A model generated the notes under the pieces. That model made no database searches. It was not told the origin of the DNA and saw only the letters and a program-made list of their open reading frames with translations. From an uncultured Carboxylicivirga sp. (GTDB taxonomy: Bacteria; Bacteroidota; Bacteroidia; Bacteroidales; Marinilabiliaceae): DNA of 64,000 nucleotides. The position numbers and the translations under genes are program-made. Location of the stretch: the NCBI GenBank assembly GCA_947503525.1, contig CANNEA010000001.1:310001-374000 (forward strand). The letters run 5' to 3'. Below are positions 1 through 64,000 of the stretch, one piece after another; positions within the stretch are counted from its first letter, which is position 1; the number at the start of each line of letters is the position of its first letter.

Positions 1-312
1 GAACATAAGGCCTATGATTTCCTGAATCAGACTAAAGTTCAAATGGAAGCCTGGTCGCCATTTGCTGCCGGTAGGAATAATATATTCAGTAATGTCACCT
101 TGGCTGAAATAGGTAAAAAGTATAATAAAAGCATCGCACAGGTTTGTTTAAGGTGGCATTATCAAAGGGGTATTGTGGCCATTCCGCGCTCGTCGCAAAA
201 AGCGCATATGATAGAGAATCTGGCTATTTTTGATTTTGAGTTGTCGAAGTCTGATATGGCCACCATTGGCACACTGGATTTAAATATCACTCAGTTTCCA
301 GAGTGGGATTAA
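1..312 (+). CDS. Aldo/keto reductase, C-terminal part (cut by window edge)
   Basis: The reading frame is open from base 1, so the gene begins before the window; only about 103 C-terminal residues are visible. The segment shows the end of the aldo/keto reductase barrel: V-Q-M-E-A-W-S-P, then the helix with IAQVCLRWHYQRG, and the IPRSS motif that contacts the NADPH 2'-phosphate in this family. Members reduce aldehydes or ketones of sugars and other small molecules in the cytoplasm. The substrate cannot be told from this piece. It ends about 150 bases before the next gene. The family call is firm; a role in galactan catabolism would be a guess from location only. Confidence 0.85.
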   Translation, partial: EHKAYDFLNQTKVQMEAWSPFAAGRNNIFSNVTLAEIGKKYNKSIAQVCLRWHYQRGIVAIPRSSQKAHMIENLAIFDFELSKSDMATIGTLDLNITQFPEWD

Positions 313-463
313 AATAATATCTTAGTCAGACTAAACATATAAAAAACTTATACTGCACAAATGAGCTAGGAATCTCTTCAAGAAATACTTTATTTTATTA
401 ATACTAACCCAGAATTGATAAGCGTTATACCCTCTTGTATCTGGGTTTATTGCCATTATCTGC

Positions 464-2368
464 ATGTCAGCTATGAAAAGAATTTACCTATTACTATTTG
501 CCCTTCTTATTTTTTCACCCCTTTTAAATGCGCAACGTTATTATGATATAAAAATGCCTACTACACAATATTCCAAAAAATGTAAGCATTGCATTGAGTT
601 GCTTAAAGGAACTCCCCCAGAAATTCAATTTGGAATACAGCGCGAAAATAACAATCAACTGTACTTTGTGGCGAGCAGTAAGAAATGGTTCGTTGAATTG
701 TTAAAAAAAGGGATTGATGGTCTTGCAATCGATATTGTTAATAAAGATCGCTATGCCTGTGAAAAGGAAAGCATCAATAAAAAACAAATTGTTAGAGGAG
801 ATATACAAAAGCCTATATACACAAAGGAGTTAAAAAAGAGAATGCTTGAAAGTCAACAGGGAGAGTTAGTTATTCGTTTAGGTCTTTTGCCAAAGAAATA
901 TCATGATCAGGATATTGAATTTAATTTGATACTCTTAAAGAGTAAGAACCTTTGTTATTATAATAATTTTTACAATTTACCAACTTACAGATGGGACTTG
1001 TTGGAAATGGGGATGTATCTTGATTCCTTAACACACAAAAGTGAAAACAGTGCTTTGAATTTAGATCAAAAAGGATATGTTATTAGTCATAAAACATTAC
1101 GATTTGAAGTGCCATTTCAACGTAATGTATCGCGTTATTCTTCTGATGATATTCAACCCCTTTATGACTCTTTACGCCTAAGCGATTACGACATTAAACG
1201 AATTAATATTAGAGCCTATTCATCCATAGAAGGTAAAGAGTCGAGGAATATTAAGCTTCAAAATGAAAGAGCAAATAGTATTGTTTATGCTCTTCAGGAG
1301 TTTCAGGATCCTGAGATAACAACTGAGATTAAAGCTTCAGAAAATTGGGTTGAGTTTATGAATGACATTGTCTATTCAAATTATTCATATCTGTCGAAAC
1401 TATCGAAGGATGAAATTAAGCTTGAATTAAAAAATAAAGAATTGGCGGAGGATTTAGAACCTTATCTTCGAAATCATCGGAAGGCTATTATTACAATGGA
1501 GCTTCAAAAGAAGAATAAGTTTGAAAAGGCATCGCCTGAGCGTCTGGTTCAAATGTTTAAAAGTTCTTTGTCAGTGAATAATCTTGACCAGGCTATTGAA
1601 ATACAAAATGCAATATTCGATAAAATACGACATCAGAATTTAGCAACAAGTTATGTTGATCAATTGGAAATACCGGCAAAAAATGAATTTGGAGTATTAT
1701 TAAATAAGAATGTAACGTTTAAATACTTAATTGATCAAGCAAGTGTATACGAAACATTTCTGGAGCTTAAAAAACTGGAGGATATACTTCCTGATAATGG
1801 TCATGTCAAGTACAATTTAGTCGCTTGTAAGTTCAAGGTATGGTTACTTGGAGATCATTCGATAGATGGCGAAGATTTTAAATCTGAGATTAATGCCTTG
1901 CGAAAGTACAATATTCCTAGCAGTCTGGTTAAGCGGATGCTGATTAACTATCATATTGTGATGTGTGAATATAATATGCAGAAAGCCGACTTTTATAATA
2001 AGGATAAATCACTTCGTTACGTCTATTCTAAATACAGGTATTTACCCTTAAGTGATACCGATTATCTTTGTTTAGCTCAATATTTTTCTTCCTATTCAAA
2101 ATATGATTGGGCAAAAAAGCTGCTCCGAACAAAGGCTAAGCAAATTGATGTTGATGAAGAATTGTTGTTTTATTATTTGAATCTGACTATTATAGACCCA
2201 AGCATTACAAAGAAATCGGAATATAAATCTATAATGCTTAATGCTATAAATATTAATAGAAGTCGCTATTGCAAAATGTTCAATGCGAATAAATCGGGAG
2301 GTGTTACTTTTCAGCTTTTAGAAAATGATTACTTGAGGTCAATGTATTGCGAGAATTGTAATGAATAA
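464..2368 (+). CDS. Secreted protein with OmpA-like domain, function unknown
   Basis: A 634-residue protein with an N-terminal signal peptide (hydrophobic LLLFALLIF, cleavage near L-N-A-Q). The ATG at 473 gives the more typical signal start, MKRIYLLLF, and may be the real one. Around residues 225-330 there is an OmpA-C-like fold: a strand with INIRAYSSIEG, then N..LQNERANSIVYAL, the pattern by which such domains hold peptidoglycan, here interrupted by a long insert. The remainder is helical and looks like solenoid or TPR-type sequence without clear motifs. Two CxxC-like pairs (CKHC near the N-terminus, CENC at the C-terminus) are visible. A periplasmic or cell-wall-linked role is likely, but no pathway can be assigned. 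It converges on the GH29 gene, with a shared terminator between them. Confidence 0.7.
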   Translation: MSAMKRIYLLLFALLIFSPLLNAQRYYDIKMPTTQYSKKCKHCIELLKGTPPEIQFGIQRENNNQLYFVASSKKWFVELLKKGIDGLAIDIVNKDRYACEKESINKKQIVRGDIQKPIYTKELKKRMLESQQGELVIRLGLLPKKYHDQDIEFNLILLKSKNLCYYNNFYNLPTYRWDLLEMGMYLDSLTHKSENSALNLDQKGYVISHKTLRFEVPFQRNVSRYSSDDIQPLYDSLRLSDYDIKRINIRAYSSIEGKESRNIKLQNERANSIVYALQEFQDPEITTEIKASENWVEFMNDIVYSNYSYLSKLSKDEIKLELKNKELAEDLEPYLRNHRKAIITMELQKKNKFEKASPERLVQMFKSSLSVNNLDQAIEIQNAIFDKIRHQNLATSYVDQLEIPAKNEFGVLLNKNVTFKYLIDQASVYETFLELKKLEDILPDNGHVKYNLVACKFKVWLLGDHSIDGEDFKSEINALRKYNIPSSLVKRMLINYHIVMCEYNMQKADFYNKDKSLRYVYSKYRYLPLSDTDYLCLAQYFSSYSKYDWAKKLLRTKAKQIDVDEELLFYYLNLTIIDPSITKKSEYKSIMLNAININRSRYCKMFNANKSGGVTFQLLENDYLRSMYCENCNE

Positions 2369-2378
2369 GAACATAACA

Positions 2379-2414
2379 AAAAGCGGTATATCTGTTTCCA
2401 GTTATACCGCTTTT
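2379..2414. terminator. Bidirectional intrinsic terminator
   Basis: A perfect 12-bp stem (AAAAGCGGTATA / TATACCGCTTTT) with a 12-base loop lies between two convergent genes. It carries T-runs on both strands, so it can end both the OmpA-like gene and the GH29 gene. Confidence 0.9.
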
Positions 2415-2434
2415 GATCACAATTTGAAAAACTA

Positions 2435-3961
2435 CTATTTTTTCAACTTAAATATATCGCCTGGAGCTTCTTCCAATTCAATTTTAAAACCTATGGCATT
2501 CTTGACCGGGCGTTCTTTTGGTAATTCAATCAACAGTTCATCGGCTTTCTGAATCCATTTCACTTCACCCTCATAACCCAATATACTAACTGATTTAATG
2601 TCATCATTAATAATGCTGTTTTCCGAACCTAGGGCATTTAAAGATAGGGTATGTTTGTCATCATTCCAGTTGAGCATAAAGGCATAAACAGACTGGCCTT
2701 TTTGAGTGTATCGAACATCTTCGGCTGTAAAGCCGGTATCCTTCATATTGCCATGTAATACCATCTTGGCATTGGTAGGACCCTGTCCGAATACGGTAAA
2801 AGGCGTGGTTTCGTAAATGCCTTCTCCATTTACTTTTAGCCACTTACCTATCTCGCGTAAGATGGCTTGCTGATCAGCTGGGATCACCCCATGTTTGTTG
2901 GGCGCCACATTCAATAATAACACACCATTTTTACTTACAATATCAATCAGGTCGTTGATGTAATCGCCTGCCTCACGCATGGTGTAAGGCTCGCAATAGC
3001 CCCAACGCCATCCACCAAGAGACATGTCGGTTTGCCAGCATTCATCTCTGATGCGATCCAGCTTTCCGCTTTCCAAATCCAATACGGCAGCACCATCAGG
3101 TATGGGTTTCCACTTAATGTTTTTATAGTTCAGCACCACTTCCTGTTTGTTCTTCAAACCCTGGTTGTAGTAGTTGGTTAATATCTTCTTTCTGGCTTCT
3201 TCGTATTCTGGCTCACACATCCCCAGATCGAACCACAGCAGATCAGGATTATATTGCGTCATCATATCCATGGTGCGCTTGTACCAGTGCTTTACAAAAG
3301 CCGGTGAGGCCGGATCCCACTTGCCATGAGGTTCCCAATAGAAGTCCTTAAGTTCAGGATCGGTGGTTTCGTATTTTTCATCATAGGTCCACCAGTGCCA
3401 TCCATAGGCGTAGTGTGAAGACATTCCCATCTTTAAACGTTTGGCGCGACCTTCCTTAAAAAGCTCACCCACTATGTCGATTTTAGGCCCCATGTTGACG
3501 GAGTTCCAGCGAGTGATTTTGGAGTTATACATAGCAAAGCCGTCGCAATGTTCACCCACTGGCACTACATATTTGGCTCCGGCTTCTTCAAATAAGTCGA
3601 TCCATTCCTTGGCATTAAAGTTTTCGGCTTTAAACTCAGGAATAAATTTGGTATAGCCATAATCTTCAGGCTTGCCAAAGTTTTCGCAATGGTATTTATA
3701 GGCACGTGAAGCCTCTTGACTAGGGTTGCCCGTGGCATCCAATGTTTCGCCCCGCCACATGTGAAAGCCATACCATTCGGCTTCGAAGGCCGGCACGGTA
3801 GTGGGGCCCCAGTGGATAAAGATACCGAACTTGGCATCCTTGTACCATTGTGGTATTTCGTAAGTTTTTAGCGATTCCCAGTCCGCTTTATATTTTTTCT
3901 GTGCTTGTCCTGATAAGCTTATGATTAGTATCAGGATCAGTAAGGTACTGATTCGTTGCAT
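2435..3961 (-). CDS. GH29 alpha-L-fucosidase family enzyme
   Basis: A 508-residue exported enzyme with a signal peptide (MQRISTLLILILIISLSGQAQ). GH29 hallmarks are in order: KFGIFIHWG at 45-52, GEHCDGFAMY near 136-145, and LLWFDLG at 241-247, whose Asp245 sits where the family's nucleophile is. GH29 enzymes remove alpha-linked L-fucose by retention; some relatives act on L-galactose or other 6-substituted sugars. L-galactose derivatives are half of agar and porphyran, so the substrate need not be fucose. The gene is divergent from the RhaT-type symporter. Its putative promoter (regulon motif plus a perfect TAnnTTTG box) lies about 360-420 bases upstream, an unusually long leader. The family is certain; the substrate is inferred. 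Confidence 0.93.
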   Translation of the reverse strand: MQRISTLLILILIISLSGQAQKKYKADWESLKTYEIPQWYKDAKFGIFIHWGPTTVPAFEAEWYGFHMWRGETLDATGNPSQEASRAYKYHCENFGKPEDYGYTKFIPEFKAENFNAKEWIDLFEEAGAKYVVPVGEHCDGFAMYNSKITRWNSVNMGPKIDIVGELFKEGRAKRLKMGMSSHYAYGWHWWTYDEKYETTDPELKDFYWEPHGKWDPASPAFVKHWYKRTMDMMTQYNPDLLWFDLGMCEPEYEEARKKILTNYYNQGLKNKQEVVLNYKNIKWKPIPDGAAVLDLESGKLDRIRDECWQTDMSLGGWRWGYCEPYTMREAGDYINDLIDIVSKNGVLLLNVAPNKHGVIPADQQAILREIGKWLKVNGEGIYETTPFTVFGQGPTNAKMVLHGNMKDTGFTAEDVRYTQKGQSVYAFMLNWNDDKHTLSLNALGSENSIINDDIKSVSILGYEGEVKWIQKADELLIELPKERPVKNAIGFKIELEEAPGDIFKLKK

Positions 3962-4153
3962 GAGTTTAATATTGTAGTTGTTAATTATTAATGATCAATG
4001 GGTGTCATAATTGAGTTTATAATCTTGTCTTAAACGTTCTATTTTAATTGGCGCTTCGCCCAAACCCGACTTCATTTATTCATATCATGTTTACTTTTTA
4101 TTGTATTCATGATTTATAATTCTTGCCTTAATGCAAGAAACGAAAGCATAGAA

Positions 4154-4171
4154 ACCCGATAACTATCGGGT
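4154..4171 (-). terminator. Palindromic hairpin after the remnant
   Basis: ACCCGATA/TATCGGGT is a perfect palindrome. On the minus strand it is followed only by a short TTTC, so termination would be weak. It lies within the presumed GH29 leader. Confidence 0.45.
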
Positions 4172-4176
4172 CAAGG

Positions 4177-4257
4177 CTACATTAGCTCTGATTGCTTAAT
4201 CTTGTTTTGTTCAAGTGCGGCCAGGTGATCTTCGAACGAGTTCTCAGCTTCCCGGTC
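4177..4257 (-). pseudogene. Possible 3' remnant of a lost small gene
   Basis: On the minus strand an open stretch of 26 codons ends in TAG at 4177 and reads like real protein (…ENSFEDHLAALEQNKIKQ…, a helical acidic/basic pattern). It has no start codon: TAG and TAA lie directly upstream in frame. It is followed at once by a hairpin (4154-4171). This looks like the tail of a decayed gene sitting in the GH29 leader. The evidence is composition only and I do not recognise the family. Confidence 0.3.
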
Positions 4258-4320
4258 TTACTATAACTCCACTTCAATTAAAGTATCATCGCTATTGAGG
4301 CCGTTATTCTATGGTTAATA

Positions 4321-4380
4321 CAAAAGTAGGCAGGAGTAGACTTTTTTATGGGTAAAAAGACCAAGGGATAAAAGGGGTAA
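4321..4380 (-). promoter_or_regulatory. Putative regulon operator and -7 box for GH29
   Basis: On the minus strand TTACCCC (4380-4374) is followed by a second ACCC (4353-4350) and by TACTTTTG at 4328-4321. The last is a perfect match to the Bacteroidota -7 box TAnnTTTG and begins 46 bases after the C-run. The layout matches the other operators of the window. The rest of the 3962-4539 gap holds the gene remnant, its hairpin, and a further 7-C run on the minus strand at 4454-4448 that has no -7 box at the expected distance. Confidence 0.55.
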
Positions 4381-4539
4381 TATGCAAGAAGGAGAACAGT
4401 TGTTCAGGGTTTTAACAGAGATGGGGATGTGATTTTGGAATTGATTAGGGGGGGTATTTTAATTGATGGAGTATTGGCTTGTTTCTTTACTTGTTAATGC
4501 CTTCTTTAGAAATTAAATCAGAACAAACTAAATCTTATC

Positions 4540-5610
4540 ATGCAAGCAAATCCATTTTTCGGAACACTTATACATGCCGTTGGAGGTGTGTCGGCAGCTA
4601 CCTGTTATGTACCATTTCAAAAAGTTAAAGCCTGGTCGTGGAACTCGTACTGGATTGTACAAGCTACCTTTGCCTGGTTAATTTTTCCGTTGCTGATCGG
4701 ATTTTTCACTTTACCCAATATGTTGGCTGTATTTACCGATGCACCCAATGAGGTATTGTTTTATGCTACCTTTCTTGGGGTGATCTATGGTTTTGGAGGC
4801 ATGTGTTTTGGTTATGCCATAAAGCATATAGGCTATTCGCTCACCTATACCATATCCATTGGGATATCTGCTGTATTGGGTACTATTGTGCCTTTAATTA
4901 TGCATGGTGAGTTGGTTCAGAAATTTAATGAGCCGGGTGGTCCCATCATCTTTTTTGGCATGTTATTGTCTGTAATTGGTATAGCCATTTGTGGTGTGTC
5001 GGGTTATAGAAAAGAAAAAGACCTTAAGGCCCTGGAGACGGAGGGTGTTGATAAGACGAGCTTTAATATGAAGAAGGGCTTGATCCTGACATTGGTAGCC
5101 GGTGTGTTGTCAGCTGTTTTTGGTATTTCCCTGGAAGTTGGAGCCCCTGTAGCTCAAATAGCCGGTGAATATGGTGCCGGTCATTTTGAGGGTAATGCCA
5201 ACCTGATTCTTTCAACAGGAGGTGCTTTTATAACCAACTTTATCTGGTTTTTGATTTTAGGTATTCGTCAGGGCACCATAAAAGAGCTGACGGATGTGAA
5301 GAATGTAGGTCGTAAAAGCTTGCTCATTAATTTTGTCATGTCCATCTTTAGTGGAGCACTGTGGTATGGTCAGTTCTTCTTCTACGGAATAGCGCATGTA
5401 CGAATGGGTGCTTATAAGTTTGCCTCATGGGTGATTCATATGTCTATGCTTATCTTCTTTAGCTATCTGGTGGGTATTGTAATGAAGGAATGGACACAAG
5501 TAAGTAAACGCACTTATAGAACCCTTCTTGTGGCCTTGGGTGTGCTTATTATTTCCTTTGTGGTAATGACTTATGGCAGTATGTTGGGGTCAGAAGAGAT
5601 TGGGCACTGA
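4540..5610 (+). CDS. RhaT-family sugar/proton symporter
   Basis: A 356-residue inner-membrane protein with about ten hydrophobic segments. It matches the L-rhamnose-proton symporter family over its length: N-terminal GTLIHAVGGVSAATCYVPFQKVKAWSW, then a W-rich stretch, and FFYGIAHVRMGAYKFASWVIHMSM in the C-terminal half. RhaT of enteric bacteria imports L-rhamnose and L-lyxose. Here it lies divergent from GH29 and just ahead of GH86, so it may import a 6-deoxy or L-sugar released by the locus, such as L-fucose or an L-galactose derivative. No rhamnose catabolic genes are nearby. The family call is secure; the substrate is inference. Confidence 0.88.
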   Translation: MQANPFFGTLIHAVGGVSAATCYVPFQKVKAWSWNSYWIVQATFAWLIFPLLIGFFTLPNMLAVFTDAPNEVLFYATFLGVIYGFGGMCFGYAIKHIGYSLTYTISIGISAVLGTIVPLIMHGELVQKFNEPGGPIIFFGMLLSVIGIAICGVSGYRKEKDLKALETEGVDKTSFNMKKGLILTLVAGVLSAVFGISLEVGAPVAQIAGEYGAGHFEGNANLILSTGGAFITNFIWFLILGIRQGTIKELTDVKNVGRKSLLINFVMSIFSGALWYGQFFFYGIAHVRMGAYKFASWVIHMSMLIFFSYLVGIVMKEWTQVSKRTYRTLLVALGVLIISFVVMTYGSMLGSEEIGH

Positions 5611-5680
5611 TGTAGGCTTTAGGGATTAGATGCTAATAGCTATTCTGTTGATGTAAAAGCTAAGTTCAATTCCGTTAATT

Positions 5681-5738
5681 ACCCCCTTATTTAGCTGCAT
5701 TATTACCCTAAGAATTTGCTTGTGTTTTTGTCTCTTTG
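5681..5738 (+). promoter_or_regulatory. Putative regulon operator and -7 box for GH86 no. 1
   Basis: ACCCCC at 5681-5686 is followed by a second half-site TTACCC ending at 5708 (22 bases on). TCTCTTTG at 5731-5738 matches TAnnTTTG with one mismatch and starts 45 bases after the C-run. Confidence 0.55.
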
Positions 5739-5815
5739 TAATCTGATTAGTTAATGGCACACTTTATGAATAAGTAAGCTATTGATTTGGATTGGAAACA
5801 AACAAACTTATTGAT

Positions 5816-7891
5816 ATGGTAAAGAATATACTTGTTTTAGCAATGTTGCTTGGAGCTGTGTGGTCTGGATTTGCGCAAAGCAAAGTAACTGTTGCACCTA
5901 AAATACAGAAGTATTTGGGTGATGTGTCGGAAATGGACCGTACAAAGTTTTTTAATCTGCATAGTGGAAGTGGAGATGCAGATTTGCAAAAGTTTTTTCA
6001 GGATTATAATGTTGGTTATGGTCGCGGATTTTGGGGCGCTTTTTCCTTTGCTAAAGGAAAAACAGGAGCGGCTGGTGTATATCCTGATTTCAGACCGGAA
6101 GTTGATCCGGGAGTAATTCGTACAGTGAAAAAAGGCTATGTGGCAACAGAGCATCCCAGTTCAACCTTTATTAATGGCATTGATGCAGTAAAAGCCGGAG
6201 AGTGGGCTGCTGAATATTATAAAAATTGGGTAAGCAATGGTGATGTGCCTGAGTATTTTGAGCCGATGAATGAGCCCTTTGTTCATGCTGATGATTTTAC
6301 CAGTGGTGATCAAACAGTGATAAAGGAACAAATGTCAGAGGTGTTTAACCAGGTTGGTAAGGCCATTCATGCCACACCCGAATTAGTCAATATGAAAATC
6401 ATCGGATATTCGTCAGCTTGGCCTGAGATGGAGCGCAATGATTTTGCTCACTGGTATGATAATCAACAGTTGTTTATGGATATTGCCGGTGCCAATATGG
6501 ATGGTTTTGCTACTCATCTGTATGATGGAATTAATGTAACCGGGCAAGACACCAAACGCTCAGGTTCCAATTCCGAGGCCGTACTGGATATGATTGAAAC
6601 CTATAGCATGTATAAGTTTGGCGAAGTGAAACCACATGCCATTACTGAGTATGGAGGTATTGCGGCAGGCTATCCTGATGGTTGGAATGACACGGAAAGT
6701 TCACAATCTGTGAAATCGAATAATCAGTTGATCTTTAATTTGATGAACCGTGAGAATGACTTGCTCTATTCCATTCCGTTTATTACCGATAAGTCCACAT
6801 GGCACATGAATGCTGATAATAACTATGAACCCTATGGTGCGGTTATTCTTCGTCCTGCTGATGATCAAATGGGGAAACCTCATACGCAAGTGACCGAGTG
6901 GGTGTATACTCCAAAGATTTATTTTTATGAGCTTTGGAAAGCTGTTGAAGGCGAACGTGTTTATGTCAGTTCAACAAATCCGGATATTCAGGTGAATGCC
7001 TTTGCTATGGGTAAGAAACTGTATGTCGCCATGGTTAATCTGGATGATCAATCGCAAAGTGTGGATTTGGATTTTGATGGTGGATATGAAGGTTTGCTAG
7101 ATGTTAAAATCAAGACCTTAAAGATCTATCAGGATAAGGTGCCTGATTTTAATGAAAATACAGTGTCATCTGCACCTGCAAACATGACTTTAATAGCAGA
7201 TGAGGCCGTAGTGTTAGAATATACCTACTCTTCTGAAATTGCATTTGATAATGCATCAAGATCAAATAAATACTATGCCGCTGAATATTTAAAAGCAATA
7301 ACAGGTGGCCCAATTACCTTTAATTTTAATGGAGTAGATGCCGGAATGAATGGCGGACAGGCCTATTTGCGTATGTCCATTGGAAGAAAGCATAATCGTT
7401 CAAAGCGTCCGATTGTTAAGGTAAATGGTACCCAGGTGAGTGTGCCTACCAACTGGTCAGGATATGATCAGGCTTCGCGTCAGGATTTCTTTGGTATGAT
7501 TGAAATACCTTTGGATGTGGAATTATTGGAGGAAAACAATGTGGTGACGATTCAGTTTTCAGATACGGGTGGTCATATTAGTTCTCTGGTATTGCAAGTG
7601 GATTTATTTGATAAGCAAACCGATGTTAGTATTGGCAAGGGTGCTGAATATGGGGTGGAAATCTATCCTACCCATGTGAGAGATGGGCGCTTAAATATTA
7701 GGTTGAAAGAAGCTAATCAGTTCGATCGTTTGGAGCTATATAATTTGGCTGGACGAAAAGTACGTAGTCAAATAATTGAGGCCAACAGAAGTGAGCTTGT
7801 GCTCACTGATATGCAAGAGGCTAAAGGGATTTATATTATTCGCTTAAGTGGTAAAAATGCTTTGTTTACACAGAAGATAGTTATTCAATAG
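5816..7891 (+). CDS. GH86 beta-agarase/beta-porphyranase with T9SS sorting domain
   Basis: A 691-residue enzyme. The frame opens with a TTG at 5792, but the ATG at 5816 gives a proper signal peptide (MVKNILVLAMLLGAVWSGFAQ) and was chosen. GH86 enzymes cut inside agar or porphyran chains with retention. The TIM barrel shows FEPMNEPF with Glu153 as likely acid/base and HAITEYGG with Glu278 as likely nucleophile; YGRGFWGAF near residue 65 is also typical. After the barrel come beta-sandwich domains (about 430-610) and a C-terminal sorting domain (IYPTHVRDGRLNIRL…), so the enzyme should be exported by T9SS and held on the surface or released. A regulon operator lies upstream and a terminator follows. 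Agarase versus porphyranase cannot be decided from sequence by eye. Confidence 0.93.
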   Translation: MVKNILVLAMLLGAVWSGFAQSKVTVAPKIQKYLGDVSEMDRTKFFNLHSGSGDADLQKFFQDYNVGYGRGFWGAFSFAKGKTGAAGVYPDFRPEVDPGVIRTVKKGYVATEHPSSTFINGIDAVKAGEWAAEYYKNWVSNGDVPEYFEPMNEPFVHADDFTSGDQTVIKEQMSEVFNQVGKAIHATPELVNMKIIGYSSAWPEMERNDFAHWYDNQQLFMDIAGANMDGFATHLYDGINVTGQDTKRSGSNSEAVLDMIETYSMYKFGEVKPHAITEYGGIAAGYPDGWNDTESSQSVKSNNQLIFNLMNRENDLLYSIPFITDKSTWHMNADNNYEPYGAVILRPADDQMGKPHTQVTEWVYTPKIYFYELWKAVEGERVYVSSTNPDIQVNAFAMGKKLYVAMVNLDDQSQSVDLDFDGGYEGLLDVKIKTLKIYQDKVPDFNENTVSSAPANMTLIADEAVVLEYTYSSEIAFDNASRSNKYYAAEYLKAITGGPITFNFNGVDAGMNGGQAYLRMSIGRKHNRSKRPIVKVNGTQVSVPTNWSGYDQASRQDFFGMIEIPLDVELLEENNVVTIQFSDTGGHISSLVLQVDLFDKQTDVSIGKGAEYGVEIYPTHVRDGRLNIRLKEANQFDRLELYNLAGRKVRSQIIEANRSELVLTDMQEAKGIYIIRLSGKNALFTQKIVIQ

Positions 7892-7908
7892 ATTATAGAT
7901 TTAGAGGC

Positions 7909-7948
7909 AAATCCGTTATCCAATACTTTGGGTAGCGGATTTTTTTTG
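7909..7948 (+). terminator. Intrinsic terminator after GH86 no. 1
   Basis: A 13-bp stem with two G-U pairs (AAATCCGTTATCC / GGGTAGCGGATTT) is followed by a T8 run. Confidence 0.88.
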
Positions 7949-8003
7949 TAAAATCCTTTCGACTTCCTCGGATTTCGAACTAAAGAGTGTTGTTTTTTAT
8001 TTT

Positions 8004-8066
8004 CCCCCCTATAAGCTTATTAAATGTCCATCTTACACAAGATTAGATAAAGTAAATTGCCTTTTG
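8004..8066 (+). promoter_or_regulatory. Putative regulon operator for GH2
   Basis: TCCCCCCT at 8003-8010 with a TCC half-site at 8027-8029 resembles the other operators. The -7 box is unclear: TAAATTGC (8053) or GCCTTTTG (8059-8066), each with two mismatches. Confidence 0.4.
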
Positions 8067-8093
8067 TAATCTTAACACGCAAAAAAACGCATT

Positions 8094-11033
8094 ATGCAAA
8101 GCAATACTCTTCTCCTCATTTTAACGATGCTGTCCATTGGTATAATTAAGGCAGATAATCAATCACATGATGTATATGGCTACCCTCAATCTAATAGAAG
8201 CAAATTCTGTATTAATACCGCATGGAAGTTTCACTTGGGTGATGCAGATGCCGATTATTATTTAAAGGCGACTAATGATAAAACCTGGGAAACGATTAGT
8301 ATTCCCCATACTTTGTATGAAACATCATTAACGCTTGATTTTTGCAAAGATGATAAAACGCAACCCACCTTTCAGCGTGAAGTAGGCTGGTACCGCAAGG
8401 ATATTGAAGTGAGTGCTTCTTCAAATAGAAAAGTGTTTCTGGAATTTGAAGGTGCTCATCAGGTCACCGACTGCTGGGTGAATGGTGAGCATGTAGGCCA
8501 ATTTGCGGTGGGTGGCTATTCACCTTTTCATTTTGACATTACGGATTTTGTGACACGAGGGGTCTTAAATCAGGTGACCTTAAAGGTAGATAATCGTCAG
8601 GACGAGAACATACCTCCAGACGCAGGGCCATTTGATTATGTGAAGTTCAGTGGTTTATACCGTGATGTGTATCTGGTAGAGACCGATCCCATGCACATTA
8701 CTTTTAACTGGGAAGCTCTAAAGGCAGGTGTAAACATTACAACTCCATCGGTTGATCCTGTTAATATGAATGCCACCATCAATATCAAAACTGTTGTTAG
8801 AAATGAATATGCATCTGTAAAAGAGGCTGAAGTAATTACGCGCATTATTGACCATCGAGGTGTGGTTGTAATAAAAATGGAGGAGAGCGCTGAGCTCGCA
8901 GCTGGACAGGATTATGAATTTAATCAGATTGGTGCACTGGAAGATGATGTGCAGTTATGGGATGTGGATCATCCCTATTTGTACCGGGTTAATACGGAAG
9001 TACTAGTTGATGGTAAAAGCGTCGACTGCCTTGAAAACAAAATTGGGCTACGAACTTTTCGTTTAGATAATGAATTGGGTTTTATGCTAAACGAGAAGCC
9101 CATCAAGCTCATTGGCTTTAACCGCCATCAACACCATGCCTATATTGGTGATGCTTTACCTAATAGCCTGCACTATAAAGATATGCTACAATTTAAGGAG
9201 ATGGGTTTTAATGTGATGCGGACGGCCCATTATCCGCATGATGATGCCATTATGGATGCCTGCGATGAACTGGGAATATTGGTTTATGAAGAAGCTCCCA
9301 CCTGGATCACCATGTCGAAAAATCCAAAGTGGTGGGATAATCTGGAATTATCGGCTCGTATTATGGTGCGTAATCATCGTAATCATCCATCCATTGTTAT
9401 TTGGGGTGCCGGAGTTAATCACAGAGGTTATGTACCTAGCATCAACAATGCCATTAAGCAGGAGGATCCGGTCCGATTAACGGCTTCGCAAGGATCTAGA
9501 TGGACTGGCTGGCAGGCTTCAGGATTAACGGATATTAATGCCAATATGCTTTATGGTCCATTTATCTGGGATAGATCAGAAACCATGCTGGCTATGGAAG
9601 GTCGTGGAGGTGCTGAGCATGTGGGGATGTATAAAAGCGATCCTAAAATGACAGGTATCATTACCTGGACGGCTCATGCTTATCATACTTTTCATCCTAC
9701 CCATGATAAGTATAACAGTACTTACGATAGAACTCGTAGTGGCTATATGACGCTCTTCCGCCAGCCTAAGCGCGAAATTTTATGGTATCCGTCTGAATTG
9801 AAGGAAGAGCCTTACTTACACATTGAAAATCCCTGGAAAGCTAGCACTAAAACCCTTAAAGTATTTTCTAATGCTGATGAGGTGGAGCTTTTTGTTAATG
9901 GCCAATCCTTTATGAAACAGAAGCCAGCACAGGATAGCACTTATATGGGGCTGGATCATCCGCCTTTTATTTTTAAGATAGATAATTATCAGAATGGTGA
10001 GCTTAAGGCAATTGGGTTTAAGGATAGAAAAGAATATGTGTCAGCCTCAACTCATACGCCGGGTAAAGCCCAACAAATAAAGTTGATTGTGGATGATAAA
10101 GGAAGAGACTTTGTGGCTGACGGTTCTGATATAATGGTAGCCTATGCCCGAATATTGGATAAGAATGGCACCTGGGTTCGTGATTCTGTGGGTGAGGTCA
10201 GTTTCACTGTTAGCGGACCAGCCACTATAGTTGGTGATGGCAAGGACATCAATGCCAATCCTATGTTTATCGAAAATGGTGAAGCACCTGTATTAATCCG
10301 AGCAGGATATGAACCGGGACAGATTAAACTTACGGCCAAAAGTAAGGGGATGAAATCAGCCTCAGTACTTATCAATACCATTTCACGAGAAGACGATATG
10401 GTAAAGGCTAAGGCCAGGCCAATTTATGATTTTAAGAAGGTGCGCATTGATATGGGATCACCCGATCAATTGGTGCAGTTTGGCTGGACCGAATGGAGTT
10501 CGAGGCAGGAAAAGGAAGCTGCCTTTGAACTGGCTGCTTTTGATGCGAGTGTTAAAGTAAAAAGCAATTCGGATGAAGGTATTTTACGTTGGCTGGGTGA
10601 GATGAATGTGATTGGTAAATATGGCTTTGCCTATGGTGAAGGCGTGATTGGCATGGATAAGGAAGGTCTTAGTCTACATTTTGAAGACCTTAAAGAAGGA
10701 ACTTACCGTTTAATGACATACCATCATGCACCACGTACCAACTCTGATCATATGGATCCGAACAAGGATAAAATAAAGACCTTAAGTATCCATAAATTGC
10801 CCTATGCAAAACGTTTAATTATTCAGCTTGAAGGTCAGGATGAGGCTATGGAATCACCGGTTACCGAAGGAAAGCAAATGCAGTTTGAAGCCGTGTCAAC
10901 AGCCGAAATCATTTTTGAATCTGATGGAGTTAATCCGGTTGTTATTAACTTTAAAGATGCAGATGGCGCAAAAGGAGTATGGTTAAATGCCTTTGAGTTT
11001 TCGGAGTGGCGTAGTGACTTGATTATTGATTAG
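8094..11033 (+). CDS. GH2-family exo-glycosidase with substituted acid/base position
   Basis: A 979-residue secreted protein with a short signal peptide. It has the GH2 order: sugar-binding jelly roll (about 35-195, with VGWYRKDIEV and WVNGEHVG), immunoglobulin-like domain (200-320), TIM barrel (325-600), DUF4982-like and Ig-like domains (600-770), and a C-terminal malectin-like carbohydrate-binding domain (775-979). GH2 enzymes of galactan loci are usually beta-galactosidases. The usual W-S-x-G-N-E motif reads W437-G-A-G-V-N442 here, so the acid/base Glu appears replaced by Asn, followed by His443. The nucleophile region keeps Glu502 in AMEGRGG. It may use another proton donor, a different linkage, or be inactive. 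No T9SS tail, so it is probably periplasmic. It heads the run of genes to 15309. Confidence 0.88.
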   Translation: MQSNTLLLILTMLSIGIIKADNQSHDVYGYPQSNRSKFCINTAWKFHLGDADADYYLKATNDKTWETISIPHTLYETSLTLDFCKDDKTQPTFQREVGWYRKDIEVSASSNRKVFLEFEGAHQVTDCWVNGEHVGQFAVGGYSPFHFDITDFVTRGVLNQVTLKVDNRQDENIPPDAGPFDYVKFSGLYRDVYLVETDPMHITFNWEALKAGVNITTPSVDPVNMNATINIKTVVRNEYASVKEAEVITRIIDHRGVVVIKMEESAELAAGQDYEFNQIGALEDDVQLWDVDHPYLYRVNTEVLVDGKSVDCLENKIGLRTFRLDNELGFMLNEKPIKLIGFNRHQHHAYIGDALPNSLHYKDMLQFKEMGFNVMRTAHYPHDDAIMDACDELGILVYEEAPTWITMSKNPKWWDNLELSARIMVRNHRNHPSIVIWGAGVNHRGYVPSINNAIKQEDPVRLTASQGSRWTGWQASGLTDINANMLYGPFIWDRSETMLAMEGRGGAEHVGMYKSDPKMTGIITWTAHAYHTFHPTHDKYNSTYDRTRSGYMTLFRQPKREILWYPSELKEEPYLHIENPWKASTKTLKVFSNADEVELFVNGQSFMKQKPAQDSTYMGLDHPPFIFKIDNYQNGELKAIGFKDRKEYVSASTHTPGKAQQIKLIVDDKGRDFVADGSDIMVAYARILDKNGTWVRDSVGEVSFTVSGPATIVGDGKDINANPMFIENGEAPVLIRAGYEPGQIKLTAKSKGMKSASVLINTISREDDMVKAKARPIYDFKKVRIDMGSPDQLVQFGWTEWSSRQEKEAAFELAAFDASVKVKSNSDEGILRWLGEMNVIGKYGFAYGEGVIGMDKEGLSLHFEDLKEGTYRLMTYHHAPRTNSDHMDPNKDKIKTLSIHKLPYAKRLIIQLEGQDEAMESPVTEGKQMQFEAVSTAEIIFESDGVNPVVINFKDADGAKGVWLNAFEFSEWRSDLIID

Positions 11034-11036
11034 TCT

Positions 11037-11054
11037 GTAGTCCGAAGTCCTGGT
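11037..11054 (+). repeat. AGTCCGA-type intergenic repeat, copy 1
   Basis: GTAGTCCGAAGTCCTGG follows the GH2 stop. A near copy follows the next gene at 12770-12787. Each holds tandem AGTCC heptad-like units. Confidence 0.5.
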
Positions 11055-11133
11055 AAATAAGGATGAAAAGATTATTGATAAAAGATTAATGAAAGTATAC
11101 AGTCTTTAAAATTGATACTATAAAATATACAAA

Positions 11134-12753
11134 ATGAAAAACTATAGAATACTGCCCTTTTTGATTTTGGGCTTGATGATTGGGCACCTAGCTGCTGCAA
11201 ACGTTAAGAAAGCATCCTATCGAAATAAAAGCATAGCAATTAATAGATGGGAAGTCATTGATTTAATCTTTAAAGCAAAGCCAAATTCAAGTCCCTTTAC
11301 AGCTAGTTTTGAAGCGGTGTTTGAATCGCCTTCAGGTAAGGTGCAAAAGGTACCTGGTTTCTATAACGGAGATAGTGAATGGCTTGTACGTTTCTCTGCA
11401 TCAGAGGCCGGGCAGTGGTCTTTCCTGACATCTTCCGAAGTAAAAGCTTTGAATGCTAAAAAAGGAAAAGTGACCATAAAAGAGGCAATGAACAGAGGTC
11501 AAAAAGGTGGGATTGTTGTGCCCGAACGTGACAAGCGCCATTTTTACTACGAAGATGGCACGCCTTATTTTTTGATGGCTTTTGAGTGTGATTGGCTCTA
11601 TGCATTGGATTATCACAATGAAGAGGCACTTCCAAAGACGGAGCACTTTTTAAATTTACTCAATGAGAATGGTTTTAATCAGGTGGTGATGAACGTGTTT
11701 TCTTTTGACGTGAGTTGGAAGAAAGATGAACTATTAGCAAAGCATCCAGAGCATGAGTTTGGTGGTCCTCAGGACATTTACCCTTTCCTTGGGAATAATA
11801 GCAATCCCGATTATTCGGCCTTGAATGTTGAATTCTTTAAGAAGCTGGATCGTACCATTGCACTGATGAATGATAAAGGCATCGTATCGCATTTAATGAT
11901 TTATGTTTGGAATAAGTTAGTGGCCTGGCCGGATATGTACTCGGACGCAGATAATATGTACTACGATTATGTGGTGAAGCGTTACGGCGCCTTCCCTAAT
12001 ATTATGTGGGATGTTTCTAAAGAGGCACTTTATTATGGCCGCGCTGATGATGAATATATTTTGGAGCGCATTGAGCGTTTACGTATGGCTAATTACTTCG
12101 ATCGTTTGGTAACCGTTCATGATTATGGTTTCTGTAAGCGTCATCCGGATGCGGTGGATTATATCTCGCGTCAGGACTGGACCTTTGATTTGTATCAGAA
12201 TATGTTAGGCGATTACAATAAGTATAAGGACAAGCCGGTATTTAATATTGAACATGGGGGCTACGAAGAATCACCTTATGTCGTATTTCCGGGTAGCTAT
12301 ATCAATGCTGAACAATGCCTGCGTCGAAATTACCAGTGTATATTTGCAGGAGTATATTCAACCTATTACTGGCAAGGTACTTCATGGAATGCTGTTATCT
12401 GGAATCCTTTTGAGCAAGACGAAAGTTTCTATAAGCCAAAGTTTGAGTACTTCAAGCATCTCACTTCTTTATTTTCGATGTATGATTTTACCAAATACAA
12501 ACCAGTGCCTTGGTGGAACCAAGCCGGGTATTGCCTAAAGGAAATTGACAAAGAAAACTATTTGTGTTACGTGCCTAAGGAAACCTTTCAGTACCGTAAG
12601 GAATTTTTATTTAAGGATAAAAAGCCGGTTTATATCAAATGGTTTAATACTTTAACGGGTGAAACAACTGAAGAGTTGGAACTAAATCAAAAAACAGATT
12701 TTGAATCGCCCTGGCATATGGAAGCTGATGCAATTTTAATTATTAGGAAATAA
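11134..12753 (+). CDS. DUF5060/DUF4038 apiosidase-like glycoside hydrolase
   Basis: A 539-residue exported protein: signal peptide, a DUF5060 beta-sandwich (about 25-115, with VPGFYNGD and WLVRFSASEAGQWSF), then an apiosidase-like DUF4038 TIM barrel (about 130-450), and a small C-terminal beta domain. Candidate catalytic residues are Glu297 in WDVSKEALYYG after strand 4 and Glu373 in FNIEHGG after strand 7, as expected of a clan A retaining enzyme. Characterised relatives include GH140 apiosidases, but most members have no tested substrate, and apiose is not known in agar. It lies 100 bases after GH2 with no terminator between, so it is likely co-transcribed and acts on the same glycan. The fold is firm, the specificity unknown. 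Confidence 0.82.
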   Translation: MKNYRILPFLILGLMIGHLAAANVKKASYRNKSIAINRWEVIDLIFKAKPNSSPFTASFEAVFESPSGKVQKVPGFYNGDSEWLVRFSASEAGQWSFLTSSEVKALNAKKGKVTIKEAMNRGQKGGIVVPERDKRHFYYEDGTPYFLMAFECDWLYALDYHNEEALPKTEHFLNLLNENGFNQVVMNVFSFDVSWKKDELLAKHPEHEFGGPQDIYPFLGNNSNPDYSALNVEFFKKLDRTIALMNDKGIVSHLMIYVWNKLVAWPDMYSDADNMYYDYVVKRYGAFPNIMWDVSKEALYYGRADDEYILERIERLRMANYFDRLVTVHDYGFCKRHPDAVDYISRQDWTFDLYQNMLGDYNKYKDKPVFNIEHGGYEESPYVVFPGSYINAEQCLRRNYQCIFAGVYSTYYWQGTSWNAVIWNPFEQDESFYKPKFEYFKHLTSLFSMYDFTKYKPVPWWNQAGYCLKEIDKENYLCYVPKETFQYRKEFLFKDKKPVYIKWFNTLTGETTEELELNQKTDFESPWHMEADAILIIRK

Positions 12754-12759
12754 GTAAAA

Positions 12760-12787
12760 GTCCGTAGCTTATAGTCCGAAGTCCAGG
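12760..12787 (+). repeat. AGTCCGA-type intergenic repeat, copy 2
   Basis: AGTCCG units occur at about 12760 and again as TAGTCCGAAGTCCAGG. Copy 1 stands in the same place after the preceding gene. The rest of the 12754-12892 gap shows a short CTCC/GGAG hairpin near 12838-12852 and nothing else I can name. Confidence 0.5.
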
Positions 12788-12892
12788 ATAATGATTATTG
12801 ATTAACGATAATGCAAGTGCATATCCTTGTTGTATTCTCCTCACTGGGGAGCGGAACGACAAAGGGGGCTGTATGATAAAAGAAATGAATTT

Positions 12893-13852
12893 ATGAAAAC
12901 AGGATTAATTATTTTACTGAGTCTATTTAGTTTATCAATAAGTGGTCAAGGTAATTGGACAAAAGTGGAAACCACCAATGAAGCCAATAAACGTCATGAA
13001 AACGCCTTTGTTGAATTGGGGGGCAAGTATTATCTGCTGGGTGGACGAGGTATAAAGCCGGTAAATGTTTTTAATCCTAAATCCAATACCTGGAAATCAC
13101 TTTCTAAACCGCCTCTTGAAATTCATCACTTCCAGGCGGTTGTAGTAAAGGATGAAATTTGGATAGCAGGTGCCATGACTGGTAAATATCCCAATGAGCG
13201 ACCCTTGGATCATATACTTATTTATCATCCTGAAAGTGATAGCTGGAAAGAAGGACCACAGCTTCCTGCAGACCGTTTAAGAGGTTCGTGCGGAGTAGTG
13301 CTTCAAGGCAATTACTTGATTATGATTGCAGGAATTTACGATGGACACAATGGAGATCATAAAACCTGGGTAGATGCCTATAATATCAAAACCAAGGAAT
13401 GGGAGGTTTGGCCTGACGCTCCTCGTCCTCGCGATCATTTTGCGGCCGTCCTAATTAATAAGAAGATTGTTTGTGCGGGTGGTCGTTTGACTTCCAAATC
13501 CACCGGACAAGTTTTTCAGCTTACGATAAAGGAGGTAGATATATTTGACTTAAAAACTAAAACATGGACTACAGCCAAAGCTAATTTACCAACAGGACGG
13601 GCTGGTGCATCTTCGGTGGCCTATAAGGGTAAAGTGGTGGTTATCGGAGGTGAAAGCAAACAAAAGCCAGCGCATAATCAAGTGGAAGCCTTTGATGTGA
13701 AAACCGGTGAATGGGAAACATGGAGTCCGTTGTTGCAAGGTAGACATGGTACACAGGCTTTTGTTTATAAAGGAAAAATAGTGATCTCTGCCGGCTCGGG
13801 TAATCAGGGAGGAGGCCCAGAGTTATCCTCCATTGAGGAATTTATCAAATAA
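12893..13852 (+). CDS. Exported kelch-repeat beta-propeller protein
   Basis: A 319-residue protein. The frame can be opened at a TTG (12827), but the ATG at 12893 gives a clean signal peptide (MKTGLIILLSLFSLSISGQG) and was chosen. It shows about six kelch repeats, each with a doublet of Gly followed by Tyr and Trp: YYLLGGRG, IWIAGAM, MIAGIYDG, VCAGGR, VVIGGES and VISAGSG. The fold is that of the galactose oxidase propeller, but the copper-ligand domains of galactose oxidase are absent, so oxidase activity is not indicated. It may be a lectin-like binding protein or a sugar isomerase or epimerase related to N-acetylneuraminate epimerase. It sits between the apiosidase-like and GH28-like genes in one transcription direction. 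Confidence 0.8.
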   Translation: MKTGLIILLSLFSLSISGQGNWTKVETTNEANKRHENAFVELGGKYYLLGGRGIKPVNVFNPKSNTWKSLSKPPLEIHHFQAVVVKDEIWIAGAMTGKYPNERPLDHILIYHPESDSWKEGPQLPADRLRGSCGVVLQGNYLIMIAGIYDGHNGDHKTWVDAYNIKTKEWEVWPDAPRPRDHFAAVLINKKIVCAGGRLTSKSTGQVFQLTIKEVDIFDLKTKTWTTAKANLPTGRAGASSVAYKGKVVVIGGESKQKPAHNQVEAFDVKTGEWETWSPLLQGRHGTQAFVYKGKIVISAGSGNQGGGPELSSIEEFIK

Positions 13853-13911
13853 TTAATGAAGTTATCAGTCTTGATAATCTGTACTTGAATCTTGACACTA
13901 ATGATTTGTAA

Positions 13912-15309
13912 ATGAAAATCTTAAAATATACTTTGGGGCTGTGCATGCTATTATTGAGTATCGCAGCCGATGCTAATAGTTATAACGTGTTGGATTACGG
14001 TGCCCAGGCAGATGGAAGCACCATTGATACCAAAGCTGTGCAAGCTGCGATTGATGCTTGCACTGCCAATGGTGGAGGGCAAATTATTATTCCCGGAGGT
14101 AAAACAGTGGTGATAGGGACCATTTACTTAAAAGACAATGTTACTCTTCATATCGAAAATGGTGCTGTTTTGCTCGGTAGTCCTAATATTAAAGACTACA
14201 GCTTAGATACCCATAAAAACATGTACAAAAATGAGCCGCATATGGATAGGTGTTTAATTTTTGCGCGTGGAGCTAAGTCCTTTACTATTGAAGGCTATGG
14301 TACCATTGATGGGAATGGCTACTTTAGAAATTTCACTCAAGACACCGGTCGACCAATGTTGATGCGTTTTATTGAGTGTGAGGATATTCACATGAATGAT
14401 GTTACAATAATTAATCCGGCGGCTTGGGTATCAGCTTGGTTATATTGCAATGAAATTGCAGTGGATGGTATTCGAATTCATAGTCGTGTCAATAATAATG
14501 GTGACGGCCTTGATTTTGATGGATGTACCAATGTGCGTGTTTCAAACAGTTCGTTCGATACCAGTGATGACTCTATTTGTCTGCAGGCTTCAAGGCAGGA
14601 TAAGCCCTGTAAGGATGTGGTGATCAGCAATTGCATATTCGAGAGTAAATGGGCAGGAATGCGTATTGGCTTGCTGTCCAGAGGTGATTTTGAATCGGTA
14701 GCGGTTACCAATTGTACTTTTAAAAACATTCAGGATTCTGGCTTGAAAATTCAAATGAATGAAGGCGGGGAGATGAAGAATATGGTATTCTCTAATCTGG
14801 TCATGAAAAATGTACCTCGCCCCATCTTTATGACTTTTGCTCAACAAAAGGCCTGTGTTGATGCACCTGAGGAAATGTATCCGATGAAAGCGATGCATCA
14901 TTTTATTTTTCAAAATATAATTGCTGACAATTCGGAGTTAGATAAAAATTCTGCCTTCTTTATTACCGGAATGCCTGATCATTATATCAGCGATATCATT
15001 CTTAAAGATATTCAGTTTGTTGTTTCAGGTGGCGGCACAAAGGAGGATGCAAATAAAACAGAAGTTAAGGAATATACCCTAGATGTAATGGAAGGCTGGT
15101 GGCCTGAATTTTACCGTGTAGGTACCTTGCCGGCTTCGGGTTTTTATCTGCGACATATTGATGGATTATATATGGATAATGTGCATCTCAAACATGTTCA
15201 AACTGATCAGCGTCCACCAATCATTTTGGATGATGTTAAGCACTGGTCGGTGGAAAAGGTTTTTGTAGATAAGCAAATAATAGTTACTCAGGAACTAGTT
15301 GTTAAGTAG
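13912..15309 (+). CDS. GH28-like right-handed beta-helix glycosidase
   Basis: A 465-residue exported protein with signal peptide and the pectate-lyase-3/GH28 start (YNVLDYGAQADGSTIDTKAVQAAID, split here at the G). GH28 features are visible: NNGDGLDFDGC at 195-205 in place of NTDGxD, SDD at 218-220 in place of the GDD pair, and GLKIQ in place of RIK. The GHG motif is not clear (AGMRIGLLSRG). Classical members hydrolyse galacturonides with inversion; many Bacteroidota members are exo-enzymes on other sugars. In a red-algal galactan locus a substrate other than pectin is plausible. It is followed by a terminator and closes the GH2-led gene run. Confidence 0.83.
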   Translation: MKILKYTLGLCMLLLSIAADANSYNVLDYGAQADGSTIDTKAVQAAIDACTANGGGQIIIPGGKTVVIGTIYLKDNVTLHIENGAVLLGSPNIKDYSLDTHKNMYKNEPHMDRCLIFARGAKSFTIEGYGTIDGNGYFRNFTQDTGRPMLMRFIECEDIHMNDVTIINPAAWVSAWLYCNEIAVDGIRIHSRVNNNGDGLDFDGCTNVRVSNSSFDTSDDSICLQASRQDKPCKDVVISNCIFESKWAGMRIGLLSRGDFESVAVTNCTFKNIQDSGLKIQMNEGGEMKNMVFSNLVMKNVPRPIFMTFAQQKACVDAPEEMYPMKAMHHFIFQNIIADNSELDKNSAFFITGMPDHYISDIILKDIQFVVSGGGTKEDANKTEVKEYTLDVMEGWWPEFYRVGTLPASGFYLRHIDGLYMDNVHLKHVQTDQRPPIILDDVKHWSVEKVFVDKQIIVTQELVVK

Positions 15310-15331
15310 CTATATAATATACTAAAACAAC

Positions 15332-15367
15332 AGCCTTTATGCATTTTATAGAGGCTATTTTTTATTT
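15332..15367 (+). terminator. Intrinsic terminator after GH28-like gene
   Basis: The stem AGCCTTTAT / ATAGAGGCT has one G-U pair and is followed by a T-rich tail (ATTTTTTATTT). Confidence 0.85.
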
Positions 15368-15396
15368 CTAAGCATCTTTATTGTAAGATTCAATAT

Positions 15397-15454
15397 CCCC
15401 CCTCTATTCGCACTTAGCTTTCGCTTTTAAAAGGACTTTTTCGATCTATTTTTA
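15397..15454 (+). promoter_or_regulatory. Putative regulon operator and -7 box for the DUF5060 protein
   Basis: ATCCCCCCT with the C-run at 15397-15402. TATTTTTA at 15447-15454 matches TAnnTTTG except the last base and begins exactly 45 bases after the run. Confidence 0.55.
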
Positions 15455-15495
15455 GACTCGTTAACAATTGAATTAACTGTAAATCCAATATCTAG

Positions 15496-18400
15496 ATGCA
15501 AAAAATCTCTACATTAATCATGTTGTTGGGCTTTGTGTGTATAAGCCTTACTTCACAAAGCTTAAGTAAACTTGTTCTGATCAACGCTACCACGGATGCC
15601 GAGATCAGAGATATGGCCACCACTGGAGAAGTTATTAATATGGACGATAATCCATTAATCAACTTCAGAGCTGTTACGGACCCAGAGCCTTTAGCTAGTG
15701 GCAAATGTGTTTTTAAGCTCACTTATCCCGATGGCCAGGTTTATAATCATTCTGAAGGAACTGCTGTTTATGCCTGTTTTGGTGATAATAGTGGAAATTA
15801 CCTCGATTGGGCCAACGGTTTTGATAGTCCGCCAGCTATTCAAAAGGGCGACTACACTTTGGAAGTTACTCCGGGAACAGGTACTGCATCAACCTATAAT
15901 TTTACCATTGAAATGACGGTACCCGACAATGGTGGTGAAACCGGATTGGGAGAACCTCTGGATGTTGCAAATGGTGAAGTTCTGGTTACAGGAGAAGAGA
16001 AACAATGGCATAATGTGACCTTGAACTTTGGAGGACCGGAAGCCGATGAGGTTGGCACGGATAATCCCTTTTCGAATTACCGCCTTGAAGTAACTTTCTC
16101 CAAAGGTAATACTTCACTAAAAGTTCCGGGTTATTACGCTGCTGATGGTAATGCGGGAGAGACTGCTGCCACTACCGGTAATATATGGAAGGTCCATTTT
16201 TGTCCTGCCGAAGTTGGCGAGTGGAGCTATGCAGTGTCATTTCGAAAAGGAACTGATGTAGCCATTAGTGATGATGTAAATGCAGGTGAAGCTGAAGCCC
16301 CCATTGATGGTAAAACAGGAACGCTAACTATTGAAGAAAGCGATAAGACCGGTCGTGATTTCAGAGCGAAAGGGCGTTTAACTTATGAGGGTGAGCATCA
16401 CTTGCAGTTTGCCGGTTCAGGACAATGGTTTATGAAAGCAGGACCTGATGCGCCTGAGAATTTTTTAGCCTATGAAGATTTTGATAATACTACAAATAAT
16501 GGCGGCTACCGTAAAAACTGGTCGGCGCATATTGCGGACTGGAAACAAGGTGATCCGGTATGGAGAGACAGTAAAGGAAAAGGCATTATTGGAGCTGTGA
16601 ATTATTTGGCTTCCAAAGGGCTTAATGTGGTTTCTTTTTTAACAATATCTGCACCTCAAGGCGACGATAAAAATGTGTTTATGTGGATTAATACCAATAC
16701 CAAGGATCGATTTGATTGCTCAAAGCTTGATCAGTGGGAAGTAGTGTTTACACATGCTCAAAAGAAAGGCTTATACCTGCATTTTAAAACCTCAGAGACT
16801 GAAAATGAGATGATGCTGGACAATGGTGATGTGGGGCGATATAGGAAATTATATTATCGCGAGCTAATTGCACGTTATGGTCATCACTTAGCATTAAACT
16901 GGAATTTGGGCGAGGAAAATGGTCATTATGGTAATACCAACCAGAACACCCAGCAGCGCAAGGATATGGCGGCTTATTTTAAAGATCATGATCCATATCA
17001 AAACCACATAGTCATTCATACAGCACCAGATAAGCAAGAAGAAATTTACCGACCATTGCTAGGTGATAATTCAGAATTAACAGGAGTGTCTATACAAACC
17101 GACTGGCAAAAGGTACATACCGAAACAGCTAAGTGGGTTACCGAATCAGCTAATACCTCTAAAAAATGGGTGGTAGCTAACGATGAGCAAGGGAGTGCGA
17201 AGATCGGAGTGCCGGAAGATGCGTACACAGGTACACCTAATAAAGATAATATTCGCGAAAAGGTACTATGGGGCAATATGATGGCTGGAGGAGCCGGTGT
17301 TGAATACTACTTTGGCTATGAGCGCCCGCATAGCGATTTAAATTGTCAGGATTATCGAAGTAGAGATATGAGTTGGGATTACTGTCGTAATGCACTAAGC
17401 TTTTTTAATATGTATGTGCCGTATTGGGAAATGCTGAATGATAACAGTAAGACAACATCTGGCTATTGTTTGTATAAAGATGCTGAGGTATATGTAGTTT
17501 ATCTACCTAATGGTGGCAGTACCAACGTAAATCTTGCATCTGGCACTTATAATGTGAGTTGGTACAACCCACGGGATGGAGGTGCTTTAACAGATGGCAA
17601 AACTTCTGTAACTGGCGGTGGAGCTGTATCAATAGGTGCGGCCCCGGATAGCAGTAACGACTGGGTGGCTTTAATTCGTGAAGAAAATTTTGAGTACGAT
17701 AGTAATGATGTAGAATTGTACCCTTGCGGTGATGATATTGTGTTTGCGTCTATTAGCGATTTTGAAAATACAAATGTTGACGGTTTTCATCCGGCTTATA
17801 AGGATAATGGCAATAACTGCCTGGCCATTGATGCTACCCAATATAAGGACGCGTATGCTGCAGCAAATACAACTTTTGATGAAGCAACAGGCTTCTATAA
17901 TATTACCTTGACTACTTTGACCGAAACAGATGGGGAGTCGAGTTATCGCTTACGTATTGGTAATCAGCTAATCGGCGAATACCAAAATCCTGAATCGGAT
18001 GTCGATTATGCCCCATCAACATACACCTGGGAACAGGTTGAAATCAATAATGGAGATGTTGTGCAGATTGAGTTTAGTTCCCATACTAATGGTAAGATTC
18101 CCGAAGGCAACAGCACTGCTTATTCTCGTGGCAGATGGACGCAATTGGCATTTACTCCTATGTGCAGTGAGCCATGTGATGGGAGTGATGCTTATATGGA
18201 AAAAGATGGTGTGGTAGTTATTGAAATGGAGCATGCATCTGTTTTAAATCAATACTGGACCATTCAAACCGGAGCCGGGTCATTGGGTGATGGTTATATT
18301 CAGTACGAAGGCCCTGATCATATGAATGCGCATCAGGACAATAAAACCATGACATATAATGTCCAAATTAGTACGCCCGGAACCTATCAGTTTCTGTGGA

Positions 18401-19773
18401 AAACGCGCCGGGGATTTAACTCTCAAAGTTTTGATGGTGCTAATGATAGCTGGTTGAAAATAAATGCAGATGATTTCTATGGTATGAAAAATGGTAGTAA
18501 AGTTGAATGTAAAGGAGACTTTATGAAAGTTTGGATCCAAAAGGATGAGTTCAGTTTGGATTGTTGGGGCGAGCATCATGGTCAAAATAGTCTGGTTATT
18601 TATGCACAGTTTGATGTAGCCGGAGAGTATACCATAGATGTGTCTGGTCGTTCACAAGGCCATGTGATTGATCGAATGGCCCTATTTATGGATGGTAAAA
18701 AAGCAATTGCTACGGATAATACAACTCCTGAGTCAGAAACGGGCTGTGGAGGAAATTCAGGACCTGTTTATACCGCGGTTGAAGATATGTACATGGCTTA
18801 CGATACGATTTATGTTTTTGCCGAAGATGACTATCAAATGCGTCACACCATATTGCCTGATCATGCGAGTGAGAAGGACTTAATTTGGACGAGTGAGAGC
18901 AGTGGAATAGTTGATGTGAGCGAGGATGGTTTAATTTCACCGAAGTCAGAAGGTAAAGCTTATATTAAAGCCATTAGCAAGGATTATGAGGCAGCAAAAG
19001 ATTCATGTTTTGTTGTTGTGCTTAAGAATGAGAAACGCAATAAACTGGATAAGTCAAGCTGGAAAGTAATTTATGCCGATAGTGAAGCAGAGGGATCAAC
19101 AAAGGATAAAGCTCTAGATGGTGATTTATCAACCTTTTGGCACACCGAATGGAAAGATGCTAAACCTGCATTGCCACATGAAATTCATATTGATTTGATT
19201 GAATTGAAACAGATAGATTTTATCGATTATTATTCTCGTCAGGATGAATGGGGACCCAATGGATCAATAGGTACATTTGAAATATATGTGTCGGAAGATA
19301 AAGATAATTGGGGTACTCCTGTGAAAAAGGATTATATCCGTTGGGCTAAGAATGCCACTAAGGAGGACTATAAAGATATGCGTCGAATTTTCTTGGATGA
19401 AACAGCTAAAGGACGTTATCTGAAAATTAAAGCTTTATCCGAAGCGCAAAACGATGCGTCTATTCCTTTCACGGCTATAGCTGAGATTGATTTGTGGTCG
19501 TACGAAAACTCTGATATATCAATCGGAAGTATTTATGAGCACGGAATTGAAGTTTATCCAAATCCATTAAATGATCAAATGTTTATTAAATCAAGTGGAC
19601 AGGCCATCTCGTCCCTCGATTTGTATCAGATGGATGGTCGATCTGTGATTTCAAGAAACGATTCCAGTTGGTCTTTCAATCTGGAAACGGATCATTTGTA
19701 CAAAGGTAGTTATGTGTTGAAGCTTATTTTGCAGGATGGTACAATAATAAGTCATAAAGTGCTGAAAAGGTAA
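15496..19773 (+). CDS. Large DUF5060 glycoside hydrolase with CBMs and T9SS tail
   Basis: A 1425-residue surface or secreted protein. Domains in order: signal peptide; an Ig-like domain (25-145); DUF5060 (155-275); an apiosidase-like TIM barrel (285-640) with NLGEENG (Glu473/Glu474) and ANDEQG (Glu564) as candidate catalytic acids; a small beta domain (660-735); a CBM-like sandwich (about 750-890); a CBM6-like domain opening with VVIEMEHAS (900-1070); a bacterial Ig-2 domain (1085-1175); an F5/8-type C (CBM32-like) domain (1180-1335); and a T9SS sorting domain (IEVYPNPLNDQMFI, 1345-1425). It probably cleaves or binds the same algal glycan at the cell surface. It has its own operator and a terminator. 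No characterised family assignment is possible by eye; it is a good candidate for a new activity. Confidence 0.85.
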   Translation: MQKISTLIMLLGFVCISLTSQSLSKLVLINATTDAEIRDMATTGEVINMDDNPLINFRAVTDPEPLASGKCVFKLTYPDGQVYNHSEGTAVYACFGDNSGNYLDWANGFDSPPAIQKGDYTLEVTPGTGTASTYNFTIEMTVPDNGGETGLGEPLDVANGEVLVTGEEKQWHNVTLNFGGPEADEVGTDNPFSNYRLEVTFSKGNTSLKVPGYYAADGNAGETAATTGNIWKVHFCPAEVGEWSYAVSFRKGTDVAISDDVNAGEAEAPIDGKTGTLTIEESDKTGRDFRAKGRLTYEGEHHLQFAGSGQWFMKAGPDAPENFLAYEDFDNTTNNGGYRKNWSAHIADWKQGDPVWRDSKGKGIIGAVNYLASKGLNVVSFLTISAPQGDDKNVFMWINTNTKDRFDCSKLDQWEVVFTHAQKKGLYLHFKTSETENEMMLDNGDVGRYRKLYYRELIARYGHHLALNWNLGEENGHYGNTNQNTQQRKDMAAYFKDHDPYQNHIVIHTAPDKQEEIYRPLLGDNSELTGVSIQTDWQKVHTETAKWVTESANTSKKWVVANDEQGSAKIGVPEDAYTGTPNKDNIREKVLWGNMMAGGAGVEYYFGYERPHSDLNCQDYRSRDMSWDYCRNALSFFNMYVPYWEMLNDNSKTTSGYCLYKDAEVYVVYLPNGGSTNVNLASGTYNVSWYNPRDGGALTDGKTSVTGGGAVSIGAAPDSSNDWVALIREENFEYDSNDVELYPCGDDIVFASISDFENTNVDGFHPAYKDNGNNCLAIDATQYKDAYAAANTTFDEATGFYNITLTTLTETDGESSYRLRIGNQLIGEYQNPESDVDYAPSTYTWEQVEINNGDVVQIEFSSHTNGKIPEGNSTAYSRGRWTQLAFTPMCSEPCDGSDAYMEKDGVVVIEMEHASVLNQYWTIQTGAGSLGDGYIQYEGPDHMNAHQDNKTMTYNVQISTPGTYQFLWKTRRGFNSQSFDGANDSWLKINADDFYGMKNGSKVECKGDFMKVWIQKDEFSLDCWGEHHGQNSLVIYAQFDVAGEYTIDVSGRSQGHVIDRMALFMDGKKAIATDNTTPESETGCGGNSGPVYTAVEDMYMAYDTIYVFAEDDYQMRHTILPDHASEKDLIWTSESSGIVDVSEDGLISPKSEGKAYIKAISKDYEAAKDSCFVVVLKNEKRNKLDKSSWKVIYADSEAEGSTKDKALDGDLSTFWHTEWKDAKPALPHEIHIDLIELKQIDFIDYYSRQDEWGPNGSIGTFEIYVSEDKDNWGTPVKKDYIRWAKNATKEDYKDMRRIFLDETAKGRYLKIKALSEAQNDASIPFTAIAEIDLWSYENSDISIGSIYEHGIEVYPNPLNDQMFIKSSGQAISSLDLYQMDGRSVISRNDSSWSFNLETDHLYKGSYVLKLILQDGTIISHKVLKR

Positions 19774-19792
19774 ATGTAATTCAATTATAATC

Positions 19793-19826
19793 ACTCCCTT
19801 GTACTTATTGTATAAGGGAGTTTTTG
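19793..19826 (+). terminator. Intrinsic terminator after the DUF5060 protein
   Basis: The stem ACTCCCTT / AAGGGAGT is extended by GTAC/GTAT pairing and followed by TTTTTG. Confidence 0.88.
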
Positions 19827-19877
19827 TTTGATTATATTTATTGTTAACTTTCCAAGTGTAATCAAATCTACCTAATT

Positions 19878-21122
19878 ATGAAGAACTTATTATTTCTTTT
19901 GCTGGCATTGATTTATGTACAATGCTCAGCCCCCGTCGATACCTTATCTCGAATTTCACCCGCTGACGCTGGCTTCAATCCATCCCTTATTGAAAGCATT
20001 GATACTGCCATGCAAAAGTATATCGATCAGGAGCGCTTAGGAGGTATTTCCACCATGTTGGTTAAGGACGGAAAAATAGTACAGTTCAAGAGTTATGGAT
20101 ATGCGGATGTGGAAAACAATGTAAGGCTTAATAATCAAAGTATATTCCGGATATACTCTATGACTAAGAGTATTACCAGTATAGCTTTAATGAAGTTATA
20201 TGAAGAAGGAAAATTTCAATTGGACGATCCTGTAAGTGACTATATTCCTGAATTCAATGGTTTGAAAGTGTATGCCGGAACAGAAAATGGAGAAGTGGTG
20301 CTTGAAGATCAGAAGAATGAAATGACAATAAGACACTTAATAACTCATACAGCCGGTTTTACATATGGTTGGTCACCTAACTCTTATGTCGATTCATTAT
20401 ATCAAGCGGATTCATTATTGTTATGGGATGAATTGCTGGAAGATAAGATGCAACGAATTGCAAAAATACCATTAAAACACCAACCGGGCACTAAATGGGA
20501 ATATAGTGTATCCATTGATGTAATAGGAGGATTAATTGAAGTCATATCAGGACAAAATTTAGATGATTATTTATCAGAATCAATATTTGTACCACTTAAT
20601 ATGGATGATACCGGTTTCTCGGTGCCTGAAGATAAAGTGAGTAGATATACGGCGGTTTACACCCCTGATAGTAATGGTAAAATAAAGGTTTTGGAGACGA
20701 TAGAAGACAGTCGTTTTATTCAACCTGCTATATTTTTAATGGGTGGTGGAGGACTACAATCAACCATGATGGATTATGCCCGTTTTTGCCAAATGGTATT
20801 AAATGATGGTGAACTGAATGGGGTGCAAATACTTAATAAGGAAACCATGGCTATGATTAAAGCTGATCAGATGCCAAATGGCGTAGAAGCATGGGCTGGA
20901 GTAGGATGGGCCATTGGGTTTAAGTATGAAAAAAATGGTAATCCGGATGGAAGCTATCCATTTAAAGGTGAATTGGCCTGGAGTGGAGCTGCCGATACGC
21001 ATTTTTGGATAGACCTTGAAAACAATTTATTTGGTTTGGCTTATACGCAGCAGATGCCTAATAATAAAACACCATTTATTAAAGATTTTAAGCGATTAGT
21101 TTATCAGGCAATGGAGAAGTAA
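19878..21122 (+). CDS. Serine hydrolase of the class C beta-lactamase/esterase family
   Basis: A 414-residue protein with a hydrophobic N-terminus ending in V-Q-C-S, a weak lipobox, so it may be a lipoprotein. It has the serine beta-lactamase-like motif SxxK at Ser94-M-T-Lys97 and a Tyr209-S-V in place of YxN. THTAGFTYGW and LMGGGGLQSTMMDYARFCQM are also typical of this family. Members include D-aminopeptidases, carboxylesterases and PBP4-like enzymes; true beta-lactamase activity is unlikely. In carbohydrate loci such proteins are often presumed to be deacylases. It has a terminator just upstream and no regulon-type motif, so its link to the galactan system is positional only. Confidence 0.88.
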   Translation: MKNLLFLLLALIYVQCSAPVDTLSRISPADAGFNPSLIESIDTAMQKYIDQERLGGISTMLVKDGKIVQFKSYGYADVENNVRLNNQSIFRIYSMTKSITSIALMKLYEEGKFQLDDPVSDYIPEFNGLKVYAGTENGEVVLEDQKNEMTIRHLITHTAGFTYGWSPNSYVDSLYQADSLLLWDELLEDKMQRIAKIPLKHQPGTKWEYSVSIDVIGGLIEVISGQNLDDYLSESIFVPLNMDDTGFSVPEDKVSRYTAVYTPDSNGKIKVLETIEDSRFIQPAIFLMGGGGLQSTMMDYARFCQMVLNDGELNGVQILNKETMAMIKADQMPNGVEAWAGVGWAIGFKYEKNGNPDGSYPFKGELAWSGAADTHFWIDLENNLFGLAYTQQMPNNKTPFIKDFKRLVYQAMEK

Positions 21123-21357
21123 TTATTATACCATAATTACTATTTTAATCGCAGTAAAAAGTCAATTCGTCAAAGGCTCATATTTTATATAGAGTCTAAA
21201 TTATTCGAATATTTTAGTGTTGCGTTCGACTATTATGATAGTTATCAGTGCTTTGCGAAAAACGAGTAAATTTAGCTTGTTTAAGTATGTGTTAAATGCG
21301 GAACTTAAGTAGTTTAGATGCGTAGGGGGATATGTAAATAACCTCATACTAATTTAA

Positions 21358-24300
21358 ATGAATAGATTTTTTACTCGTTTAGCACTAATACTGGTGCTTG
21401 GAATTATACCTTTCAAGGGGTATTCTACTGTTAGATACGTAAAGCCGGGAGATACAAGTTCGGCCTGGGCTACTCAATCCAATGTTTATGCTGATTTGCA
21501 GTTGGCTTTGGCTGATGCGCAAAGTGGTGATGAAATATGGATTGCTGCCGGAGTTTATAAACCAACTGAAGGCACCGATCCTTTAATTGCTTTTGAATTG
21601 GTGGATGGAGTTAAACTCTACGGTGGTTTTGATGGATCAGAAACTGATTTGAGTGAACGAAACTGGATACTTAATAAGACCATATTAAGCGGGGATATTG
21701 GAGAAGAAGGTATTGTAGAAGACAACTCATACACAATAGTTCGAGCTGTTGGTTCTGAATTTTTTCCAATAGAGGCACCAACTGAAATCAATGGTTTAAT
21801 TATTGAAAAAGCCAGAAATTATTTTTGGGATAGAGAAGATGGAACCGGAGGTGGTTTATACTGTGAATACGCTGCACTTAAGGTTAATAATGTAATTTTT
21901 CAAAATAACATAACCCGAAATGATGGTGGTGGAGCATACATTGATGAAAATGCTTCAGTTACTTTTGGTAATACTATGTTTATTGATAACCTGGCCTATA
22001 TGGGAGCTGGTGTTTATAACAAGGGAGAGTTAAGTTGTTACAACTGCCTTTGGTATAAAAATGAGACAAAAAATATGAATGGTAGGTATACCACCAGCAT
22101 AGCCAATCAGGCTGTGGATGTATATACGGCTAATTCTTCCGCTCTGATTGTTAATTCAATATTTTGCCTGACAAATCTTAATTCAGGCATGTATCAATCG
22201 GTATATGGTGAGGTAACACAGCAATCAAATTTGAGCAGTGATAACTTGAATTTTGTAGATATTATTGGTCTTGATTTTCGCTTATCGCAGTTATCTGAAG
22301 CTGTAGATGCGGGTGATAATAACTATCAGGGCGCTTTAACAAGTGACTATAGCGGAGGTAATCGTATCCAAAACGGAACTATTGATATAGGACCGTTTGA
22401 AGGAACTGTTTTATGCCCGACTAATACCTTGCCTGAAGATAATGCAATCATTTCAGCAACTGGCGAATCTATTGATGTACAGTTTGATGCTGAGTGGTCG
22501 GAGTCAATTGCCTATGCGATTACCAGACGTTTTATTCAATACTGGAATGACGATCAAAGTGTGGTAGAGGTTGATGTTAATACATTAACATATTTACAAT
22601 CATTTAATACAGGACAAAAGGTAAACTGGAGATTTGGTGTTGAAACGGAAAATAACGGTATACTTTATTCTTCTGTTTGGAGTTTTAATATTCCACATAC
22701 ACATCCGATTTATGTGCAAGAAGGTAAAACCGGTGATGGTTCTTCATGGGCTGATGCCTTTGGAACAGTTCAGGAGGCTTTAAGTATTGCTGTTGAATCC
22801 GATCAGATTTGGATTGCAGCAGGGACATATAAACCAAGCGAAACTACAGAAAGATTTATTTCCTATGAACTAAAAGAGTCCATAAAACTATATGGGGGAT
22901 TTGATGGTACAGAAGAAAAACTGGAAGAGCGAGACTGGATTAAAAATAAAACAATATTAAGTGGAGATATAGGAGAAGAGGGCCAATTTTCGGATAATAG
23001 TTACAATGTAGTAGTTGTTAATACTGACAAAGAAGCTTTATTAGATGGAGTTATCATTCAGGATGGTAATGCAGATAACTGGAGTGAGGCTGACAATGGT
23101 GGCGCAGTATTCTTATCATCGGGGCATTTAAAACTTGTAAATACCACTTTGCAAAACAATCATGCCAATGATGATGGAGGAGCTATCTTTATAGATAAAG
23201 GGATTTTAACTGCAGTTAGTTCAATATTTGAGGAGAATGATTGTTCTAGTCATGGAGGTGCAATTTATAACTACAAAGGTCAACTAAACTTAATTAACTG
23301 TGTTGTTACCAAGAACTATTCCAACTACTATCATGGAAGTATTGGCACAGAATATATGGCGATTACTAAAATTACCAATAGTATAATTTTAGATAATTCA
23401 AGTCAGTATGGAGAATTCAGTTCCTGGGCTGGATCGGTTACCAACTCATATGTTGAGCCAAGCTATTCCGGTACAGAAATGGTAAGCGAGAAACCGTTGT
23501 TTGTGAATTCAAAAGATGGAGATTATCGTTTAAGAAGCAATTCATCAGCCCTTGACAAAGGAATAAATGATTCTATTCCTAATTGGGTAAGTCTTGATTT
23601 TTATGGTAATGCTCGAATTTTGGATGATGTTGTTGATTTGGGAATTGCTGAAGGTGGGATTGTTTGCCCGGTTAATTCTATACCCTTGGATCAATCAATT
23701 TTCAGAAGTGACGAAGCTACACATATAATTGACTTTGAGGCTGACTGGACTGAAGGAGAACCTGCATATACTATTACAAAATATTTTATTGAATATTGGG
23801 ATAGGACTGGAGTTAGGAAGCAGGTTGAAGTTCAGGATGATATGAAAGCATCCATCGCATTAAATACCGGAGAAGAATATCAATGGAGGGCATATGTAGA
23901 AACTGAAGATGGGGTTAAGAACTATGCTTCTATTTCTGAGTTGTCATTAGCATATAACCGCCCTGTCTATGTAAAGGAAGGTGCTGTGGGCGATGGTTCA
24001 TCATGGACAAATGCCTATGGAAGTTTGGCAGAAGCCATTACCAATTCAGTTAGTGGTGATAGCATTTGGGTAGCAGCCGGAACATATTATCCAACTAAAG
24101 GTACGGAACGAAGAACAAGTTTTAAAATTGAATCTAAAATAGTATTGCAAGGAGGCTTTGCTGGTGATGAAACACTTGCAAGTGAAAGAGATTATAGTTT
24201 AAATAAAACTATACTTAGTGGGGATATTGGTGAAATGGATGAAGAATATGATAATTCCCATAATGTAATTCACTGTGAAGCTTCTGATACCATTACAATT

Positions 24301-27300
24301 GATGGTGTAACTATAAAGAATGGTAACGCGAATTATTACAATGACATTTATCGTTATGGCGCTGCAATATACGTTTCAAAGGGCCATGTTATTGTTAAGA
24401 ATTCAATAATTGAAGATAATTTTGCTGAAAGAGGTGCTGCACTCTACAATAAAGGTGGAACAGTTGATTTCTATAATAACTTAATTCATAGAAATGAAAG
24501 TAGGTATACAAACATATATTCTTATGACAGAATATTAAATGTTATTAATTGTACATTAGTTAATAACATTTGTAACTACAATGGAGGAGTTATCCTGGCT
24601 AGTGGTAACTTAACCAATAGTATTCTTTGGTCGAATAAAATTCAACCAGGGCATAGCGCTATCTCTAACATTGATGTTGATAATTCGATTGTTCAGAACT
24701 ATAGTAATGACAAAGCTACCATCAATTCAGATCCATTATTTATGGATGCTGCTTCGTATGATTACCGTTTACACTATACTTCACCAGCGATAGATAAGGC
24801 AATAAAAGATTCTTTACCTGAAAGCATTAACCTCGATCTTCTAGGAAATGAAAGAGTTATTAATGAAGTTTTGGATATGGGAGCCTATGAAGGTGGCGTT
24901 GAAACACCTTTATTAATAAGTCCTAAGAATAAGGAAGTTATTACAGCTACCAGTGAAGCTGTAACCGTTGACTTTTCATGGGAATGGGCCGAGACAATGG
25001 AGGTGCCAGCAATAAGTAGTTATTCTTTACTTTATTGGGAAGAGGGCGGTGATATTACCACAATTGACAATATCACTGAAACCAATTATTCTTTGACTTT
25101 GACTCAGGGAAAAAATATGTTTTGGCGAGTGGCTATTCATATCGAAGAAGGATCAAGTATATACACTCTGATTAATCAATTATACATTACGCATAAACAT
25201 CCACTATTTGTTAAAGAATCAAGTGTGGGTGATGGAACTGCCTGGTCTAATGCTTTCGGAACTCTTAACGAAGCAATTTTAACAGCTGTTAAAGGAGATA
25301 CTATTTGGATGGCAAGTGGAACTTACTATCCCAGCGACATTGATGACCGATATGCTTCTTTTAATTTAAAAGATGGTATTGCAATCTATGGAGGCTTTGA
25401 AGGAAATGAGACTTTGTTGAAAGATCGTGACTGGAATAGAAACAAGACGATTTTAAGTGGCGATATTGGTGAGCCAGATGTTCAGGAAGATAATTCATAT
25501 CATATATTAAGAGCTCAAATGAGTGATTTGGATTCTGCGTTTATTGATGGTGTAACTTTAACAGAAGCATATGCAGATTCGTGGAATAATGATAATAATA
25601 GAGGTGGTGGACTATTGGCTAAAGGAGGCTATGTTGAAATAGTAAATTCAATAATTTCTGATAATTACGTTAGTGATGATGGTGCTGCTATTTATGTGTC
25701 AGGGGCTAAAGTCCGTACTGTCAATTCCATGATTATTAATAATTCATGTGGTGATGATGGTGGTGGTATATACTCTTACAATGGATCTGTTGAAGTAATT
25801 AATTCCATTATATATGGCAATTATGCAGGATGGGGTTCAGGAGGAATCTATGGATATGGCGGTTCTTATATAGCAAATTCTATAATCTGGAATAATAGAG
25901 CTGCTCGAAATACCAATAATATAGCTCATAGTTCAGCGACATACTCTTGTATTGAAGGAGGTTATTATGGAGAAGGAAACATTGGTTCTGATCCAATGTT
26001 TATAGATGTTGATGCACTGGATTTTCGACTTAATGCTATTTCACCTTGCATCAATGCTGGTAACAACGATTCTATCCCAACGGGATTAAGTACTGATTTG
26101 CTTGGGAATAATAGAATATTGGAAGATAGTGTTGATGTAGGCTGTTTTGAAGGTGGAGTTAGTACGCCAATATGTCTATCTCCGTCTAACAATGCCATAA
26201 TAAAAGGCGTTTTCCTTGGCACAGAAGTTGAATTTGAAGGTGGATGGGCTATAGATGTAGCTGAGCCTTCGGAAGGTATATATAAAATTGAATACTGGAG
26301 AGAAGGATCTGATCCAAGCTTAATTGATCTGTCAGATCAAATGTCAATTACCACAAGTCTAGGTAATGGACATGTCTATTATTGGCGTATTGGTCATTTT
26401 ATTAATGATGAATTACCATCGTGGTCGCCTGTTAACTCTTTCTCTCTTACTCATGAATATTCACTAAAAGTGGAAAATGGTTCAAGTGGCAATGGAGCAC
26501 GTTGGCAAGATGCATTTGGAACTTTGCAGGATGCCTTAGAAGAAGCGGTGGCAGGTGATGAAATCTGGATTGCAGCCGGAACTTATTATCCAAGTGAAGA
26601 TGGTAACAGAGGAGAATCCTTTACTATTGATAAAACATTATCTATTTATGGAGGTTTTTCCGGTTCCGAAGTTTACCTTGAGGATAGAATTTGGCGTGGC
26701 AATAGAACCATTCTGAGTGGCAATATTGGTCTGGAGCTGGTTGAAAACGATAATAGTAATCGTATAATCACCGCAAATCTTTCTTCAACAGATACTTTGC
26801 TAATTGATGGTTTGGAAATTAATGATGGACGGGCTGATTCATATCCATTAACTACAGGCGCTGGTATGTATATCACTTCCGGTAAAACCATTTTGCGGAA
26901 TGTCACATTTAGTCAGAATTATGCATCCGCTGACGGAGGCGCAATTAGTGTATATAATGGAAATCTTGATTTGCATAATTGTGTACTGCATAACAATGAA
27001 ACGGGAGACGATGGAGGTGCACTGCATGCCTACTTTAGCGATGTTAATGTAAAGAACACTACCATTGTTAATAACAAAGCAAGGTACCAGGGAGCATCAA
27101 TATATAGTTACGGAAAGACCACTAAGCTAACAAACTCTATTGTGTGGGGTAATAACAGTGAAAACTACGATGGTGATAATATGCGTATTTCATCTGCTTC
27201 ATACTCATGTATTGAAAACTATAACGGAACGGGCAATGTGTCAAGTGATCCTTTATTTGTAGATATTGAAAATAACAATTACAGATTGACTTCTGCATCG

Positions 27301-29712
27301 CCATGTATTAATGCAGGAATGAATGATTCAATTCCTGATCGACAATTACTTGATTTAGATGCATATGGCAGAGTAGCATTCGGAACTGTTGATATGGGTG
27401 CATATGAGGCTGCCTATCCTGTTACTGTTCGACCTGCTGATAAGGCGCCGGAAAAACCTGGAATGGGTGGAGTACTTGGATATACCTGGACTCTAGGTGC
27501 AGATATTGATGGAAACACTCCTGATCCTGTATTAATGGAATACACAGATTATCGCATGCAAGTTAAGGTATGGGAAAAGGATAATCCTGATAATGTATAT
27601 GAAGAACTATCCTTGGGATCATTGGGCTTCCTTTCCTTCAATGTTGATTATGGAACCGGTTATCAGTGGCAAGTAGGTGTTGAAACTGAAAGCTATACTT
27701 ATTGGTCGGATACGGCAACCTTCTATGTTGGAAGAGAAAAACCATTCTATGTTAAGGCAGGTTCCAGAGGCTTTGGAAGTTCTTGGGACGATGCCATGGG
27801 ATCGATAAAGGATGCCCTGGCTGCTGCAATCCCAGGTGATGAGATTTGGGTGGCTGAAGGAATGTATTATCCAACTGCTGCTATCGATCGTAGTGTTGCA
27901 ATTGAATTGGATTCTTATATTGGTTTATATGGTGGGTTCAAAGGCAACGAAACCAGTAGATATGCCAGATTGGAAAACAAAGGCCAGTCAATACTATCAG
28001 GTGATATAGGAACCGCAAATGATGATAGTGATAACTCTAATCATATCATTAAGATTACCGGAACACAAGATGAACCAATAGAAGGTGTTGTGATTGATGG
28101 ATTTACGATTAGTCATGCTAATGCTGACACTAACGATGGTGGAGCCATAATAGCTGATAATGCCTCTTATAAAGTATACAACTGTTTTATAAGTCATAAT
28201 AAGGCCGGTAAAGGGGCTGCCATCTATAATATTGCGTCGAAACCATATATCTATAATACACAGATTGATAATAACTCTTCAAGTGACGGAGTAGTTTATT
28301 CTGATGCTAATTCAGAACCAACAATAATCAATACAACTATCACAGCTAATGCCAGTGGAGTTAATGGAGCTGGTACCATTGGTAATACCATCATTTATGG
28401 CAATGATGCGGATCAGGTTTTAGGATCACCTGAGGTGACTTATAGCTGTATTGAAGGTGATTATGAAGGTGAGGGTAATACGGCTTATGATCCTGATTTT
28501 ATTGATGCAGAGAACAATGATTTCAGATTGGGTGAATTCAGTTCGTGTTTTGATCAGGGGAGTGATTTGTTGCTACCTACAGATGCTTTTATGGATTTAT
28601 ACGTTAATGAATCAAGATCGTTCTATAGTGCTGTTGATATTGGAGCATCTGAGTTAGGTGTGTTTGAATTAGGCGAGATTAAAGCCGAATCAAATACTCC
28701 TGCTAATGATGCAACAGAAGTAGATTATGCATCGGCTATAAATGTGATCTACAATAAAGATGTTGAAATTGCAGATCTTAGCTTGATTACCATGACTCCT
28801 GAAAACTTGATTTCAAACTTTGAGGTGATTGATAATAAAATAAGTTTAATCCATAGCGAAGCACTAAGTTTTGATGAGGTGTATACAATTGAAATTCCAG
28901 CAGAAGCCGTTAAATTTAAGTATAACGATAAATTCAGAGTAACGCCGCACTCTTTCTCATTTAGTATAAGGAGCTGTGAATCTGTTCAGATTACTCCGCT
29001 TAGTTCGTTGGTTGATGCTTGTTTCTTAGGTGATACTGCACTCCATGTTACATTGAGTGGTGATTATACAATGCCATTTGATTGGAGTCACAAAGGTGTG
29101 TCTCTAGGAGAGGATTTTAACGAATCAATGCGACTGCCAATCAATGGCCTGAATGCTTCACAAGAAGGAACTTACGTATTTACTACAATAGATATGTGTG
29201 GCAATACAGTTACTGAAAATATAGAGCTTAAGTTGAAAGAAACGAATTTGTTAGATATTCAGGATAAGTGGAATAGTGTATTGTTTATAGATAATGGTGA
29301 TCAATTATTTGAAGATTATCAGTGGTTTGTTAATAATGCACCATTTGATAATAAGCAATATCTCGATCTTACTCAAATATCAGGAAACGTGCATGCTACA
29401 GCGCTTGATACAGAATCGGGATGTACTGTTTATTCAGATACGATTTCCATTAGTAATGGAGGTTTAAAATCTGTTAAGGTTGCTCCAAATCCAGCTTCAA
29501 TCAATCAAACCATTGTTGTGCAGTTGCCTGAGAATGCCAATCAGGCTGAAGTGAAATTGTATGATATGGGTGGAGTTTTGGTTTCGAGTCAGGAATATTT
29601 AAATAGTACAGTGCTCGATTTTGAAAAAACGAATGTGAAGCCTGGTATATATATTCTGGAAATTACTTCGGGAGATATAATTGAGAAACGTAAAATAATG
29701 ATTAAACGCTAA
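21358..29712 (+). CDS. Giant modular beta-helix surface protein with T9SS tail
   Basis: A 2784-residue protein with a signal peptide and six modules of about 420 residues starting near residues 25, 451, 870, 1283, 1703 and 2131. Each opens with a Y-V-K-x-G…GSSW-x-D-A-F-G block, then GDEIWIAAGTYYP, YGGFxGxE, NKTILSGDIG, a parallel beta-helix rich in N and G (choice-of-anchor-Q type), and ends with an FN3-like domain (…W-R-x-G-V-E-T-E…). After the sixth module come a Big-5-like domain (2441-2540), an Ig-like segment, and a T9SS sorting domain (VKVAPNPASINQTIVV…). No catalytic residues of a lyase are evident. An adhesin or glycan-binding stalk is most likely. The upstream gap 21123-21357 shows no operator motif. 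Confidence 0.85.
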   Translation: MNRFFTRLALILVLGIIPFKGYSTVRYVKPGDTSSAWATQSNVYADLQLALADAQSGDEIWIAAGVYKPTEGTDPLIAFELVDGVKLYGGFDGSETDLSERNWILNKTILSGDIGEEGIVEDNSYTIVRAVGSEFFPIEAPTEINGLIIEKARNYFWDREDGTGGGLYCEYAALKVNNVIFQNNITRNDGGGAYIDENASVTFGNTMFIDNLAYMGAGVYNKGELSCYNCLWYKNETKNMNGRYTTSIANQAVDVYTANSSALIVNSIFCLTNLNSGMYQSVYGEVTQQSNLSSDNLNFVDIIGLDFRLSQLSEAVDAGDNNYQGALTSDYSGGNRIQNGTIDIGPFEGTVLCPTNTLPEDNAIISATGESIDVQFDAEWSESIAYAITRRFIQYWNDDQSVVEVDVNTLTYLQSFNTGQKVNWRFGVETENNGILYSSVWSFNIPHTHPIYVQEGKTGDGSSWADAFGTVQEALSIAVESDQIWIAAGTYKPSETTERFISYELKESIKLYGGFDGTEEKLEERDWIKNKTILSGDIGEEGQFSDNSYNVVVVNTDKEALLDGVIIQDGNADNWSEADNGGAVFLSSGHLKLVNTTLQNNHANDDGGAIFIDKGILTAVSSIFEENDCSSHGGAIYNYKGQLNLINCVVTKNYSNYYHGSIGTEYMAITKITNSIILDNSSQYGEFSSWAGSVTNSYVEPSYSGTEMVSEKPLFVNSKDGDYRLRSNSSALDKGINDSIPNWVSLDFYGNARILDDVVDLGIAEGGIVCPVNSIPLDQSIFRSDEATHIIDFEADWTEGEPAYTITKYFIEYWDRTGVRKQVEVQDDMKASIALNTGEEYQWRAYVETEDGVKNYASISELSLAYNRPVYVKEGAVGDGSSWTNAYGSLAEAITNSVSGDSIWVAAGTYYPTKGTERRTSFKIESKIVLQGGFAGDETLASERDYSLNKTILSGDIGEMDEEYDNSHNVIHCEASDTITIDGVTIKNGNANYYNDIYRYGAAIYVSKGHVIVKNSIIEDNFAERGAALYNKGGTVDFYNNLIHRNESRYTNIYSYDRILNVINCTLVNNICNYNGGVILASGNLTNSILWSNKIQPGHSAISNIDVDNSIVQNYSNDKATINSDPLFMDAASYDYRLHYTSPAIDKAIKDSLPESINLDLLGNERVINEVLDMGAYEGGVETPLLISPKNKEVITATSEAVTVDFSWEWAETMEVPAISSYSLLYWEEGGDITTIDNITETNYSLTLTQGKNMFWRVAIHIEEGSSIYTLINQLYITHKHPLFVKESSVGDGTAWSNAFGTLNEAILTAVKGDTIWMASGTYYPSDIDDRYASFNLKDGIAIYGGFEGNETLLKDRDWNRNKTILSGDIGEPDVQEDNSYHILRAQMSDLDSAFIDGVTLTEAYADSWNNDNNRGGGLLAKGGYVEIVNSIISDNYVSDDGAAIYVSGAKVRTVNSMIINNSCGDDGGGIYSYNGSVEVINSIIYGNYAGWGSGGIYGYGGSYIANSIIWNNRAARNTNNIAHSSATYSCIEGGYYGEGNIGSDPMFIDVDALDFRLNAISPCINAGNNDSIPTGLSTDLLGNNRILEDSVDVGCFEGGVSTPICLSPSNNAIIKGVFLGTEVEFEGGWAIDVAEPSEGIYKIEYWREGSDPSLIDLSDQMSITTSLGNGHVYYWRIGHFINDELPSWSPVNSFSLTHEYSLKVENGSSGNGARWQDAFGTLQDALEEAVAGDEIWIAAGTYYPSEDGNRGESFTIDKTLSIYGGFSGSEVYLEDRIWRGNRTILSGNIGLELVENDNSNRIITANLSSTDTLLIDGLEINDGRADSYPLTTGAGMYITSGKTILRNVTFSQNYASADGGAISVYNGNLDLHNCVLHNNETGDDGGALHAYFSDVNVKNTTIVNNKARYQGASIYSYGKTTKLTNSIVWGNNSENYDGDNMRISSASYSCIENYNGTGNVSSDPLFVDIENNNYRLTSASPCINAGMNDSIPDRQLLDLDAYGRVAFGTVDMGAYEAAYPVTVRPADKAPEKPGMGGVLGYTWTLGADIDGNTPDPVLMEYTDYRMQVKVWEKDNPDNVYEELSLGSLGFLSFNVDYGTGYQWQVGVETESYTYWSDTATFYVGREKPFYVKAGSRGFGSSWDDAMGSIKDALAAAIPGDEIWVAEGMYYPTAAIDRSVAIELDSYIGLYGGFKGNETSRYARLENKGQSILSGDIGTANDDSDNSNHIIKITGTQDEPIEGVVIDGFTISHANADTNDGGAIIADNASYKVYNCFISHNKAGKGAAIYNIASKPYIYNTQIDNNSSSDGVVYSDANSEPTIINTTITANASGVNGAGTIGNTIIYGNDADQVLGSPEVTYSCIEGDYEGEGNTAYDPDFIDAENNDFRLGEFSSCFDQGSDLLLPTDAFMDLYVNESRSFYSAVDIGASELGVFELGEIKAESNTPANDATEVDYASAINVIYNKDVEIADLSLITMTPENLISNFEVIDNKISLIHSEALSFDEVYTIEIPAEAVKFKYNDKFRVTPHSFSFSIRSCESVQITPLSSLVDACFLGDTALHVTLSGDYTMPFDWSHKGVSLGEDFNESMRLPINGLNASQEGTYVFTTIDMCGNTVTENIELKLKETNLLDIQDKWNSVLFIDNGDQLFEDYQWFVNNAPFDNKQYLDLTQISGNVHATALDTESGCTVYSDTISISNGGLKSVKVAPNPASINQTIVVQLPENANQAEVKLYDMGGVLVSSQEYLNSTVLDFEKTNVKPGIYILEITSGDIIEKRKIMIKR
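21430..28660 (+). repeat. Six tandem ~1.26-kb coding repeats
   Basis: The six modules repeat at intervals of 413-428 residues. They are clear at protein level (GDEIW, YGGF, ILSGDIG recur in each) but diverged in DNA, so the duplications are old. Confidence 0.88.
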
Positions 29713-29801
29713 CCATTATCCTATTGGACATGCAAGTGTAGTTAATTAATCCTATTGATTGCACTTGGATGTTTAAATGGCAAATGAAAGAAATATAACA
29801 G

Positions 29802-30695
29802 ATGAAATTTATTCAAATAACATTAATGCTGGTCGTTTTACTTTGTGTAAGTGTCATGGTTAAGGCACAAGACACCACGGCTGTTGTAAATAAGGTTCAG
29901 ACTAAGAATAAGCAAGCAAAAAAGAAGTTCGAGAAGAAACATAAAACAGTTTATTGGGGTTTAAAAGCCGGTGGAGGTCAGGTGCTTTGGGATAATGATT
30001 TAGAGGGATACCAAAGTGAAAACAGTATGGCTTTTCAAGGCGGATTCTTTATTGAAGTTCGACCAATTAAGTATGTTTCTATTGAAACAGGGGCAACTTA
30101 TTTTATGATGAAACCATCTTCTGGTTTAGCCAGTTTTTATCAAACACATAAAGGAGTAGATAGTGAAGGTGATGCTGTTGAATATCGCTTTGCTGCCGAA
30201 AGAGTAGTGGAAGATCAAACTGTAGATGTGGTTAATATACCTCTCGCGATTAAATTAAATGCTTTTGCTGGTAACTGGGAGTTTTATGGAAAGGCTGGAA
30301 TGATGTATCGTTATGCAATAAATACAAGCTATAAGCAAACAGGAGTATACTCTAATCACGGCTATTATGAGCAATGGGATTTGCTAATTGATGATCTGCC
30401 TCAGCAAGGTTACTACTCCAATAGCTTTGGTAGTGAAGAAGGTGAGCTAAAATGGAAGAATACTTTTGACCCTTTTGTGGGCGCAGGTATCGTATTTCCC
30501 GGCAAAGGAACGTCATTCTTTATTGAAGGACTGTATTATCTGGGAGGAACAGATTTGACGGAACCTAAACAGGACAGACCTTTTGAAAATCGAATGAGTA
30601 ATACTTCTCAATACGAACAAGTATCTGGTAGCTTAATGGAAATGGGTAAGAATGGCTTATCCGGATTTATGGTTAATATAGGATTAAGGTTCTAA
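29802..30695 (+). CDS. Outer-membrane beta-barrel protein
   Basis: A 297-residue protein with signal peptide (ending VMVKAQ), a basic stretch (KNKQAKKKFEKKHK, 38-51), and then alternating beta-strands with aromatic girdles: WGLKAGGGQVLW, SIETGATYFMM, WEFYGKAGMMYRY, and a C-terminal FMVNIGLRF ending in Phe. This is the porin-like outer-membrane beta-barrel family of Bacteroidota. It begins 89 bases after the giant protein with no terminator between and is probably co-transcribed. A role as anchor or export partner for that protein is inferred from context. A terminator follows. Confidence 0.8.
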   Translation: MKFIQITLMLVVLLCVSVMVKAQDTTAVVNKVQTKNKQAKKKFEKKHKTVYWGLKAGGGQVLWDNDLEGYQSENSMAFQGGFFIEVRPIKYVSIETGATYFMMKPSSGLASFYQTHKGVDSEGDAVEYRFAAERVVEDQTVDVVNIPLAIKLNAFAGNWEFYGKAGMMYRYAINTSYKQTGVYSNHGYYEQWDLLIDDLPQQGYYSNSFGSEEGELKWKNTFDPFVGAGIVFPGKGTSFFIEGLYYLGGTDLTEPKQDRPFENRMSNTSQYEQVSGSLMEMGKNGLSGFMVNIGLRF

Positions 30696-30717
30696 TTGAA
30701 TCAATTACATATTAAAG

Positions 30718-30756
30718 GCCGGTTTTACTCTTTTGTAAACCGGCTTTTCTTTTTTA
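30718..30756 (+). terminator. Intrinsic terminator after the barrel protein
   Basis: The stem GCCGGTTTTAC / GTAAACCGGC has one bulge and is followed by TTTTCTTTTTT. Confidence 0.9.
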
Positions 30757-30834
30757 TATAAAGTAAGATCTGCAAGAATAAGCAGAATCTCTATTAAAGA
30801 TTTGTGTAATTTAGGCCAACAATAATTATCGACC

Positions 30835-31245
30835 ATGAACTACGATTACGAACTGGAATTTAAAGTGCGCGATTACGAATGTGATTTGCAGGGAATAGTT
30901 AATAATTCGGTATATCAGAATTATCTGGAACATACTCGTCATGAATTTTTGGATGAAATAGGCCTTAACTTCAAAGAGTTATACGATAAAGGTATAGTGG
31001 CTGTAGTTGCTCGTGCCGATCTGGCTTATAAAACCCCTTTAAAAAGTAATGATCGATTTGTAGTGAAGGTTCGAGTTGAGCATTCAGGTGTAAAGTATAT
31101 TTTCAATCAGGACATATATCGTTTGCCAGACAATAAGCTTTGCTTAAAGGGTGTGATTACTACAACGAGTATTGTAAATGGCAGGCTGGCTGTTAGTGAA
31201 GATATTGTTGAGGCTTTTGAAAGAATAATTGAAAAGAGAGGATAG
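30835..31245 (+). CDS. Acyl-CoA thioesterase (4HBT / YbgC-like hotdog protein)
   Basis: A 136-residue cytoplasmic hotdog-fold protein of usual length for the family. The active-site region reads VRDYECDLQGIVNNSVYQNYLEHTR, where the Asp15-like residue and the V-N-N-x-x-Y pattern match 4-hydroxybenzoyl-CoA thioesterase and YbgC relatives. They hydrolyse acyl-CoA thioesters. It converges on the GNAT gene with only three bases between the stop codons. It is a housekeeping gene inside the locus rather than part of glycan use. Confidence 0.88.
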   Translation: MNYDYELEFKVRDYECDLQGIVNNSVYQNYLEHTRHEFLDEIGLNFKELYDKGIVAVVARADLAYKTPLKSNDRFVVKVRVEHSGVKYIFNQDIYRLPDNKLCLKGVITTTSIVNGRLAVSEDIVEAFERIIEKRG

Positions 31246-31248
31246 CTT

Positions 31249-31698
31249 CTATGTCTGTTTCATAAAGCAAATACTATCTTCCACCTCTGCATACTGGCCA
31301 TAGTTAGGAATTATAACATAGCCACTCTTTTTATACAGAGCAATAGCTTCAGGTTGTTTGATGCCTGTTTCAAGAATGCATTTTTGATAATCAAGTTCTG
31401 AAGTCCAGAGCTCTAATTCTTTAAGGATTTTTGAAGCCAAGCCCTGGCCTCTAAACTCATTTAGAGTGTACATGCGTTTAACTTCCATGCTACTTTTGTC
31501 GTATGCCTTAATGGCTCCACATGCACATGCCTTGTTATCAATGTAGGCCAACACGACATGTTTGATATGATCAATCTTATTGAATTGAGCATAAAAAGCA
31601 TGGTCCTCTCCATCTCTTATTGCCAGATCGCCATCGAGTAGCTTTACCAAGCGGATAAAATCAGGGTGATTAGAGTCAGTGCGGATTATTTTAATCAT
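31249..31698 (-). CDS. GNAT-family N-acetyltransferase
   Basis: A 149-residue cytoplasmic protein with the acetyl-CoA-binding motif A: VKRMYTLNEFRGQGLASKIL, where R-G-Q-G-L-A is the pyrophosphate-binding loop, followed by a helix and CILETGIKQPEAIALYKKSGY, the usual C-terminal part. The substrate is unknown. It follows the DUF6786-like lipoprotein gene by 42 bases on the same strand and may share its transcript. Confidence 0.88.
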   Translation of the reverse strand: MIKIIRTDSNHPDFIRLVKLLDGDLAIRDGEDHAFYAQFNKIDHIKHVVLAYIDNKACACGAIKAYDKSSMEVKRMYTLNEFRGQGLASKILKELELWTSELDYQKCILETGIKQPEAIALYKKSGYVIIPNYGQYAEVEDSICFMKQT

Positions 31699-31740
31699 TA
31701 TGAATAGAGATTAGTAGTTTGTCAACTAATATAGACATTG

Positions 31741-32925
31741 TTAATATTCCATCAAATCAACTCCAAGTAATGATTTCGAGATTTGGTTTAAATCCTTCTT
31801 CGACCCGGTAAAATGAAACATTCGATGAAAGTGGAAAAGAGAATCTTTGGGTGCCAACTCCTTCATTGAAGAGCAGCTTTCCATCTCGTAAAAGCTATTT
31901 GTTTCACCGATTGACAAATCCATTGGACCGTGATTATATATTGGAATAGCTTCTCCCAAATAGGGATTTTCTTGTTCTGAAACCTCCGAGTTAAAATATA
32001 GAGGCTCTCCGTCTATTTGATATTGCACAATGTGCAGGGTATTAATTTCAGGTTGATAGCTTCCATAAATACTGGGAGAAATGGTGTTAGGAATTCCAAT
32101 TTTTGACCGGTATTTACCATCTGTTTTAAATATGAGAGCTTGATCCTTTATAAAAAGTCGATCATCCTTAATTGGACTCAAATATTTGTAAATAGAGTCC
32201 GTTGAAATATCATAAGGTAACGGAATTATAACATTGCTTTGATTCGTGCCTTTAAGCATATTGAGGCTCCACAATGAAGCAAGTCCCTTCTCAGTAGTCC
32301 ATTTGTTTTTGCCGGCATTTATTAAAGTATGGGAACTTTCGTAGGCCACCATCTTGATATTGCTAAGCGTTTTAAGGTTTAAGAGACTGTATGCCTTTTG
32401 ATTATTAAGTAGTTCAATGTTGCGTTTAAGCTTTAGCTTAAACTGAGTGCCTATAAAATTGCTTAACTGAAATTCCTTTGAGAGTTTCACGCTTGAATCA
32501 CTTTGATCGATCAATTGAAAAGGTTCTGAATCTATTGGAGCCGGAACTTTCCAGTTATCATCATGAATAGGTTTGACTTGTTGAAAATAAAATGAATGCT
32601 GTCCTCCCAATGGTCCTATCCATACTCTTTCTTCACCTCCTATACCAGAGCCAATGTTTTTATGGTCCTGGGCTATGCCTTCATAATTAAGCCAACCTTG
32701 ACTATATCCTTGTAAACCATCATTTGTTGAGCTAAGTACTTTTCCCTGGAATTGTGGCGAAATAAATAATCTGGACAAGCCGTTTGGGGAGCTTAGTTCA
32801 ATAAGTTCTGCCTTTTGACTCAGTAGGAGCAAATCATCTTGGTAAGTATGCTGTTTCGGTTGATTACATGCTTGATGAAATAGAAGGGCGAAGAATATGA
32901 AGGAAAGACAGATCGTATTTTTCAT
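31741..32925 (-). CDS. Lipoprotein of unknown function (DUF6786/DUF4380-like)
   Basis: A 394-residue protein with a lipoprotein signal (ALLFHQAC, Cys20). The body contains a galactose-mutarotase-like pattern: SPNGLSRLFISPQFQGKV near the N-terminus and GGEERVWIGPLGGQHSFYF near residue 100. This resembles the sugar-mutarotase-like lipoproteins placed in DUF6786 or DUF4380; I give the family name with caution. No enzyme activity is established for them. A regulon-type operator with a -7 box at the standard distance lies upstream on the same strand, which ties it to the galactan response. It could be a periplasmic aldose epimerase or a sugar-binding lipoprotein. Confidence 0.65.
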   Translation of the reverse strand: MKNTICLSFIFFALLFHQACNQPKQHTYQDDLLLLSQKAELIELSSPNGLSRLFISPQFQGKVLSSTNDGLQGYSQGWLNYEGIAQDHKNIGSGIGGEERVWIGPLGGQHSFYFQQVKPIHDDNWKVPAPIDSEPFQLIDQSDSSVKLSKEFQLSNFIGTQFKLKLKRNIELLNNQKAYSLLNLKTLSNIKMVAYESSHTLINAGKNKWTTEKGLASLWSLNMLKGTNQSNVIIPLPYDISTDSIYKYLSPIKDDRLFIKDQALIFKTDGKYRSKIGIPNTISPSIYGSYQPEINTLHIVQYQIDGEPLYFNSEVSEQENPYLGEAIPIYNHGPMDLSIGETNSFYEMESCSSMKELAPKDSLFHFHRMFHFTGSKKDLNQISKSLLGVDLMEY

Positions 32926-32965
32926 ACTTAGTTTATTTATTGTTTGAGTGCAACATATACTTAAA

Positions 32966-33022
32966 CAATAATAATTTATTATACTCTGGATTTCATGTAA
33001 TAATACAATCGTATTTAGGGGG
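32966..33022 (-). promoter_or_regulatory. Putative regulon operator and -7 box for the lipoprotein gene
   Basis: On the minus strand TACCCCCT has its C-run at 33022-33018, with a TTAC half-site about 21 bases on. TATTATTG (32973-32966), one mismatch to TAnnTTTG, starts exactly 45 bases after the run. Confidence 0.55.
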
Positions 33023-33024
33023 TA

Positions 33025-34704
33025 TTACGATAAGTTTTCAAGATAGAGTGATAAATTTATTTCACGTGGTAATTGTAGCTTCTTTCTAAGTCGATAACGC
33101 TGTGTATGTACGCTTTCGTTTGAAATACCCATTAACTGCGCTATTTCTTTGCTGCTAAAATCGAGCTTAATGAGGGCACACAGTTTGCGTTCACCATTAG
33201 TTAGGTTAGGGTGCTTTTTTAATAAATTCTTATAAAAGGTTTTGTTGACCTCAGTAAAACGCGATTCAAATTCAACCCAATGTTGCTTGCTGTCAGCAGT
33301 GGCGTTTTTCAGCAGCCTTTTTAATGTATTTTTCGAGTTGACTTCGTTGCTATCAAATAGATGTGTTTTAATTTCCTTAAAAAATTCATCTTTCTGTATG
33401 AGCTGCAGCGCGGAAGAAGCTAATTCTCTGTTTTTTAATTCAATCAGTTCGAGATTTTGTGTTTTCTCTAATAATCTTTTCTCTTTAGCCAGCTCTTCAC
33501 GGTTTTTGTGCTGAATTCTGAGGTATCTAATATAGAGATATCCACTTAGTAAGATGAAGATCAACGAAATGCTTAGGATTATGCGTTGTAATGAATTGAC
33601 TTTTTCCTGATGCTCAAGGTGTTTTAATCGTTGTTGTTGTATTAGCCTGTTCTGTTCAATTTTATCCTCACGATATTTATCGCTTATTTCCAATAAGGGT
33701 CTGTTGTTAGGACTACGGCTGTCATATAGTTTTTCGTTGGCTTTTTGGGCCATCTCTAAATATTTATATGCCTTTTGATATTGCCTGTTTTCAGCGTATA
33801 AATCTGCCATTTTATCATAAACTCTTGGCAGATAGTTAGAGTGACTGTTCAGGGTTTTAGACAATTCAACGGATGCTTTATAGTAGGCTTCACTTTTATT
33901 AAAATTAGACTTCAACTTATAAGCATCACCAAGCATACTAAACAAGATAGTCAGGTAACTGGGGTTGGTGTCTTTAAAATGATCAACTACAGGCAATAAT
34001 GTCCGGATAGCATTGTTTACTTCTCCTTTGTTTAAAAGGTAATAACCGAGTTCTGCATTAAGATATTTTGCATTTGTGGGGGTTTGACCCGCAGCAAATC
34101 TTACCTGATAACAACTGTCTAAATATTGCTTTGACAACTCAGCTTCATTATTCTCTCGATAAAAGATTGTCAGCCCATAGTATACTGAAATAAGCTTTTG
34201 AAGAGTCGCTTTATTTGATTGAATTAATTTTTTATTAATGGATAAGGAGGATTGAAAGTAATTCAATGATTCTTTCTTACGATCAAAGTAACTGTACAAC
34301 CATCCAATGTGCTCATGAAGATTGGCAACTGAAACAGAGTCGTTTAGTTGATCTGCTAATAATAAAGCATCCCAGAAATATTGATATGAGCGGGCATAAT
34401 TGGCGCGGTGCGAGTAAATATATCCCAGCTGAGATAAAGTCTGAATGGTTTCGTTAGTGTCCTTGCGTGATTTAGCTAATTCCAATTGATTCTGGACATT
34501 GTAAATGGTGTTGTCCGAAAACTCAGATGCTATCTCATCACCCGGATTTATTACAATTGGTATGTTTATAAGACTATCAATTTCACTTTGACCACTAGTG
34601 ATAAATGCAGTAAATAAGTAGATGCAAATAACAATTGCTAGTCTAGCCCAAATTACCCAACATTGTCTAGGTGATGTATTTTCTAAATAGCCTAAAATCA
34701 ACAT
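33025..34704 (-). CDS. TPR transcriptional regulator with LuxR-type HTH
   Basis: A 559-residue protein. It has an N-terminal export signal or membrane segment, TPR repeats over about 60-330 (LSQLGYIYSHRANYARSYQYFWDAL is typical, split at the S), a coiled stretch, one membrane helix near 378-396 (ISLIFILLSGYLYI), a coiled coil, and a C-terminal LuxR-like HTH (LTNGERKLCALIKLDFSSKE, then IAQLMGISNESV) at about 497-555. Bacteroidota use this TPR-TM-HTH layout for periplasmic sensing coupled to DNA binding. The target is not visible. It is divergent from the GH3-DUF418 pair across a 135-base gap, so control of those genes is a reasonable inference. Confidence 0.82.
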   Translation of the reverse strand: MLILGYLENTSPRQCWVIWARLAIVICIYLFTAFITSGQSEIDSLINIPIVINPGDEIASEFSDNTIYNVQNQLELAKSRKDTNETIQTLSQLGYIYSHRANYARSYQYFWDALLLADQLNDSVSVANLHEHIGWLYSYFDRKKESLNYFQSSLSINKKLIQSNKATLQKLISVYYGLTIFYRENNEAELSKQYLDSCYQVRFAAGQTPTNAKYLNAELGYYLLNKGEVNNAIRTLLPVVDHFKDTNPSYLTILFSMLGDAYKLKSNFNKSEAYYKASVELSKTLNSHSNYLPRVYDKMADLYAENRQYQKAYKYLEMAQKANEKLYDSRSPNNRPLLEISDKYREDKIEQNRLIQQQRLKHLEHQEKVNSLQRIILSISLIFILLSGYLYIRYLRIQHKNREELAKEKRLLEKTQNLELIELKNRELASSALQLIQKDEFFKEIKTHLFDSNEVNSKNTLKRLLKNATADSKQHWVEFESRFTEVNKTFYKNLLKKHPNLTNGERKLCALIKLDFSSKEIAQLMGISNESVHTQRYRLRKKLQLPREINLSLYLENLS

Positions 34705-34839
34705 TTAATATTTTATTAAATAATAATGTGTTCATAATATAATGGCTTAAATATACCTATTGTCTATTTTAATATTAAAGAATTATGGATTTTCTCAATC
34801 AATTTAAAAGATCTTGGTATTGAATTCAAAACTACTACT

Positions 34840-37032
34840 GTGATGTTTAGATCTATTTTTTTACTCGTATTGATTACGTGGAGTGTTCGTGTCGGTTTTG
34901 CTCAGTGTCGCGAATTTCAATGGTTTAACACGGCTTTGCCTTTTGAGGAACGAATTGAGATATTAGTAGCAGAGATGACTCTGGAAGAAAAGGTGGGCCA
35001 GCTTTTAAATTCTACCCCAGCTATTCCTCGTTTGGGGCTTCCAGAATATGATTGGTGGAACGAAGCATTGCATGGTGTGGCGCGAAATGGAAAGGCCACC
35101 ATATTTCCACAAGGCATTGCCATAGGTGCGAGCTTTGATCCGGATCTGGCTAAGCGCGTTGCCTCAGCAATTTCCACTGAAGCCAGAGCAAAGTATAAAA
35201 TAGCACAATCGCAAGGCAACAGAGGTAAATATGCCGGACTTACCTTCTGGACTCCAAATGTTAATGTTTTTCGTGATCCTCGCTGGGGACGCGGACAGGA
35301 AACCTATGGTGAAGATCCTTATTTAATGTCGAGAATCGGCGTTGCTTTTGTGAATGGGCTGCAAGGTGATGATGAGAAATATTTGAAAAGTGCAGCGTGT
35401 GCCAAACATTTTGCAGTGCATTCAGGTCCTGAAAGCCTGCGCCATCATTTTAATGCTAATCCCTCGAAACAAGATTTGTATGAAACGTATTTTCCAGCCT
35501 TTGAAGCCTTGGTTGTAGAAGCTCGGGTTGAGGGAGTGATGGGCGCATATAATGCCGTTTATGATGAGCCCAGTTGTGCAAGTACATTCTTACTTCAGGA
35601 AACATTAAGGGAGAACTGGGATTTTAAGGGGTATTTGGTTTCTGATTGTGGAGCCTTAGGTGATATTCAAAACGGACATCATAAAACAAATTCAATTGAG
35701 GAAGCTGCTGCATTGGCCCTGAAATCCGGCATTAATCTAAATTGTGGATGGGCTTATAATAACCTTATAAATACACAGGAAAAAGGTTTAATCACAGAAG
35801 AGTTAATCGATCAACGCCTTAAGGAGTTATTACTGACTCGGTTTAAGTTAGGTATGTTTGATTCCGCTGAGGGTAATCCTTACGTCTCCTATGGTGTAGA
35901 TAAGATACATTGTGCTGAGCATATTGAATTAGCTAAGGAAGCAGCATTGAAATCCATAGTGCTTCTAAAGAATGAAAATAATGTTCTTCCACTGAGCAAA
36001 GATATTAAAGTGCCTTATGTAACTGGCCCATTTGCCAATTCAAATGATGTGTTGATGGGTAGCTATTATGGTGTTACTACTAATTTGGTTACCGTGTTGG
36101 AAGGAATTGCTGAAAAAATTTCGATAGGAAGTTCTTTAAATTATCGTAGTGGTGTTTTACCATTTCAAGCTAATTTGAATTCTAAGAATTGGGCACCTCA
36201 TGTGGCTGCTGAATCTGATGTGACAATTTGCGTAGTGGGTATATCAGCTGACATGGAAGGTGAAGAGGTGGATGCTATCGCTGCAGCTCACAATGGTGAT
36301 AGAAAAGACTTGCGTTTGCCCCAAAGTCAGATTGATTATATAAAGGAGATTGCCAGAGTGAAGAAGGGGCCCTTAGTCTTGGTTTTGGCTAGTGGAAGTC
36401 CGGTTTCGCTTGAAGGTATTTATGATGAAGCGGATGCTATTTTGCAAATGTGGTACCCGGGAGAGCAAGGTGGTAATGCTTTAGCTGAAATTGTATTTGG
36501 TGATGTTTCGCCTTCAGGGCATTTACCAATAACCTTTCCTAGAAGTGTAGATCAGTTGCCTGCATATGACGATTATTCCATGACAGGAAGAACCTATAAG
36601 TACATGGAAGAAGAGCCACTTTTTCCATTTGGATTTGGATTGAACTATGGTACTGTAAGTTTTACTGATTTGAAAGTCAGCAAAAAAGGAAAGGGTGAGA
36701 CATTGTCGTTTCGTGTAGAGGTCGTTATTAAAAATGAAGGAAGTGTAGATATTGAAGAGTTAGCTCAGTTGTATATCTCACCAACAAAAAATGAAGATAA
36801 TTTGCCACTTTATATGCTAAAAAGATTCAAAAGAGTAGATTTGGCTGCTGGAGAAAAGAAAACCATTAGCTTTAATTTATGCTGTGATGATTTAAAGATG
36901 GTGGATCAAAAAGGCTTAAAGCGTTTAATTCAGGGCGAGTATTTGGTTCATGTATCCAACGCCTTGCCAAGTCAGCGTAGTATTGATTTAGGGGCTGCTA
37001 TGCCGGTTAGTGAAACTATAAATTTGAAATAA
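34840..37032 (+). CDS. GH3 exo-beta-glycosidase
   Basis: A 730-residue exported enzyme (signal peptide ending GFAQ). The GH3 N-terminal barrel has MTLEEKVGQLLN, YDWWNEALHGVARNG, RDPRWGRGQETYGEDPYL, KHFAVHSGPE, and GYLVSDCGALGDI with the nucleophile Asp269. The C-terminal sandwich has GEEVD…GDRKDLRLP, and an FN3-like domain ends the protein. This type is usually annotated beta-xylosidase or beta-glucosidase. No PA14 insert is present, unlike the GH3 at 39811. It is followed nine bases later by DUF418, so the two form an operon. No regulon operator is visible upstream; the divergent TPR regulator may serve instead. Confidence 0.93.
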   Translation: MMFRSIFLLVLITWSVRVGFAQCREFQWFNTALPFEERIEILVAEMTLEEKVGQLLNSTPAIPRLGLPEYDWWNEALHGVARNGKATIFPQGIAIGASFDPDLAKRVASAISTEARAKYKIAQSQGNRGKYAGLTFWTPNVNVFRDPRWGRGQETYGEDPYLMSRIGVAFVNGLQGDDEKYLKSAACAKHFAVHSGPESLRHHFNANPSKQDLYETYFPAFEALVVEARVEGVMGAYNAVYDEPSCASTFLLQETLRENWDFKGYLVSDCGALGDIQNGHHKTNSIEEAAALALKSGINLNCGWAYNNLINTQEKGLITEELIDQRLKELLLTRFKLGMFDSAEGNPYVSYGVDKIHCAEHIELAKEAALKSIVLLKNENNVLPLSKDIKVPYVTGPFANSNDVLMGSYYGVTTNLVTVLEGIAEKISIGSSLNYRSGVLPFQANLNSKNWAPHVAAESDVTICVVGISADMEGEEVDAIAAAHNGDRKDLRLPQSQIDYIKEIARVKKGPLVLVLASGSPVSLEGIYDEADAILQMWYPGEQGGNALAEIVFGDVSPSGHLPITFPRSVDQLPAYDDYSMTGRTYKYMEEEPLFPFGFGLNYGTVSFTDLKVSKKGKGETLSFRVEVVIKNEGSVDIEELAQLYISPTKNEDNLPLYMLKRFKRVDLAAGEKKTISFNLCCDDLKMVDQKGLKRLIQGEYLVHVSNALPSQRSIDLGAAMPVSETINLK

Positions 37033-37041
37033 AAGTGCCAT

Positions 37042-38223
37042 ATGAGTGAAGTCAAAGAAACTGCCTTAATTAAAAAACGTTTCGATTTAGTAGATGCCTT
37101 AAGAGGTTTTGCCATTTTAGGAATTCTTTTACTTCATTGCATCGAGCACTTTAACTATTATGTTTTTCCAGAGGAAGCATTGCAGATGGAATGGATGATT
37201 GCTTTAAATAAGAGTATTTGGGATAAGATGTTTTTTGTATTTGGAGGCAAGGCTTATGGGATTTTTGCATTGCTTTTTGGTTTCACATTCTATCTTCAGT
37301 ATTCAAAACAACAGACTCTTGGAAAGGATTTTGGTCCCCGTTTTTTATGGCGAATGGTTCTTCTTTTAGGATTTGGATGGATCAATGCGATCCTGTTTCC
37401 GGGTGAGATACTGTTATTGTATGCCGTACTGAGTCCAATCTTGTTTTTTGCACGTAGGTGGAGCGATACTGCTGTATTACTATTATCCATTTTCTTTTTA
37501 ATTCAACCCTGGGAAATATACCAGTACTTTCGAATCCTAATGAATCCGGAATATGAATTGTTTATGATACCCGTAGGGCCTTTCTGGCAGCAAACCATGG
37601 AGTATGTTAAGGAAGCCTCCTTTATAAGTATGATCTCAAATTCTTACAAAGGTGTATTAATGACATTTATCTGGTCATTCGGAGTGGGAAGGATTAGTCA
37701 AACTCTTGGTTTGTTTGCTCTGGGTTTATATTTAGGTCGTAAACAGTTATTTGATTTATCAAAGAGGTCAATGACAGCATGGGCTTATATAATGGCAGCT
37801 TCTGTAATGATATTTGTTATCACGTATTGGTTAAACGAAAGCTGGGTGGTTAATTTAGAGTCAGGTTCTTTAAAATCAATTGGCGTGGCCTTAAAAGCTT
37901 GGCAGAACCTAAGTCAGCTGTTTTTTACCCTTAGTCTATTTAGTTTATTGTTTTATACCCAAATTTTTAAGCGAATTACAAAGCCGCTATTGGCTTATGG
38001 TCGAATGAGCCTCTCTAACTATGTCATGCAGTCATTTGTGGGCGGAATATTATTTTATCCTTTTGCTTTTCATCTTGCGATAAAGTTAAATGTCACATAC
38101 AGTCTTTTATTAGGCTTTGTTCTTGCTTTCGCATTTATATGGTTTTGTAATTGGTGGATTGCAAGATATAAGCAAGGGCCACTTGAAAAGGTATGGCATA
38201 GACTCACCTGGTTAAAGAGTTAA
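37042..38223 (+). CDS. DUF418 (YeiB-like) membrane protein
   Basis: A 393-residue inner-membrane protein with about eight to ten hydrophobic helices. It opens with RFDLVDALRGFAILGILLLH, the signature of the acyltransferase-3-like DUF418/YeiB family, and ends with the C-terminal DUF418 part (PLLAYGRMSLSNYVMQSFVG, then AFIWFCNWWIARYKQGPLE). The biochemical role of the family is not settled. It is nine bases after GH3 and probably co-transcribed. Its stop lies four bases from that of the convergent histidine kinase. Confidence 0.88.
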   Translation: MSEVKETALIKKRFDLVDALRGFAILGILLLHCIEHFNYYVFPEEALQMEWMIALNKSIWDKMFFVFGGKAYGIFALLFGFTFYLQYSKQQTLGKDFGPRFLWRMVLLLGFGWINAILFPGEILLLYAVLSPILFFARRWSDTAVLLLSIFFLIQPWEIYQYFRILMNPEYELFMIPVGPFWQQTMEYVKEASFISMISNSYKGVLMTFIWSFGVGRISQTLGLFALGLYLGRKQLFDLSKRSMTAWAYIMAASVMIFVITYWLNESWVVNLESGSLKSIGVALKAWQNLSQLFFTLSLFSLLFYTQIFKRITKPLLAYGRMSLSNYVMQSFVGGILFYPFAFHLAIKLNVTYSLLLGFVLAFAFIWFCNWWIARYKQGPLEKVWHRLTWLKS

Positions 38224-38227
38224 TGTG

Positions 38228-39604
38228 TTAAGAAAGGGGCAGGATAAAGGAAAATGTACTGCCCTTATTAATACTACTATCAACAATCAGTTTTGATTGG
38301 TGAGCCTTAAGAAAGTCATTACAAATTTGTAAACCAATTCCTGATCCTTTTTCGCCATCAGTACCTTGCAGGCTGCTGTCGAAGATTAGCTTATTGAGCT
38401 TCTCCTGATGTTCTTCACTTAAGCCTATGCCGTTATCGATTACGCTAATTCGTATACCTTTGGTATTGCGAATAGCTTCCAGTGTGATTTTTCCATTAGC
38501 CGGGGTAAACTTTATGGCATTAAAAACAAGATTACGTATTACAGCACTAATCATCTCTTTGTCACATTTGACCTTGGCATCATCAATAAAGTCGAGCTTT
38601 ATTTCGAGCTTTATATTCTTTTGTTGTGCAAGATTATAGAGTAATTCGGAGCCATTGAGAATCACTTCTTTAATGTTTTGATATTGTGGAGAGTAAGTTT
38701 GGTCATACAGTTGCTTTTTACTCCAACATAACATGTTTTCGATTAGCTCATAGGTGTTTCTGGTTTGGGTGTACATTTTCCTAAAGTCATTTGAGTTGAT
38801 TTCGACCTTGTCTTTAGCTTCCAGTAATTTAACCTCGAAGAAACCAAGTAAGCCATTAAAAGGGCTTTTTAAATCGTGCGAAATTAAACTGAAGTAACGA
38901 TTTTTGCTTTGATCAATTTGAGCTAACCTTCGGTTTTGTTGCTCAATTTTACCCTTTTCTGATTCAATATTTTTAAGGGATAAATAAAGCCTTATAGTTC
39001 TATCGTCAATAATAAAAGCAGTTAAGGAGAAGAGGGAGGTTGAACAAGTCAGGTAAACGCAGATCTTAAGAAAATAGGCCTTATCAACTATGTGTAGTTG
39101 ATGGACAAATATTGCAACAAGAATAAATGCCAGAGAACTCAAGATTATGGATAGTGAAATACTACGTTTCTCAGCCATTGAAATGCCCAGGGTGGCATGA
39201 GAAATTAATAGTCCTGAATAATAAGTGCCAAAATCATTTTCACTTGGTGCCAGATAGGCAAACATTAGAGGAATGCTAAGGTTCATCATAAATAGCGCCA
39301 GTGTATTAATGCTCCGATAATGCAATTGTAAACTTTTCACAAAAGACAATACGAATGCAACTACCAGCAGAGGAAAACCAACACTCATGCGTATTGTAAA
39401 GATGGATGACCATGAGTCACCAACTCCATATGAATCCATCCACCCAAAGAGGGGATAGCTCAGGATGTATAAAAAGATATAGGTACGCAGATAAATCTTA
39501 TGACTATTGAAATGCCAATTAAGATACTCTTGTTTCTCTGCTTTATTTTTAAACTGATGTTGAAATGCCATAGCAATAAGGCTTCTTATACTGATGTGAG
39601 CCAT
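38228..39604 (-). CDS. Membrane sensor histidine kinase
   Basis: A 458-residue protein. The frame extends to a TTG at 39679, but the first ATG is at 39604, with another at 39571; I chose 39604. Residues 45-210 hold six or so membrane helices, followed by a coiled coil and a HisKA domain with phospho-acceptor His243 in SLISHDLKSPF. A HATPase domain follows with N-box (IRNLVFNAIKFTP), VIDNGIGLS and GSGIGLQICNDFL. No receiver or DNA-binding domain is attached and no response regulator gene is adjacent, so its partner lies elsewhere. It is convergent with DUF418 and divergent from the PA14-type GH3. Confidence 0.88.
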   Translation of the reverse strand: MAHISIRSLIAMAFQHQFKNKAEKQEYLNWHFNSHKIYLRTYIFLYILSYPLFGWMDSYGVGDSWSSIFTIRMSVGFPLLVVAFVLSFVKSLQLHYRSINTLALFMMNLSIPLMFAYLAPSENDFGTYYSGLLISHATLGISMAEKRSISLSIILSSLAFILVAIFVHQLHIVDKAYFLKICVYLTCSTSLFSLTAFIIDDRTIRLYLSLKNIESEKGKIEQQNRRLAQIDQSKNRYFSLISHDLKSPFNGLLGFFEVKLLEAKDKVEINSNDFRKMYTQTRNTYELIENMLCWSKKQLYDQTYSPQYQNIKEVILNGSELLYNLAQQKNIKLEIKLDFIDDAKVKCDKEMISAVIRNLVFNAIKFTPANGKITLEAIRNTKGIRISVIDNGIGLSEEHQEKLNKLIFDSSLQGTDGEKGSGIGLQICNDFLKAHQSKLIVDSSINKGSTFSFILPLS

Positions 39605-39721
39605 AAAGGTTTGATGAAAGCAGGTATTTAACAAACTTTTTGATGCTGAATCATGGAGCAGCCGGGGTGCTATCCTCAAAACAAAAACTACATCAACATT
39701 TGTGGTGAGGGCAATGCTTTT

Positions 39722-39779
39722 ACCCCCTTTATTAATGGGAATTGATGGTCAGGGGCACTATCAATTTGACGTATTTTTA
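39722..39779 (+). promoter_or_regulatory. Putative regulon operator and -7 box for the PA14 GH3
   Basis: TTACCCCCT has its C-run at 39723-39727. TATTTTTA at 39772-39779 starts 45 bases after the run, the same sequence and spacing as at the DUF5060 gene. Confidence 0.55.
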
Positions 39780-39810
39780 TCACAAAGAAATATTGTAAAA
39801 TTTTAAATTT

Positions 39811-42432
39811 ATGCATACTAAGTTTTTGCTGTTGTTATGCTTTTTAATGGCATCATCAATAAAAGGACAGGAAATTGATTATTCGTATCGTGACATCAGT
39901 TTAAGTTTTGAAGAAAGGATCGATATATTATTGGCTCAGATGACAATTGAGGAAAAATTAAGTCAGATGACGCATAACAATAAAGCCATTCCTCGTCTGG
40001 ATATTCCAGCCTACGGTTGGTGGAATGAAGCATTACATGGTGTGGCGTATTCAGGCAGAGCTACTGTTTTTCCACAGCCAATAGGTTTGGCCGCCAGCTG
40101 GAACGTTGATTTGCTTAATAAAATAGGAACAGCTGTCTCAGATGAAGCAAGAGCCAAGCACCATGACTTTGTGCGAAAGGACAAAAGAAACAACTTTCAG
40201 GGATTAACATTCTGGGCGCCAAATATTAATATCTTTCGCGACCCGCGTTGGGGGCGAGGTATTGAAACCTATGGGGAAGACCCATATTTAACTGGTAGAA
40301 TGGGTGTGGCTTATATTAAAGGGCTGCAGGGAGATGATGAAAAATACCTGAAGTTGGTGGCAACGCCTAAACATTATGCTGTACATAGTGGTCCGGAACC
40401 TGACCGTCATCGCTTTAACGCAACTTGTAATGATAAGGACCTGTATGAAACTTATTTGCCTCATTTTAAGGAAGCCATACAAGAGGGTGGGGCATTCTCT
40501 ATAATGAGTGCTTACAACCGTTTTAATGGAGAATCGTGTAGTGGCCATCCGCGCTTACTAACGGAGATTTTACGTGAGGAGTGGGGATTCAAAGGAGTTG
40601 TGGTGAGTGATTGTGCTGCTATTCGTGATATTTATGAGTTTCATAAAATTTCTGAGTCCAAAGAGGAAGCTGCTGCCATTGGCGTTAAATCAGGATGTGA
40701 TTTAAATTGCGGTGATTATTATCAATACCTTAAAGGAGCTCTAGAGCAAGGTTTGGTAAATGAAGAGGATATTGACGTTGCTTTGAGTCGTAATTTTTTA
40801 GCGCGCTTTAAGTTAGGAATGTTCGACCCGGAGGAGGAAGTTCCATATGCTTCAATTGGAATGGATGTAGTTAATTCTAAACAAAACCAGGCTCTATCAT
40901 TACAGGCCGCAAAGGAATCCATTGTTTTGCTGAAAAATGATAATAATACCTTACCATTAAAGTCTGATTTGAGTAAGATTGCTGTGATTGGACCTAATGC
41001 TAATGATTTGGAGGTGTTGTTGGGGAACTATAATGGCTTGCCTTTTTCTGCTTCTACACCTTATGAAGGGATAAAGGTCAGAGCAGGTGAAAACTGTGAG
41101 GTGGTGTATGCTCAGGGAGCAGATTGGGCCCCCGGTGTTTATGTCATGGAAGATTTACCTCAGGGATTCTTCTTTTGCGAACAGGATGGAAAAGAAATAG
41201 AAGGATTAAAAGGAGAATATTTTAATGACCGTTACCATAAAGGAACGCCCATTGTAACAAAGGTTGACAAAGTGCTAAATTTTGACTGGAAAGATGGTTC
41301 GCCTGCGAAAGGTGTTTGGAACGATTGGTTTAGTATTCGATGGACTGGTAAGTTGCGCGTACAAAACTCTGGAGAATACCGAATCGGTGGTGAAGGACAT
41401 CATGAATATAAAATCTACATCAATGACTCATTGCATTTAGAGCATCGTGAGTTTTATCATCAGAACACAAAAAAAGTGGCTCCAATACAATTAGAAGCCG
41501 GAAAGGATTATGACATTGTTGTGGAGTTTAGTACCACCGCCGGAGATGCCAACTTCAGAATGATGTGGGTACCTCAAAATCGACGATTAAAAGAGAAGGC
41601 AGTTGAATTGGCACAATCTTCTGATGCAGTTGTAATGTGTATGGGACTTTCACCGCGTTTAGAAGGTGAAGAACTAGGTATTTATATCGATGGTTTTGCA
41701 GGAGGGGACAGAACAAAACTAGCCTTGCCTGAAAATCAGTTGGAATTAATTAAGGAGGTTGCAGCTACAGGTAAGCCGATAGTACTTGTACTTTTGAATG
41801 GAAGTGCATTAGCTATTAACTGGGAAGATGAAAATATTCCGGCCATTATTGATGCCTGGTATCCAGGTCAGGCTGCAGGTGAAGCAATATCAGCGGTCCT
41901 GTTTGGCGATTATAATCCGTCAGGAAAGTTACCGGTCACTTTCTATAAGAGTGAAGATGACTTACCACCATTTGAGGATTATAGTATGGCTAACAGAACC
42001 TATCGTTATTTTAATGGTGAGCCACTTTATCCCTTTGGTTATGGATTAAGTTATTCGTCTTTTGCTTACTCTAATATCAAGCTGCCCAAAAAAGTCAAAT
42101 CAGGAGAGACTGTTAATGTTAGTGTTGAAGTCACTAATACGAGTGATTGTAAAGGCGAGGAGATCGTACAAGTGTATGTGACCAATAAAAATTTGGGCGT
42201 TGGAGTTCCACTGCCAAAATTAGCACTTAAGGGTTTTGAAAAGCTGAAGCTTGAGCCAGGAGAAACCAAGTTTGTTGAATTTCAGCTCAAGGCTGAGCAT
42301 TTTGCCTATGTGAATGCAGAAGGCAAATCGGTAATGGCACCCGGTGAATTTACCATTTCCGTTGGTGGTATTCAGCCAGGATTTGAATGTGAAACAACAA
42401 CTTCAATTTCGGAGCAGCTAAGAATAAAATAA
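39811..42432 (+). CDS. GH3 exo-beta-glycosidase with PA14 insert
   Basis: An 873-residue exported enzyme (signal peptide ending SIKGQ). The GH3 barrel has MTIEEKLSQM, YGWWNEALHGVAYSG, RDPRWGRGIETYGEDPYL, and GVVVSDCAAIRDI with nucleophile Asp267. The second domain (LSPRLEGEE… GGDRTKLALP) is interrupted by a PA14 domain at about 465-590 (GLKGEYFND…), which in this family restricts the active site toward short oligosaccharides. An FN3-like domain closes the protein. The enzyme probably removes terminal beta-sugars in the periplasm. It has a regulon operator, unlike the other GH3, so this is the copy more likely to serve galactan breakdown. Confidence 0.93.
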   Translation: MHTKFLLLLCFLMASSIKGQEIDYSYRDISLSFEERIDILLAQMTIEEKLSQMTHNNKAIPRLDIPAYGWWNEALHGVAYSGRATVFPQPIGLAASWNVDLLNKIGTAVSDEARAKHHDFVRKDKRNNFQGLTFWAPNINIFRDPRWGRGIETYGEDPYLTGRMGVAYIKGLQGDDEKYLKLVATPKHYAVHSGPEPDRHRFNATCNDKDLYETYLPHFKEAIQEGGAFSIMSAYNRFNGESCSGHPRLLTEILREEWGFKGVVVSDCAAIRDIYEFHKISESKEEAAAIGVKSGCDLNCGDYYQYLKGALEQGLVNEEDIDVALSRNFLARFKLGMFDPEEEVPYASIGMDVVNSKQNQALSLQAAKESIVLLKNDNNTLPLKSDLSKIAVIGPNANDLEVLLGNYNGLPFSASTPYEGIKVRAGENCEVVYAQGADWAPGVYVMEDLPQGFFFCEQDGKEIEGLKGEYFNDRYHKGTPIVTKVDKVLNFDWKDGSPAKGVWNDWFSIRWTGKLRVQNSGEYRIGGEGHHEYKIYINDSLHLEHREFYHQNTKKVAPIQLEAGKDYDIVVEFSTTAGDANFRMMWVPQNRRLKEKAVELAQSSDAVVMCMGLSPRLEGEELGIYIDGFAGGDRTKLALPENQLELIKEVAATGKPIVLVLLNGSALAINWEDENIPAIIDAWYPGQAAGEAISAVLFGDYNPSGKLPVTFYKSEDDLPPFEDYSMANRTYRYFNGEPLYPFGYGLSYSSFAYSNIKLPKKVKSGETVNVSVEVTNTSDCKGEEIVQVYVTNKNLGVGVPLPKLALKGFEKLKLEPGETKFVEFQLKAEHFAYVNAEGKSVMAPGEFTISVGGIQPGFECETTTSISEQLRIK

Positions 42433-42453
42433 AGAAAAGATTATTAATAGTTT

Positions 42454-42488
42454 AAAAGCTCTTCGTTAGTTTGAAGGGCTTTTTTTTT
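42454..42488. terminator. Intrinsic terminator between GH3 and ung
   Basis: The stem AAAAGCTCTTC / GAAGGGCTTTT is followed by a long T-run on the plus strand. A shorter T4 on the minus strand may also serve ung, whose stop codon adjoins it. Confidence 0.88.
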
Positions 42489-43149
42489 ACCAATCAATTT
42501 CGTCCAATCCTTTGGATATTAAATAGGCGTTAGCTTTGCTGAAATGCTTATTGCCAAGAAAACCTCTGTGAGCGGATAATGGTGAGGGATGAGGTGAAGT
42601 TAAGATTAAATGTTTATCAGAATTGATGAGAGCTGATTTTTTTATGGCGTATGCTCCCCAAAGTAAAAAGACAATGTTTTCAGTGCTTTCGGCCAATCGC
42701 TGAATGACATTATCCGTAAATGTTTCCCATCCTTGCTTTTGGTGAGATCCTGCATTATGTGCCTGAACGGTTAAAGTTGCATTAAGCAGTAATACCCCCT
42801 GTTTAGCCCATCGTTCAAGATTACCGCTCTTAGGAATTTCAATGTCTAAATCCGATTTTATCTCTTTGTAGATATTAACCAATGAAGGAGGTACTTTTAT
42901 GCCGTCGTTTACCGAAAAGCAAAGACCATGCGCTTGGTCTGGTCCATGATATGGGTCTTGTCCAAGAATTACCACACGGGTTTGTTGAACAGGACAGAGA
43001 TCGAAGGCGTTAAATATTTTCTTAGCCGGTGGATAAATCGTATGACTTTCATATTCACTTCTTACAAAAGAAGTCAGCTTAGTAAAATAGTCTTTTTCAA
43101 ATTCGTCTATTAATAAGGCTTTCCAGCTAGCTTCAATCTTAACGTCCAT
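42487..43149 (-). CDS. ung: Uracil-DNA glycosylase, family 1
   Basis: A 220-residue cytoplasmic repair enzyme that removes uracil from DNA. The family-1 motifs are complete: the water-activating loop VVILGQDPYHGP with Asp65, the uracil-binding GLCFSV, LLLNATLTV, and the minor-groove loop HPSPLSAHRGF with His187. Length is normal. It is a housekeeping gene unrelated to the neighbouring glycan genes. Confidence 0.97.
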   Translation of the reverse strand: MDVKIEASWKALLIDEFEKDYFTKLTSFVRSEYESHTIYPPAKKIFNAFDLCPVQQTRVVILGQDPYHGPDQAHGLCFSVNDGIKVPPSLVNIYKEIKSDLDIEIPKSGNLERWAKQGVLLLNATLTVQAHNAGSHQKQGWETFTDNVIQRLAESTENIVFLLWGAYAIKKSALINSDKHLILTSPHPSPLSAHRGFLGNKHFSKANAYLISKGLDEIDW

Positions 43150-43273
43150 TATCCTTTAATTTTGGCATGAAAATAATAAATATATCCAAGTTGATATAAT
43201 GTTTTTACTCCATTAGTATAAGTAAGAGTTGTTAGTGAATGGAAACTCATTATTGCTTCTATTGGGGCTGTTT

Positions 43274-44140
43274 TTAATTAAGACCACCCATACGTCTATA
43301 TTCGGCTGGAGCCCGTCCTGACATCTTTTTAAAAACCCGGGTGTAATAATGTAGACTTGTAAAGCCGGTTTGTTCACTAATTCGTTTTTGCGATAAGCTG
43401 GTGGTAATTAATAGCTCCTGGGCTTTTTCTATCCGTTTTTGGTTAATGTATTCTATAGGCTTTAAGCCTGTTGTTTTTTTAAACTGCTTTGAAAAGTGAT
43501 CCTTTGAATAGCAGGCCAGATCAGCTAATTCTTCTATTTTTATTTCCCGGCTAAGGTTTTTGTTGATGAATTTAAATACGTCTGTAATCCATAGTTTATC
43601 CTTTGTATCAATGTCAGATGCATTCATCGGAGAAAGGAAACGGGAAAATAACTGTTTTATAATACCAATACTTTCGAGTTGCTTATCATTGCTTCCCTGA
43701 TAATTTTCAACACCCTTCCAATATAAGGCCTTATTGATACTAGGATCGGCGTATTTAAGAGCAAGTCCGGGATTGATATCATTCAAACGTTTAAATAGTA
43801 ACAGGTCTAATTCCGAAGCTTCAACCTGAGTTTTAAATTGAAGCCGGTCAAATAGTTTGAGCCCATCGGGAAGAGTATGTGTAAAATGAATATAGTATTG
43901 CCCCATCTCATCCAGACATTTATATGTGCAAAGCGTATAAGCCGGAATTAAATATAAATAGTCTTTTTTTAGTTTTATGAGCTCTTTCTGTGGCATAATA
44001 TAACCTTCTCCCGATGTGATTAAATAAATTCTTGAGAATGGACTTAGTACATTGGAATACGACCATTCAGGACCAAGTAAGCTATAATCTGTATTTAGCA
44101 AACGAACCTTTATTTCATCAATGAGATTAGGAGATAGCAT
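43274..44140 (-). CDS. AraC-family transcriptional regulator
   Basis: A 288-residue protein: N-terminal cupin-like sensing domain (ISRIYLITSGEGYIM-like strands, about 20-100) and a C-terminal AraC double HTH (about 185-285) with EIKIEELADLACYSKDHFSK, GLKPIEYINQKRIEKAQELL and SQKRISEQTGFTSLHYYTRV, then FKKMSGRAPAEYR. The ligand is unknown. It is divergent from the URO-D-like gene across a 152-base gap and is the natural candidate to control it. Confidence 0.9.
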   Translation of the reverse strand: MLSPNLIDEIKVRLLNTDYSLLGPEWSYSNVLSPFSRIYLITSGEGYIMPQKELIKLKKDYLYLIPAYTLCTYKCLDEMGQYYIHFTHTLPDGLKLFDRLQFKTQVEASELDLLLFKRLNDINPGLALKYADPSINKALYWKGVENYQGSNDKQLESIGIIKQLFSRFLSPMNASDIDTKDKLWITDVFKFINKNLSREIKIEELADLACYSKDHFSKQFKKTTGLKPIEYINQKRIEKAQELLITTSLSQKRISEQTGFTSLHYYTRVFKKMSGRAPAEYRRMGGLN

Positions 44141-44292
44141 ATAGTTGCGAACAATTGTATGTCGTAAATGTACAAATTAAGATCGGTAATTTAATTATTG
44201 AATCTAATCGTGTTAATAACTTTGTAACTATTATTTACAGTTGATTTTTGTAGGTGCTAAGAAAGTTCCATTAAGAATATTATATCCAAGTT

Positions 44293-45324
44293 ATGACTTC
44301 AAAAGAACGAGTTTTTGCAACAATAGAAGGTAAGGCTGTTGATTATCCTGCCAGTTGGCTAGGTTTGCCAGTTCCACCTGCCTTGCCAGGCTTATATGAT
44401 TATTTTAAGGTAAATGATGTTGATGGTTTAAAGGCGGCAATTAATGATGATGTATGGCCTATCATGGTTCCATATAACAATGCTCCATTTTATGATGTGG
44501 GCTGTGCCTTGCAGTTTGCAAAAGAAGATGAGGGTGGTAATCAGGATGAAAGAACATTGACGGCGCCAGGTTTTTTTGAAGACTTTACGGATCCAAAGGA
44601 TGTTGATTTATACCAATGGCCAAATCCGGCAGATTTCTTGGATACGTTAAAAGCTAAACAATTACTTGAAGAAGCACCGGACGATAAGTTTACTTTGGGT
44701 ATCATGTGGAGTGCCCATTTTCAGGATACTTGTTCCGCTTTTGGTATGGAAAATGCCTTGACAACTATGATGATGTATCCAGATATGTTTCAGGCTGTGA
44801 TTGACCGAATCACTGATTTTTATCTGGAGTTGAATGGTCTCTTTTATGAAGCGGTAAAAGGAAAATTAAATGGCGTGTTGATTGGCAATGATTTTGGCAG
44901 TCAGACAGCTTTAATGGTTGATCCTGATATGTTACGACATTTTGTTTTTCCGGGTACCAAGAAATTGGTAGATCAGGCTAAAAGTTACGGCTTAAAAGTA
45001 ATGCATCATTCATGTGGATCAATTCATCCTATCATTGATGATTTATTTGAAATGGGTGTTGATATTGTTCATCCCATTCAAGCTTTAGCTACAGATATGA
45101 GTGTTGAGCACCTTAATGAAACGCATACCGATAAGGTATTCTGCGGAGGGGTAGATGCTCAGGAATTATTGGTTAATGGAAGCCCGGAAGAAATTGCATC
45201 ACGAATTAGTGAGATTAAGAAGCTCTTTCCAAACGGCTTAATCATATCGCCAAGTCACGAAGCCATATTGCCCGACATTGCTCCTGAGAATATTGAAGCA
45301 TTGTTTACAGCGATAAAAAAGTAA
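44293..45324 (+). CDS. URO-D/MtaA-like methyltransferase-family protein
   Basis: A 343-residue cytoplasmic protein of the uroporphyrinogen decarboxylase superfamily: TSKERVFATIEGKAVDYPA at the start and LKVMHHSCGSIHPIIDDLFE in the second half. Such solitary members are mostly corrinoid- or thiol-dependent methyltransferases (MtaA/CmuA-like), not haem enzymes. The H-x-C of the zinc site is present in HHSC, but the later Cys is replaced around ISPSHE. A -7 box TAACTTTG lies at 44217-44224. No corrinoid protein gene is nearby. A role in removing methyl groups from methylated galactose is possible but speculative. A terminator follows, and the 46195-46548 gap further on holds only the GH117 operator. 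Confidence 0.8.
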   Translation: MTSKERVFATIEGKAVDYPASWLGLPVPPALPGLYDYFKVNDVDGLKAAINDDVWPIMVPYNNAPFYDVGCALQFAKEDEGGNQDERTLTAPGFFEDFTDPKDVDLYQWPNPADFLDTLKAKQLLEEAPDDKFTLGIMWSAHFQDTCSAFGMENALTTMMMYPDMFQAVIDRITDFYLELNGLFYEAVKGKLNGVLIGNDFGSQTALMVDPDMLRHFVFPGTKKLVDQAKSYGLKVMHHSCGSIHPIIDDLFEMGVDIVHPIQALATDMSVEHLNETHTDKVFCGGVDAQELLVNGSPEEIASRISEIKKLFPNGLIISPSHEAILPDIAPENIEALFTAIKK

Positions 45325-45335
45325 GTCTGTATAAA

Positions 45336-45394
45336 TCCCCCTCTTATAGCAACTAATTTATGGCTGTGTTATTGAGGGGTGAGTTGTATTTTTG
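45336..45394 (+). promoter_or_regulatory. Putative regulon operator and -7 box for the plug-only protein
   Basis: ATCCCCCT has its C-run at 45337-45341. TATTTTTG at 45387-45394 is a perfect TAnnTTTG starting 46 bases after it. A strong hairpin at 45439 lies between this promoter and the gene. Confidence 0.55.
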
Positions 45395-45438
45395 ATTTGC
45401 TAAAGTGTTAAAAGATTTAAAATACTGTTGGTTTTTCG

Positions 45439-45482
45439 ATACCGGAGGGTTTATATGATTAAGGTTGCTCTCCGGTATTTTT
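45439..45482 (+). terminator. Terminator-like hairpin in the leader of the plug-only gene
   Basis: A perfect 9-bp stem ATACCGGAG / CTCCGGTAT with a 22-base loop is followed by TTTTG. It could end the URO-D transcript. It also lies downstream of the putative promoter at 45387 and 35 bases before the next ATG, so it may act as an attenuator. Confidence 0.8.
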
Positions 45483-45516
45483 GTATAAAAAATCTAAACC
45501 CCAAAATACAGACATT

Positions 45517-46194
45517 ATGAACTTTAAGATTCTTTCCATTCTTCTAATCGGATTTATATTTTCAACACAACTACATTCTCAAACGACTACAGTAAAAGGT
45601 CGTGTGGTTGCATTTAAAGGTTTTGCATTAAATGATGTTTTAATAAAAGCGTCCAAGTCAAAACAGGAAGTAAGAAGTGATTCTACAGGTAATTTCACCA
45701 TCGAATGTAAAAAGAAAGATAACCTGAAATTTAGAGCTGATGGCTTTATTACCCAGTCATTACGGGTTAAAGATGTAACTAATATTGAAGTTAATTTACT
45801 TTTAGCAACGTATTCAGGAGCATTTGATAAAGTTGTAGAGGGAGGGCATATGACTGCAGTTACACTTCAGCATTGTGTTGATAATTTCATGAGTGATAAT
45901 AATAACTATCACCAGATGAAAGATATTTATCAAATTATACAGTTTGAATATTCAGGTGCTAAGGTGGTTGACAACGATGGTTTAACGCTCATTTACCTTA
46001 ATTCCAGAGGGCCAAATTCATTAGAAGCCGGCAGTGAAGCTTTAATGGTTGTAGATGGTATTGTTACCAATAATATAGCAGGTATTGATCCTTCACAAGT
46101 TGCTAGAGTTAATGTGCTCGTAGGAACAGAAACAAGTGAATATGGAACTCGAGGCGGAGCCGGTGTAATTGAAATATTTTTGAAAACCAAATAG
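45517..46194 (+). CDS. Plug-only TonB-receptor-like protein
   Basis: A 225-residue exported protein. The frame opens at a TTG (45481), but the ATG at 45517 gives the signal peptide (MNFKILSILLIGFIFSTQLHSQ). It has a carboxypeptidase-regulatory-like beta-sandwich (about 23-100: VKGRVVAFKGFALNDVLIKA) and then a TonB plug domain (about 110-225) with DGIVTNNIAGIDPSQVARVN and EYGTRGGAGVIEIFLK, the same pattern as the SusC plug (DGIPYNSN…, YGTRASNGVILI). No barrel follows; the stop comes right after the plug. The frame is intact and short by design rather than by a visible mutation. It might bind ligand or modulate a SusC channel. Confidence 0.78.
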   Translation: MNFKILSILLIGFIFSTQLHSQTTTVKGRVVAFKGFALNDVLIKASKSKQEVRSDSTGNFTIECKKKDNLKFRADGFITQSLRVKDVTNIEVNLLLATYSGAFDKVVEGGHMTAVTLQHCVDNFMSDNNNYHQMKDIYQIIQFEYSGAKVVDNDGLTLIYLNSRGPNSLEAGSEALMVVDGIVTNNIAGIDPSQVARVNVLVGTETSEYGTRGGAGVIEIFLKTK

Positions 46195-46424
46195 AATGAT
46201 CGTCTGAACCTTTGGTGGGAAGGTATCTAAGTTCATAAATAGTTTGCTATGGAGTGCTTTGTTGCTTAAAATTTGCTTCAAATATAAATGTGGCACTAGG
46301 GAATCCTATGTAAATACTTCTATTGCTAGCTGTACAAAACGGAGAGACACATAGAATATTTGAGAATTTATCTTAGATAGCTTTTTGTTTTATGTTTCAA
46401 ATACCACCTTCCCATGCTTAAAAA

Positions 46425-46502
46425 ACCCCCTCTGTTATCATTTGCTACCTTTTTCGTCGTCTTTTTGCGACACCACATTTTCTAATATTACAATTAGTTT
46501 TG
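46425..46502 (+). promoter_or_regulatory. Putative regulon operator and -7 box for GH117
   Basis: ACCCCCT (C-run 46426-46430) is followed by TGTTATCATTT, identical to the SusC site. TAGTTTTG at 46495-46502 is a perfect TAnnTTTG starting 65 bases after the run. The remainder of the 354-base gap shows nothing else. Confidence 0.62.
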
Positions 46503-46548
46503 TTTGTGTTAATATGAATCGATAACGATAGACAAAATAAATTCTGAT

Positions 46549-47757
46549 ATGAAGAAAATATTCTACGCTTTACCAATCTTAATATTAATAGTTGGATTAA
46601 GCTCTTGCCAAAACAATAGTGAAACAAAAGAATGTTGTAAGGAAGATTACAGCAGCGTTAGCGATGAAGAATTGGATCACCTCGGAATTACAAACCGGGA
46701 TTTTATGAGTGCTGCCTCAAAGCGAGCACTTAAATGGCCAAAAATTGGGAATGAGTGGTTTGTTGAATTTGCCGTTACTGATCTTAAGGGTGATTTAGCT
46801 TATGAAGAAGGCATTGTAAGGCGTGATCCTAGTGCTATGATTAAAGAAGATGGTAAATACTACGTTTGGTATTCAAGAAGTACGGGAAAAACGGATGGTT
46901 TTGCCGGCGATATCGAAAACGAAAAGGTATTTCCATGGGATCGTTGTGATATTTGGTATGCCACATCAGAAGATGGAATAACTTGGAATGAAGAAGGACC
47001 TGCAGTAAAGCGCGGAGAAAAAGGAGCCTATGATGATCGTTCAGTTTTTACAGTTGAAATTATGGTACATGAAGGTAAATACTATTTGTGTTATCAAACT
47101 GTAAAGTCGCCATATAACGTAAGAGTAAAAAACCAGGTAGGTTTGGCATGGGCTGATTCGCCAAACGGTCCATGGACCAAGTCTGAAGAGCCAATTTTAA
47201 GTCCTGCTGATAATGGCGTTTGGGAAGGAGAGGCAGACAATCGTTTCAAAGTGCTTAAGAAAGGTGACTTTGATAGCCATAAAGTGCATGATCCATGTAT
47301 TATTCCTTTTAAAGGTCAATTCTATTTGTATTATAAGGGAGAACAGATGGGTGAAGAGATTACCTTTGGCGGTCGTCAAATCCGACATGGTGTAGCTATA
47401 GCCGACAACCCTAGAGGACCATATGTAAAGTCAAAGTACAATCCCATCAGCAATAGTGGACACGAAATTTGTGTGTGGCCTTATAATGGAGGTATCGCTT
47501 CATTAATTACTACAGACGGACCGGAGAAAAACACGATGCAATGGTCGCCCGATGGAATCAATTTTGAAATTATGAGTGTGATACCCGGAGCACCACATGC
47601 CATTGGTTTGAACAGAACTGCTGATAACGAAAAAGAGCCAACCGAAATACTTCGTTGGGGATTAACGCATGAGTATATGAACTACAATTACCAATATATT
47701 CGTCGTTTTACATCGCAGCGTAAAACTTCGCATACGGCTATAGGAGAAGACTCGTAA
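46549..47757 (+). CDS. GH117 alpha-1,3-(3,6-anhydro)-L-galactosidase
   Basis: A 402-residue lipoprotein (lipobox GLSSC, Cys20) with a five-bladed propeller. GH117 enzymes release 3,6-anhydro-L-galactose from the non-reducing end of neoagaro-oligosaccharides. The expected catalytic positions are present: Asp93 in VRRDPSAM, Asp248 in HKVHDPCI, and His305-Glu306 in SNSGHEIC. The helical N-terminal stretch (DHLGITNRDFMSAASKRALKW, split at the N) used for dimerisation is also there. The lipid anchor puts it in the periplasm or at the outer membrane. Its operator shares an 11-base identity with that of SusC. This gene is the strongest single sign that the locus handles agar-type galactan. Confidence 0.95.
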   Translation: MKKIFYALPILILIVGLSSCQNNSETKECCKEDYSSVSDEELDHLGITNRDFMSAASKRALKWPKIGNEWFVEFAVTDLKGDLAYEEGIVRRDPSAMIKEDGKYYVWYSRSTGKTDGFAGDIENEKVFPWDRCDIWYATSEDGITWNEEGPAVKRGEKGAYDDRSVFTVEIMVHEGKYYLCYQTVKSPYNVRVKNQVGLAWADSPNGPWTKSEEPILSPADNGVWEGEADNRFKVLKKGDFDSHKVHDPCIIPFKGQFYLYYKGEQMGEEITFGGRQIRHGVAIADNPRGPYVKSKYNPISNSGHEICVWPYNGGIASLITTDGPEKNTMQWSPDGINFEIMSVIPGAPHAIGLNRTADNEKEPTEILRWGLTHEYMNYNYQYIRRFTSQRKTSHTAIGEDS

Positions 47758-47779
47758 TAAGCACCTTAAGATAAAGCTT

Positions 47780-47813
47780 AAAAGCCCCGCATTCGTCAAT
47801 GTGGGGCTTTTTT
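47780..47813 (+). terminator. Intrinsic terminator after GH117
   Basis: The stem AAAAGCCCCGCAT / ATGTGGGGCTTTT has one G-U pair and is followed by TTTTTT. Confidence 0.92.
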
Positions 47814-47825
47814 ATTTGTAAAATA

Positions 47826-47882
47826 ACCCCTGTTTTAACCCTATTTTATTACCTCTTTAACAAGTGTTACGTTTTACTTTTG
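47826..47882 (+). promoter_or_regulatory. Putative regulon operator and -7 box for the T9SS surface protein
   Basis: AACCCCT (C-run 47827-47830) is followed by a TTACC half-site about 21 bases on. TACTTTTG at 47875-47882, a perfect TAnnTTTG, starts 45 bases after the run. Confidence 0.6.
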
Positions 47883-47917
47883 GGTTAACATTAATTAACA
47901 ACTAAAAACAAACGTTT

Positions 47918-49966
47918 ATGAAAAAGATTTACTTGGTATTAATTGCCGTGCTTACTGCATTTTCTTCTGTACAGGCACAGTATATGACCTTATATGAGAA
48001 TGATTTTGCTCAAGAAACAATTGGTTATCATCTTGGAACTGAGTTGACGCCTAATCCTTGGACTGGAATTAATACTACCAATACTTTTTGGCAAAAAGAA
48101 ACTGCTGACGGCTTGAAATTTGGAGATTGGAGAGGCGTGAATCTAGGTGCTAACCCTTTGGTAAATTGGGTTGAAGGCAAAAAGGTTAGATTCACAATGG
48201 GATTATACCTTGCTGCAGATCGAGCTGCAGGTAATAATTTTAGGTGTGGTTTAGTGGTTGCAGATGGTGCTGAAAATGTTGTGCCTAAAGTTGGCTTTGA
48301 GCTAGCATCCTATACAGCAGCAGGAGGTATGAATATCAGTATTAACGGGAGTACATATACAACTGCCCCTATTGCAAATGGCACTCTTGTAACAATGGAA
48401 TATGAAGTTACAAGAAGTGAAGTGGATGGGGAATTTAATACTGTTTTAGTTGTGAAAAATGGAGCAACATCAATACTCAATGAGACTGTTATGTGTACTG
48501 ATGCTGAACTGTATAATAATGCAGTAAACGGCAATAGTTCAATATTTACATGTTTCAATAAAGCGACAGTAGGTATGGCCTTTTGGTCATCTTTTAAGTT
48601 AGAGATGGAATCATCGGTTGTACTTTTAGCAGATGCAGGTGCAAGCCAATCGGTAAATTCAGGGGATGCTGTTAGCCTGCAAGCTAGTGCAAGCTACGAT
48701 GGAAATCCGGTAGCTGATGCGACATACATGTGGGAAGCACCTGAAGGAATAAGTTTATCGGGAGCTAACACTGCAACACCAAGCTTTACGGCCCCAACCA
48801 CAGGAAGGATAACTGAATTATTATTAAAAGTAACAGCAACAGCAGATGTAGGTGGTGGTGTTCAAACCGCTGAAGCTTATACTACGGTTACTGTAAATCC
48901 CGATCAAATATTCGGTACTACTGTAGCACCTTACGAGATTTCTACTGCTGATCATTTATTCAACTTGATTCTTTCAGGAAGCACTTATTTAACAAGTGAT
49001 TTTGTTCTAACTGCGGATATTGACTTAACTGGTGAAGACTACTATACACCAATAGGAGATTACCAAGGAACTTTTGACGGACAGAACCATACTATAACCG
49101 GTCTTAAAATGATGGAAGAAAGCGGTCATGTTGGCTTATTTACGCGTATAAAATGGGGAGCTCTTGTTAAAAACCTCGGTTTGGTAAACCCTAATATCCA
49201 AAACACTGGTGCTGGTAGTACAGGTGGTATAGTTGGCTATTTAGATGCAGATTTAGTAGAGAATTGTTTTGTAATTGGTGGAACAATAAATGGAACGAGT
49301 AGAGTTGGCGGTATAGCAGGTACATGTGCAAATTGGACTGGTGGCGAGAAAACCGTTGTAAAGAATTGTTTCACTTACGTAAATGTAATGGGAGCTGAAC
49401 CAGCTGGTCTCATTGGTGCATCGAATGGTGGAAATGGAAATATGGTAATTGAGGATTGTGCAGTGTATGGTATGGTAAAATATACTGATACTGGTGATAT
49501 GGGGCCCGCAAGTATTGACGGAACTCCTACCGACATCGTACTTACAGATATCTATTTTAAAGAGGGAGTTGTAAAGGCGAGTGCTATATCTGGAGAAACA
49601 GAGTTAATGACTTCAGAATTAGGAGATATAAGTTCCTATACAGGTTTAGATGTAACTATTTGGAGTATATCGGCTAAGTTCGGTTTTGCTGTACTTAGTG
49701 CCTTCGACTATAGTGCTATAACACCTGATTTCCCAACCGATATTCAAGTTTCTGATATTATTGATTCGGAAGTATACTCACATGGTAAAACCATTTATAT
49801 TAACTCTGAAGCTAAGGCTAGTCCTTATCAGGTCTATAATGTAAGCGGTAATATGGTTAAGCAAGGTTTAGCTGAAGGTGCAGGTTATAACAAAACTTTA
49901 GATTTACCTGCAGGTATTTACATTGTAAAAGTTGGTGCTACAACTAAAAAAGTTGTGTTGAAATAA
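47918..49966 (+). CDS. T9SS-exported surface protein with GLUG-like repeats
   Basis: A 682-residue protein: signal peptide (ending SVQAQ), an N-terminal concanavalin-like beta-sandwich (about 20-230), a PKD/REJ-like Ig domain (about 232-330), a beta-helical region with GLUG-like motifs (about 345-560: GTFDGQNHTITGLKM, GSTGGIVGYLDADLVENCF, SRVGGIAGTC), and a C-terminal sorting domain (IYINSEAKASPYQVYNVSG). No catalytic family is recognised. It has a regulon operator with perfect -7 box and directly follows GH117. A surface glycan-binding role is likely, and an unrecognised enzyme is possible in the N-terminal domain. Confidence 0.75.
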   Translation: MKKIYLVLIAVLTAFSSVQAQYMTLYENDFAQETIGYHLGTELTPNPWTGINTTNTFWQKETADGLKFGDWRGVNLGANPLVNWVEGKKVRFTMGLYLAADRAAGNNFRCGLVVADGAENVVPKVGFELASYTAAGGMNISINGSTYTTAPIANGTLVTMEYEVTRSEVDGEFNTVLVVKNGATSILNETVMCTDAELYNNAVNGNSSIFTCFNKATVGMAFWSSFKLEMESSVVLLADAGASQSVNSGDAVSLQASASYDGNPVADATYMWEAPEGISLSGANTATPSFTAPTTGRITELLLKVTATADVGGGVQTAEAYTTVTVNPDQIFGTTVAPYEISTADHLFNLILSGSTYLTSDFVLTADIDLTGEDYYTPIGDYQGTFDGQNHTITGLKMMEESGHVGLFTRIKWGALVKNLGLVNPNIQNTGAGSTGGIVGYLDADLVENCFVIGGTINGTSRVGGIAGTCANWTGGEKTVVKNCFTYVNVMGAEPAGLIGASNGGNGNMVIEDCAVYGMVKYTDTGDMGPASIDGTPTDIVLTDIYFKEGVVKASAISGETELMTSELGDISSYTGLDVTIWSISAKFGFAVLSAFDYSAITPDFPTDIQVSDIIDSEVYSHGKTIYINSEAKASPYQVYNVSGNMVKQGLAEGAGYNKTLDLPAGIYIVKVGATTKKVVLK

Positions 49967-49992
49967 TACTAACACTTTCTACATTTTGGATT

Positions 49993-50020
49993 AAGGGGAG
50001 CTTTACGGCTCCCTTTTTTT
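49993..50020 (+). terminator. Intrinsic terminator after the T9SS surface protein
   Basis: The stem GGGAGC / GCTCCC is flanked by AA/TT pairs and followed by T7. Confidence 0.88.
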
Positions 50021-50145
50021 GTGCCCTGTGAACAGCTTGTCTCTCCTAAATACGAAATTTAATTTGTTGTAATCTTCCCAATACTCAATCCTAAAAAACA
50101 GGACATTAATCAAAACTTTTCGATTATTTCTGCGTAATGTTCTAA

Positions 50146-50163
50146 AATGAATAAAAATTCATT
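50146..50163. promoter_or_regulatory. Palindromic operator before the TetR gene
   Basis: A perfect 7-bp inverted repeat, AATGAAT-aaaa-ATTCATT, ends 13 bases before the GTG start. Position and size fit a TetR-family autoregulatory site. Confidence 0.6.
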
Positions 50164-50175
50164 TATAATTGCAGT

Positions 50176-50757
50176 GTGAGAATAAGAGACGAAGATAAAA
50201 TAAAACGAATTTATAAGGCAGCCATTTGCTTAATCAGCGAAGTGGGTATTGCCGGTTTAACCATGGCTAAATTGGCTAAGGAGGCTAAGTTGGCAACTGG
50301 CACTGTATACATCTACTTTAAAAGTAAAGAAGTGCTCATTAATAAATTGTTTACAAAATTGCAACAAGAGGCAGCGGAGCGCTTTATGCAAGGCATGGAA
50401 AAGCAGAGCAATTTTAAACAACAGCTATGTAGGGTATTTCTTAACTATCTGAATCACCGTATTAAATACCATGATGAGAGTGTTTTTTTGGAGCAATACT
50501 ACCGTTCGCCCTATATCACAAAAGATCAATTGCAGTTAACTCAAGCCTTAAAGCAGCCCGTACTTGATTTATTTCATCAAGGTCAGGATAATGATGAGCT
50601 AAGATGTGATATGGATGTCCATATGATGTTTTTGATGTTTCTGGGTTTTATTCGAGAATTGGCCGGAGAGCATGTGTTGGGTTTTTATGTATTGGATGAA
50701 AAGAAAAAGCTAGAGGCCTTTGAAAGAAGTTGGGAATTAATTGAAAAAGGAGGATAA
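50176..50757 (+). CDS. TetR-family transcriptional regulator
   Basis: A 193-residue protein that starts with GTG. The N-terminal HTH is classical (IKRIYKAAICLISEVGIAGL, then TMAKLAKEAKLATGTVYIYF at about 25-48), followed by a helical ligand-binding domain with FLEQYYRSPYI and WELIEKG typical of the family. A palindrome sits in its promoter. It is followed nine bases later by a membrane protein gene, which it probably controls. No link to the galactan regulon is seen. Confidence 0.92.
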   Translation: MRIRDEDKIKRIYKAAICLISEVGIAGLTMAKLAKEAKLATGTVYIYFKSKEVLINKLFTKLQQEAAERFMQGMEKQSNFKQQLCRVFLNYLNHRIKYHDESVFLEQYYRSPYITKDQLQLTQALKQPVLDLFHQGQDNDELRCDMDVHMMFLMFLGFIRELAGEHVLGFYVLDEKKKLEAFERSWELIEKGG

Positions 50758-50766
50758 GTTAAATAA

Positions 50767-51600
50767 ATGATTATGGATATACCTATTTGGCAATACGTGG
50801 TCTCTATGACCGTATACATCGTATTATTAATGCTGGTAGTTGAGTTGATGAGAAAGAAATATAAGTTTGCGGCTGTATTTTGGCTGTTATCCTTATTAAC
50901 ATTTCCTTTGTGGTCTACTCAATTGGAAGGTTGGTTTCGCTGGGTTAAGACTTTATCAGTACTCTTACCAACAGCGCTTGTGGTTGGTTTAGGCAGAATA
51001 GCCTTTTATGAGCAGCGAACGGGCTGGTGGAAAGCTTTTCGCAAAGATTGGGTTTTATGGTTTTTATATGGCATACTGGGCTTAAATATACTGGAGGCCT
51101 CAATTAAAGATATTGCATTAGGCAACTACTTTAATGGCATTGCCGGCTTTATTCTGATTATTACCATACCCTTATATAAGGGTAAAAACCTTAAACGAAA
51201 TGGCTGGAAAATATCCAAAGATAAACCTGGTGATTTAATCGCCTATACCGATCCGATGTGGAACTTCTTATACACCACCTGGAACATAGCTTTTGTATTT
51301 GGCGAGAACCCGGGTTTTGCGGCCAGTTCCTTGTGTATACTATTGGCAGCCGAATTATATCCGGTCATCAAAAGACGCCCTGAATTATATGTTACGGCAA
51401 GAGTGTACACCTTAGCCATTCATATATTAATCCGTTCAACTTATGATATTTTCACACCCCTAATGGATTCATCGCGATTTGCTAATCCTGCTGTTGTATA
51501 TTACTGGGGATTAATAAATCTGACTTTACATGTACCGTATTTGTTTTGGTATTTTTATAAACAACGCAAAGAAAATTCAGTGCAGTTAGAAGCTGCTTAA
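50767..51600 (+). CDS. Integral membrane protein, function unknown
   Basis: A 277-residue protein with about seven or eight hydrophobic helices, starting at ATG 50767 or the nearby ATG 50773. I do not recognise the family. Notable motifs are WNFLYTTWNIAFVFGENPGF and STYDIFTPLMDSSRF; the C-terminus is polar. It forms a two-gene operon with the TetR regulator, a layout common for exporters and membrane-modifying proteins, but no transporter signature is present. Confidence 0.75.
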   Translation: MIMDIPIWQYVVSMTVYIVLLMLVVELMRKKYKFAAVFWLLSLLTFPLWSTQLEGWFRWVKTLSVLLPTALVVGLGRIAFYEQRTGWWKAFRKDWVLWFLYGILGLNILEASIKDIALGNYFNGIAGFILIITIPLYKGKNLKRNGWKISKDKPGDLIAYTDPMWNFLYTTWNIAFVFGENPGFAASSLCILLAAELYPVIKRRPELYVTARVYTLAIHILIRSTYDIFTPLMDSSRFANPAVVYYWGLINLTLHVPYLFWYFYKQRKENSVQLEAA

Positions 51601-51631
51601 AATACTAACCTGGATTTAGATTTAACCTACG

Positions 51632-51657
51632 GGCAGAACAACGGTTCTGCCTTTTTA
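51632..51657 (+). terminator. Intrinsic terminator after the membrane protein
   Basis: A perfect stem GGCAGAAC / GTTCTGCC with a 4-base loop is followed by TTTTT. It lies between convergent genes. Confidence 0.92.
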
Positions 51658-51694
51658 TTTTATCGCCATTTGATTGTTTCCTAAAACCTATCGT

Positions 51695-54600
51695 CTAATC
51701 CCTGGAAAATTGCTTGGCATACTCAGATGGGCTAACGCCAAACTTTTCTTTAAAACGACTTCGGAATGTTCGCAAGTCGTTATAGCCAACTTTCCAGGTC
51801 ACCTCCGAAACATTCAATACATTTTGTTTCAATAATTCTGCAGCATGTTTCAATCGAATGTTGCGCATAAACTGATTGGAAGTTTCGCCTGTTAAAGCTT
51901 TTATTTTGCGATTAAGGTAGATGCGGGATACACCATATATCTCTGAAAGTTGTTCAACCGTAAAATCGGAGTCGGACAGATGTTCTTCAATTATCTCCAA
52001 TATATTATCCATAAACTTCACATCCGCAGGTGAGTTTGAAATTATGGATGGATTTATCTCTATTTCTTTTTGGAATCTAAGTCTGACTTGTTCACGATTC
52101 TTAATAAGAGCTTCCATGTTTGCCAGTAATACATCGGTATTAAATGGCTTTGCTATATAGGCATCTGCTCCAATTTGATAACCTTCGATTTTAGCTTCAT
52201 CGGAGTTTTTAGCTGTCAGTAACAGAACCGGGATATGACTAATTTCCTCTTTGTTTTTAACCTCGTTACATAAATCAATGCCATTCATATTTGGCATCAT
52301 TACATCGGTGACGAGCAATTCAGGTGAATGTTTGATACATAATTCCAATCCTTGCATTCCATCCTCCGCCGCAAATACCTGATAGTGTTTTAATAGTTTG
52401 CTCGCTAAATAGTTTCGTAATTCATCGTTATCTTCGGCTATCACAACTTTAGGTTTATTGCTATCTGCTTTTTCCGAAGTTATAATTAATGATTCTTGTT
52501 TGATGTTTTCCGAACTATATTCTGAACCGGAATAATCACTTATCTCTTGATTAATATCCTCATTTTCGTTGGAACTTGGTTCGTTGGCAGGAATACGTAC
52601 GAAAAAACTAGTGCCTTTTGTCTCTACACTGCTGAACCATATTTTCCCTTTATGTAATTCAACAATTCCTTTAGAAAGCGCTAATCCTATTCCCGTTCCT
52701 CCTGAATTGACCTTATTTTTTGCACTGTTCTGATAGTAGCGTTCAAATACGTGTGAGGCTTCTTCCTGACCAATGCCATCTCCGGTATCTTTTACCGTAA
52801 TTAAAATCTGATTGTTTAATTCGAGCTTGTATGCGATACTAATATGCCCGCCTTTAGGCGTAAATTTAAAAGCGTTAGAAAGGAGGTTGTAAATGACCTT
52901 TTCAAACTTTTGAGCATCAAACCAAACAGGCGGAAATGCGGGGTTTAATTCCAAAATATAGTCGATCTCTTTATTGATGGCCAGAGGTGTAAAAGAATCG
53001 TATATGGTGCTTAGGAATTGACTTAGATCTTGCTTGGATAAATTGAGTTTGAGTTTATTTTGATCCAACTTTCGGAAATCCATTAACTGATTAATCAAGC
53101 GCATCATTACATTCACATTTTGCTTAATGAGCTTTTGATTATGATTTCGATCTTCAGCACTTAAACTAATTTTCGGATCCATTAATTCATTCAGCGGTGC
53201 GTTAATTAGCGTAAGTGGAGTTCTGAATTCGTGTGATATATTAGTGAAGAACTGAAGCTTCATTCGCGAAAGCTCTTCAACCTTATTCTTTTCAAGTTTC
53301 GACATCAAGAGCTCTTTTTTACGATTCGCAATTAGCTTTGAAGTTCTATAAAGAATAAAGGAAATGATCAGAATAAGCAGAATGTATAAGGCTATTGCCC
53401 ATTTACTGCGATAAGCCGGAGGGTAGACTTTTATTTTTAAGGTAGTAGGCTGATCAACCCAAATATTATCACAATTAGATGCCATAACCTTAAAAGTATA
53501 ATCACCTGCAGGTATATTGGTATATTTAGCCATACGATAATCAGGTGATGCTTTGTACCATTGCTTATCGAAACCTTCGAGTATATAACGGTATTTGTTT
53601 TTTTGTGGCGCATTAAAATGAAGGCCTACAAAACCAACAGAGAAACTATTTTGATTGTAATCCAGTTCAATATTCTTGGTGTATTCAATTGATTTATCGA
53701 GTATAATTTTACCACTGTGTTCCTCGCCAGGGTACACTTCTTTATTTAAAATCATAAAATCAGTAAGAAATACTTTCGGCTTTGTTTTGTCGCTTTTAAT
53801 TTCGGAAGGATTAAATACATTAATCCCATTAATGCCACCAAAAATAATGTCTCCATTCTGACGTTTTAAACCACATATCTCACTGAATTCATTATCCTGA
53901 AGTCCATCATCCTGATTGTAGTTGACTACCGTTCCGTCTATGGGATTAAAATGTGTTAGGCCTTCATTACTGGCCAGCCAAAGAAAACCGGAATGATCTT
54001 CAACGATTGATTTAATGGAGTTGTTTGGAAGGTTATCTTTGGTGCTAACGTTGCTGAAACTGTATGTTTTATCAAAGGTAGAATAGTGACACTTAATCAT
54101 GCCACCGCCCATGGTGCCCATGTATAAGTCTCCATTCTTCGACTCCATAATCTGAAGAATATAATCATAGGGAAGTTGATTCTTCTGCTTGCCGATAACA
54201 AACTGTTCGAATCTTGGAGACTCCCTTTGTAATTCTTTCGCTTCTATTAAGTTTAAGCCTTTGTCGGTGCCTATCCACAGGTTACCCTTACTGTCCTTAT
54301 AAATACTTCTAATTATATAGGACAATAAACCATTTTGATCGTTGTTCTTCGGTCTAAATCGCTTATAATCCATAATGTTACCGTCCTGATTAAGCGATAG
54401 GCGATATAACCCTTCTCCGTATGTTCCGGCCCATAATGTTGAATCATTTTCCTTTTCTAAGGCAAAAACAAAACCCAGGTTATTAACAAACTCTGGTAAT
54501 TCAATAGCTTGCAAACTAACAGGATCATAGGCGGCAAGAAAGACAGGAAAACTGGTTCCGAACCATATAAGACTTTTGTGCTTTTTTGATAAGGGTGTAT

Positions 54601-55834
54601 ATGTTTCTTCAATCGCATATACGCGATCTTCATTGGTAAATGAGTTTATTTCAATGTGTTGGAAGTTTGAAGTGTAGCTCTTGTTTTTGCGTAATAGGGC
54701 TACACCTTTTTCTTCCGATCCTAACCACAGGTTTTCATGCGAATCTTCAAATATACAACGGGTTAGGTTATTGGGTAAGGATCCTGCTTGCTGACTATGT
54801 TGAAAATGCTGAAAAGGTTTTGGGCGTTGGCTGATGGTATTAACGCCTCCACCTCTGGTACCTATCCATATTTGTTTAAGATCATCGCTAGCCATCCAGG
54901 TCACTATATTACTGCTTAGGCTGAATTCGGTAAAGTCATTTTCAAATTCTCGTGCTACTTGCCATTGTCCATTGATTTGCTTTAGGCAGCTCACCCCTTG
55001 TCTGCTACCGGTCCATATACTTCCATTCTGGTATAGAACTGAAGTTACTGGTTCTTCCGAAATTCTTTCGATTTGATAAACACCATTTTCATTTGGCAAT
55101 ATTGAATTGATGGTAAAGCCAGCCGATAATATACCATCCTTATAATCACAAATGTTTCCGGAAAAGCACTCGTAAGTTTCAAACTGAATATCATTCTTGG
55201 GGGCATTATGGTTAATTACACGTTTGATATTTGTATTAGTACCTATCCATAAATTCTCGCTTTTGTCAAGGTGAATCGTTTTTACTACGTTACCATCCTC
55301 TTGTTCTTCTTCCGAAAGATTAAACACGTCAATACCCTTGATCTTATCATTAGTAGCATCTATTTTTATTCGATAGGCTCCAAACCAATTACTTGTCCAT
55401 ATATTATCAAAGTTATCGACTGTTAATGAGGTGACATCATCGGCTATCTTATTGTCAGTTGATTCTGTGCTGTAGTTGGTAAATATCTGTTTAACCGGAT
55501 CTAATTTACAGATGCCTTTGCCGTAGGTGCCAATCCAAATATTGCCTTTACTGTCTTCGTCTATGGCTATGATCATGTTACTGCTGATGCTGTTTTTTGA
55601 TTCCTCAACACGATAACTCTTATATGTATATCCATCAAAACGATGGAGACCATCTAAGGTGCCAATCCACATGAAACCTTTACTGTCCTTAAATATGCAA
55701 TTCACATCTTTTGCAGGAAGGTCGTGAAGGGCTTTTATTTTATAATCATTAAAAGAAAGCGTCTGACCTAATGTGCCAGAAGAAAAGAATAGAATGATAA
55801 AAAATGCTAATGGATGTAAATTGAATTTATGCAT
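51695..55834 (-). CDS. Hybrid two-component system regulator (HTCS)
   Basis: A 1379-residue one-protein sensor and activator. In order: signal peptide; two seven-bladed propellers of Reg_prop repeats (about 25-720: DSKGFMWIGTLDGLHRFDG, DSKGNIWIGTYGKGI and so on); Y_Y_Y domain (about 735-805); membrane helix (about 811-831); HisKA with His868 in NISHEFRTPLTL; HATPase (NLLSNAFKFTPKGG, GTGIGLALSKGIV); receiver with Asp1177 in LLVTDVMMPNMNG; C-terminal AraC HTH (about 1270-1379). In Bacteroidota such proteins bind an oligosaccharide in the periplasm and activate the cognate PUL. It is divergent from SusC and is the most likely binder of the C-run operators; that assignment is inference. Confidence 0.95.
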   Translation of the reverse strand: MHKFNLHPLAFFIILFFSSGTLGQTLSFNDYKIKALHDLPAKDVNCIFKDSKGFMWIGTLDGLHRFDGYTYKSYRVEESKNSISSNMIIAIDEDSKGNIWIGTYGKGICKLDPVKQIFTNYSTESTDNKIADDVTSLTVDNFDNIWTSNWFGAYRIKIDATNDKIKGIDVFNLSEEEQEDGNVVKTIHLDKSENLWIGTNTNIKRVINHNAPKNDIQFETYECFSGNICDYKDGILSAGFTINSILPNENGVYQIERISEEPVTSVLYQNGSIWTGSRQGVSCLKQINGQWQVAREFENDFTEFSLSSNIVTWMASDDLKQIWIGTRGGGVNTISQRPKPFQHFQHSQQAGSLPNNLTRCIFEDSHENLWLGSEEKGVALLRKNKSYTSNFQHIEINSFTNEDRVYAIEETYTPLSKKHKSLIWFGTSFPVFLAAYDPVSLQAIELPEFVNNLGFVFALEKENDSTLWAGTYGEGLYRLSLNQDGNIMDYKRFRPKNNDQNGLLSYIIRSIYKDSKGNLWIGTDKGLNLIEAKELQRESPRFEQFVIGKQKNQLPYDYILQIMESKNGDLYMGTMGGGMIKCHYSTFDKTYSFSNVSTKDNLPNNSIKSIVEDHSGFLWLASNEGLTHFNPIDGTVVNYNQDDGLQDNEFSEICGLKRQNGDIIFGGINGINVFNPSEIKSDKTKPKVFLTDFMILNKEVYPGEEHSGKIILDKSIEYTKNIELDYNQNSFSVGFVGLHFNAPQKNKYRYILEGFDKQWYKASPDYRMAKYTNIPAGDYTFKVMASNCDNIWVDQPTTLKIKVYPPAYRSKWAIALYILLILIISFILYRTSKLIANRKKELLMSKLEKNKVEELSRMKLQFFTNISHEFRTPLTLINAPLNELMDPKISLSAEDRNHNQKLIKQNVNVMMRLINQLMDFRKLDQNKLKLNLSKQDLSQFLSTIYDSFTPLAINKEIDYILELNPAFPPVWFDAQKFEKVIYNLLSNAFKFTPKGGHISIAYKLELNNQILITVKDTGDGIGQEEASHVFERYYQNSAKNKVNSGGTGIGLALSKGIVELHKGKIWFSSVETKGTSFFVRIPANEPSSNENEDINQEISDYSGSEYSSENIKQESLIITSEKADSNKPKVVIAEDNDELRNYLASKLLKHYQVFAAEDGMQGLELCIKHSPELLVTDVMMPNMNGIDLCNEVKNKEEISHIPVLLLTAKNSDEAKIEGYQIGADAYIAKPFNTDVLLANMEALIKNREQVRLRFQKEIEINPSIISNSPADVKFMDNILEIIEEHLSDSDFTVEQLSEIYGVSRIYLNRKIKALTGETSNQFMRNIRLKHAAELLKQNVLNVSEVTWKVGYNDLRTFRSRFKEKFGVSPSEYAKQFSRD

Positions 55835-55964
55835 AAAATCCTTTTATGAATAACTGACCAGTTTCAAATTTAGTGATAAATTGGTTAAAACCATGCCTTG
55901 GATTAAGTATTGTCAAATAGATTATTAGCAGAGGGTTTCAAACACATACGGTAGGTTTTCAAAT

Positions 55965-56041
55965 ACCCCTTTTGTTATCATTTCCGTGCCCAAATGCAAT
56001 TGAATACGTATGCTAAGGAATGTTAAGTGAAGTTAATTTTG
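55965..56041 (+). promoter_or_regulatory. Putative regulon operator and -7 box for susC
   Basis: ACCCCT (C-run 55966-55969) is followed by TGTTATCATTT, as at GH117, and a CCC half-site ending 55991. TAATTTTG at 56034-56041, a perfect TAnnTTTG, starts 65 bases after the run. No TTG is present near -33. Confidence 0.62.
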
Positions 56042-56089
56042 ATTCGTAATTAATGTGCTAAAATCATTACAATCGAATAACTATACTAA

Positions 56090-59000
56090 ATGTGGAATTC
56101 TATGAAAAGAACCAAAATTAAAAAATGGAACATATGGCTGCTGGCCATTCTGTTTTCCATTATGGGCAATCAGGTGATGGCTCAAAATAAAACGGTTACT
56201 GGTACGGTAACTGATAAAAGTACCGGAGAAGCTATTCCCGGTGCGAGTGTATATATAAAAGGTACAACTAACGGTACTATTACCGATATGGATGGTAACT
56301 ATAATCTTCAAGCTAATGAAGGTGATGTTATTGTGTTTTCATTTATCGGATATACAGATAGTGAATTAACTCTAGGAAGCGAAAGTGTAATGAATGTTGC
56401 TTTAGAAGGAGATGTTATTTCTTTAAATGAAGTTGTGGCTGTTGGTTACGGTACACAAAAGAAGAAGGAATTAACCGGTGCAGTGGCTCAGGTTAAGGCT
56501 GAAGACATGACCAAGATTGTGGCTTCCGATTTTACCAAGGCCTTACAAGGACAAGTTGCCGGGGTTAACGTAACCGAAAGTAGTGGTCGTCCAGGTGATC
56601 AGGCTAATATTCAAATTCGTGGTTTAGGATCCATATCAAGTGATACGCAGCCACTTTATGTAGTTGATGGAATTCCTTATAATAGTAATCCTAATATCGC
56701 TTCTGAAGATATTGCTACTGTCGATATTCTTAAAGATGGTGCTGCGGCAGCGATTTATGGAACACGAGCTTCAAATGGTGTTATATTAATTACAACCAAA
56801 AGAGGTAAGGCCGGTCAAATGAAAGTGAGCTTTTCAGGCTATTATGGGGTCCAAAATATTACATCGGGCACGCCATTAATGAATACCAGAGAGCATTTGT
56901 ATGCAGATGAGATGGTGCAACAAGCTCAAGGTGCAAATTCCAACATCTTATATTATAACCCAAATGCAATGGATTATAATACAGATTTTGTAAGTGCAAT
57001 CCAAAATGATAATGCGGCCATTCAAAACTATAATCTGACCCTATCCGGTGGTAAGGAAGATTTGACTTTTAACTTTAATACGAACTATTTTAATCAGGAT
57101 GGTATTTTGCGTCAGTCTGGTTACGATCGTTTAACAACTCGTGCTAATGCGACCATGAAGAAGGGCAAGTTTGAGGCTTTTGCCAGTGTTGGTATTATGC
57201 ATTCAAACAAAGAAGTTGAGCCTTGGGGCTTATATGAATTTGCAATTTTCCAGGGACCTTATCGTCCACCTTTGCAGGATTTAGAATCGACAGAAAACAC
57301 TGTAGTTATTCCAGGTAATAATCCGGATCATGTGGGATATTTATCACAGTTACTAACTCAGGAAGATAATAGAGTAGAGGATAGTTATAATGTAGCGGCT
57401 AATCTTAAGTATGAATTTATTGAGGGTTTAACTTACCAGTTGAATGTTGGTATGAACTATTGGAATCACCATCGTAAATTCTGGCAGCCACAATATTTGG
57501 TTTATGATGAAGAAGGTGAGCTTAATAAATTAGGTAGTCGCGAAGAAGCTATATTGACAGAGGAGTACCAAAGCACACGCAAGTATACAATGGAAAATGT
57601 GCTTAACTATACCAAAAGTTGGGATCGCCATACCTTTACAGGATTATTGGCTTATACAATTGAAAGTACTGACAGACGCAGTTCCCTGGCAACTAAACGT
57701 GATTTTATTAGTAATAAAGTTAATGTTTTTGATGGTGGAAAAACTAACACTGCGATTACCGGTAATGATAACTACCATCGTATTACTGGTAAACTAGCGC
57801 GTGTTCAGTATAACTTTGATGATCGTTATTTATTTAGTGCAAGTGTTCGATATGATGGATCTTCTAATTTTGGTGAAGATAATCGATATGCCTATTTCCC
57901 TGGTGCCTCGGTAGGATGGAATATAAGCGAAGAGAACTTTATGTCGGGAGCTGATATGGTAGACAACCTGAAACTACGTGCCAGTTATGGTGAGATAGGT
58001 AACCAGGGTATTCCTTCCTATTTGTATGCAGCATATGTTGATGCTAATATTGATTACATATGGGGGCCTGAAACCGGAGATGATCTGGGTGCCGGTGCTA
58101 TTCAACGCGGTTATGCTAACCCATTGGTTCAGTGGGAAACTCAGGTGTCGCGAAATATTGGTGTAGACTTATTAATGTTTAACGGTAAATTCAGCTTTAC
58201 TGCTGATGTTTATCAGAATGATAAAAAAGACATGCTTTTGTCAGTACTATTACCTCCTTCAACAGGTACAACAATACCTAATGATTGGGCTAATAAGTAC
58301 AATTCAAAAATTACCAATGTTGGAGATATGGTCAATAAGGGTATTGAGTTGGCATCGTACTACAAAACACGCACAAGCTCAGGATTTAGCTGGCAGGTGA
58401 CTGGTACATTTACGAAGAATGTCAATGAAATAACCAGTCTTGGCGACCTTGAAGAAATTGCTTTGGCAGATAGTAAGCCTGGAAGTTGGAGAGCAACTCA
58501 ACAGGACATCACTACTTACATGCGTCCGGGTTATGAAGCAGGTGCATTTTTCTTAATTCCAACGAATGGTATTTTCAAAACACAAGAGCAACTCGATGCT
58601 CATGTGTATACCAATGGTGATGGTTCAACAACTCCAATTCAGCCAAACGCTCAGCTTGGTGATGTGATAATGATGGATACCAATAAAGATGGTAAAATCG
58701 ATGATGCGGATAGAGTATATTCAGGTTCGGGTATGCCTAAATGGGAAGCAGGTATGATATTTAATGCGGACTATAAAGGTTTTGACTTTAGTTTGCAATT
58801 GTATTATTCGCATGGAAGTAAGGTGTTTAACGGATCTAAGCTTTTTGCTTATTCAATGAATCGTCATAAGGACTTGTATTCCATGTGGACACCTCAAAAT
58901 GCCATGTCGGATATTCCTTCCGGACGAACAAATTCAGAGCATGATAACTTCCGTTCTCGTACCGATTACTTCCTTGAGGATGGGTCATTCTTAAGATTCC

Positions 59001-59218
59001 GAAATATCACTTTAGGTTATTCTTTACCTAAATCAGTTTTGAAAGGTAAAATTGATAGAGTACGTTTTTATGCAACGGGACAAAATCCATTTACCATTAC
59101 TAATTATGAAGGTTATGATCCTGAAGTTGGTGGTAATGGAATCTCTACTCGCGGTATTGACAAAGGAAATTATCCTGTGACCCGCAAGTTCTTATTTGGT
59201 GTACAAGTTGATTTTTAA
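56090..59218 (+). CDS. SusC-like TonB-dependent outer-membrane transporter
   Basis: A 1042-residue outer-membrane importer of oligosaccharides. The ATG at 56102 (MKRTKIKKW…) gives a better signal peptide than 56090 and may be the true start. It has a carboxypeptidase-like domain (about 34-110: VTGTVTDKSTGEAIPGASVY), the SusC segment AVGYGTQKKKELTGAV (about 118-133), the plug (about 135-240, with LYVVDGIPYNSNPN and YGTRASNGVILITTKRG), and a barrel ending in FLFGVQVDF. TonB energises transport; SusD caps the channel. It heads the susC-susD-susE-like operon (gaps of 19 and 21 bases) under a regulon operator. Confidence 0.96.
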   Translation: MWNSMKRTKIKKWNIWLLAILFSIMGNQVMAQNKTVTGTVTDKSTGEAIPGASVYIKGTTNGTITDMDGNYNLQANEGDVIVFSFIGYTDSELTLGSESVMNVALEGDVISLNEVVAVGYGTQKKKELTGAVAQVKAEDMTKIVASDFTKALQGQVAGVNVTESSGRPGDQANIQIRGLGSISSDTQPLYVVDGIPYNSNPNIASEDIATVDILKDGAAAAIYGTRASNGVILITTKRGKAGQMKVSFSGYYGVQNITSGTPLMNTREHLYADEMVQQAQGANSNILYYNPNAMDYNTDFVSAIQNDNAAIQNYNLTLSGGKEDLTFNFNTNYFNQDGILRQSGYDRLTTRANATMKKGKFEAFASVGIMHSNKEVEPWGLYEFAIFQGPYRPPLQDLESTENTVVIPGNNPDHVGYLSQLLTQEDNRVEDSYNVAANLKYEFIEGLTYQLNVGMNYWNHHRKFWQPQYLVYDEEGELNKLGSREEAILTEEYQSTRKYTMENVLNYTKSWDRHTFTGLLAYTIESTDRRSSLATKRDFISNKVNVFDGGKTNTAITGNDNYHRITGKLARVQYNFDDRYLFSASVRYDGSSNFGEDNRYAYFPGASVGWNISEENFMSGADMVDNLKLRASYGEIGNQGIPSYLYAAYVDANIDYIWGPETGDDLGAGAIQRGYANPLVQWETQVSRNIGVDLLMFNGKFSFTADVYQNDKKDMLLSVLLPPSTGTTIPNDWANKYNSKITNVGDMVNKGIELASYYKTRTSSGFSWQVTGTFTKNVNEITSLGDLEEIALADSKPGSWRATQQDITTYMRPGYEAGAFFLIPTNGIFKTQEQLDAHVYTNGDGSTTPIQPNAQLGDVIMMDTNKDGKIDDADRVYSGSGMPKWEAGMIFNADYKGFDFSLQLYYSHGSKVFNGSKLFAYSMNRHKDLYSMWTPQNAMSDIPSGRTNSEHDNFRSRTDYFLEDGSFLRFRNITLGYSLPKSVLKGKIDRVRFYATGQNPFTITNYEGYDPEVGGNGISTRGIDKGNYPVTRKFLFGVQVDF

Positions 59219-59237
59219 TCCTTAATCGGCAAAAACA

Positions 59238-61010
59238 ATGAAAAAGATATTAAAATATACAATGCTTCTTGCTTTATCAGCTATGACGTTGATATCGTGT
59301 GAAGATGAGATGCTGGATCAGGTGAATCCAAATGCGATTACAACCGGATCGTTCTGGCAATCAAAACAAGATTATGAAATGGCCGTGAATGCCCTGTATA
59401 GTGCGCTTCAATTTCCGGCTGTGAGTGGTGGTGAAACCGTGATGAACATGATGAGAACCGATCTGGCAGGTACTGAAAGCTGGTATGGTCAGCATTTAAT
59501 GTATTCGCAAATGACCTGGAATGATGGTTCTGATTTTGTAAAAAACAGATGGTCGCAGTTATACATTGGTATCTATCGTGCCAATCAGATATTGTACTAT
59601 TTAAAGGATGCCACTTTCTTCACTGCTGAGGAGAAGACTTTAATTGAAGCTCAAACAAAATTTGTTAGAGGCTTAAATTATTTCTGGTTAGCTCATACTT
59701 ATGGACAGGCAGTGATTCAGGATCAATTAGCTATTAGCGATGAGGATATGCATAAAGGCTTAAGCCCTAAGGCTGATATTATTTCTACAATGGTGATTCC
59801 GGATTTGGAATATGCATACAGCAATTTGCCTAAAACCTGGGAAGGACAAAATACTATTGGTCGTTATACCTGGGGTGCTGCCGCAGCGATGTTGGGTAAA
59901 ACCTATTTATATGATGCGGATTTTTCAAATGCTGCTAAATATTTTAAAGAAATAATTGATGAGGCCGATAATGGTTTATATCGATTAGTACCTAACTACA
60001 TGGATAACTTCACAATCGAGAATGAGTTTAACTCTGAATCTATTCTTGAAGTGGCTTTTTCTGATAATTATAAGGAAGGTATCTCGGGTAATCGAGTTGA
60101 TGATGTTCTGGGAACTGCAGGATCAGAAGCGATTTCAATGGCAGGAAATTTTGCCAGTATTACTGGTGGAGGTGGTTATAATACTTGCCTGCCTACCTAT
60201 TGGCTACAAGAACTATATGTTGCTGGTGATTCTATTGATATTGCCAATCCTGTTAATCTGGGAATGCGCTATTCTCAAAGAACATATGCATCAGTAGTGG
60301 TGGAATTTGGAGATGGAGATTACTATCAGGCACCATTATCAGGAGATGGAAATAAGACCAACTTTAATTATGGTCAAGGATCAAAAGTGAAAAAGTGGAC
60401 GGGTTGGTATTACAAAGATAGCGAAGATCCATCAACAGATTCACGCACAGGAATCAACTTCCGTCATATTCGCTTAGCTGATATATATTTGATGTATGCT
60501 GAAGCTGTGCTGGAAAGTACAGGAGATGTAAATGAAGCATTAAGCTATATTGATATGGTTCGTGAACGTGCAGGCGTTATCACGCTTCAACAATACATGG
60601 ATGATAATGGAGGTATGTTCCCAAAATTGGATAAGCCAAGATTTCCATACCAATTAGCACAACATGAGTTAGTCGCTTTTAATGCGGATAATTTAATGCA
60701 TCATATTCGCATGGTTGAACGTCCACTGGAGTTAGCTTTCGAAGGTCACCGTTGGTACGATCTTGTTCGCTGGGGGATTACCAAGTCCACATTTGAAGCA
60801 AGGAAGGCTGAAGAAGATATGATTAAGGATATCCTAATTGGCAATTATATTAATAAGCCTGATGGAACGGAAGATGAGAAGATCTTCCCCTTGTACTTAA
60901 ATGAGCGAGTAAGACCAGACTGGGAAAAACCAGCGCAGAATTATAATTCAGAATACCACGATTATTTCCCGGTTCCCGCTATTGAGAATCAATCGAATAA
61001 GCAGTTGTAA
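59238..61010 (+). CDS. SusD-like surface glycan-binding lipoprotein
   Basis: A 590-residue RagB/SusD protein with lipobox TLISC (Cys21). Typical features are the early VNPNAITTGSFWQSKQDYEM, the TPR-like helices (FVRGLNYFWLAHTYG, LGKTYLYDADFSNAAKYFKE), and the C-terminal RHIRLADIYLMYAEA plus ELAFEGHRWYDLVRWG. It binds oligosaccharide on the cell surface and acts as the lid of the SusC channel. It starts 19 bases after SusC and is co-transcribed with it. Confidence 0.96.
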   Translation: MKKILKYTMLLALSAMTLISCEDEMLDQVNPNAITTGSFWQSKQDYEMAVNALYSALQFPAVSGGETVMNMMRTDLAGTESWYGQHLMYSQMTWNDGSDFVKNRWSQLYIGIYRANQILYYLKDATFFTAEEKTLIEAQTKFVRGLNYFWLAHTYGQAVIQDQLAISDEDMHKGLSPKADIISTMVIPDLEYAYSNLPKTWEGQNTIGRYTWGAAAAMLGKTYLYDADFSNAAKYFKEIIDEADNGLYRLVPNYMDNFTIENEFNSESILEVAFSDNYKEGISGNRVDDVLGTAGSEAISMAGNFASITGGGGYNTCLPTYWLQELYVAGDSIDIANPVNLGMRYSQRTYASVVVEFGDGDYYQAPLSGDGNKTNFNYGQGSKVKKWTGWYYKDSEDPSTDSRTGINFRHIRLADIYLMYAEAVLESTGDVNEALSYIDMVRERAGVITLQQYMDDNGGMFPKLDKPRFPYQLAQHELVAFNADNLMHHIRMVERPLELAFEGHRWYDLVRWGITKSTFEARKAEEDMIKDILIGNYINKPDGTEDEKIFPLYLNERVRPDWEKPAQNYNSEYHDYFPVPAIENQSNKQL

Positions 61011-61031
61011 TTCATCAAAAGCAAAAGAAAC

Positions 61032-62585
61032 ATGAAGAAAATAATAAGAAATATAGGATTAATTCTTTCCGCGATGTTGATGTTTGCAGCATGCGAAAAG
61101 GAATATGAAGCTCCTTCAGGGGAGCCTAATCATGCGTATGTTACCACTTCTTTTGGGAATGTATCCAGTAGAGTTCAGGTTAATGGTGTCATGAGTTTTA
61201 TTGATTTATCAAGGGGAGTGCAATCACGCACATGGACCTTTACAAGTGATACAAAAGATACCACCTACAATGAGCTATTAAGTTCGAGTGCTGAACACGT
61301 TAAAGTTTTATTCACCGAACCTGGCATTCATGAAATTGGGTTGAAGCAGACGTATGCAGGGAATGTTTGGATTGGAACGGATCAAAAGGAAAGTAATGTA
61401 TATGATACTACCTTGGTGGTAAATGTACTGGATAGTGTAAGAGCAGATTTTACAGCTAAAAGAGTGGCTGATATGTCTGACCTTACGCAAGCTAATGGTG
61501 CATTAAATGAAGTGATTGCTGGTAGAGATGTTGTGTTTACACCAGAATGTACGGGTGAACCAGGAGAGTTTAAATGGGAAGTGATTCGTGAGGATGGTTT
61601 CACTATTGAAAATGAGGAAGAAGTAGCTACTGTTAAATTTAGTAGTCTTGGAAAATACAATGTTCGTTTAACGGCATCAAGCGGTTTAGGATCAGATGTA
61701 AAAGAATATACTGAGTACATTGAAGTTGTTCCGTCTACCGATCCTGTTTATCTCCTGGATACATATAGCGAAATGAAAAATGAGATTGCCATGGTATTCA
61801 GTCGTGATATGATGAATCCGGCTACCTGTGATCCTACAGCCTTTACTCTGAATGTGACGAATAAGAGTACAACAATCCCGGTTAGCATTAAAGGATTTAA
61901 ACTGGCCCCTCAGCAAAACAATATCATTATAGTAATGCTGAATGAGGACTTGTATAATAGTGATGATGTATTGGTGAGTTATGATGATTCTAAGGGCAAC
62001 CTATCTACTACTGACCTAATGACATTTAAATCAGTGAGTGATGTGCCGGTTGTATTTAAGGCTTACAATGTTATGGCAGAAGATGGTTATGATGTTGGCT
62101 TTGAGAATTCAACCATAGAAAACTGGCCTTATGACTGGTGGGGTGGTAACTGGGGTATGTACTCTAGCGATATTTCTACTGCTCAGGCAAAAACAGGTAA
62201 GCAAAGTTTATTGCTGGATATGCATGCCGAAGGTGGAGCTGTATTTACTCATGCTGTTGATGGTACAAAGATAACCTTCCCTGTGGAAGAAGGCGTTACT
62301 TATGAAGTTGGTATATGGGTATATGTTGATCAATTGGGTAATACAGATACCGGTGATGGTTGGAGTCCTGATTTGCGTTTCTATCCAGATGATTGGAGTT
62401 CTGAAATAGCTTATTTCTTCAATGCTGAATTTAAGGTAGGACAATGGGTATATATGAAGGCTGAATGGAAAGCTGGAGCTACAAGAGATGCATTCTTCTT
62501 TATTAGAGGATATAACACCAGTAGTACAATCAATCATACCATGTATATTGATGATCTTGTAATATTCGAGAAGGAACTACGATAA
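61032..62585 (+). CDS. SusE-position surface lipoprotein with PKD-like and CBM-like domains
   Basis: A 517-residue lipoprotein (lipobox MFAAC, Cys21). Residues about 35-240 hold two PKD-like Ig domains, 245-340 an Ig-like domain with bacterial surface features (DTYSEMKNEIAMVFSRDMM), and 345-517 a jelly-roll domain resembling a family 4/9-type CBM (GFENSTIENWPYDWWGGNWG … AKTGKQSLLLDMH … MYIDDLVIF). Position right after SusD marks it as the surface glycan-binding protein of the operon. No SusE family signature is obvious. A strong terminator follows, before the second GH86. Confidence 0.85.
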   Translation: MKKIIRNIGLILSAMLMFAACEKEYEAPSGEPNHAYVTTSFGNVSSRVQVNGVMSFIDLSRGVQSRTWTFTSDTKDTTYNELLSSSAEHVKVLFTEPGIHEIGLKQTYAGNVWIGTDQKESNVYDTTLVVNVLDSVRADFTAKRVADMSDLTQANGALNEVIAGRDVVFTPECTGEPGEFKWEVIREDGFTIENEEEVATVKFSSLGKYNVRLTASSGLGSDVKEYTEYIEVVPSTDPVYLLDTYSEMKNEIAMVFSRDMMNPATCDPTAFTLNVTNKSTTIPVSIKGFKLAPQQNNIIIVMLNEDLYNSDDVLVSYDDSKGNLSTTDLMTFKSVSDVPVVFKAYNVMAEDGYDVGFENSTIENWPYDWWGGNWGMYSSDISTAQAKTGKQSLLLDMHAEGGAVFTHAVDGTKITFPVEEGVTYEVGIWVYVDQLGNTDTGDGWSPDLRFYPDDWSSEIAYFFNAEFKVGQWVYMKAEWKAGATRDAFFFIRGYNTSSTINHTMYIDDLVIFEKELR

Positions 62586-62598
62586 TAAACTGAAAGGC

Positions 62599-62638
62599 AG
62601 GGTTGGATTATTTAAAGGTGAATCCAACCCTGTTTTTA
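62599..62638 (+). terminator. Strong intrinsic terminator between SusE-like gene and GH86 no. 2
   Basis: A perfect 12-bp stem CAGGGTTGGATT / AATCCAACCCTG is followed by TTTTT. It lies inside what otherwise looks like one operon, 20 bases before the next start codon. Confidence 0.92.
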
Positions 62639-62657
62639 CTAATTAGAGAGGTTGATA

Positions 62658-64000
62658 ATGAAAAGTCTGGCAACAATAATTGGGATGCTCATTGGTGGAT
62701 TAGCAATTCTGGCTAATACTAACAACGATACAGTATATGTTGATGTTAATATTGATCTGAAGCGTTCGTTGGGTGGAGTTGAAGAATTTGAACGGGATAA
62801 ATACATTACCATTCATGCCGATGTAAGTGAACGAGAGTGGGATGGAGATAATGAAGTTGCTGATTTACGTGATCATTTCTTAAATGGCTATGATGTTTAC
62901 ATGGGGCGCAACACAGGAGGTATTCAGTGGTATATGAATAACTTAACGCCTGAAGATGAAAATCGCTCTGGTTATGCCGATACCATTAGTATTGCTCAGA
63001 ATGGTACAAACATCAAAACAAATTATTCGTCCAATGCCAATTGGCACGCTTACGAAAACAGAAATGCACAAATTCTGTGTGCACAATTGCATCCTTTCTA
63101 TCCTGATGGACAGGAGACTCAAAAAGGATGGGCTTTTTCAACGGCCGATACAAATGATGAGCCATTTGGAACCGCGAGTGGAGAGTATATGGCTCATTTT
63201 ATTAAAGAAACTTATGGAACAGGAGGAAACACAGGTCAGCCTCGCCCAAACCTGATTGAAGTAGTTAATGAGCCTTTGTGGCACCTGGTGGATTATGGCG
63301 ATGAAGAGCCGGAAAAAATATTTCGCTTTCATAATGCAGTGGCTGATCAGATTAAAAAACATAACGACAATATTGATGTTGGCGGATTTTGCACCGCTTT
63401 TCCTGATTTAGAGAAGAATAATTTTACGCAATGGGAGGAGCGTTGGAAATTATTTATGGATGTAGCAGGTGAGAAAATGGACTTCTGGACTATTCATTTA
63501 TATGACTTTCCATCCATTAATAATGGAAAACAATTGTACAGAAAGGGTGCTCAGATGGAGGGGACCTTTGATATGATGGAGCAATACAGCTTTATGAAGT
63601 TTGGTAAAGTCAAACCCTTTATGATTTCTGAATATGGTGCTCAAATGCATGACTATATGAATCAATGGTCACCTTACCGCGACTGGTTACATGTAAAATC
63701 GTGTAATGCCATGGTGATGCAATTTATGGAGCGGACGAATATCATTAATAAAACCATAAACTTCTTGCCCGTAAAAGCAGAATGGGGTTATAGCGAAGGC
63801 AAAACATACAATCACCGCTTAATGCGTAAAGCTAATGAACCTGATAGTTACACAGGGAAATGGGTGTATTCCGATATGGTTCAGTTCTATCAACTATGGT
63901 CAGATGTAAAAGGGATAAGGGTCGATTCAAAAGCATCAGATGTAGATGTGATGGTGGATGCATATGTAAATGGCGATAAGCTTTATCTGATAATAACTAA
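62658..64000 (+). CDS. GH86 beta-agarase/beta-porphyranase no. 2 (cut by window edge)
   Basis: At least 447 residues; the frame is still open at the window end. The signal peptide is MKSLATIIGMLIGGLAILAN. GH86 motifs are clear: YDVYMGRNTGGIQWYM, LIEVVNEPLWHL with acid/base Glu205, WTIHLYDFP, and FMISEYGAQ with nucleophile Glu325. It is clearly different from the GH86 at 5816 (about 100 extra residues before the acid/base, different loops), so it is not a recent copy. Its sequence resembles the GH86 porphyranase type, but the product specificity is not certain. No SusD-operon promoter of its own is visible; it depends on read-through of the terminator at 62599 or on an unseen promoter in 20 bases. 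Confidence 0.92.
   Translation, partial: MKSLATIIGMLIGGLAILANTNNDTVYVDVNIDLKRSLGGVEEFERDKYITIHADVSEREWDGDNEVADLRDHFLNGYDVYMGRNTGGIQWYMNNLTPEDENRSGYADTISIAQNGTNIKTNYSSNANWHAYENRNAQILCAQLHPFYPDGQETQKGWAFSTADTNDEPFGTASGEYMAHFIKETYGTGGNTGQPRPNLIEVVNEPLWHLVDYGDEEPEKIFRFHNAVADQIKKHNDNIDVGGFCTAFPDLEKNNFTQWEERWKLFMDVAGEKMDFWTIHLYDFPSINNGKQLYRKGAQMEGTFDMMEQYSFMKFGKVKPFMISEYGAQMHDYMNQWSPYRDWLHVKSCNAMVMQFMERTNIINKTINFLPVKAEWGYSEGKTYNHRLMRKANEPDSYTGKWVYSDMVQFYQLWSDVKGIRVDSKASDVDVMVDAYVNGDKLYLIIT

Follow-up and report, generated by a model that had tools for sequence, protein, structure and literature searches.

Fixed operator-to-promoter spacing in a probable red-algal galactan degradation region of Carboxylicivirga, and a probable division of promoters between two paralogous hybrid two-component regulators

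The window analysed here (64,000 nucleotides of the genome of an uncultured Carboxylicivirga species) contains ten genes preceded by a similar arrangement, a run of C residues followed in most cases by a TAnnTTTG-like -7 box, and the question is which regulator recognizes these sites. The original prediction grouped the genes in one regulon and named as its binder the hybrid two-component system regulator (HTCS) encoded at 51695..55834 (-), divergently from SusC. This protein, here HTCS1, has propeller repeats and Y_Y_Y, HisKA, HATPase, receiver and AraC-type HTH domains; a paralog, HTCS2, is encoded outside the window, 54 kb before it (C1:252361-256464), and both consist of a sensor, a kinase, a receiver and an AraC-type HTH. 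Control of the set by an HTCS-type protein is supported, and the account that we favour with reasonable confidence, on the basis of sequence comparison, is that HTCS2 acts on most of the C-run sites and HTCS1 on SusC and GH117. The two paralogs would run a ~190-kb region (C1:169-366 kb) for the degradation of a red-algal galactan of the agar/porphyran type, the right-hand end of which lies in the window; we infer this substrate, as well as the ligands of the regulators.

All ten C-runs, and the box distances given for them, are present in the sequence. In seven sites the box begins at base 45-46 after the last C; these are the sites of GH29 (4321..4378 (-), HTCS2-type layout, C-run 4377-4374, perfect box TACTTTTG at 4328-4321), GH86 (5681..5738 (+), C-run 5682-5686, box TCTCTTTG with one mismatch, gene 5792-7891), the DUF5060 protein (15396..15454 (+), C-run 15397-15402, box TATTTTTA with one mismatch, gene 15496-19773), a DUF6786 protein initially listed as an unknown lipoprotein (32966..33023 (-), C-run 33022-33018, box TATTATTG with one mismatch, gene 31741-32925), PA14-GH3 (39722..39779 (+), C-run 39723-39727, box TATTTTTA with one mismatch, gene 39811-42432), the plug-only protein (45336..45394 (+), C-run 45337-45341, perfect box TATTTTTG, gene 45481-46194) and a T9SS protein (47826..47882 (+), C-run 47827-47830, perfect box TACTTTTG, gene 47918-49966). 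At two promoters that we classify as HTCS1-type the box starts at base 65 after the last C (a gap of 64 nt), namely that of GH117 (46393..46502 (+), C-run 46426-46430, box TAGTTTTG at 46495-46502, gene 46549-47757), with GTTTCAAATACC-like copies at 46393 and 46434, and that of SusC (55955..56041 (+), C-run 55966-55969, box TAATTTTG at 56034-56041, gene 56090-59218), with a perfect GTTTTCAAATACC at 55955. Five boxes (GH29, plug, T9SS, GH117 and SusC) are indeed perfect, and the GH2 site (8003..8010 (+), gene 8094-11033), considered unclear before, has a C-run that scores 14.3 with the distal matrix and no box allowing up to one mismatch. The membership of GH29 (gene 2435-3961) is doubtful because its site, although present, is separated from the ORF by 416 nt that include a terminator-like hairpin (4172-4153 (-)). 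A peptide-like stretch between the site at 4372 and GH29 gave no significant match (best E 1.9) when compared with the ORFs found in 1.25 Mb of this genome and in the loci of relatives.

It is the combination of C-run and box that exceeds chance in the window; the C-run motif by itself is not enriched there (WCCCCNT, 37 observed versus 50.5 expected). When the sites are aligned on the box, a C is found at -47 in 17/17 and a T at -40 in 16/17, and the spacing is fixed even though the spacers look unrelated in sequence. The predicted 21-base half-site repeat holds for the HTCS1 sites; in the C-run sites the repeat is weak and self-similarity peaks at 23-25 bp rather than 21. The 21 bases correspond to the gap between the end of the C-run and the next ACC. 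Among 18 C-run sites of relatives no proximal CC reaches 55% or more. A TTG at -33 is not evident, as had been noted, but its absence is uninformative because ordinary boxes lack it as well (TTG in 2-7 of 168 ordinary perfect boxes per offset, offsets 17-24).

Scanning C1:1-854000 and C2:1-400000 (1.25 Mb) for the layout in non-coding DNA upstream of an ORF start yielded 23 matches, 19 of which fall within C1:168964-365966; the other four are a repeat present three times at C1:437 kb and a hairpin on C2. Equal frequency of the motif before unrelated genes would have spoken against a regulon, and this was not observed. The coordinated set is supported, but it is not confined to ten genes of the window, as it extends ~141 kb further upstream and includes genes for GH16, GH86, GH29, GH2, GH3, GH97, sulfatase, SusC and others. 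The clustering of distances is equally local: for the 32 upstream C-runs of C1:160-375 kb we counted 19 boxes at 43-46 nt and at most four in every other 4-nt bin over 15-110 nt, versus none at 43-46 nt for the 49 upstream C-runs in the rest of the fetched sequence. A site shared by CAZyme, SusC and related operons and rare elsewhere is what an HTCS-controlled regulon should show. Against the account favoured here, further sites outside the region lie at C1:497 kb, at C2:301 kb and on C10 and C3. A matrix built from 18 sites of relatives gave 18 matches of 20 or more in the same 1.25 Mb, 17 of them in C1:168-358 kb, a test that is not independent because its training sites were found with the matrix of this genome (it left out G074:C3:125 kb, the G074 plug homolog, G073:C19/C32/C33, G072:C37, G061, G081, the G034:C28 locus matches and five G009 matches).

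The layout is conserved at the orthologous loci of HTCS2 in four relatives (G034, G072, G073 and G074) and in Labilibaculum filiforme. With the matrix of this genome we found 14 matches in 306 kb of HTCS2 loci, a total that includes a 6-kb G024 contig without matches, whereas the 1.49 Mb surrounding 79 other HTCSs contained none; 11 of the 14, scoring 20 or more, come from 282 kb in five relatives (G034 4, G074 3, G073 3, G072 1, G024 0) and three from 24 kb in L. filiforme, where they precede SusC, GH29 and GH3. Against this, one layout match, scoring 29.1, was seen in the locus of a different HTCS (G034:C28). Among 71 genomes, only this one and G034, G072, G073 and G074 reach two or more whole-genome model matches, the latter being four of the five other HTCS2-bearing genomes; G024 has HTCS2, yet no matches. 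These four relatives have 14 model matches in all, of which only 5 (0/3 for G073) lie inside the fetched HTCS2 loci. Unlinked sites in G074 and G034 precede orthologs (62-69%) of the GH16, LacZ-type GH2 and sulfatase genes of the region, and in G073 the layout is also found before a 54%-identical GH86 adjoining HTCS2, and the GH2 ortholog there adjoins HTCS2 as well; a 38%-identical plug homolog of 225 aa in G074 has a site scoring 22.6. An early rule-based scan of stretches from nine relatives, in which the 6-kb contig was the only HTCS2 stretch covered, gave eight upstream matches, three of them in G009; the matrix was used later. The SusC-like protein beside HTCS2 has 1040 aa, of which one comparison used the first 419 residues (locus end).

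At the orthologous loci of HTCS1, SusC and GH117 are preceded by tandem copies of a different operator, GTTWTCAWATRCC, which is clear in G009, G034, G073 and G074 and not found at 0-1 mismatch in the G024 and G072 loci. It forms direct repeats of about 21 bp: 21 bp in the SusC promoters of G009, G034 and G074 and 19-22 bp in the GH117 promoter of G034, with ~40 in G073. The HTH domains of HTCS1 and HTCS2 are 42% identical, compared with 76% and 81% within the ortholog groups. When every upstream region in the HTCS1 and HTCS2 loci of the relatives was searched for motifs de novo (EM, widths 12 and 16), only generic promoter-like and AT-rich motifs emerged. Since the layout accompanies HTCS2 orthologs and GTTWTCAWATRCC accompanies HTCS1 orthologs, SusC and GH117 fit HTCS1 and most of the other eight genes fit HTCS2. 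The C-runs of SusC and GH117 fit the distal matrix moderately (13.0 and 12.1), and therefore dual control of these two is possible.

Co-occurrence alone fails to separate the candidate regulators: the presence of at least two matches is associated with HTCS2 (p 5.5e-6), HTCS1 (1.6e-5) and the AraC-type regulator of the window (7.3e-5), in genomes that are related. As HTCS1 and HTCS2 mostly co-occur, the proposed split depends on proximity, on the type of motif and on a single genome of the same genus, G009, which has HTCS1 and no HTCS2 ortholog and itself carries two layout-like sites. A single regulon in which HTCS1 binds all ten promoters and tolerates two spacings that differ by two helical turns seems rather improbable. 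HTCS1 is the HTCS closest to the ten sites, its presence is associated with model matches too, the C-runs of SusC and GH117 moderately resemble the distal matrix, and a looser matrix finds two matches of 20 or more in the HTCS1 locus of G009, ahead of GH2 and of the C1:375879 ortholog. Nevertheless, the whole genome of G009 gives no model matches, the HTCS1 loci of G024, G034, G072, G073 and G074 (228 kb) contain no layout match of 20 or more, with GTTWTCAWATRCC clear instead in those of G034, G073 and G074, and five species retain the layout beside HTCS2. The view that HTCS1 binds one regulon is for these reasons not well supported.

Somewhat less probable still is binding of the C-run sites by a stand-alone AraC-type regulator (window 43274-44140 or C1:274343-275239) or by another, unlisted regulator. 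Both genes lie within the region and orthologs of the former (53-55%) occur in G034, G073 and G074, but G072, with HTCS2 and two model matches, lacks a match to either at E 1e-50 or better, and neither has a homolog in the fetched HTCS2 loci (blastp, 1e-20). That the layout is an artefact of chance or selection, or stems from duplicated copies of one promoter without a common binder, is hardly credible: the sites were chosen by eye and C-runs alone are not enriched, but an invariant distance across unrelated spacers and the transfer of the layout to orthologous genes of other species largely refute it.

In the favoured two-regulator account, HTCS2 most likely binds A/T-rich DNA that leads into C4-C7 and a T-rich segment, in a site whose centre lies 47 bases ahead of where the box begins, and would activate about 20 promoters from such sites; a second subunit is probably placed on a weak T-tract/CC element ~24 bases closer, at the position of a -33 element. 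HTCS1 most likely binds the ~21-bp GTTWTCAWATRCC direct repeats and activates the divergent SusC operon and GH117. We infer this binding and activation, and likewise the HTCS acting at each single promoter. It is a tentative idea that HTCS2 relies on one strong half-site ~47 bases before the box with no sequence-conserved second half-site, drawing specificity from that half-site and a rigid distance (not described for HTCSs in the portions of the literature consulted), and that two paralogs, whose CC-core operators are related, split a single merged superlocus for red-algal galactan between them.

HTCS-type regulons are known; what is unusual here is the very constant distance between operator and promoter. 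In the sections of the Bacteroides thetaiotaomicron study on which we draw (Ravcheev et al. 2013, PMC3878776), AraC-type HTCSs lie beside SusC/SusD, predicted operators are direct repeats averaging 21 bp ahead of CAZyme/SusC operons, distant ones included, and paralogous HTCSs have similar motifs, features shared with the present system (the 21-bp repeat at the HTCS1 sites). The present case differs in that a single ~190-kb region appears to be shared by two paralogs; its C-run sites combine a strong distal half-site with a weak proximal one, at a period of 23-25 bp, and most of them stand at a constant 44-45 nt from the -7 box, a distance that those sections do not discuss. A literature search of limited scope retrieved no paper on HTCS operator-to-promoter distance or on a porphyran HTCS operator, which does not prove that none exists. 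The analysis yields a rule, combining operator and promoter, that is predictive for a large marine glycan regulon, the likely main regulator of which is an HTCS outside the window. It also provides a natural setting in which to test how HTCS paralogs that run neighbouring gene sets keep their targets apart, and the fixed spacing opens HTCS activation geometry to reporter-fusion testing. The TAnnTTTG -7 box is common to sigma-ABfr-type promoters of Bacteroidetes, as far as described in the relevant part of PMC7366714, whereas the C-run at a fixed upstream distance belongs to the sites described here. Scattered red-algal galactan genes together with an AraC-family regulator are also found in the carrageenan regulon of Zobellia galactanivorans, where, according to the part of PMC5698469 considered, which gives no operator motif, the regulator CgrA is a stand-alone protein.

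Our reading of the red-algal galactan region (C1:169-366 kb) is that two HTCS regulons are merged in it. The window (C1:310001-374000) belongs to a genome of 6.56 Mb in 39 contigs, and all ten C-runs of the original prediction, in which a single layout preceded ten genes, were located in its sequence, with the claimed C-run-to-box distances and the five perfect boxes both correct; the GH2 site has no box. The genes behind the window sites encode GH86, GH2, a DUF5060 protein, a DUF6786 protein, PA14-GH3, a plug-only protein, GH117 (the name originally given; the Pfam assignment is GH43), a T9SS protein and SusC. C-runs by themselves are not enriched within the window; what is informative is a C-run paired with a box at constant spacing.

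Besides the window, 1.19 Mb of the same genome was scanned with the rule [AT]C4-6, then TAnnTTTG (at most one mismatch) 43-46 or 63-66 nt past the run, in non-coding sequence less than 600 nt ahead of an ORF start. The 23 matches comprise 19 in C1:168964-365966, three repeat copies near C1:437 kb and one hairpin on contig C2. When the distance was left free, the box counts of the 32 upstream C-runs in C1:160-375 kb spiked (19) at 43-46 nt, with no other 4-nt bin exceeding 4, and the 49 upstream C-runs elsewhere in the fetched sequence gave none at 43-46 nt. A matrix was trained on 17 sites of this genome (threshold score 20; leave-one-out scores of at least 20 in 14/17), and at that threshold the full matrix picks out 16 training sites and 4 new ones (20 in all) within the 215-kb region, and 2 in the other 1,039 kb. 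A whole-genome model of the same 17 sites gave 18 matches under strict filters (E <=0.05), of which 16 are its own training sites, matching by construction, and only two lie elsewhere (contigs C10 and C3). The fixed pattern CCCC-N43-46-TANNTTTG has 28 distinct sites genome-wide, 9 of them in the region versus 0.85 expected. The rule, spacing, matrix and fixed-pattern scans therefore do not find the motif equally often before unrelated genes, the outcome named beforehand as speaking against a regulon. At C1:435736-437717 (L024) three tandem segment copies, ~406 bp apart, carry ACCCCTGAAAATCC and a box-like sequence.

Behind the ten rule-based sites outside the window are genes for GH16 (two), GH29 (two), GH2, GH3, GH97, a sulfatase, GH86 and a DUF4625 protein, and behind the four new matrix sites another GH86, GH43-CBM6, a CBM4 beta-helix protein and a SusC-like gene adjoining HTCS2. 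Weaker sites precede a LacZ-type GH2 (17.2), another gene at C1:279093 (17.8) and a Vps10-like T9SS protein (14.1). The gene set is of the agar/porphyran type (we infer the substrate). The off-cluster sites precede a GH2 gene on C10 (L242:3787-6378, minus strand; score 25.3) and, on C3, a 794-aa protein without Pfam family (L243:6437-8821, plus strand; 29.5), and are possibly distant members or chance. The GH2 gene at C1:220173-222779 has counterparts near HTCS1 in G009, G024, G034, G072 and G074 (47-51% identity); here ~140 kb separate it from HTCS1, and a CACCCC-type layout site precedes it.

In the box-aligned sites, C occupies -47 in 17/17 and T occupies -40 in 16/17; proximal C peaks at -24 to -22, yet in at most 10/17. 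When the halves of these sites are compared with each other, similarity is greatest at 23-25 bp rather than at the predicted 21. Relatives' sites, 18 in number, conserve the C-run, the preceding A-rich stretch and a T-tract (-30 to -26), but a proximal CC nowhere reaches 55% among them. For B. thetaiotaomicron, one source (PMC3878776) describes HTCS operators as direct repeats of 21 bp on average, similar motifs for paralogous HTCSs, and distant members of regulons. The present analysis contributes the regulon, its probable partition between two HTCSs, and the constant distance from operator to box; on this last point a literature search found no paper, though absence is not thereby proven.

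Four genes of the region encode an AraC-type HTH: HTCS1 (in the window, 51695-55834, minus strand), HTCS2 (C1:252361-256464) and two stand-alone AraC genes. HTCS1 has orthologs (49-54%) in the related genomes G009, G024, G034, G072 and G073, and a split one in G074; HTCS2 has orthologs (51-59%) in G024, G034, G072, G073 and G074 and in L. filiforme (62%), and none in G009 at the cut-off used. Matrix matches of at least 20 at the HTCS2 loci (282 kb) number 4 in G034, 3 each in G074 and G073, 1 in G072 and 0 in G024, and the L. filiforme locus (24 kb) has 3, ahead of SusC, GH29 and GH3. The HTCS1 loci (348 kb) have 2, both in G009, the surroundings of four other HTCSs (140 kb) have 1, and 79 other HTCS loci (1.49 Mb) have none.

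Among 71 family genomes, at least two model matches occur only in this genome (18), G034 (4), G072 (2), G073 (3) and G074 (5); seven others have 1 each, and G009 and G024 have 0. Five of the 14 matches in G034, G072, G073 and G074 are inside fetched HTCS2 loci. Three (two in G074, one in G034) are unlinked and precede orthologs of region genes, namely sulfatases (68% and 69%) and a GH16 (62%), the latter adjoined by a LacZ-type GH2 ortholog (63%) that also has a site. One in G074 precedes a distant sulfatase homolog (30%), one in G034 is located at another HTCS's locus, and the remaining four, including all three of G073, precede genes without ortholog in the region. In G073 a layout site (25.3) is found upstream of a 1090-aa protein with Reg_prop propeller repeats, Y_Y_Y and an MCP signalling domain (L238:3184-6456, minus strand).

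A different element, GTTWTCAWATRCC (tallied in tandem with at most two mismatches per copy), occurs in the promoters of SusC genes adjoining HTCS1 orthologs, with copies spaced 21 bp in G009, G034 and G074 and 40 in G073, and, in G034 and G074, a third copy after another 19. GH117 of G034 has three copies, spaced 19-22; here the SusC promoter contains a single perfect copy and that of GH117 a pair of 2-mismatch copies, 41 apart, and these same two promoters have the odd 64-nt spacing. At 0-1 mismatch GTTWTCAWATRCC lies ahead of a gene 8 times in HTCS1 loci, once in another HTCS locus, and not in HTCS2 loci nor at the HTCS1 loci of G024 and G072, counts that are descriptive rather than an independent test, the pattern being derived from the same HTCS1 loci. 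Identity between the HTH domains of HTCS1 and HTCS2 is 42%, versus 76% and 81% within the ortholog groups, and differing specificities are therefore expected.

The original prediction of HTCS1 as binder of a single regulon fits SusC and GH117, which have the GTTWTCAWATRCC copies and where HTCS1 would likely bind; the other sites we read as probably HTCS2-type. Since HTCS1 and HTCS2 mostly occur together, and genome counts, from related genomes and so not independent samples, favour both almost equally, this division is based on proximity, on the type of motif and on a single genome, G009, itself with two layout-like sites. HTCS2 is the likely predicted binder at GH86 and GH2 because their orthologs adjoin HTCS2 in G073, where the GH86 ortholog has the layout. 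The same is likely for the plug promoter because the plug-only SusC-like N-terminal protein (45481-46194, 237 aa) has a 225-aa homolog in G074 (L233:3072-3749, minus strand; 38%) with the layout, for which reason it may also be a true small protein and not a broken SusC. Motif type alone makes HTCS2 the likely candidate at DUF5060, GH3, the lipoprotein, T9SS and the 4372 site. The 4372 site, nominally ahead of GH29, may not serve that gene. The interval between the two (4153-4330) contains a peptide-like stretch together with a terminator-like hairpin and is possibly what is left of a gene, since lost, that this site once served.
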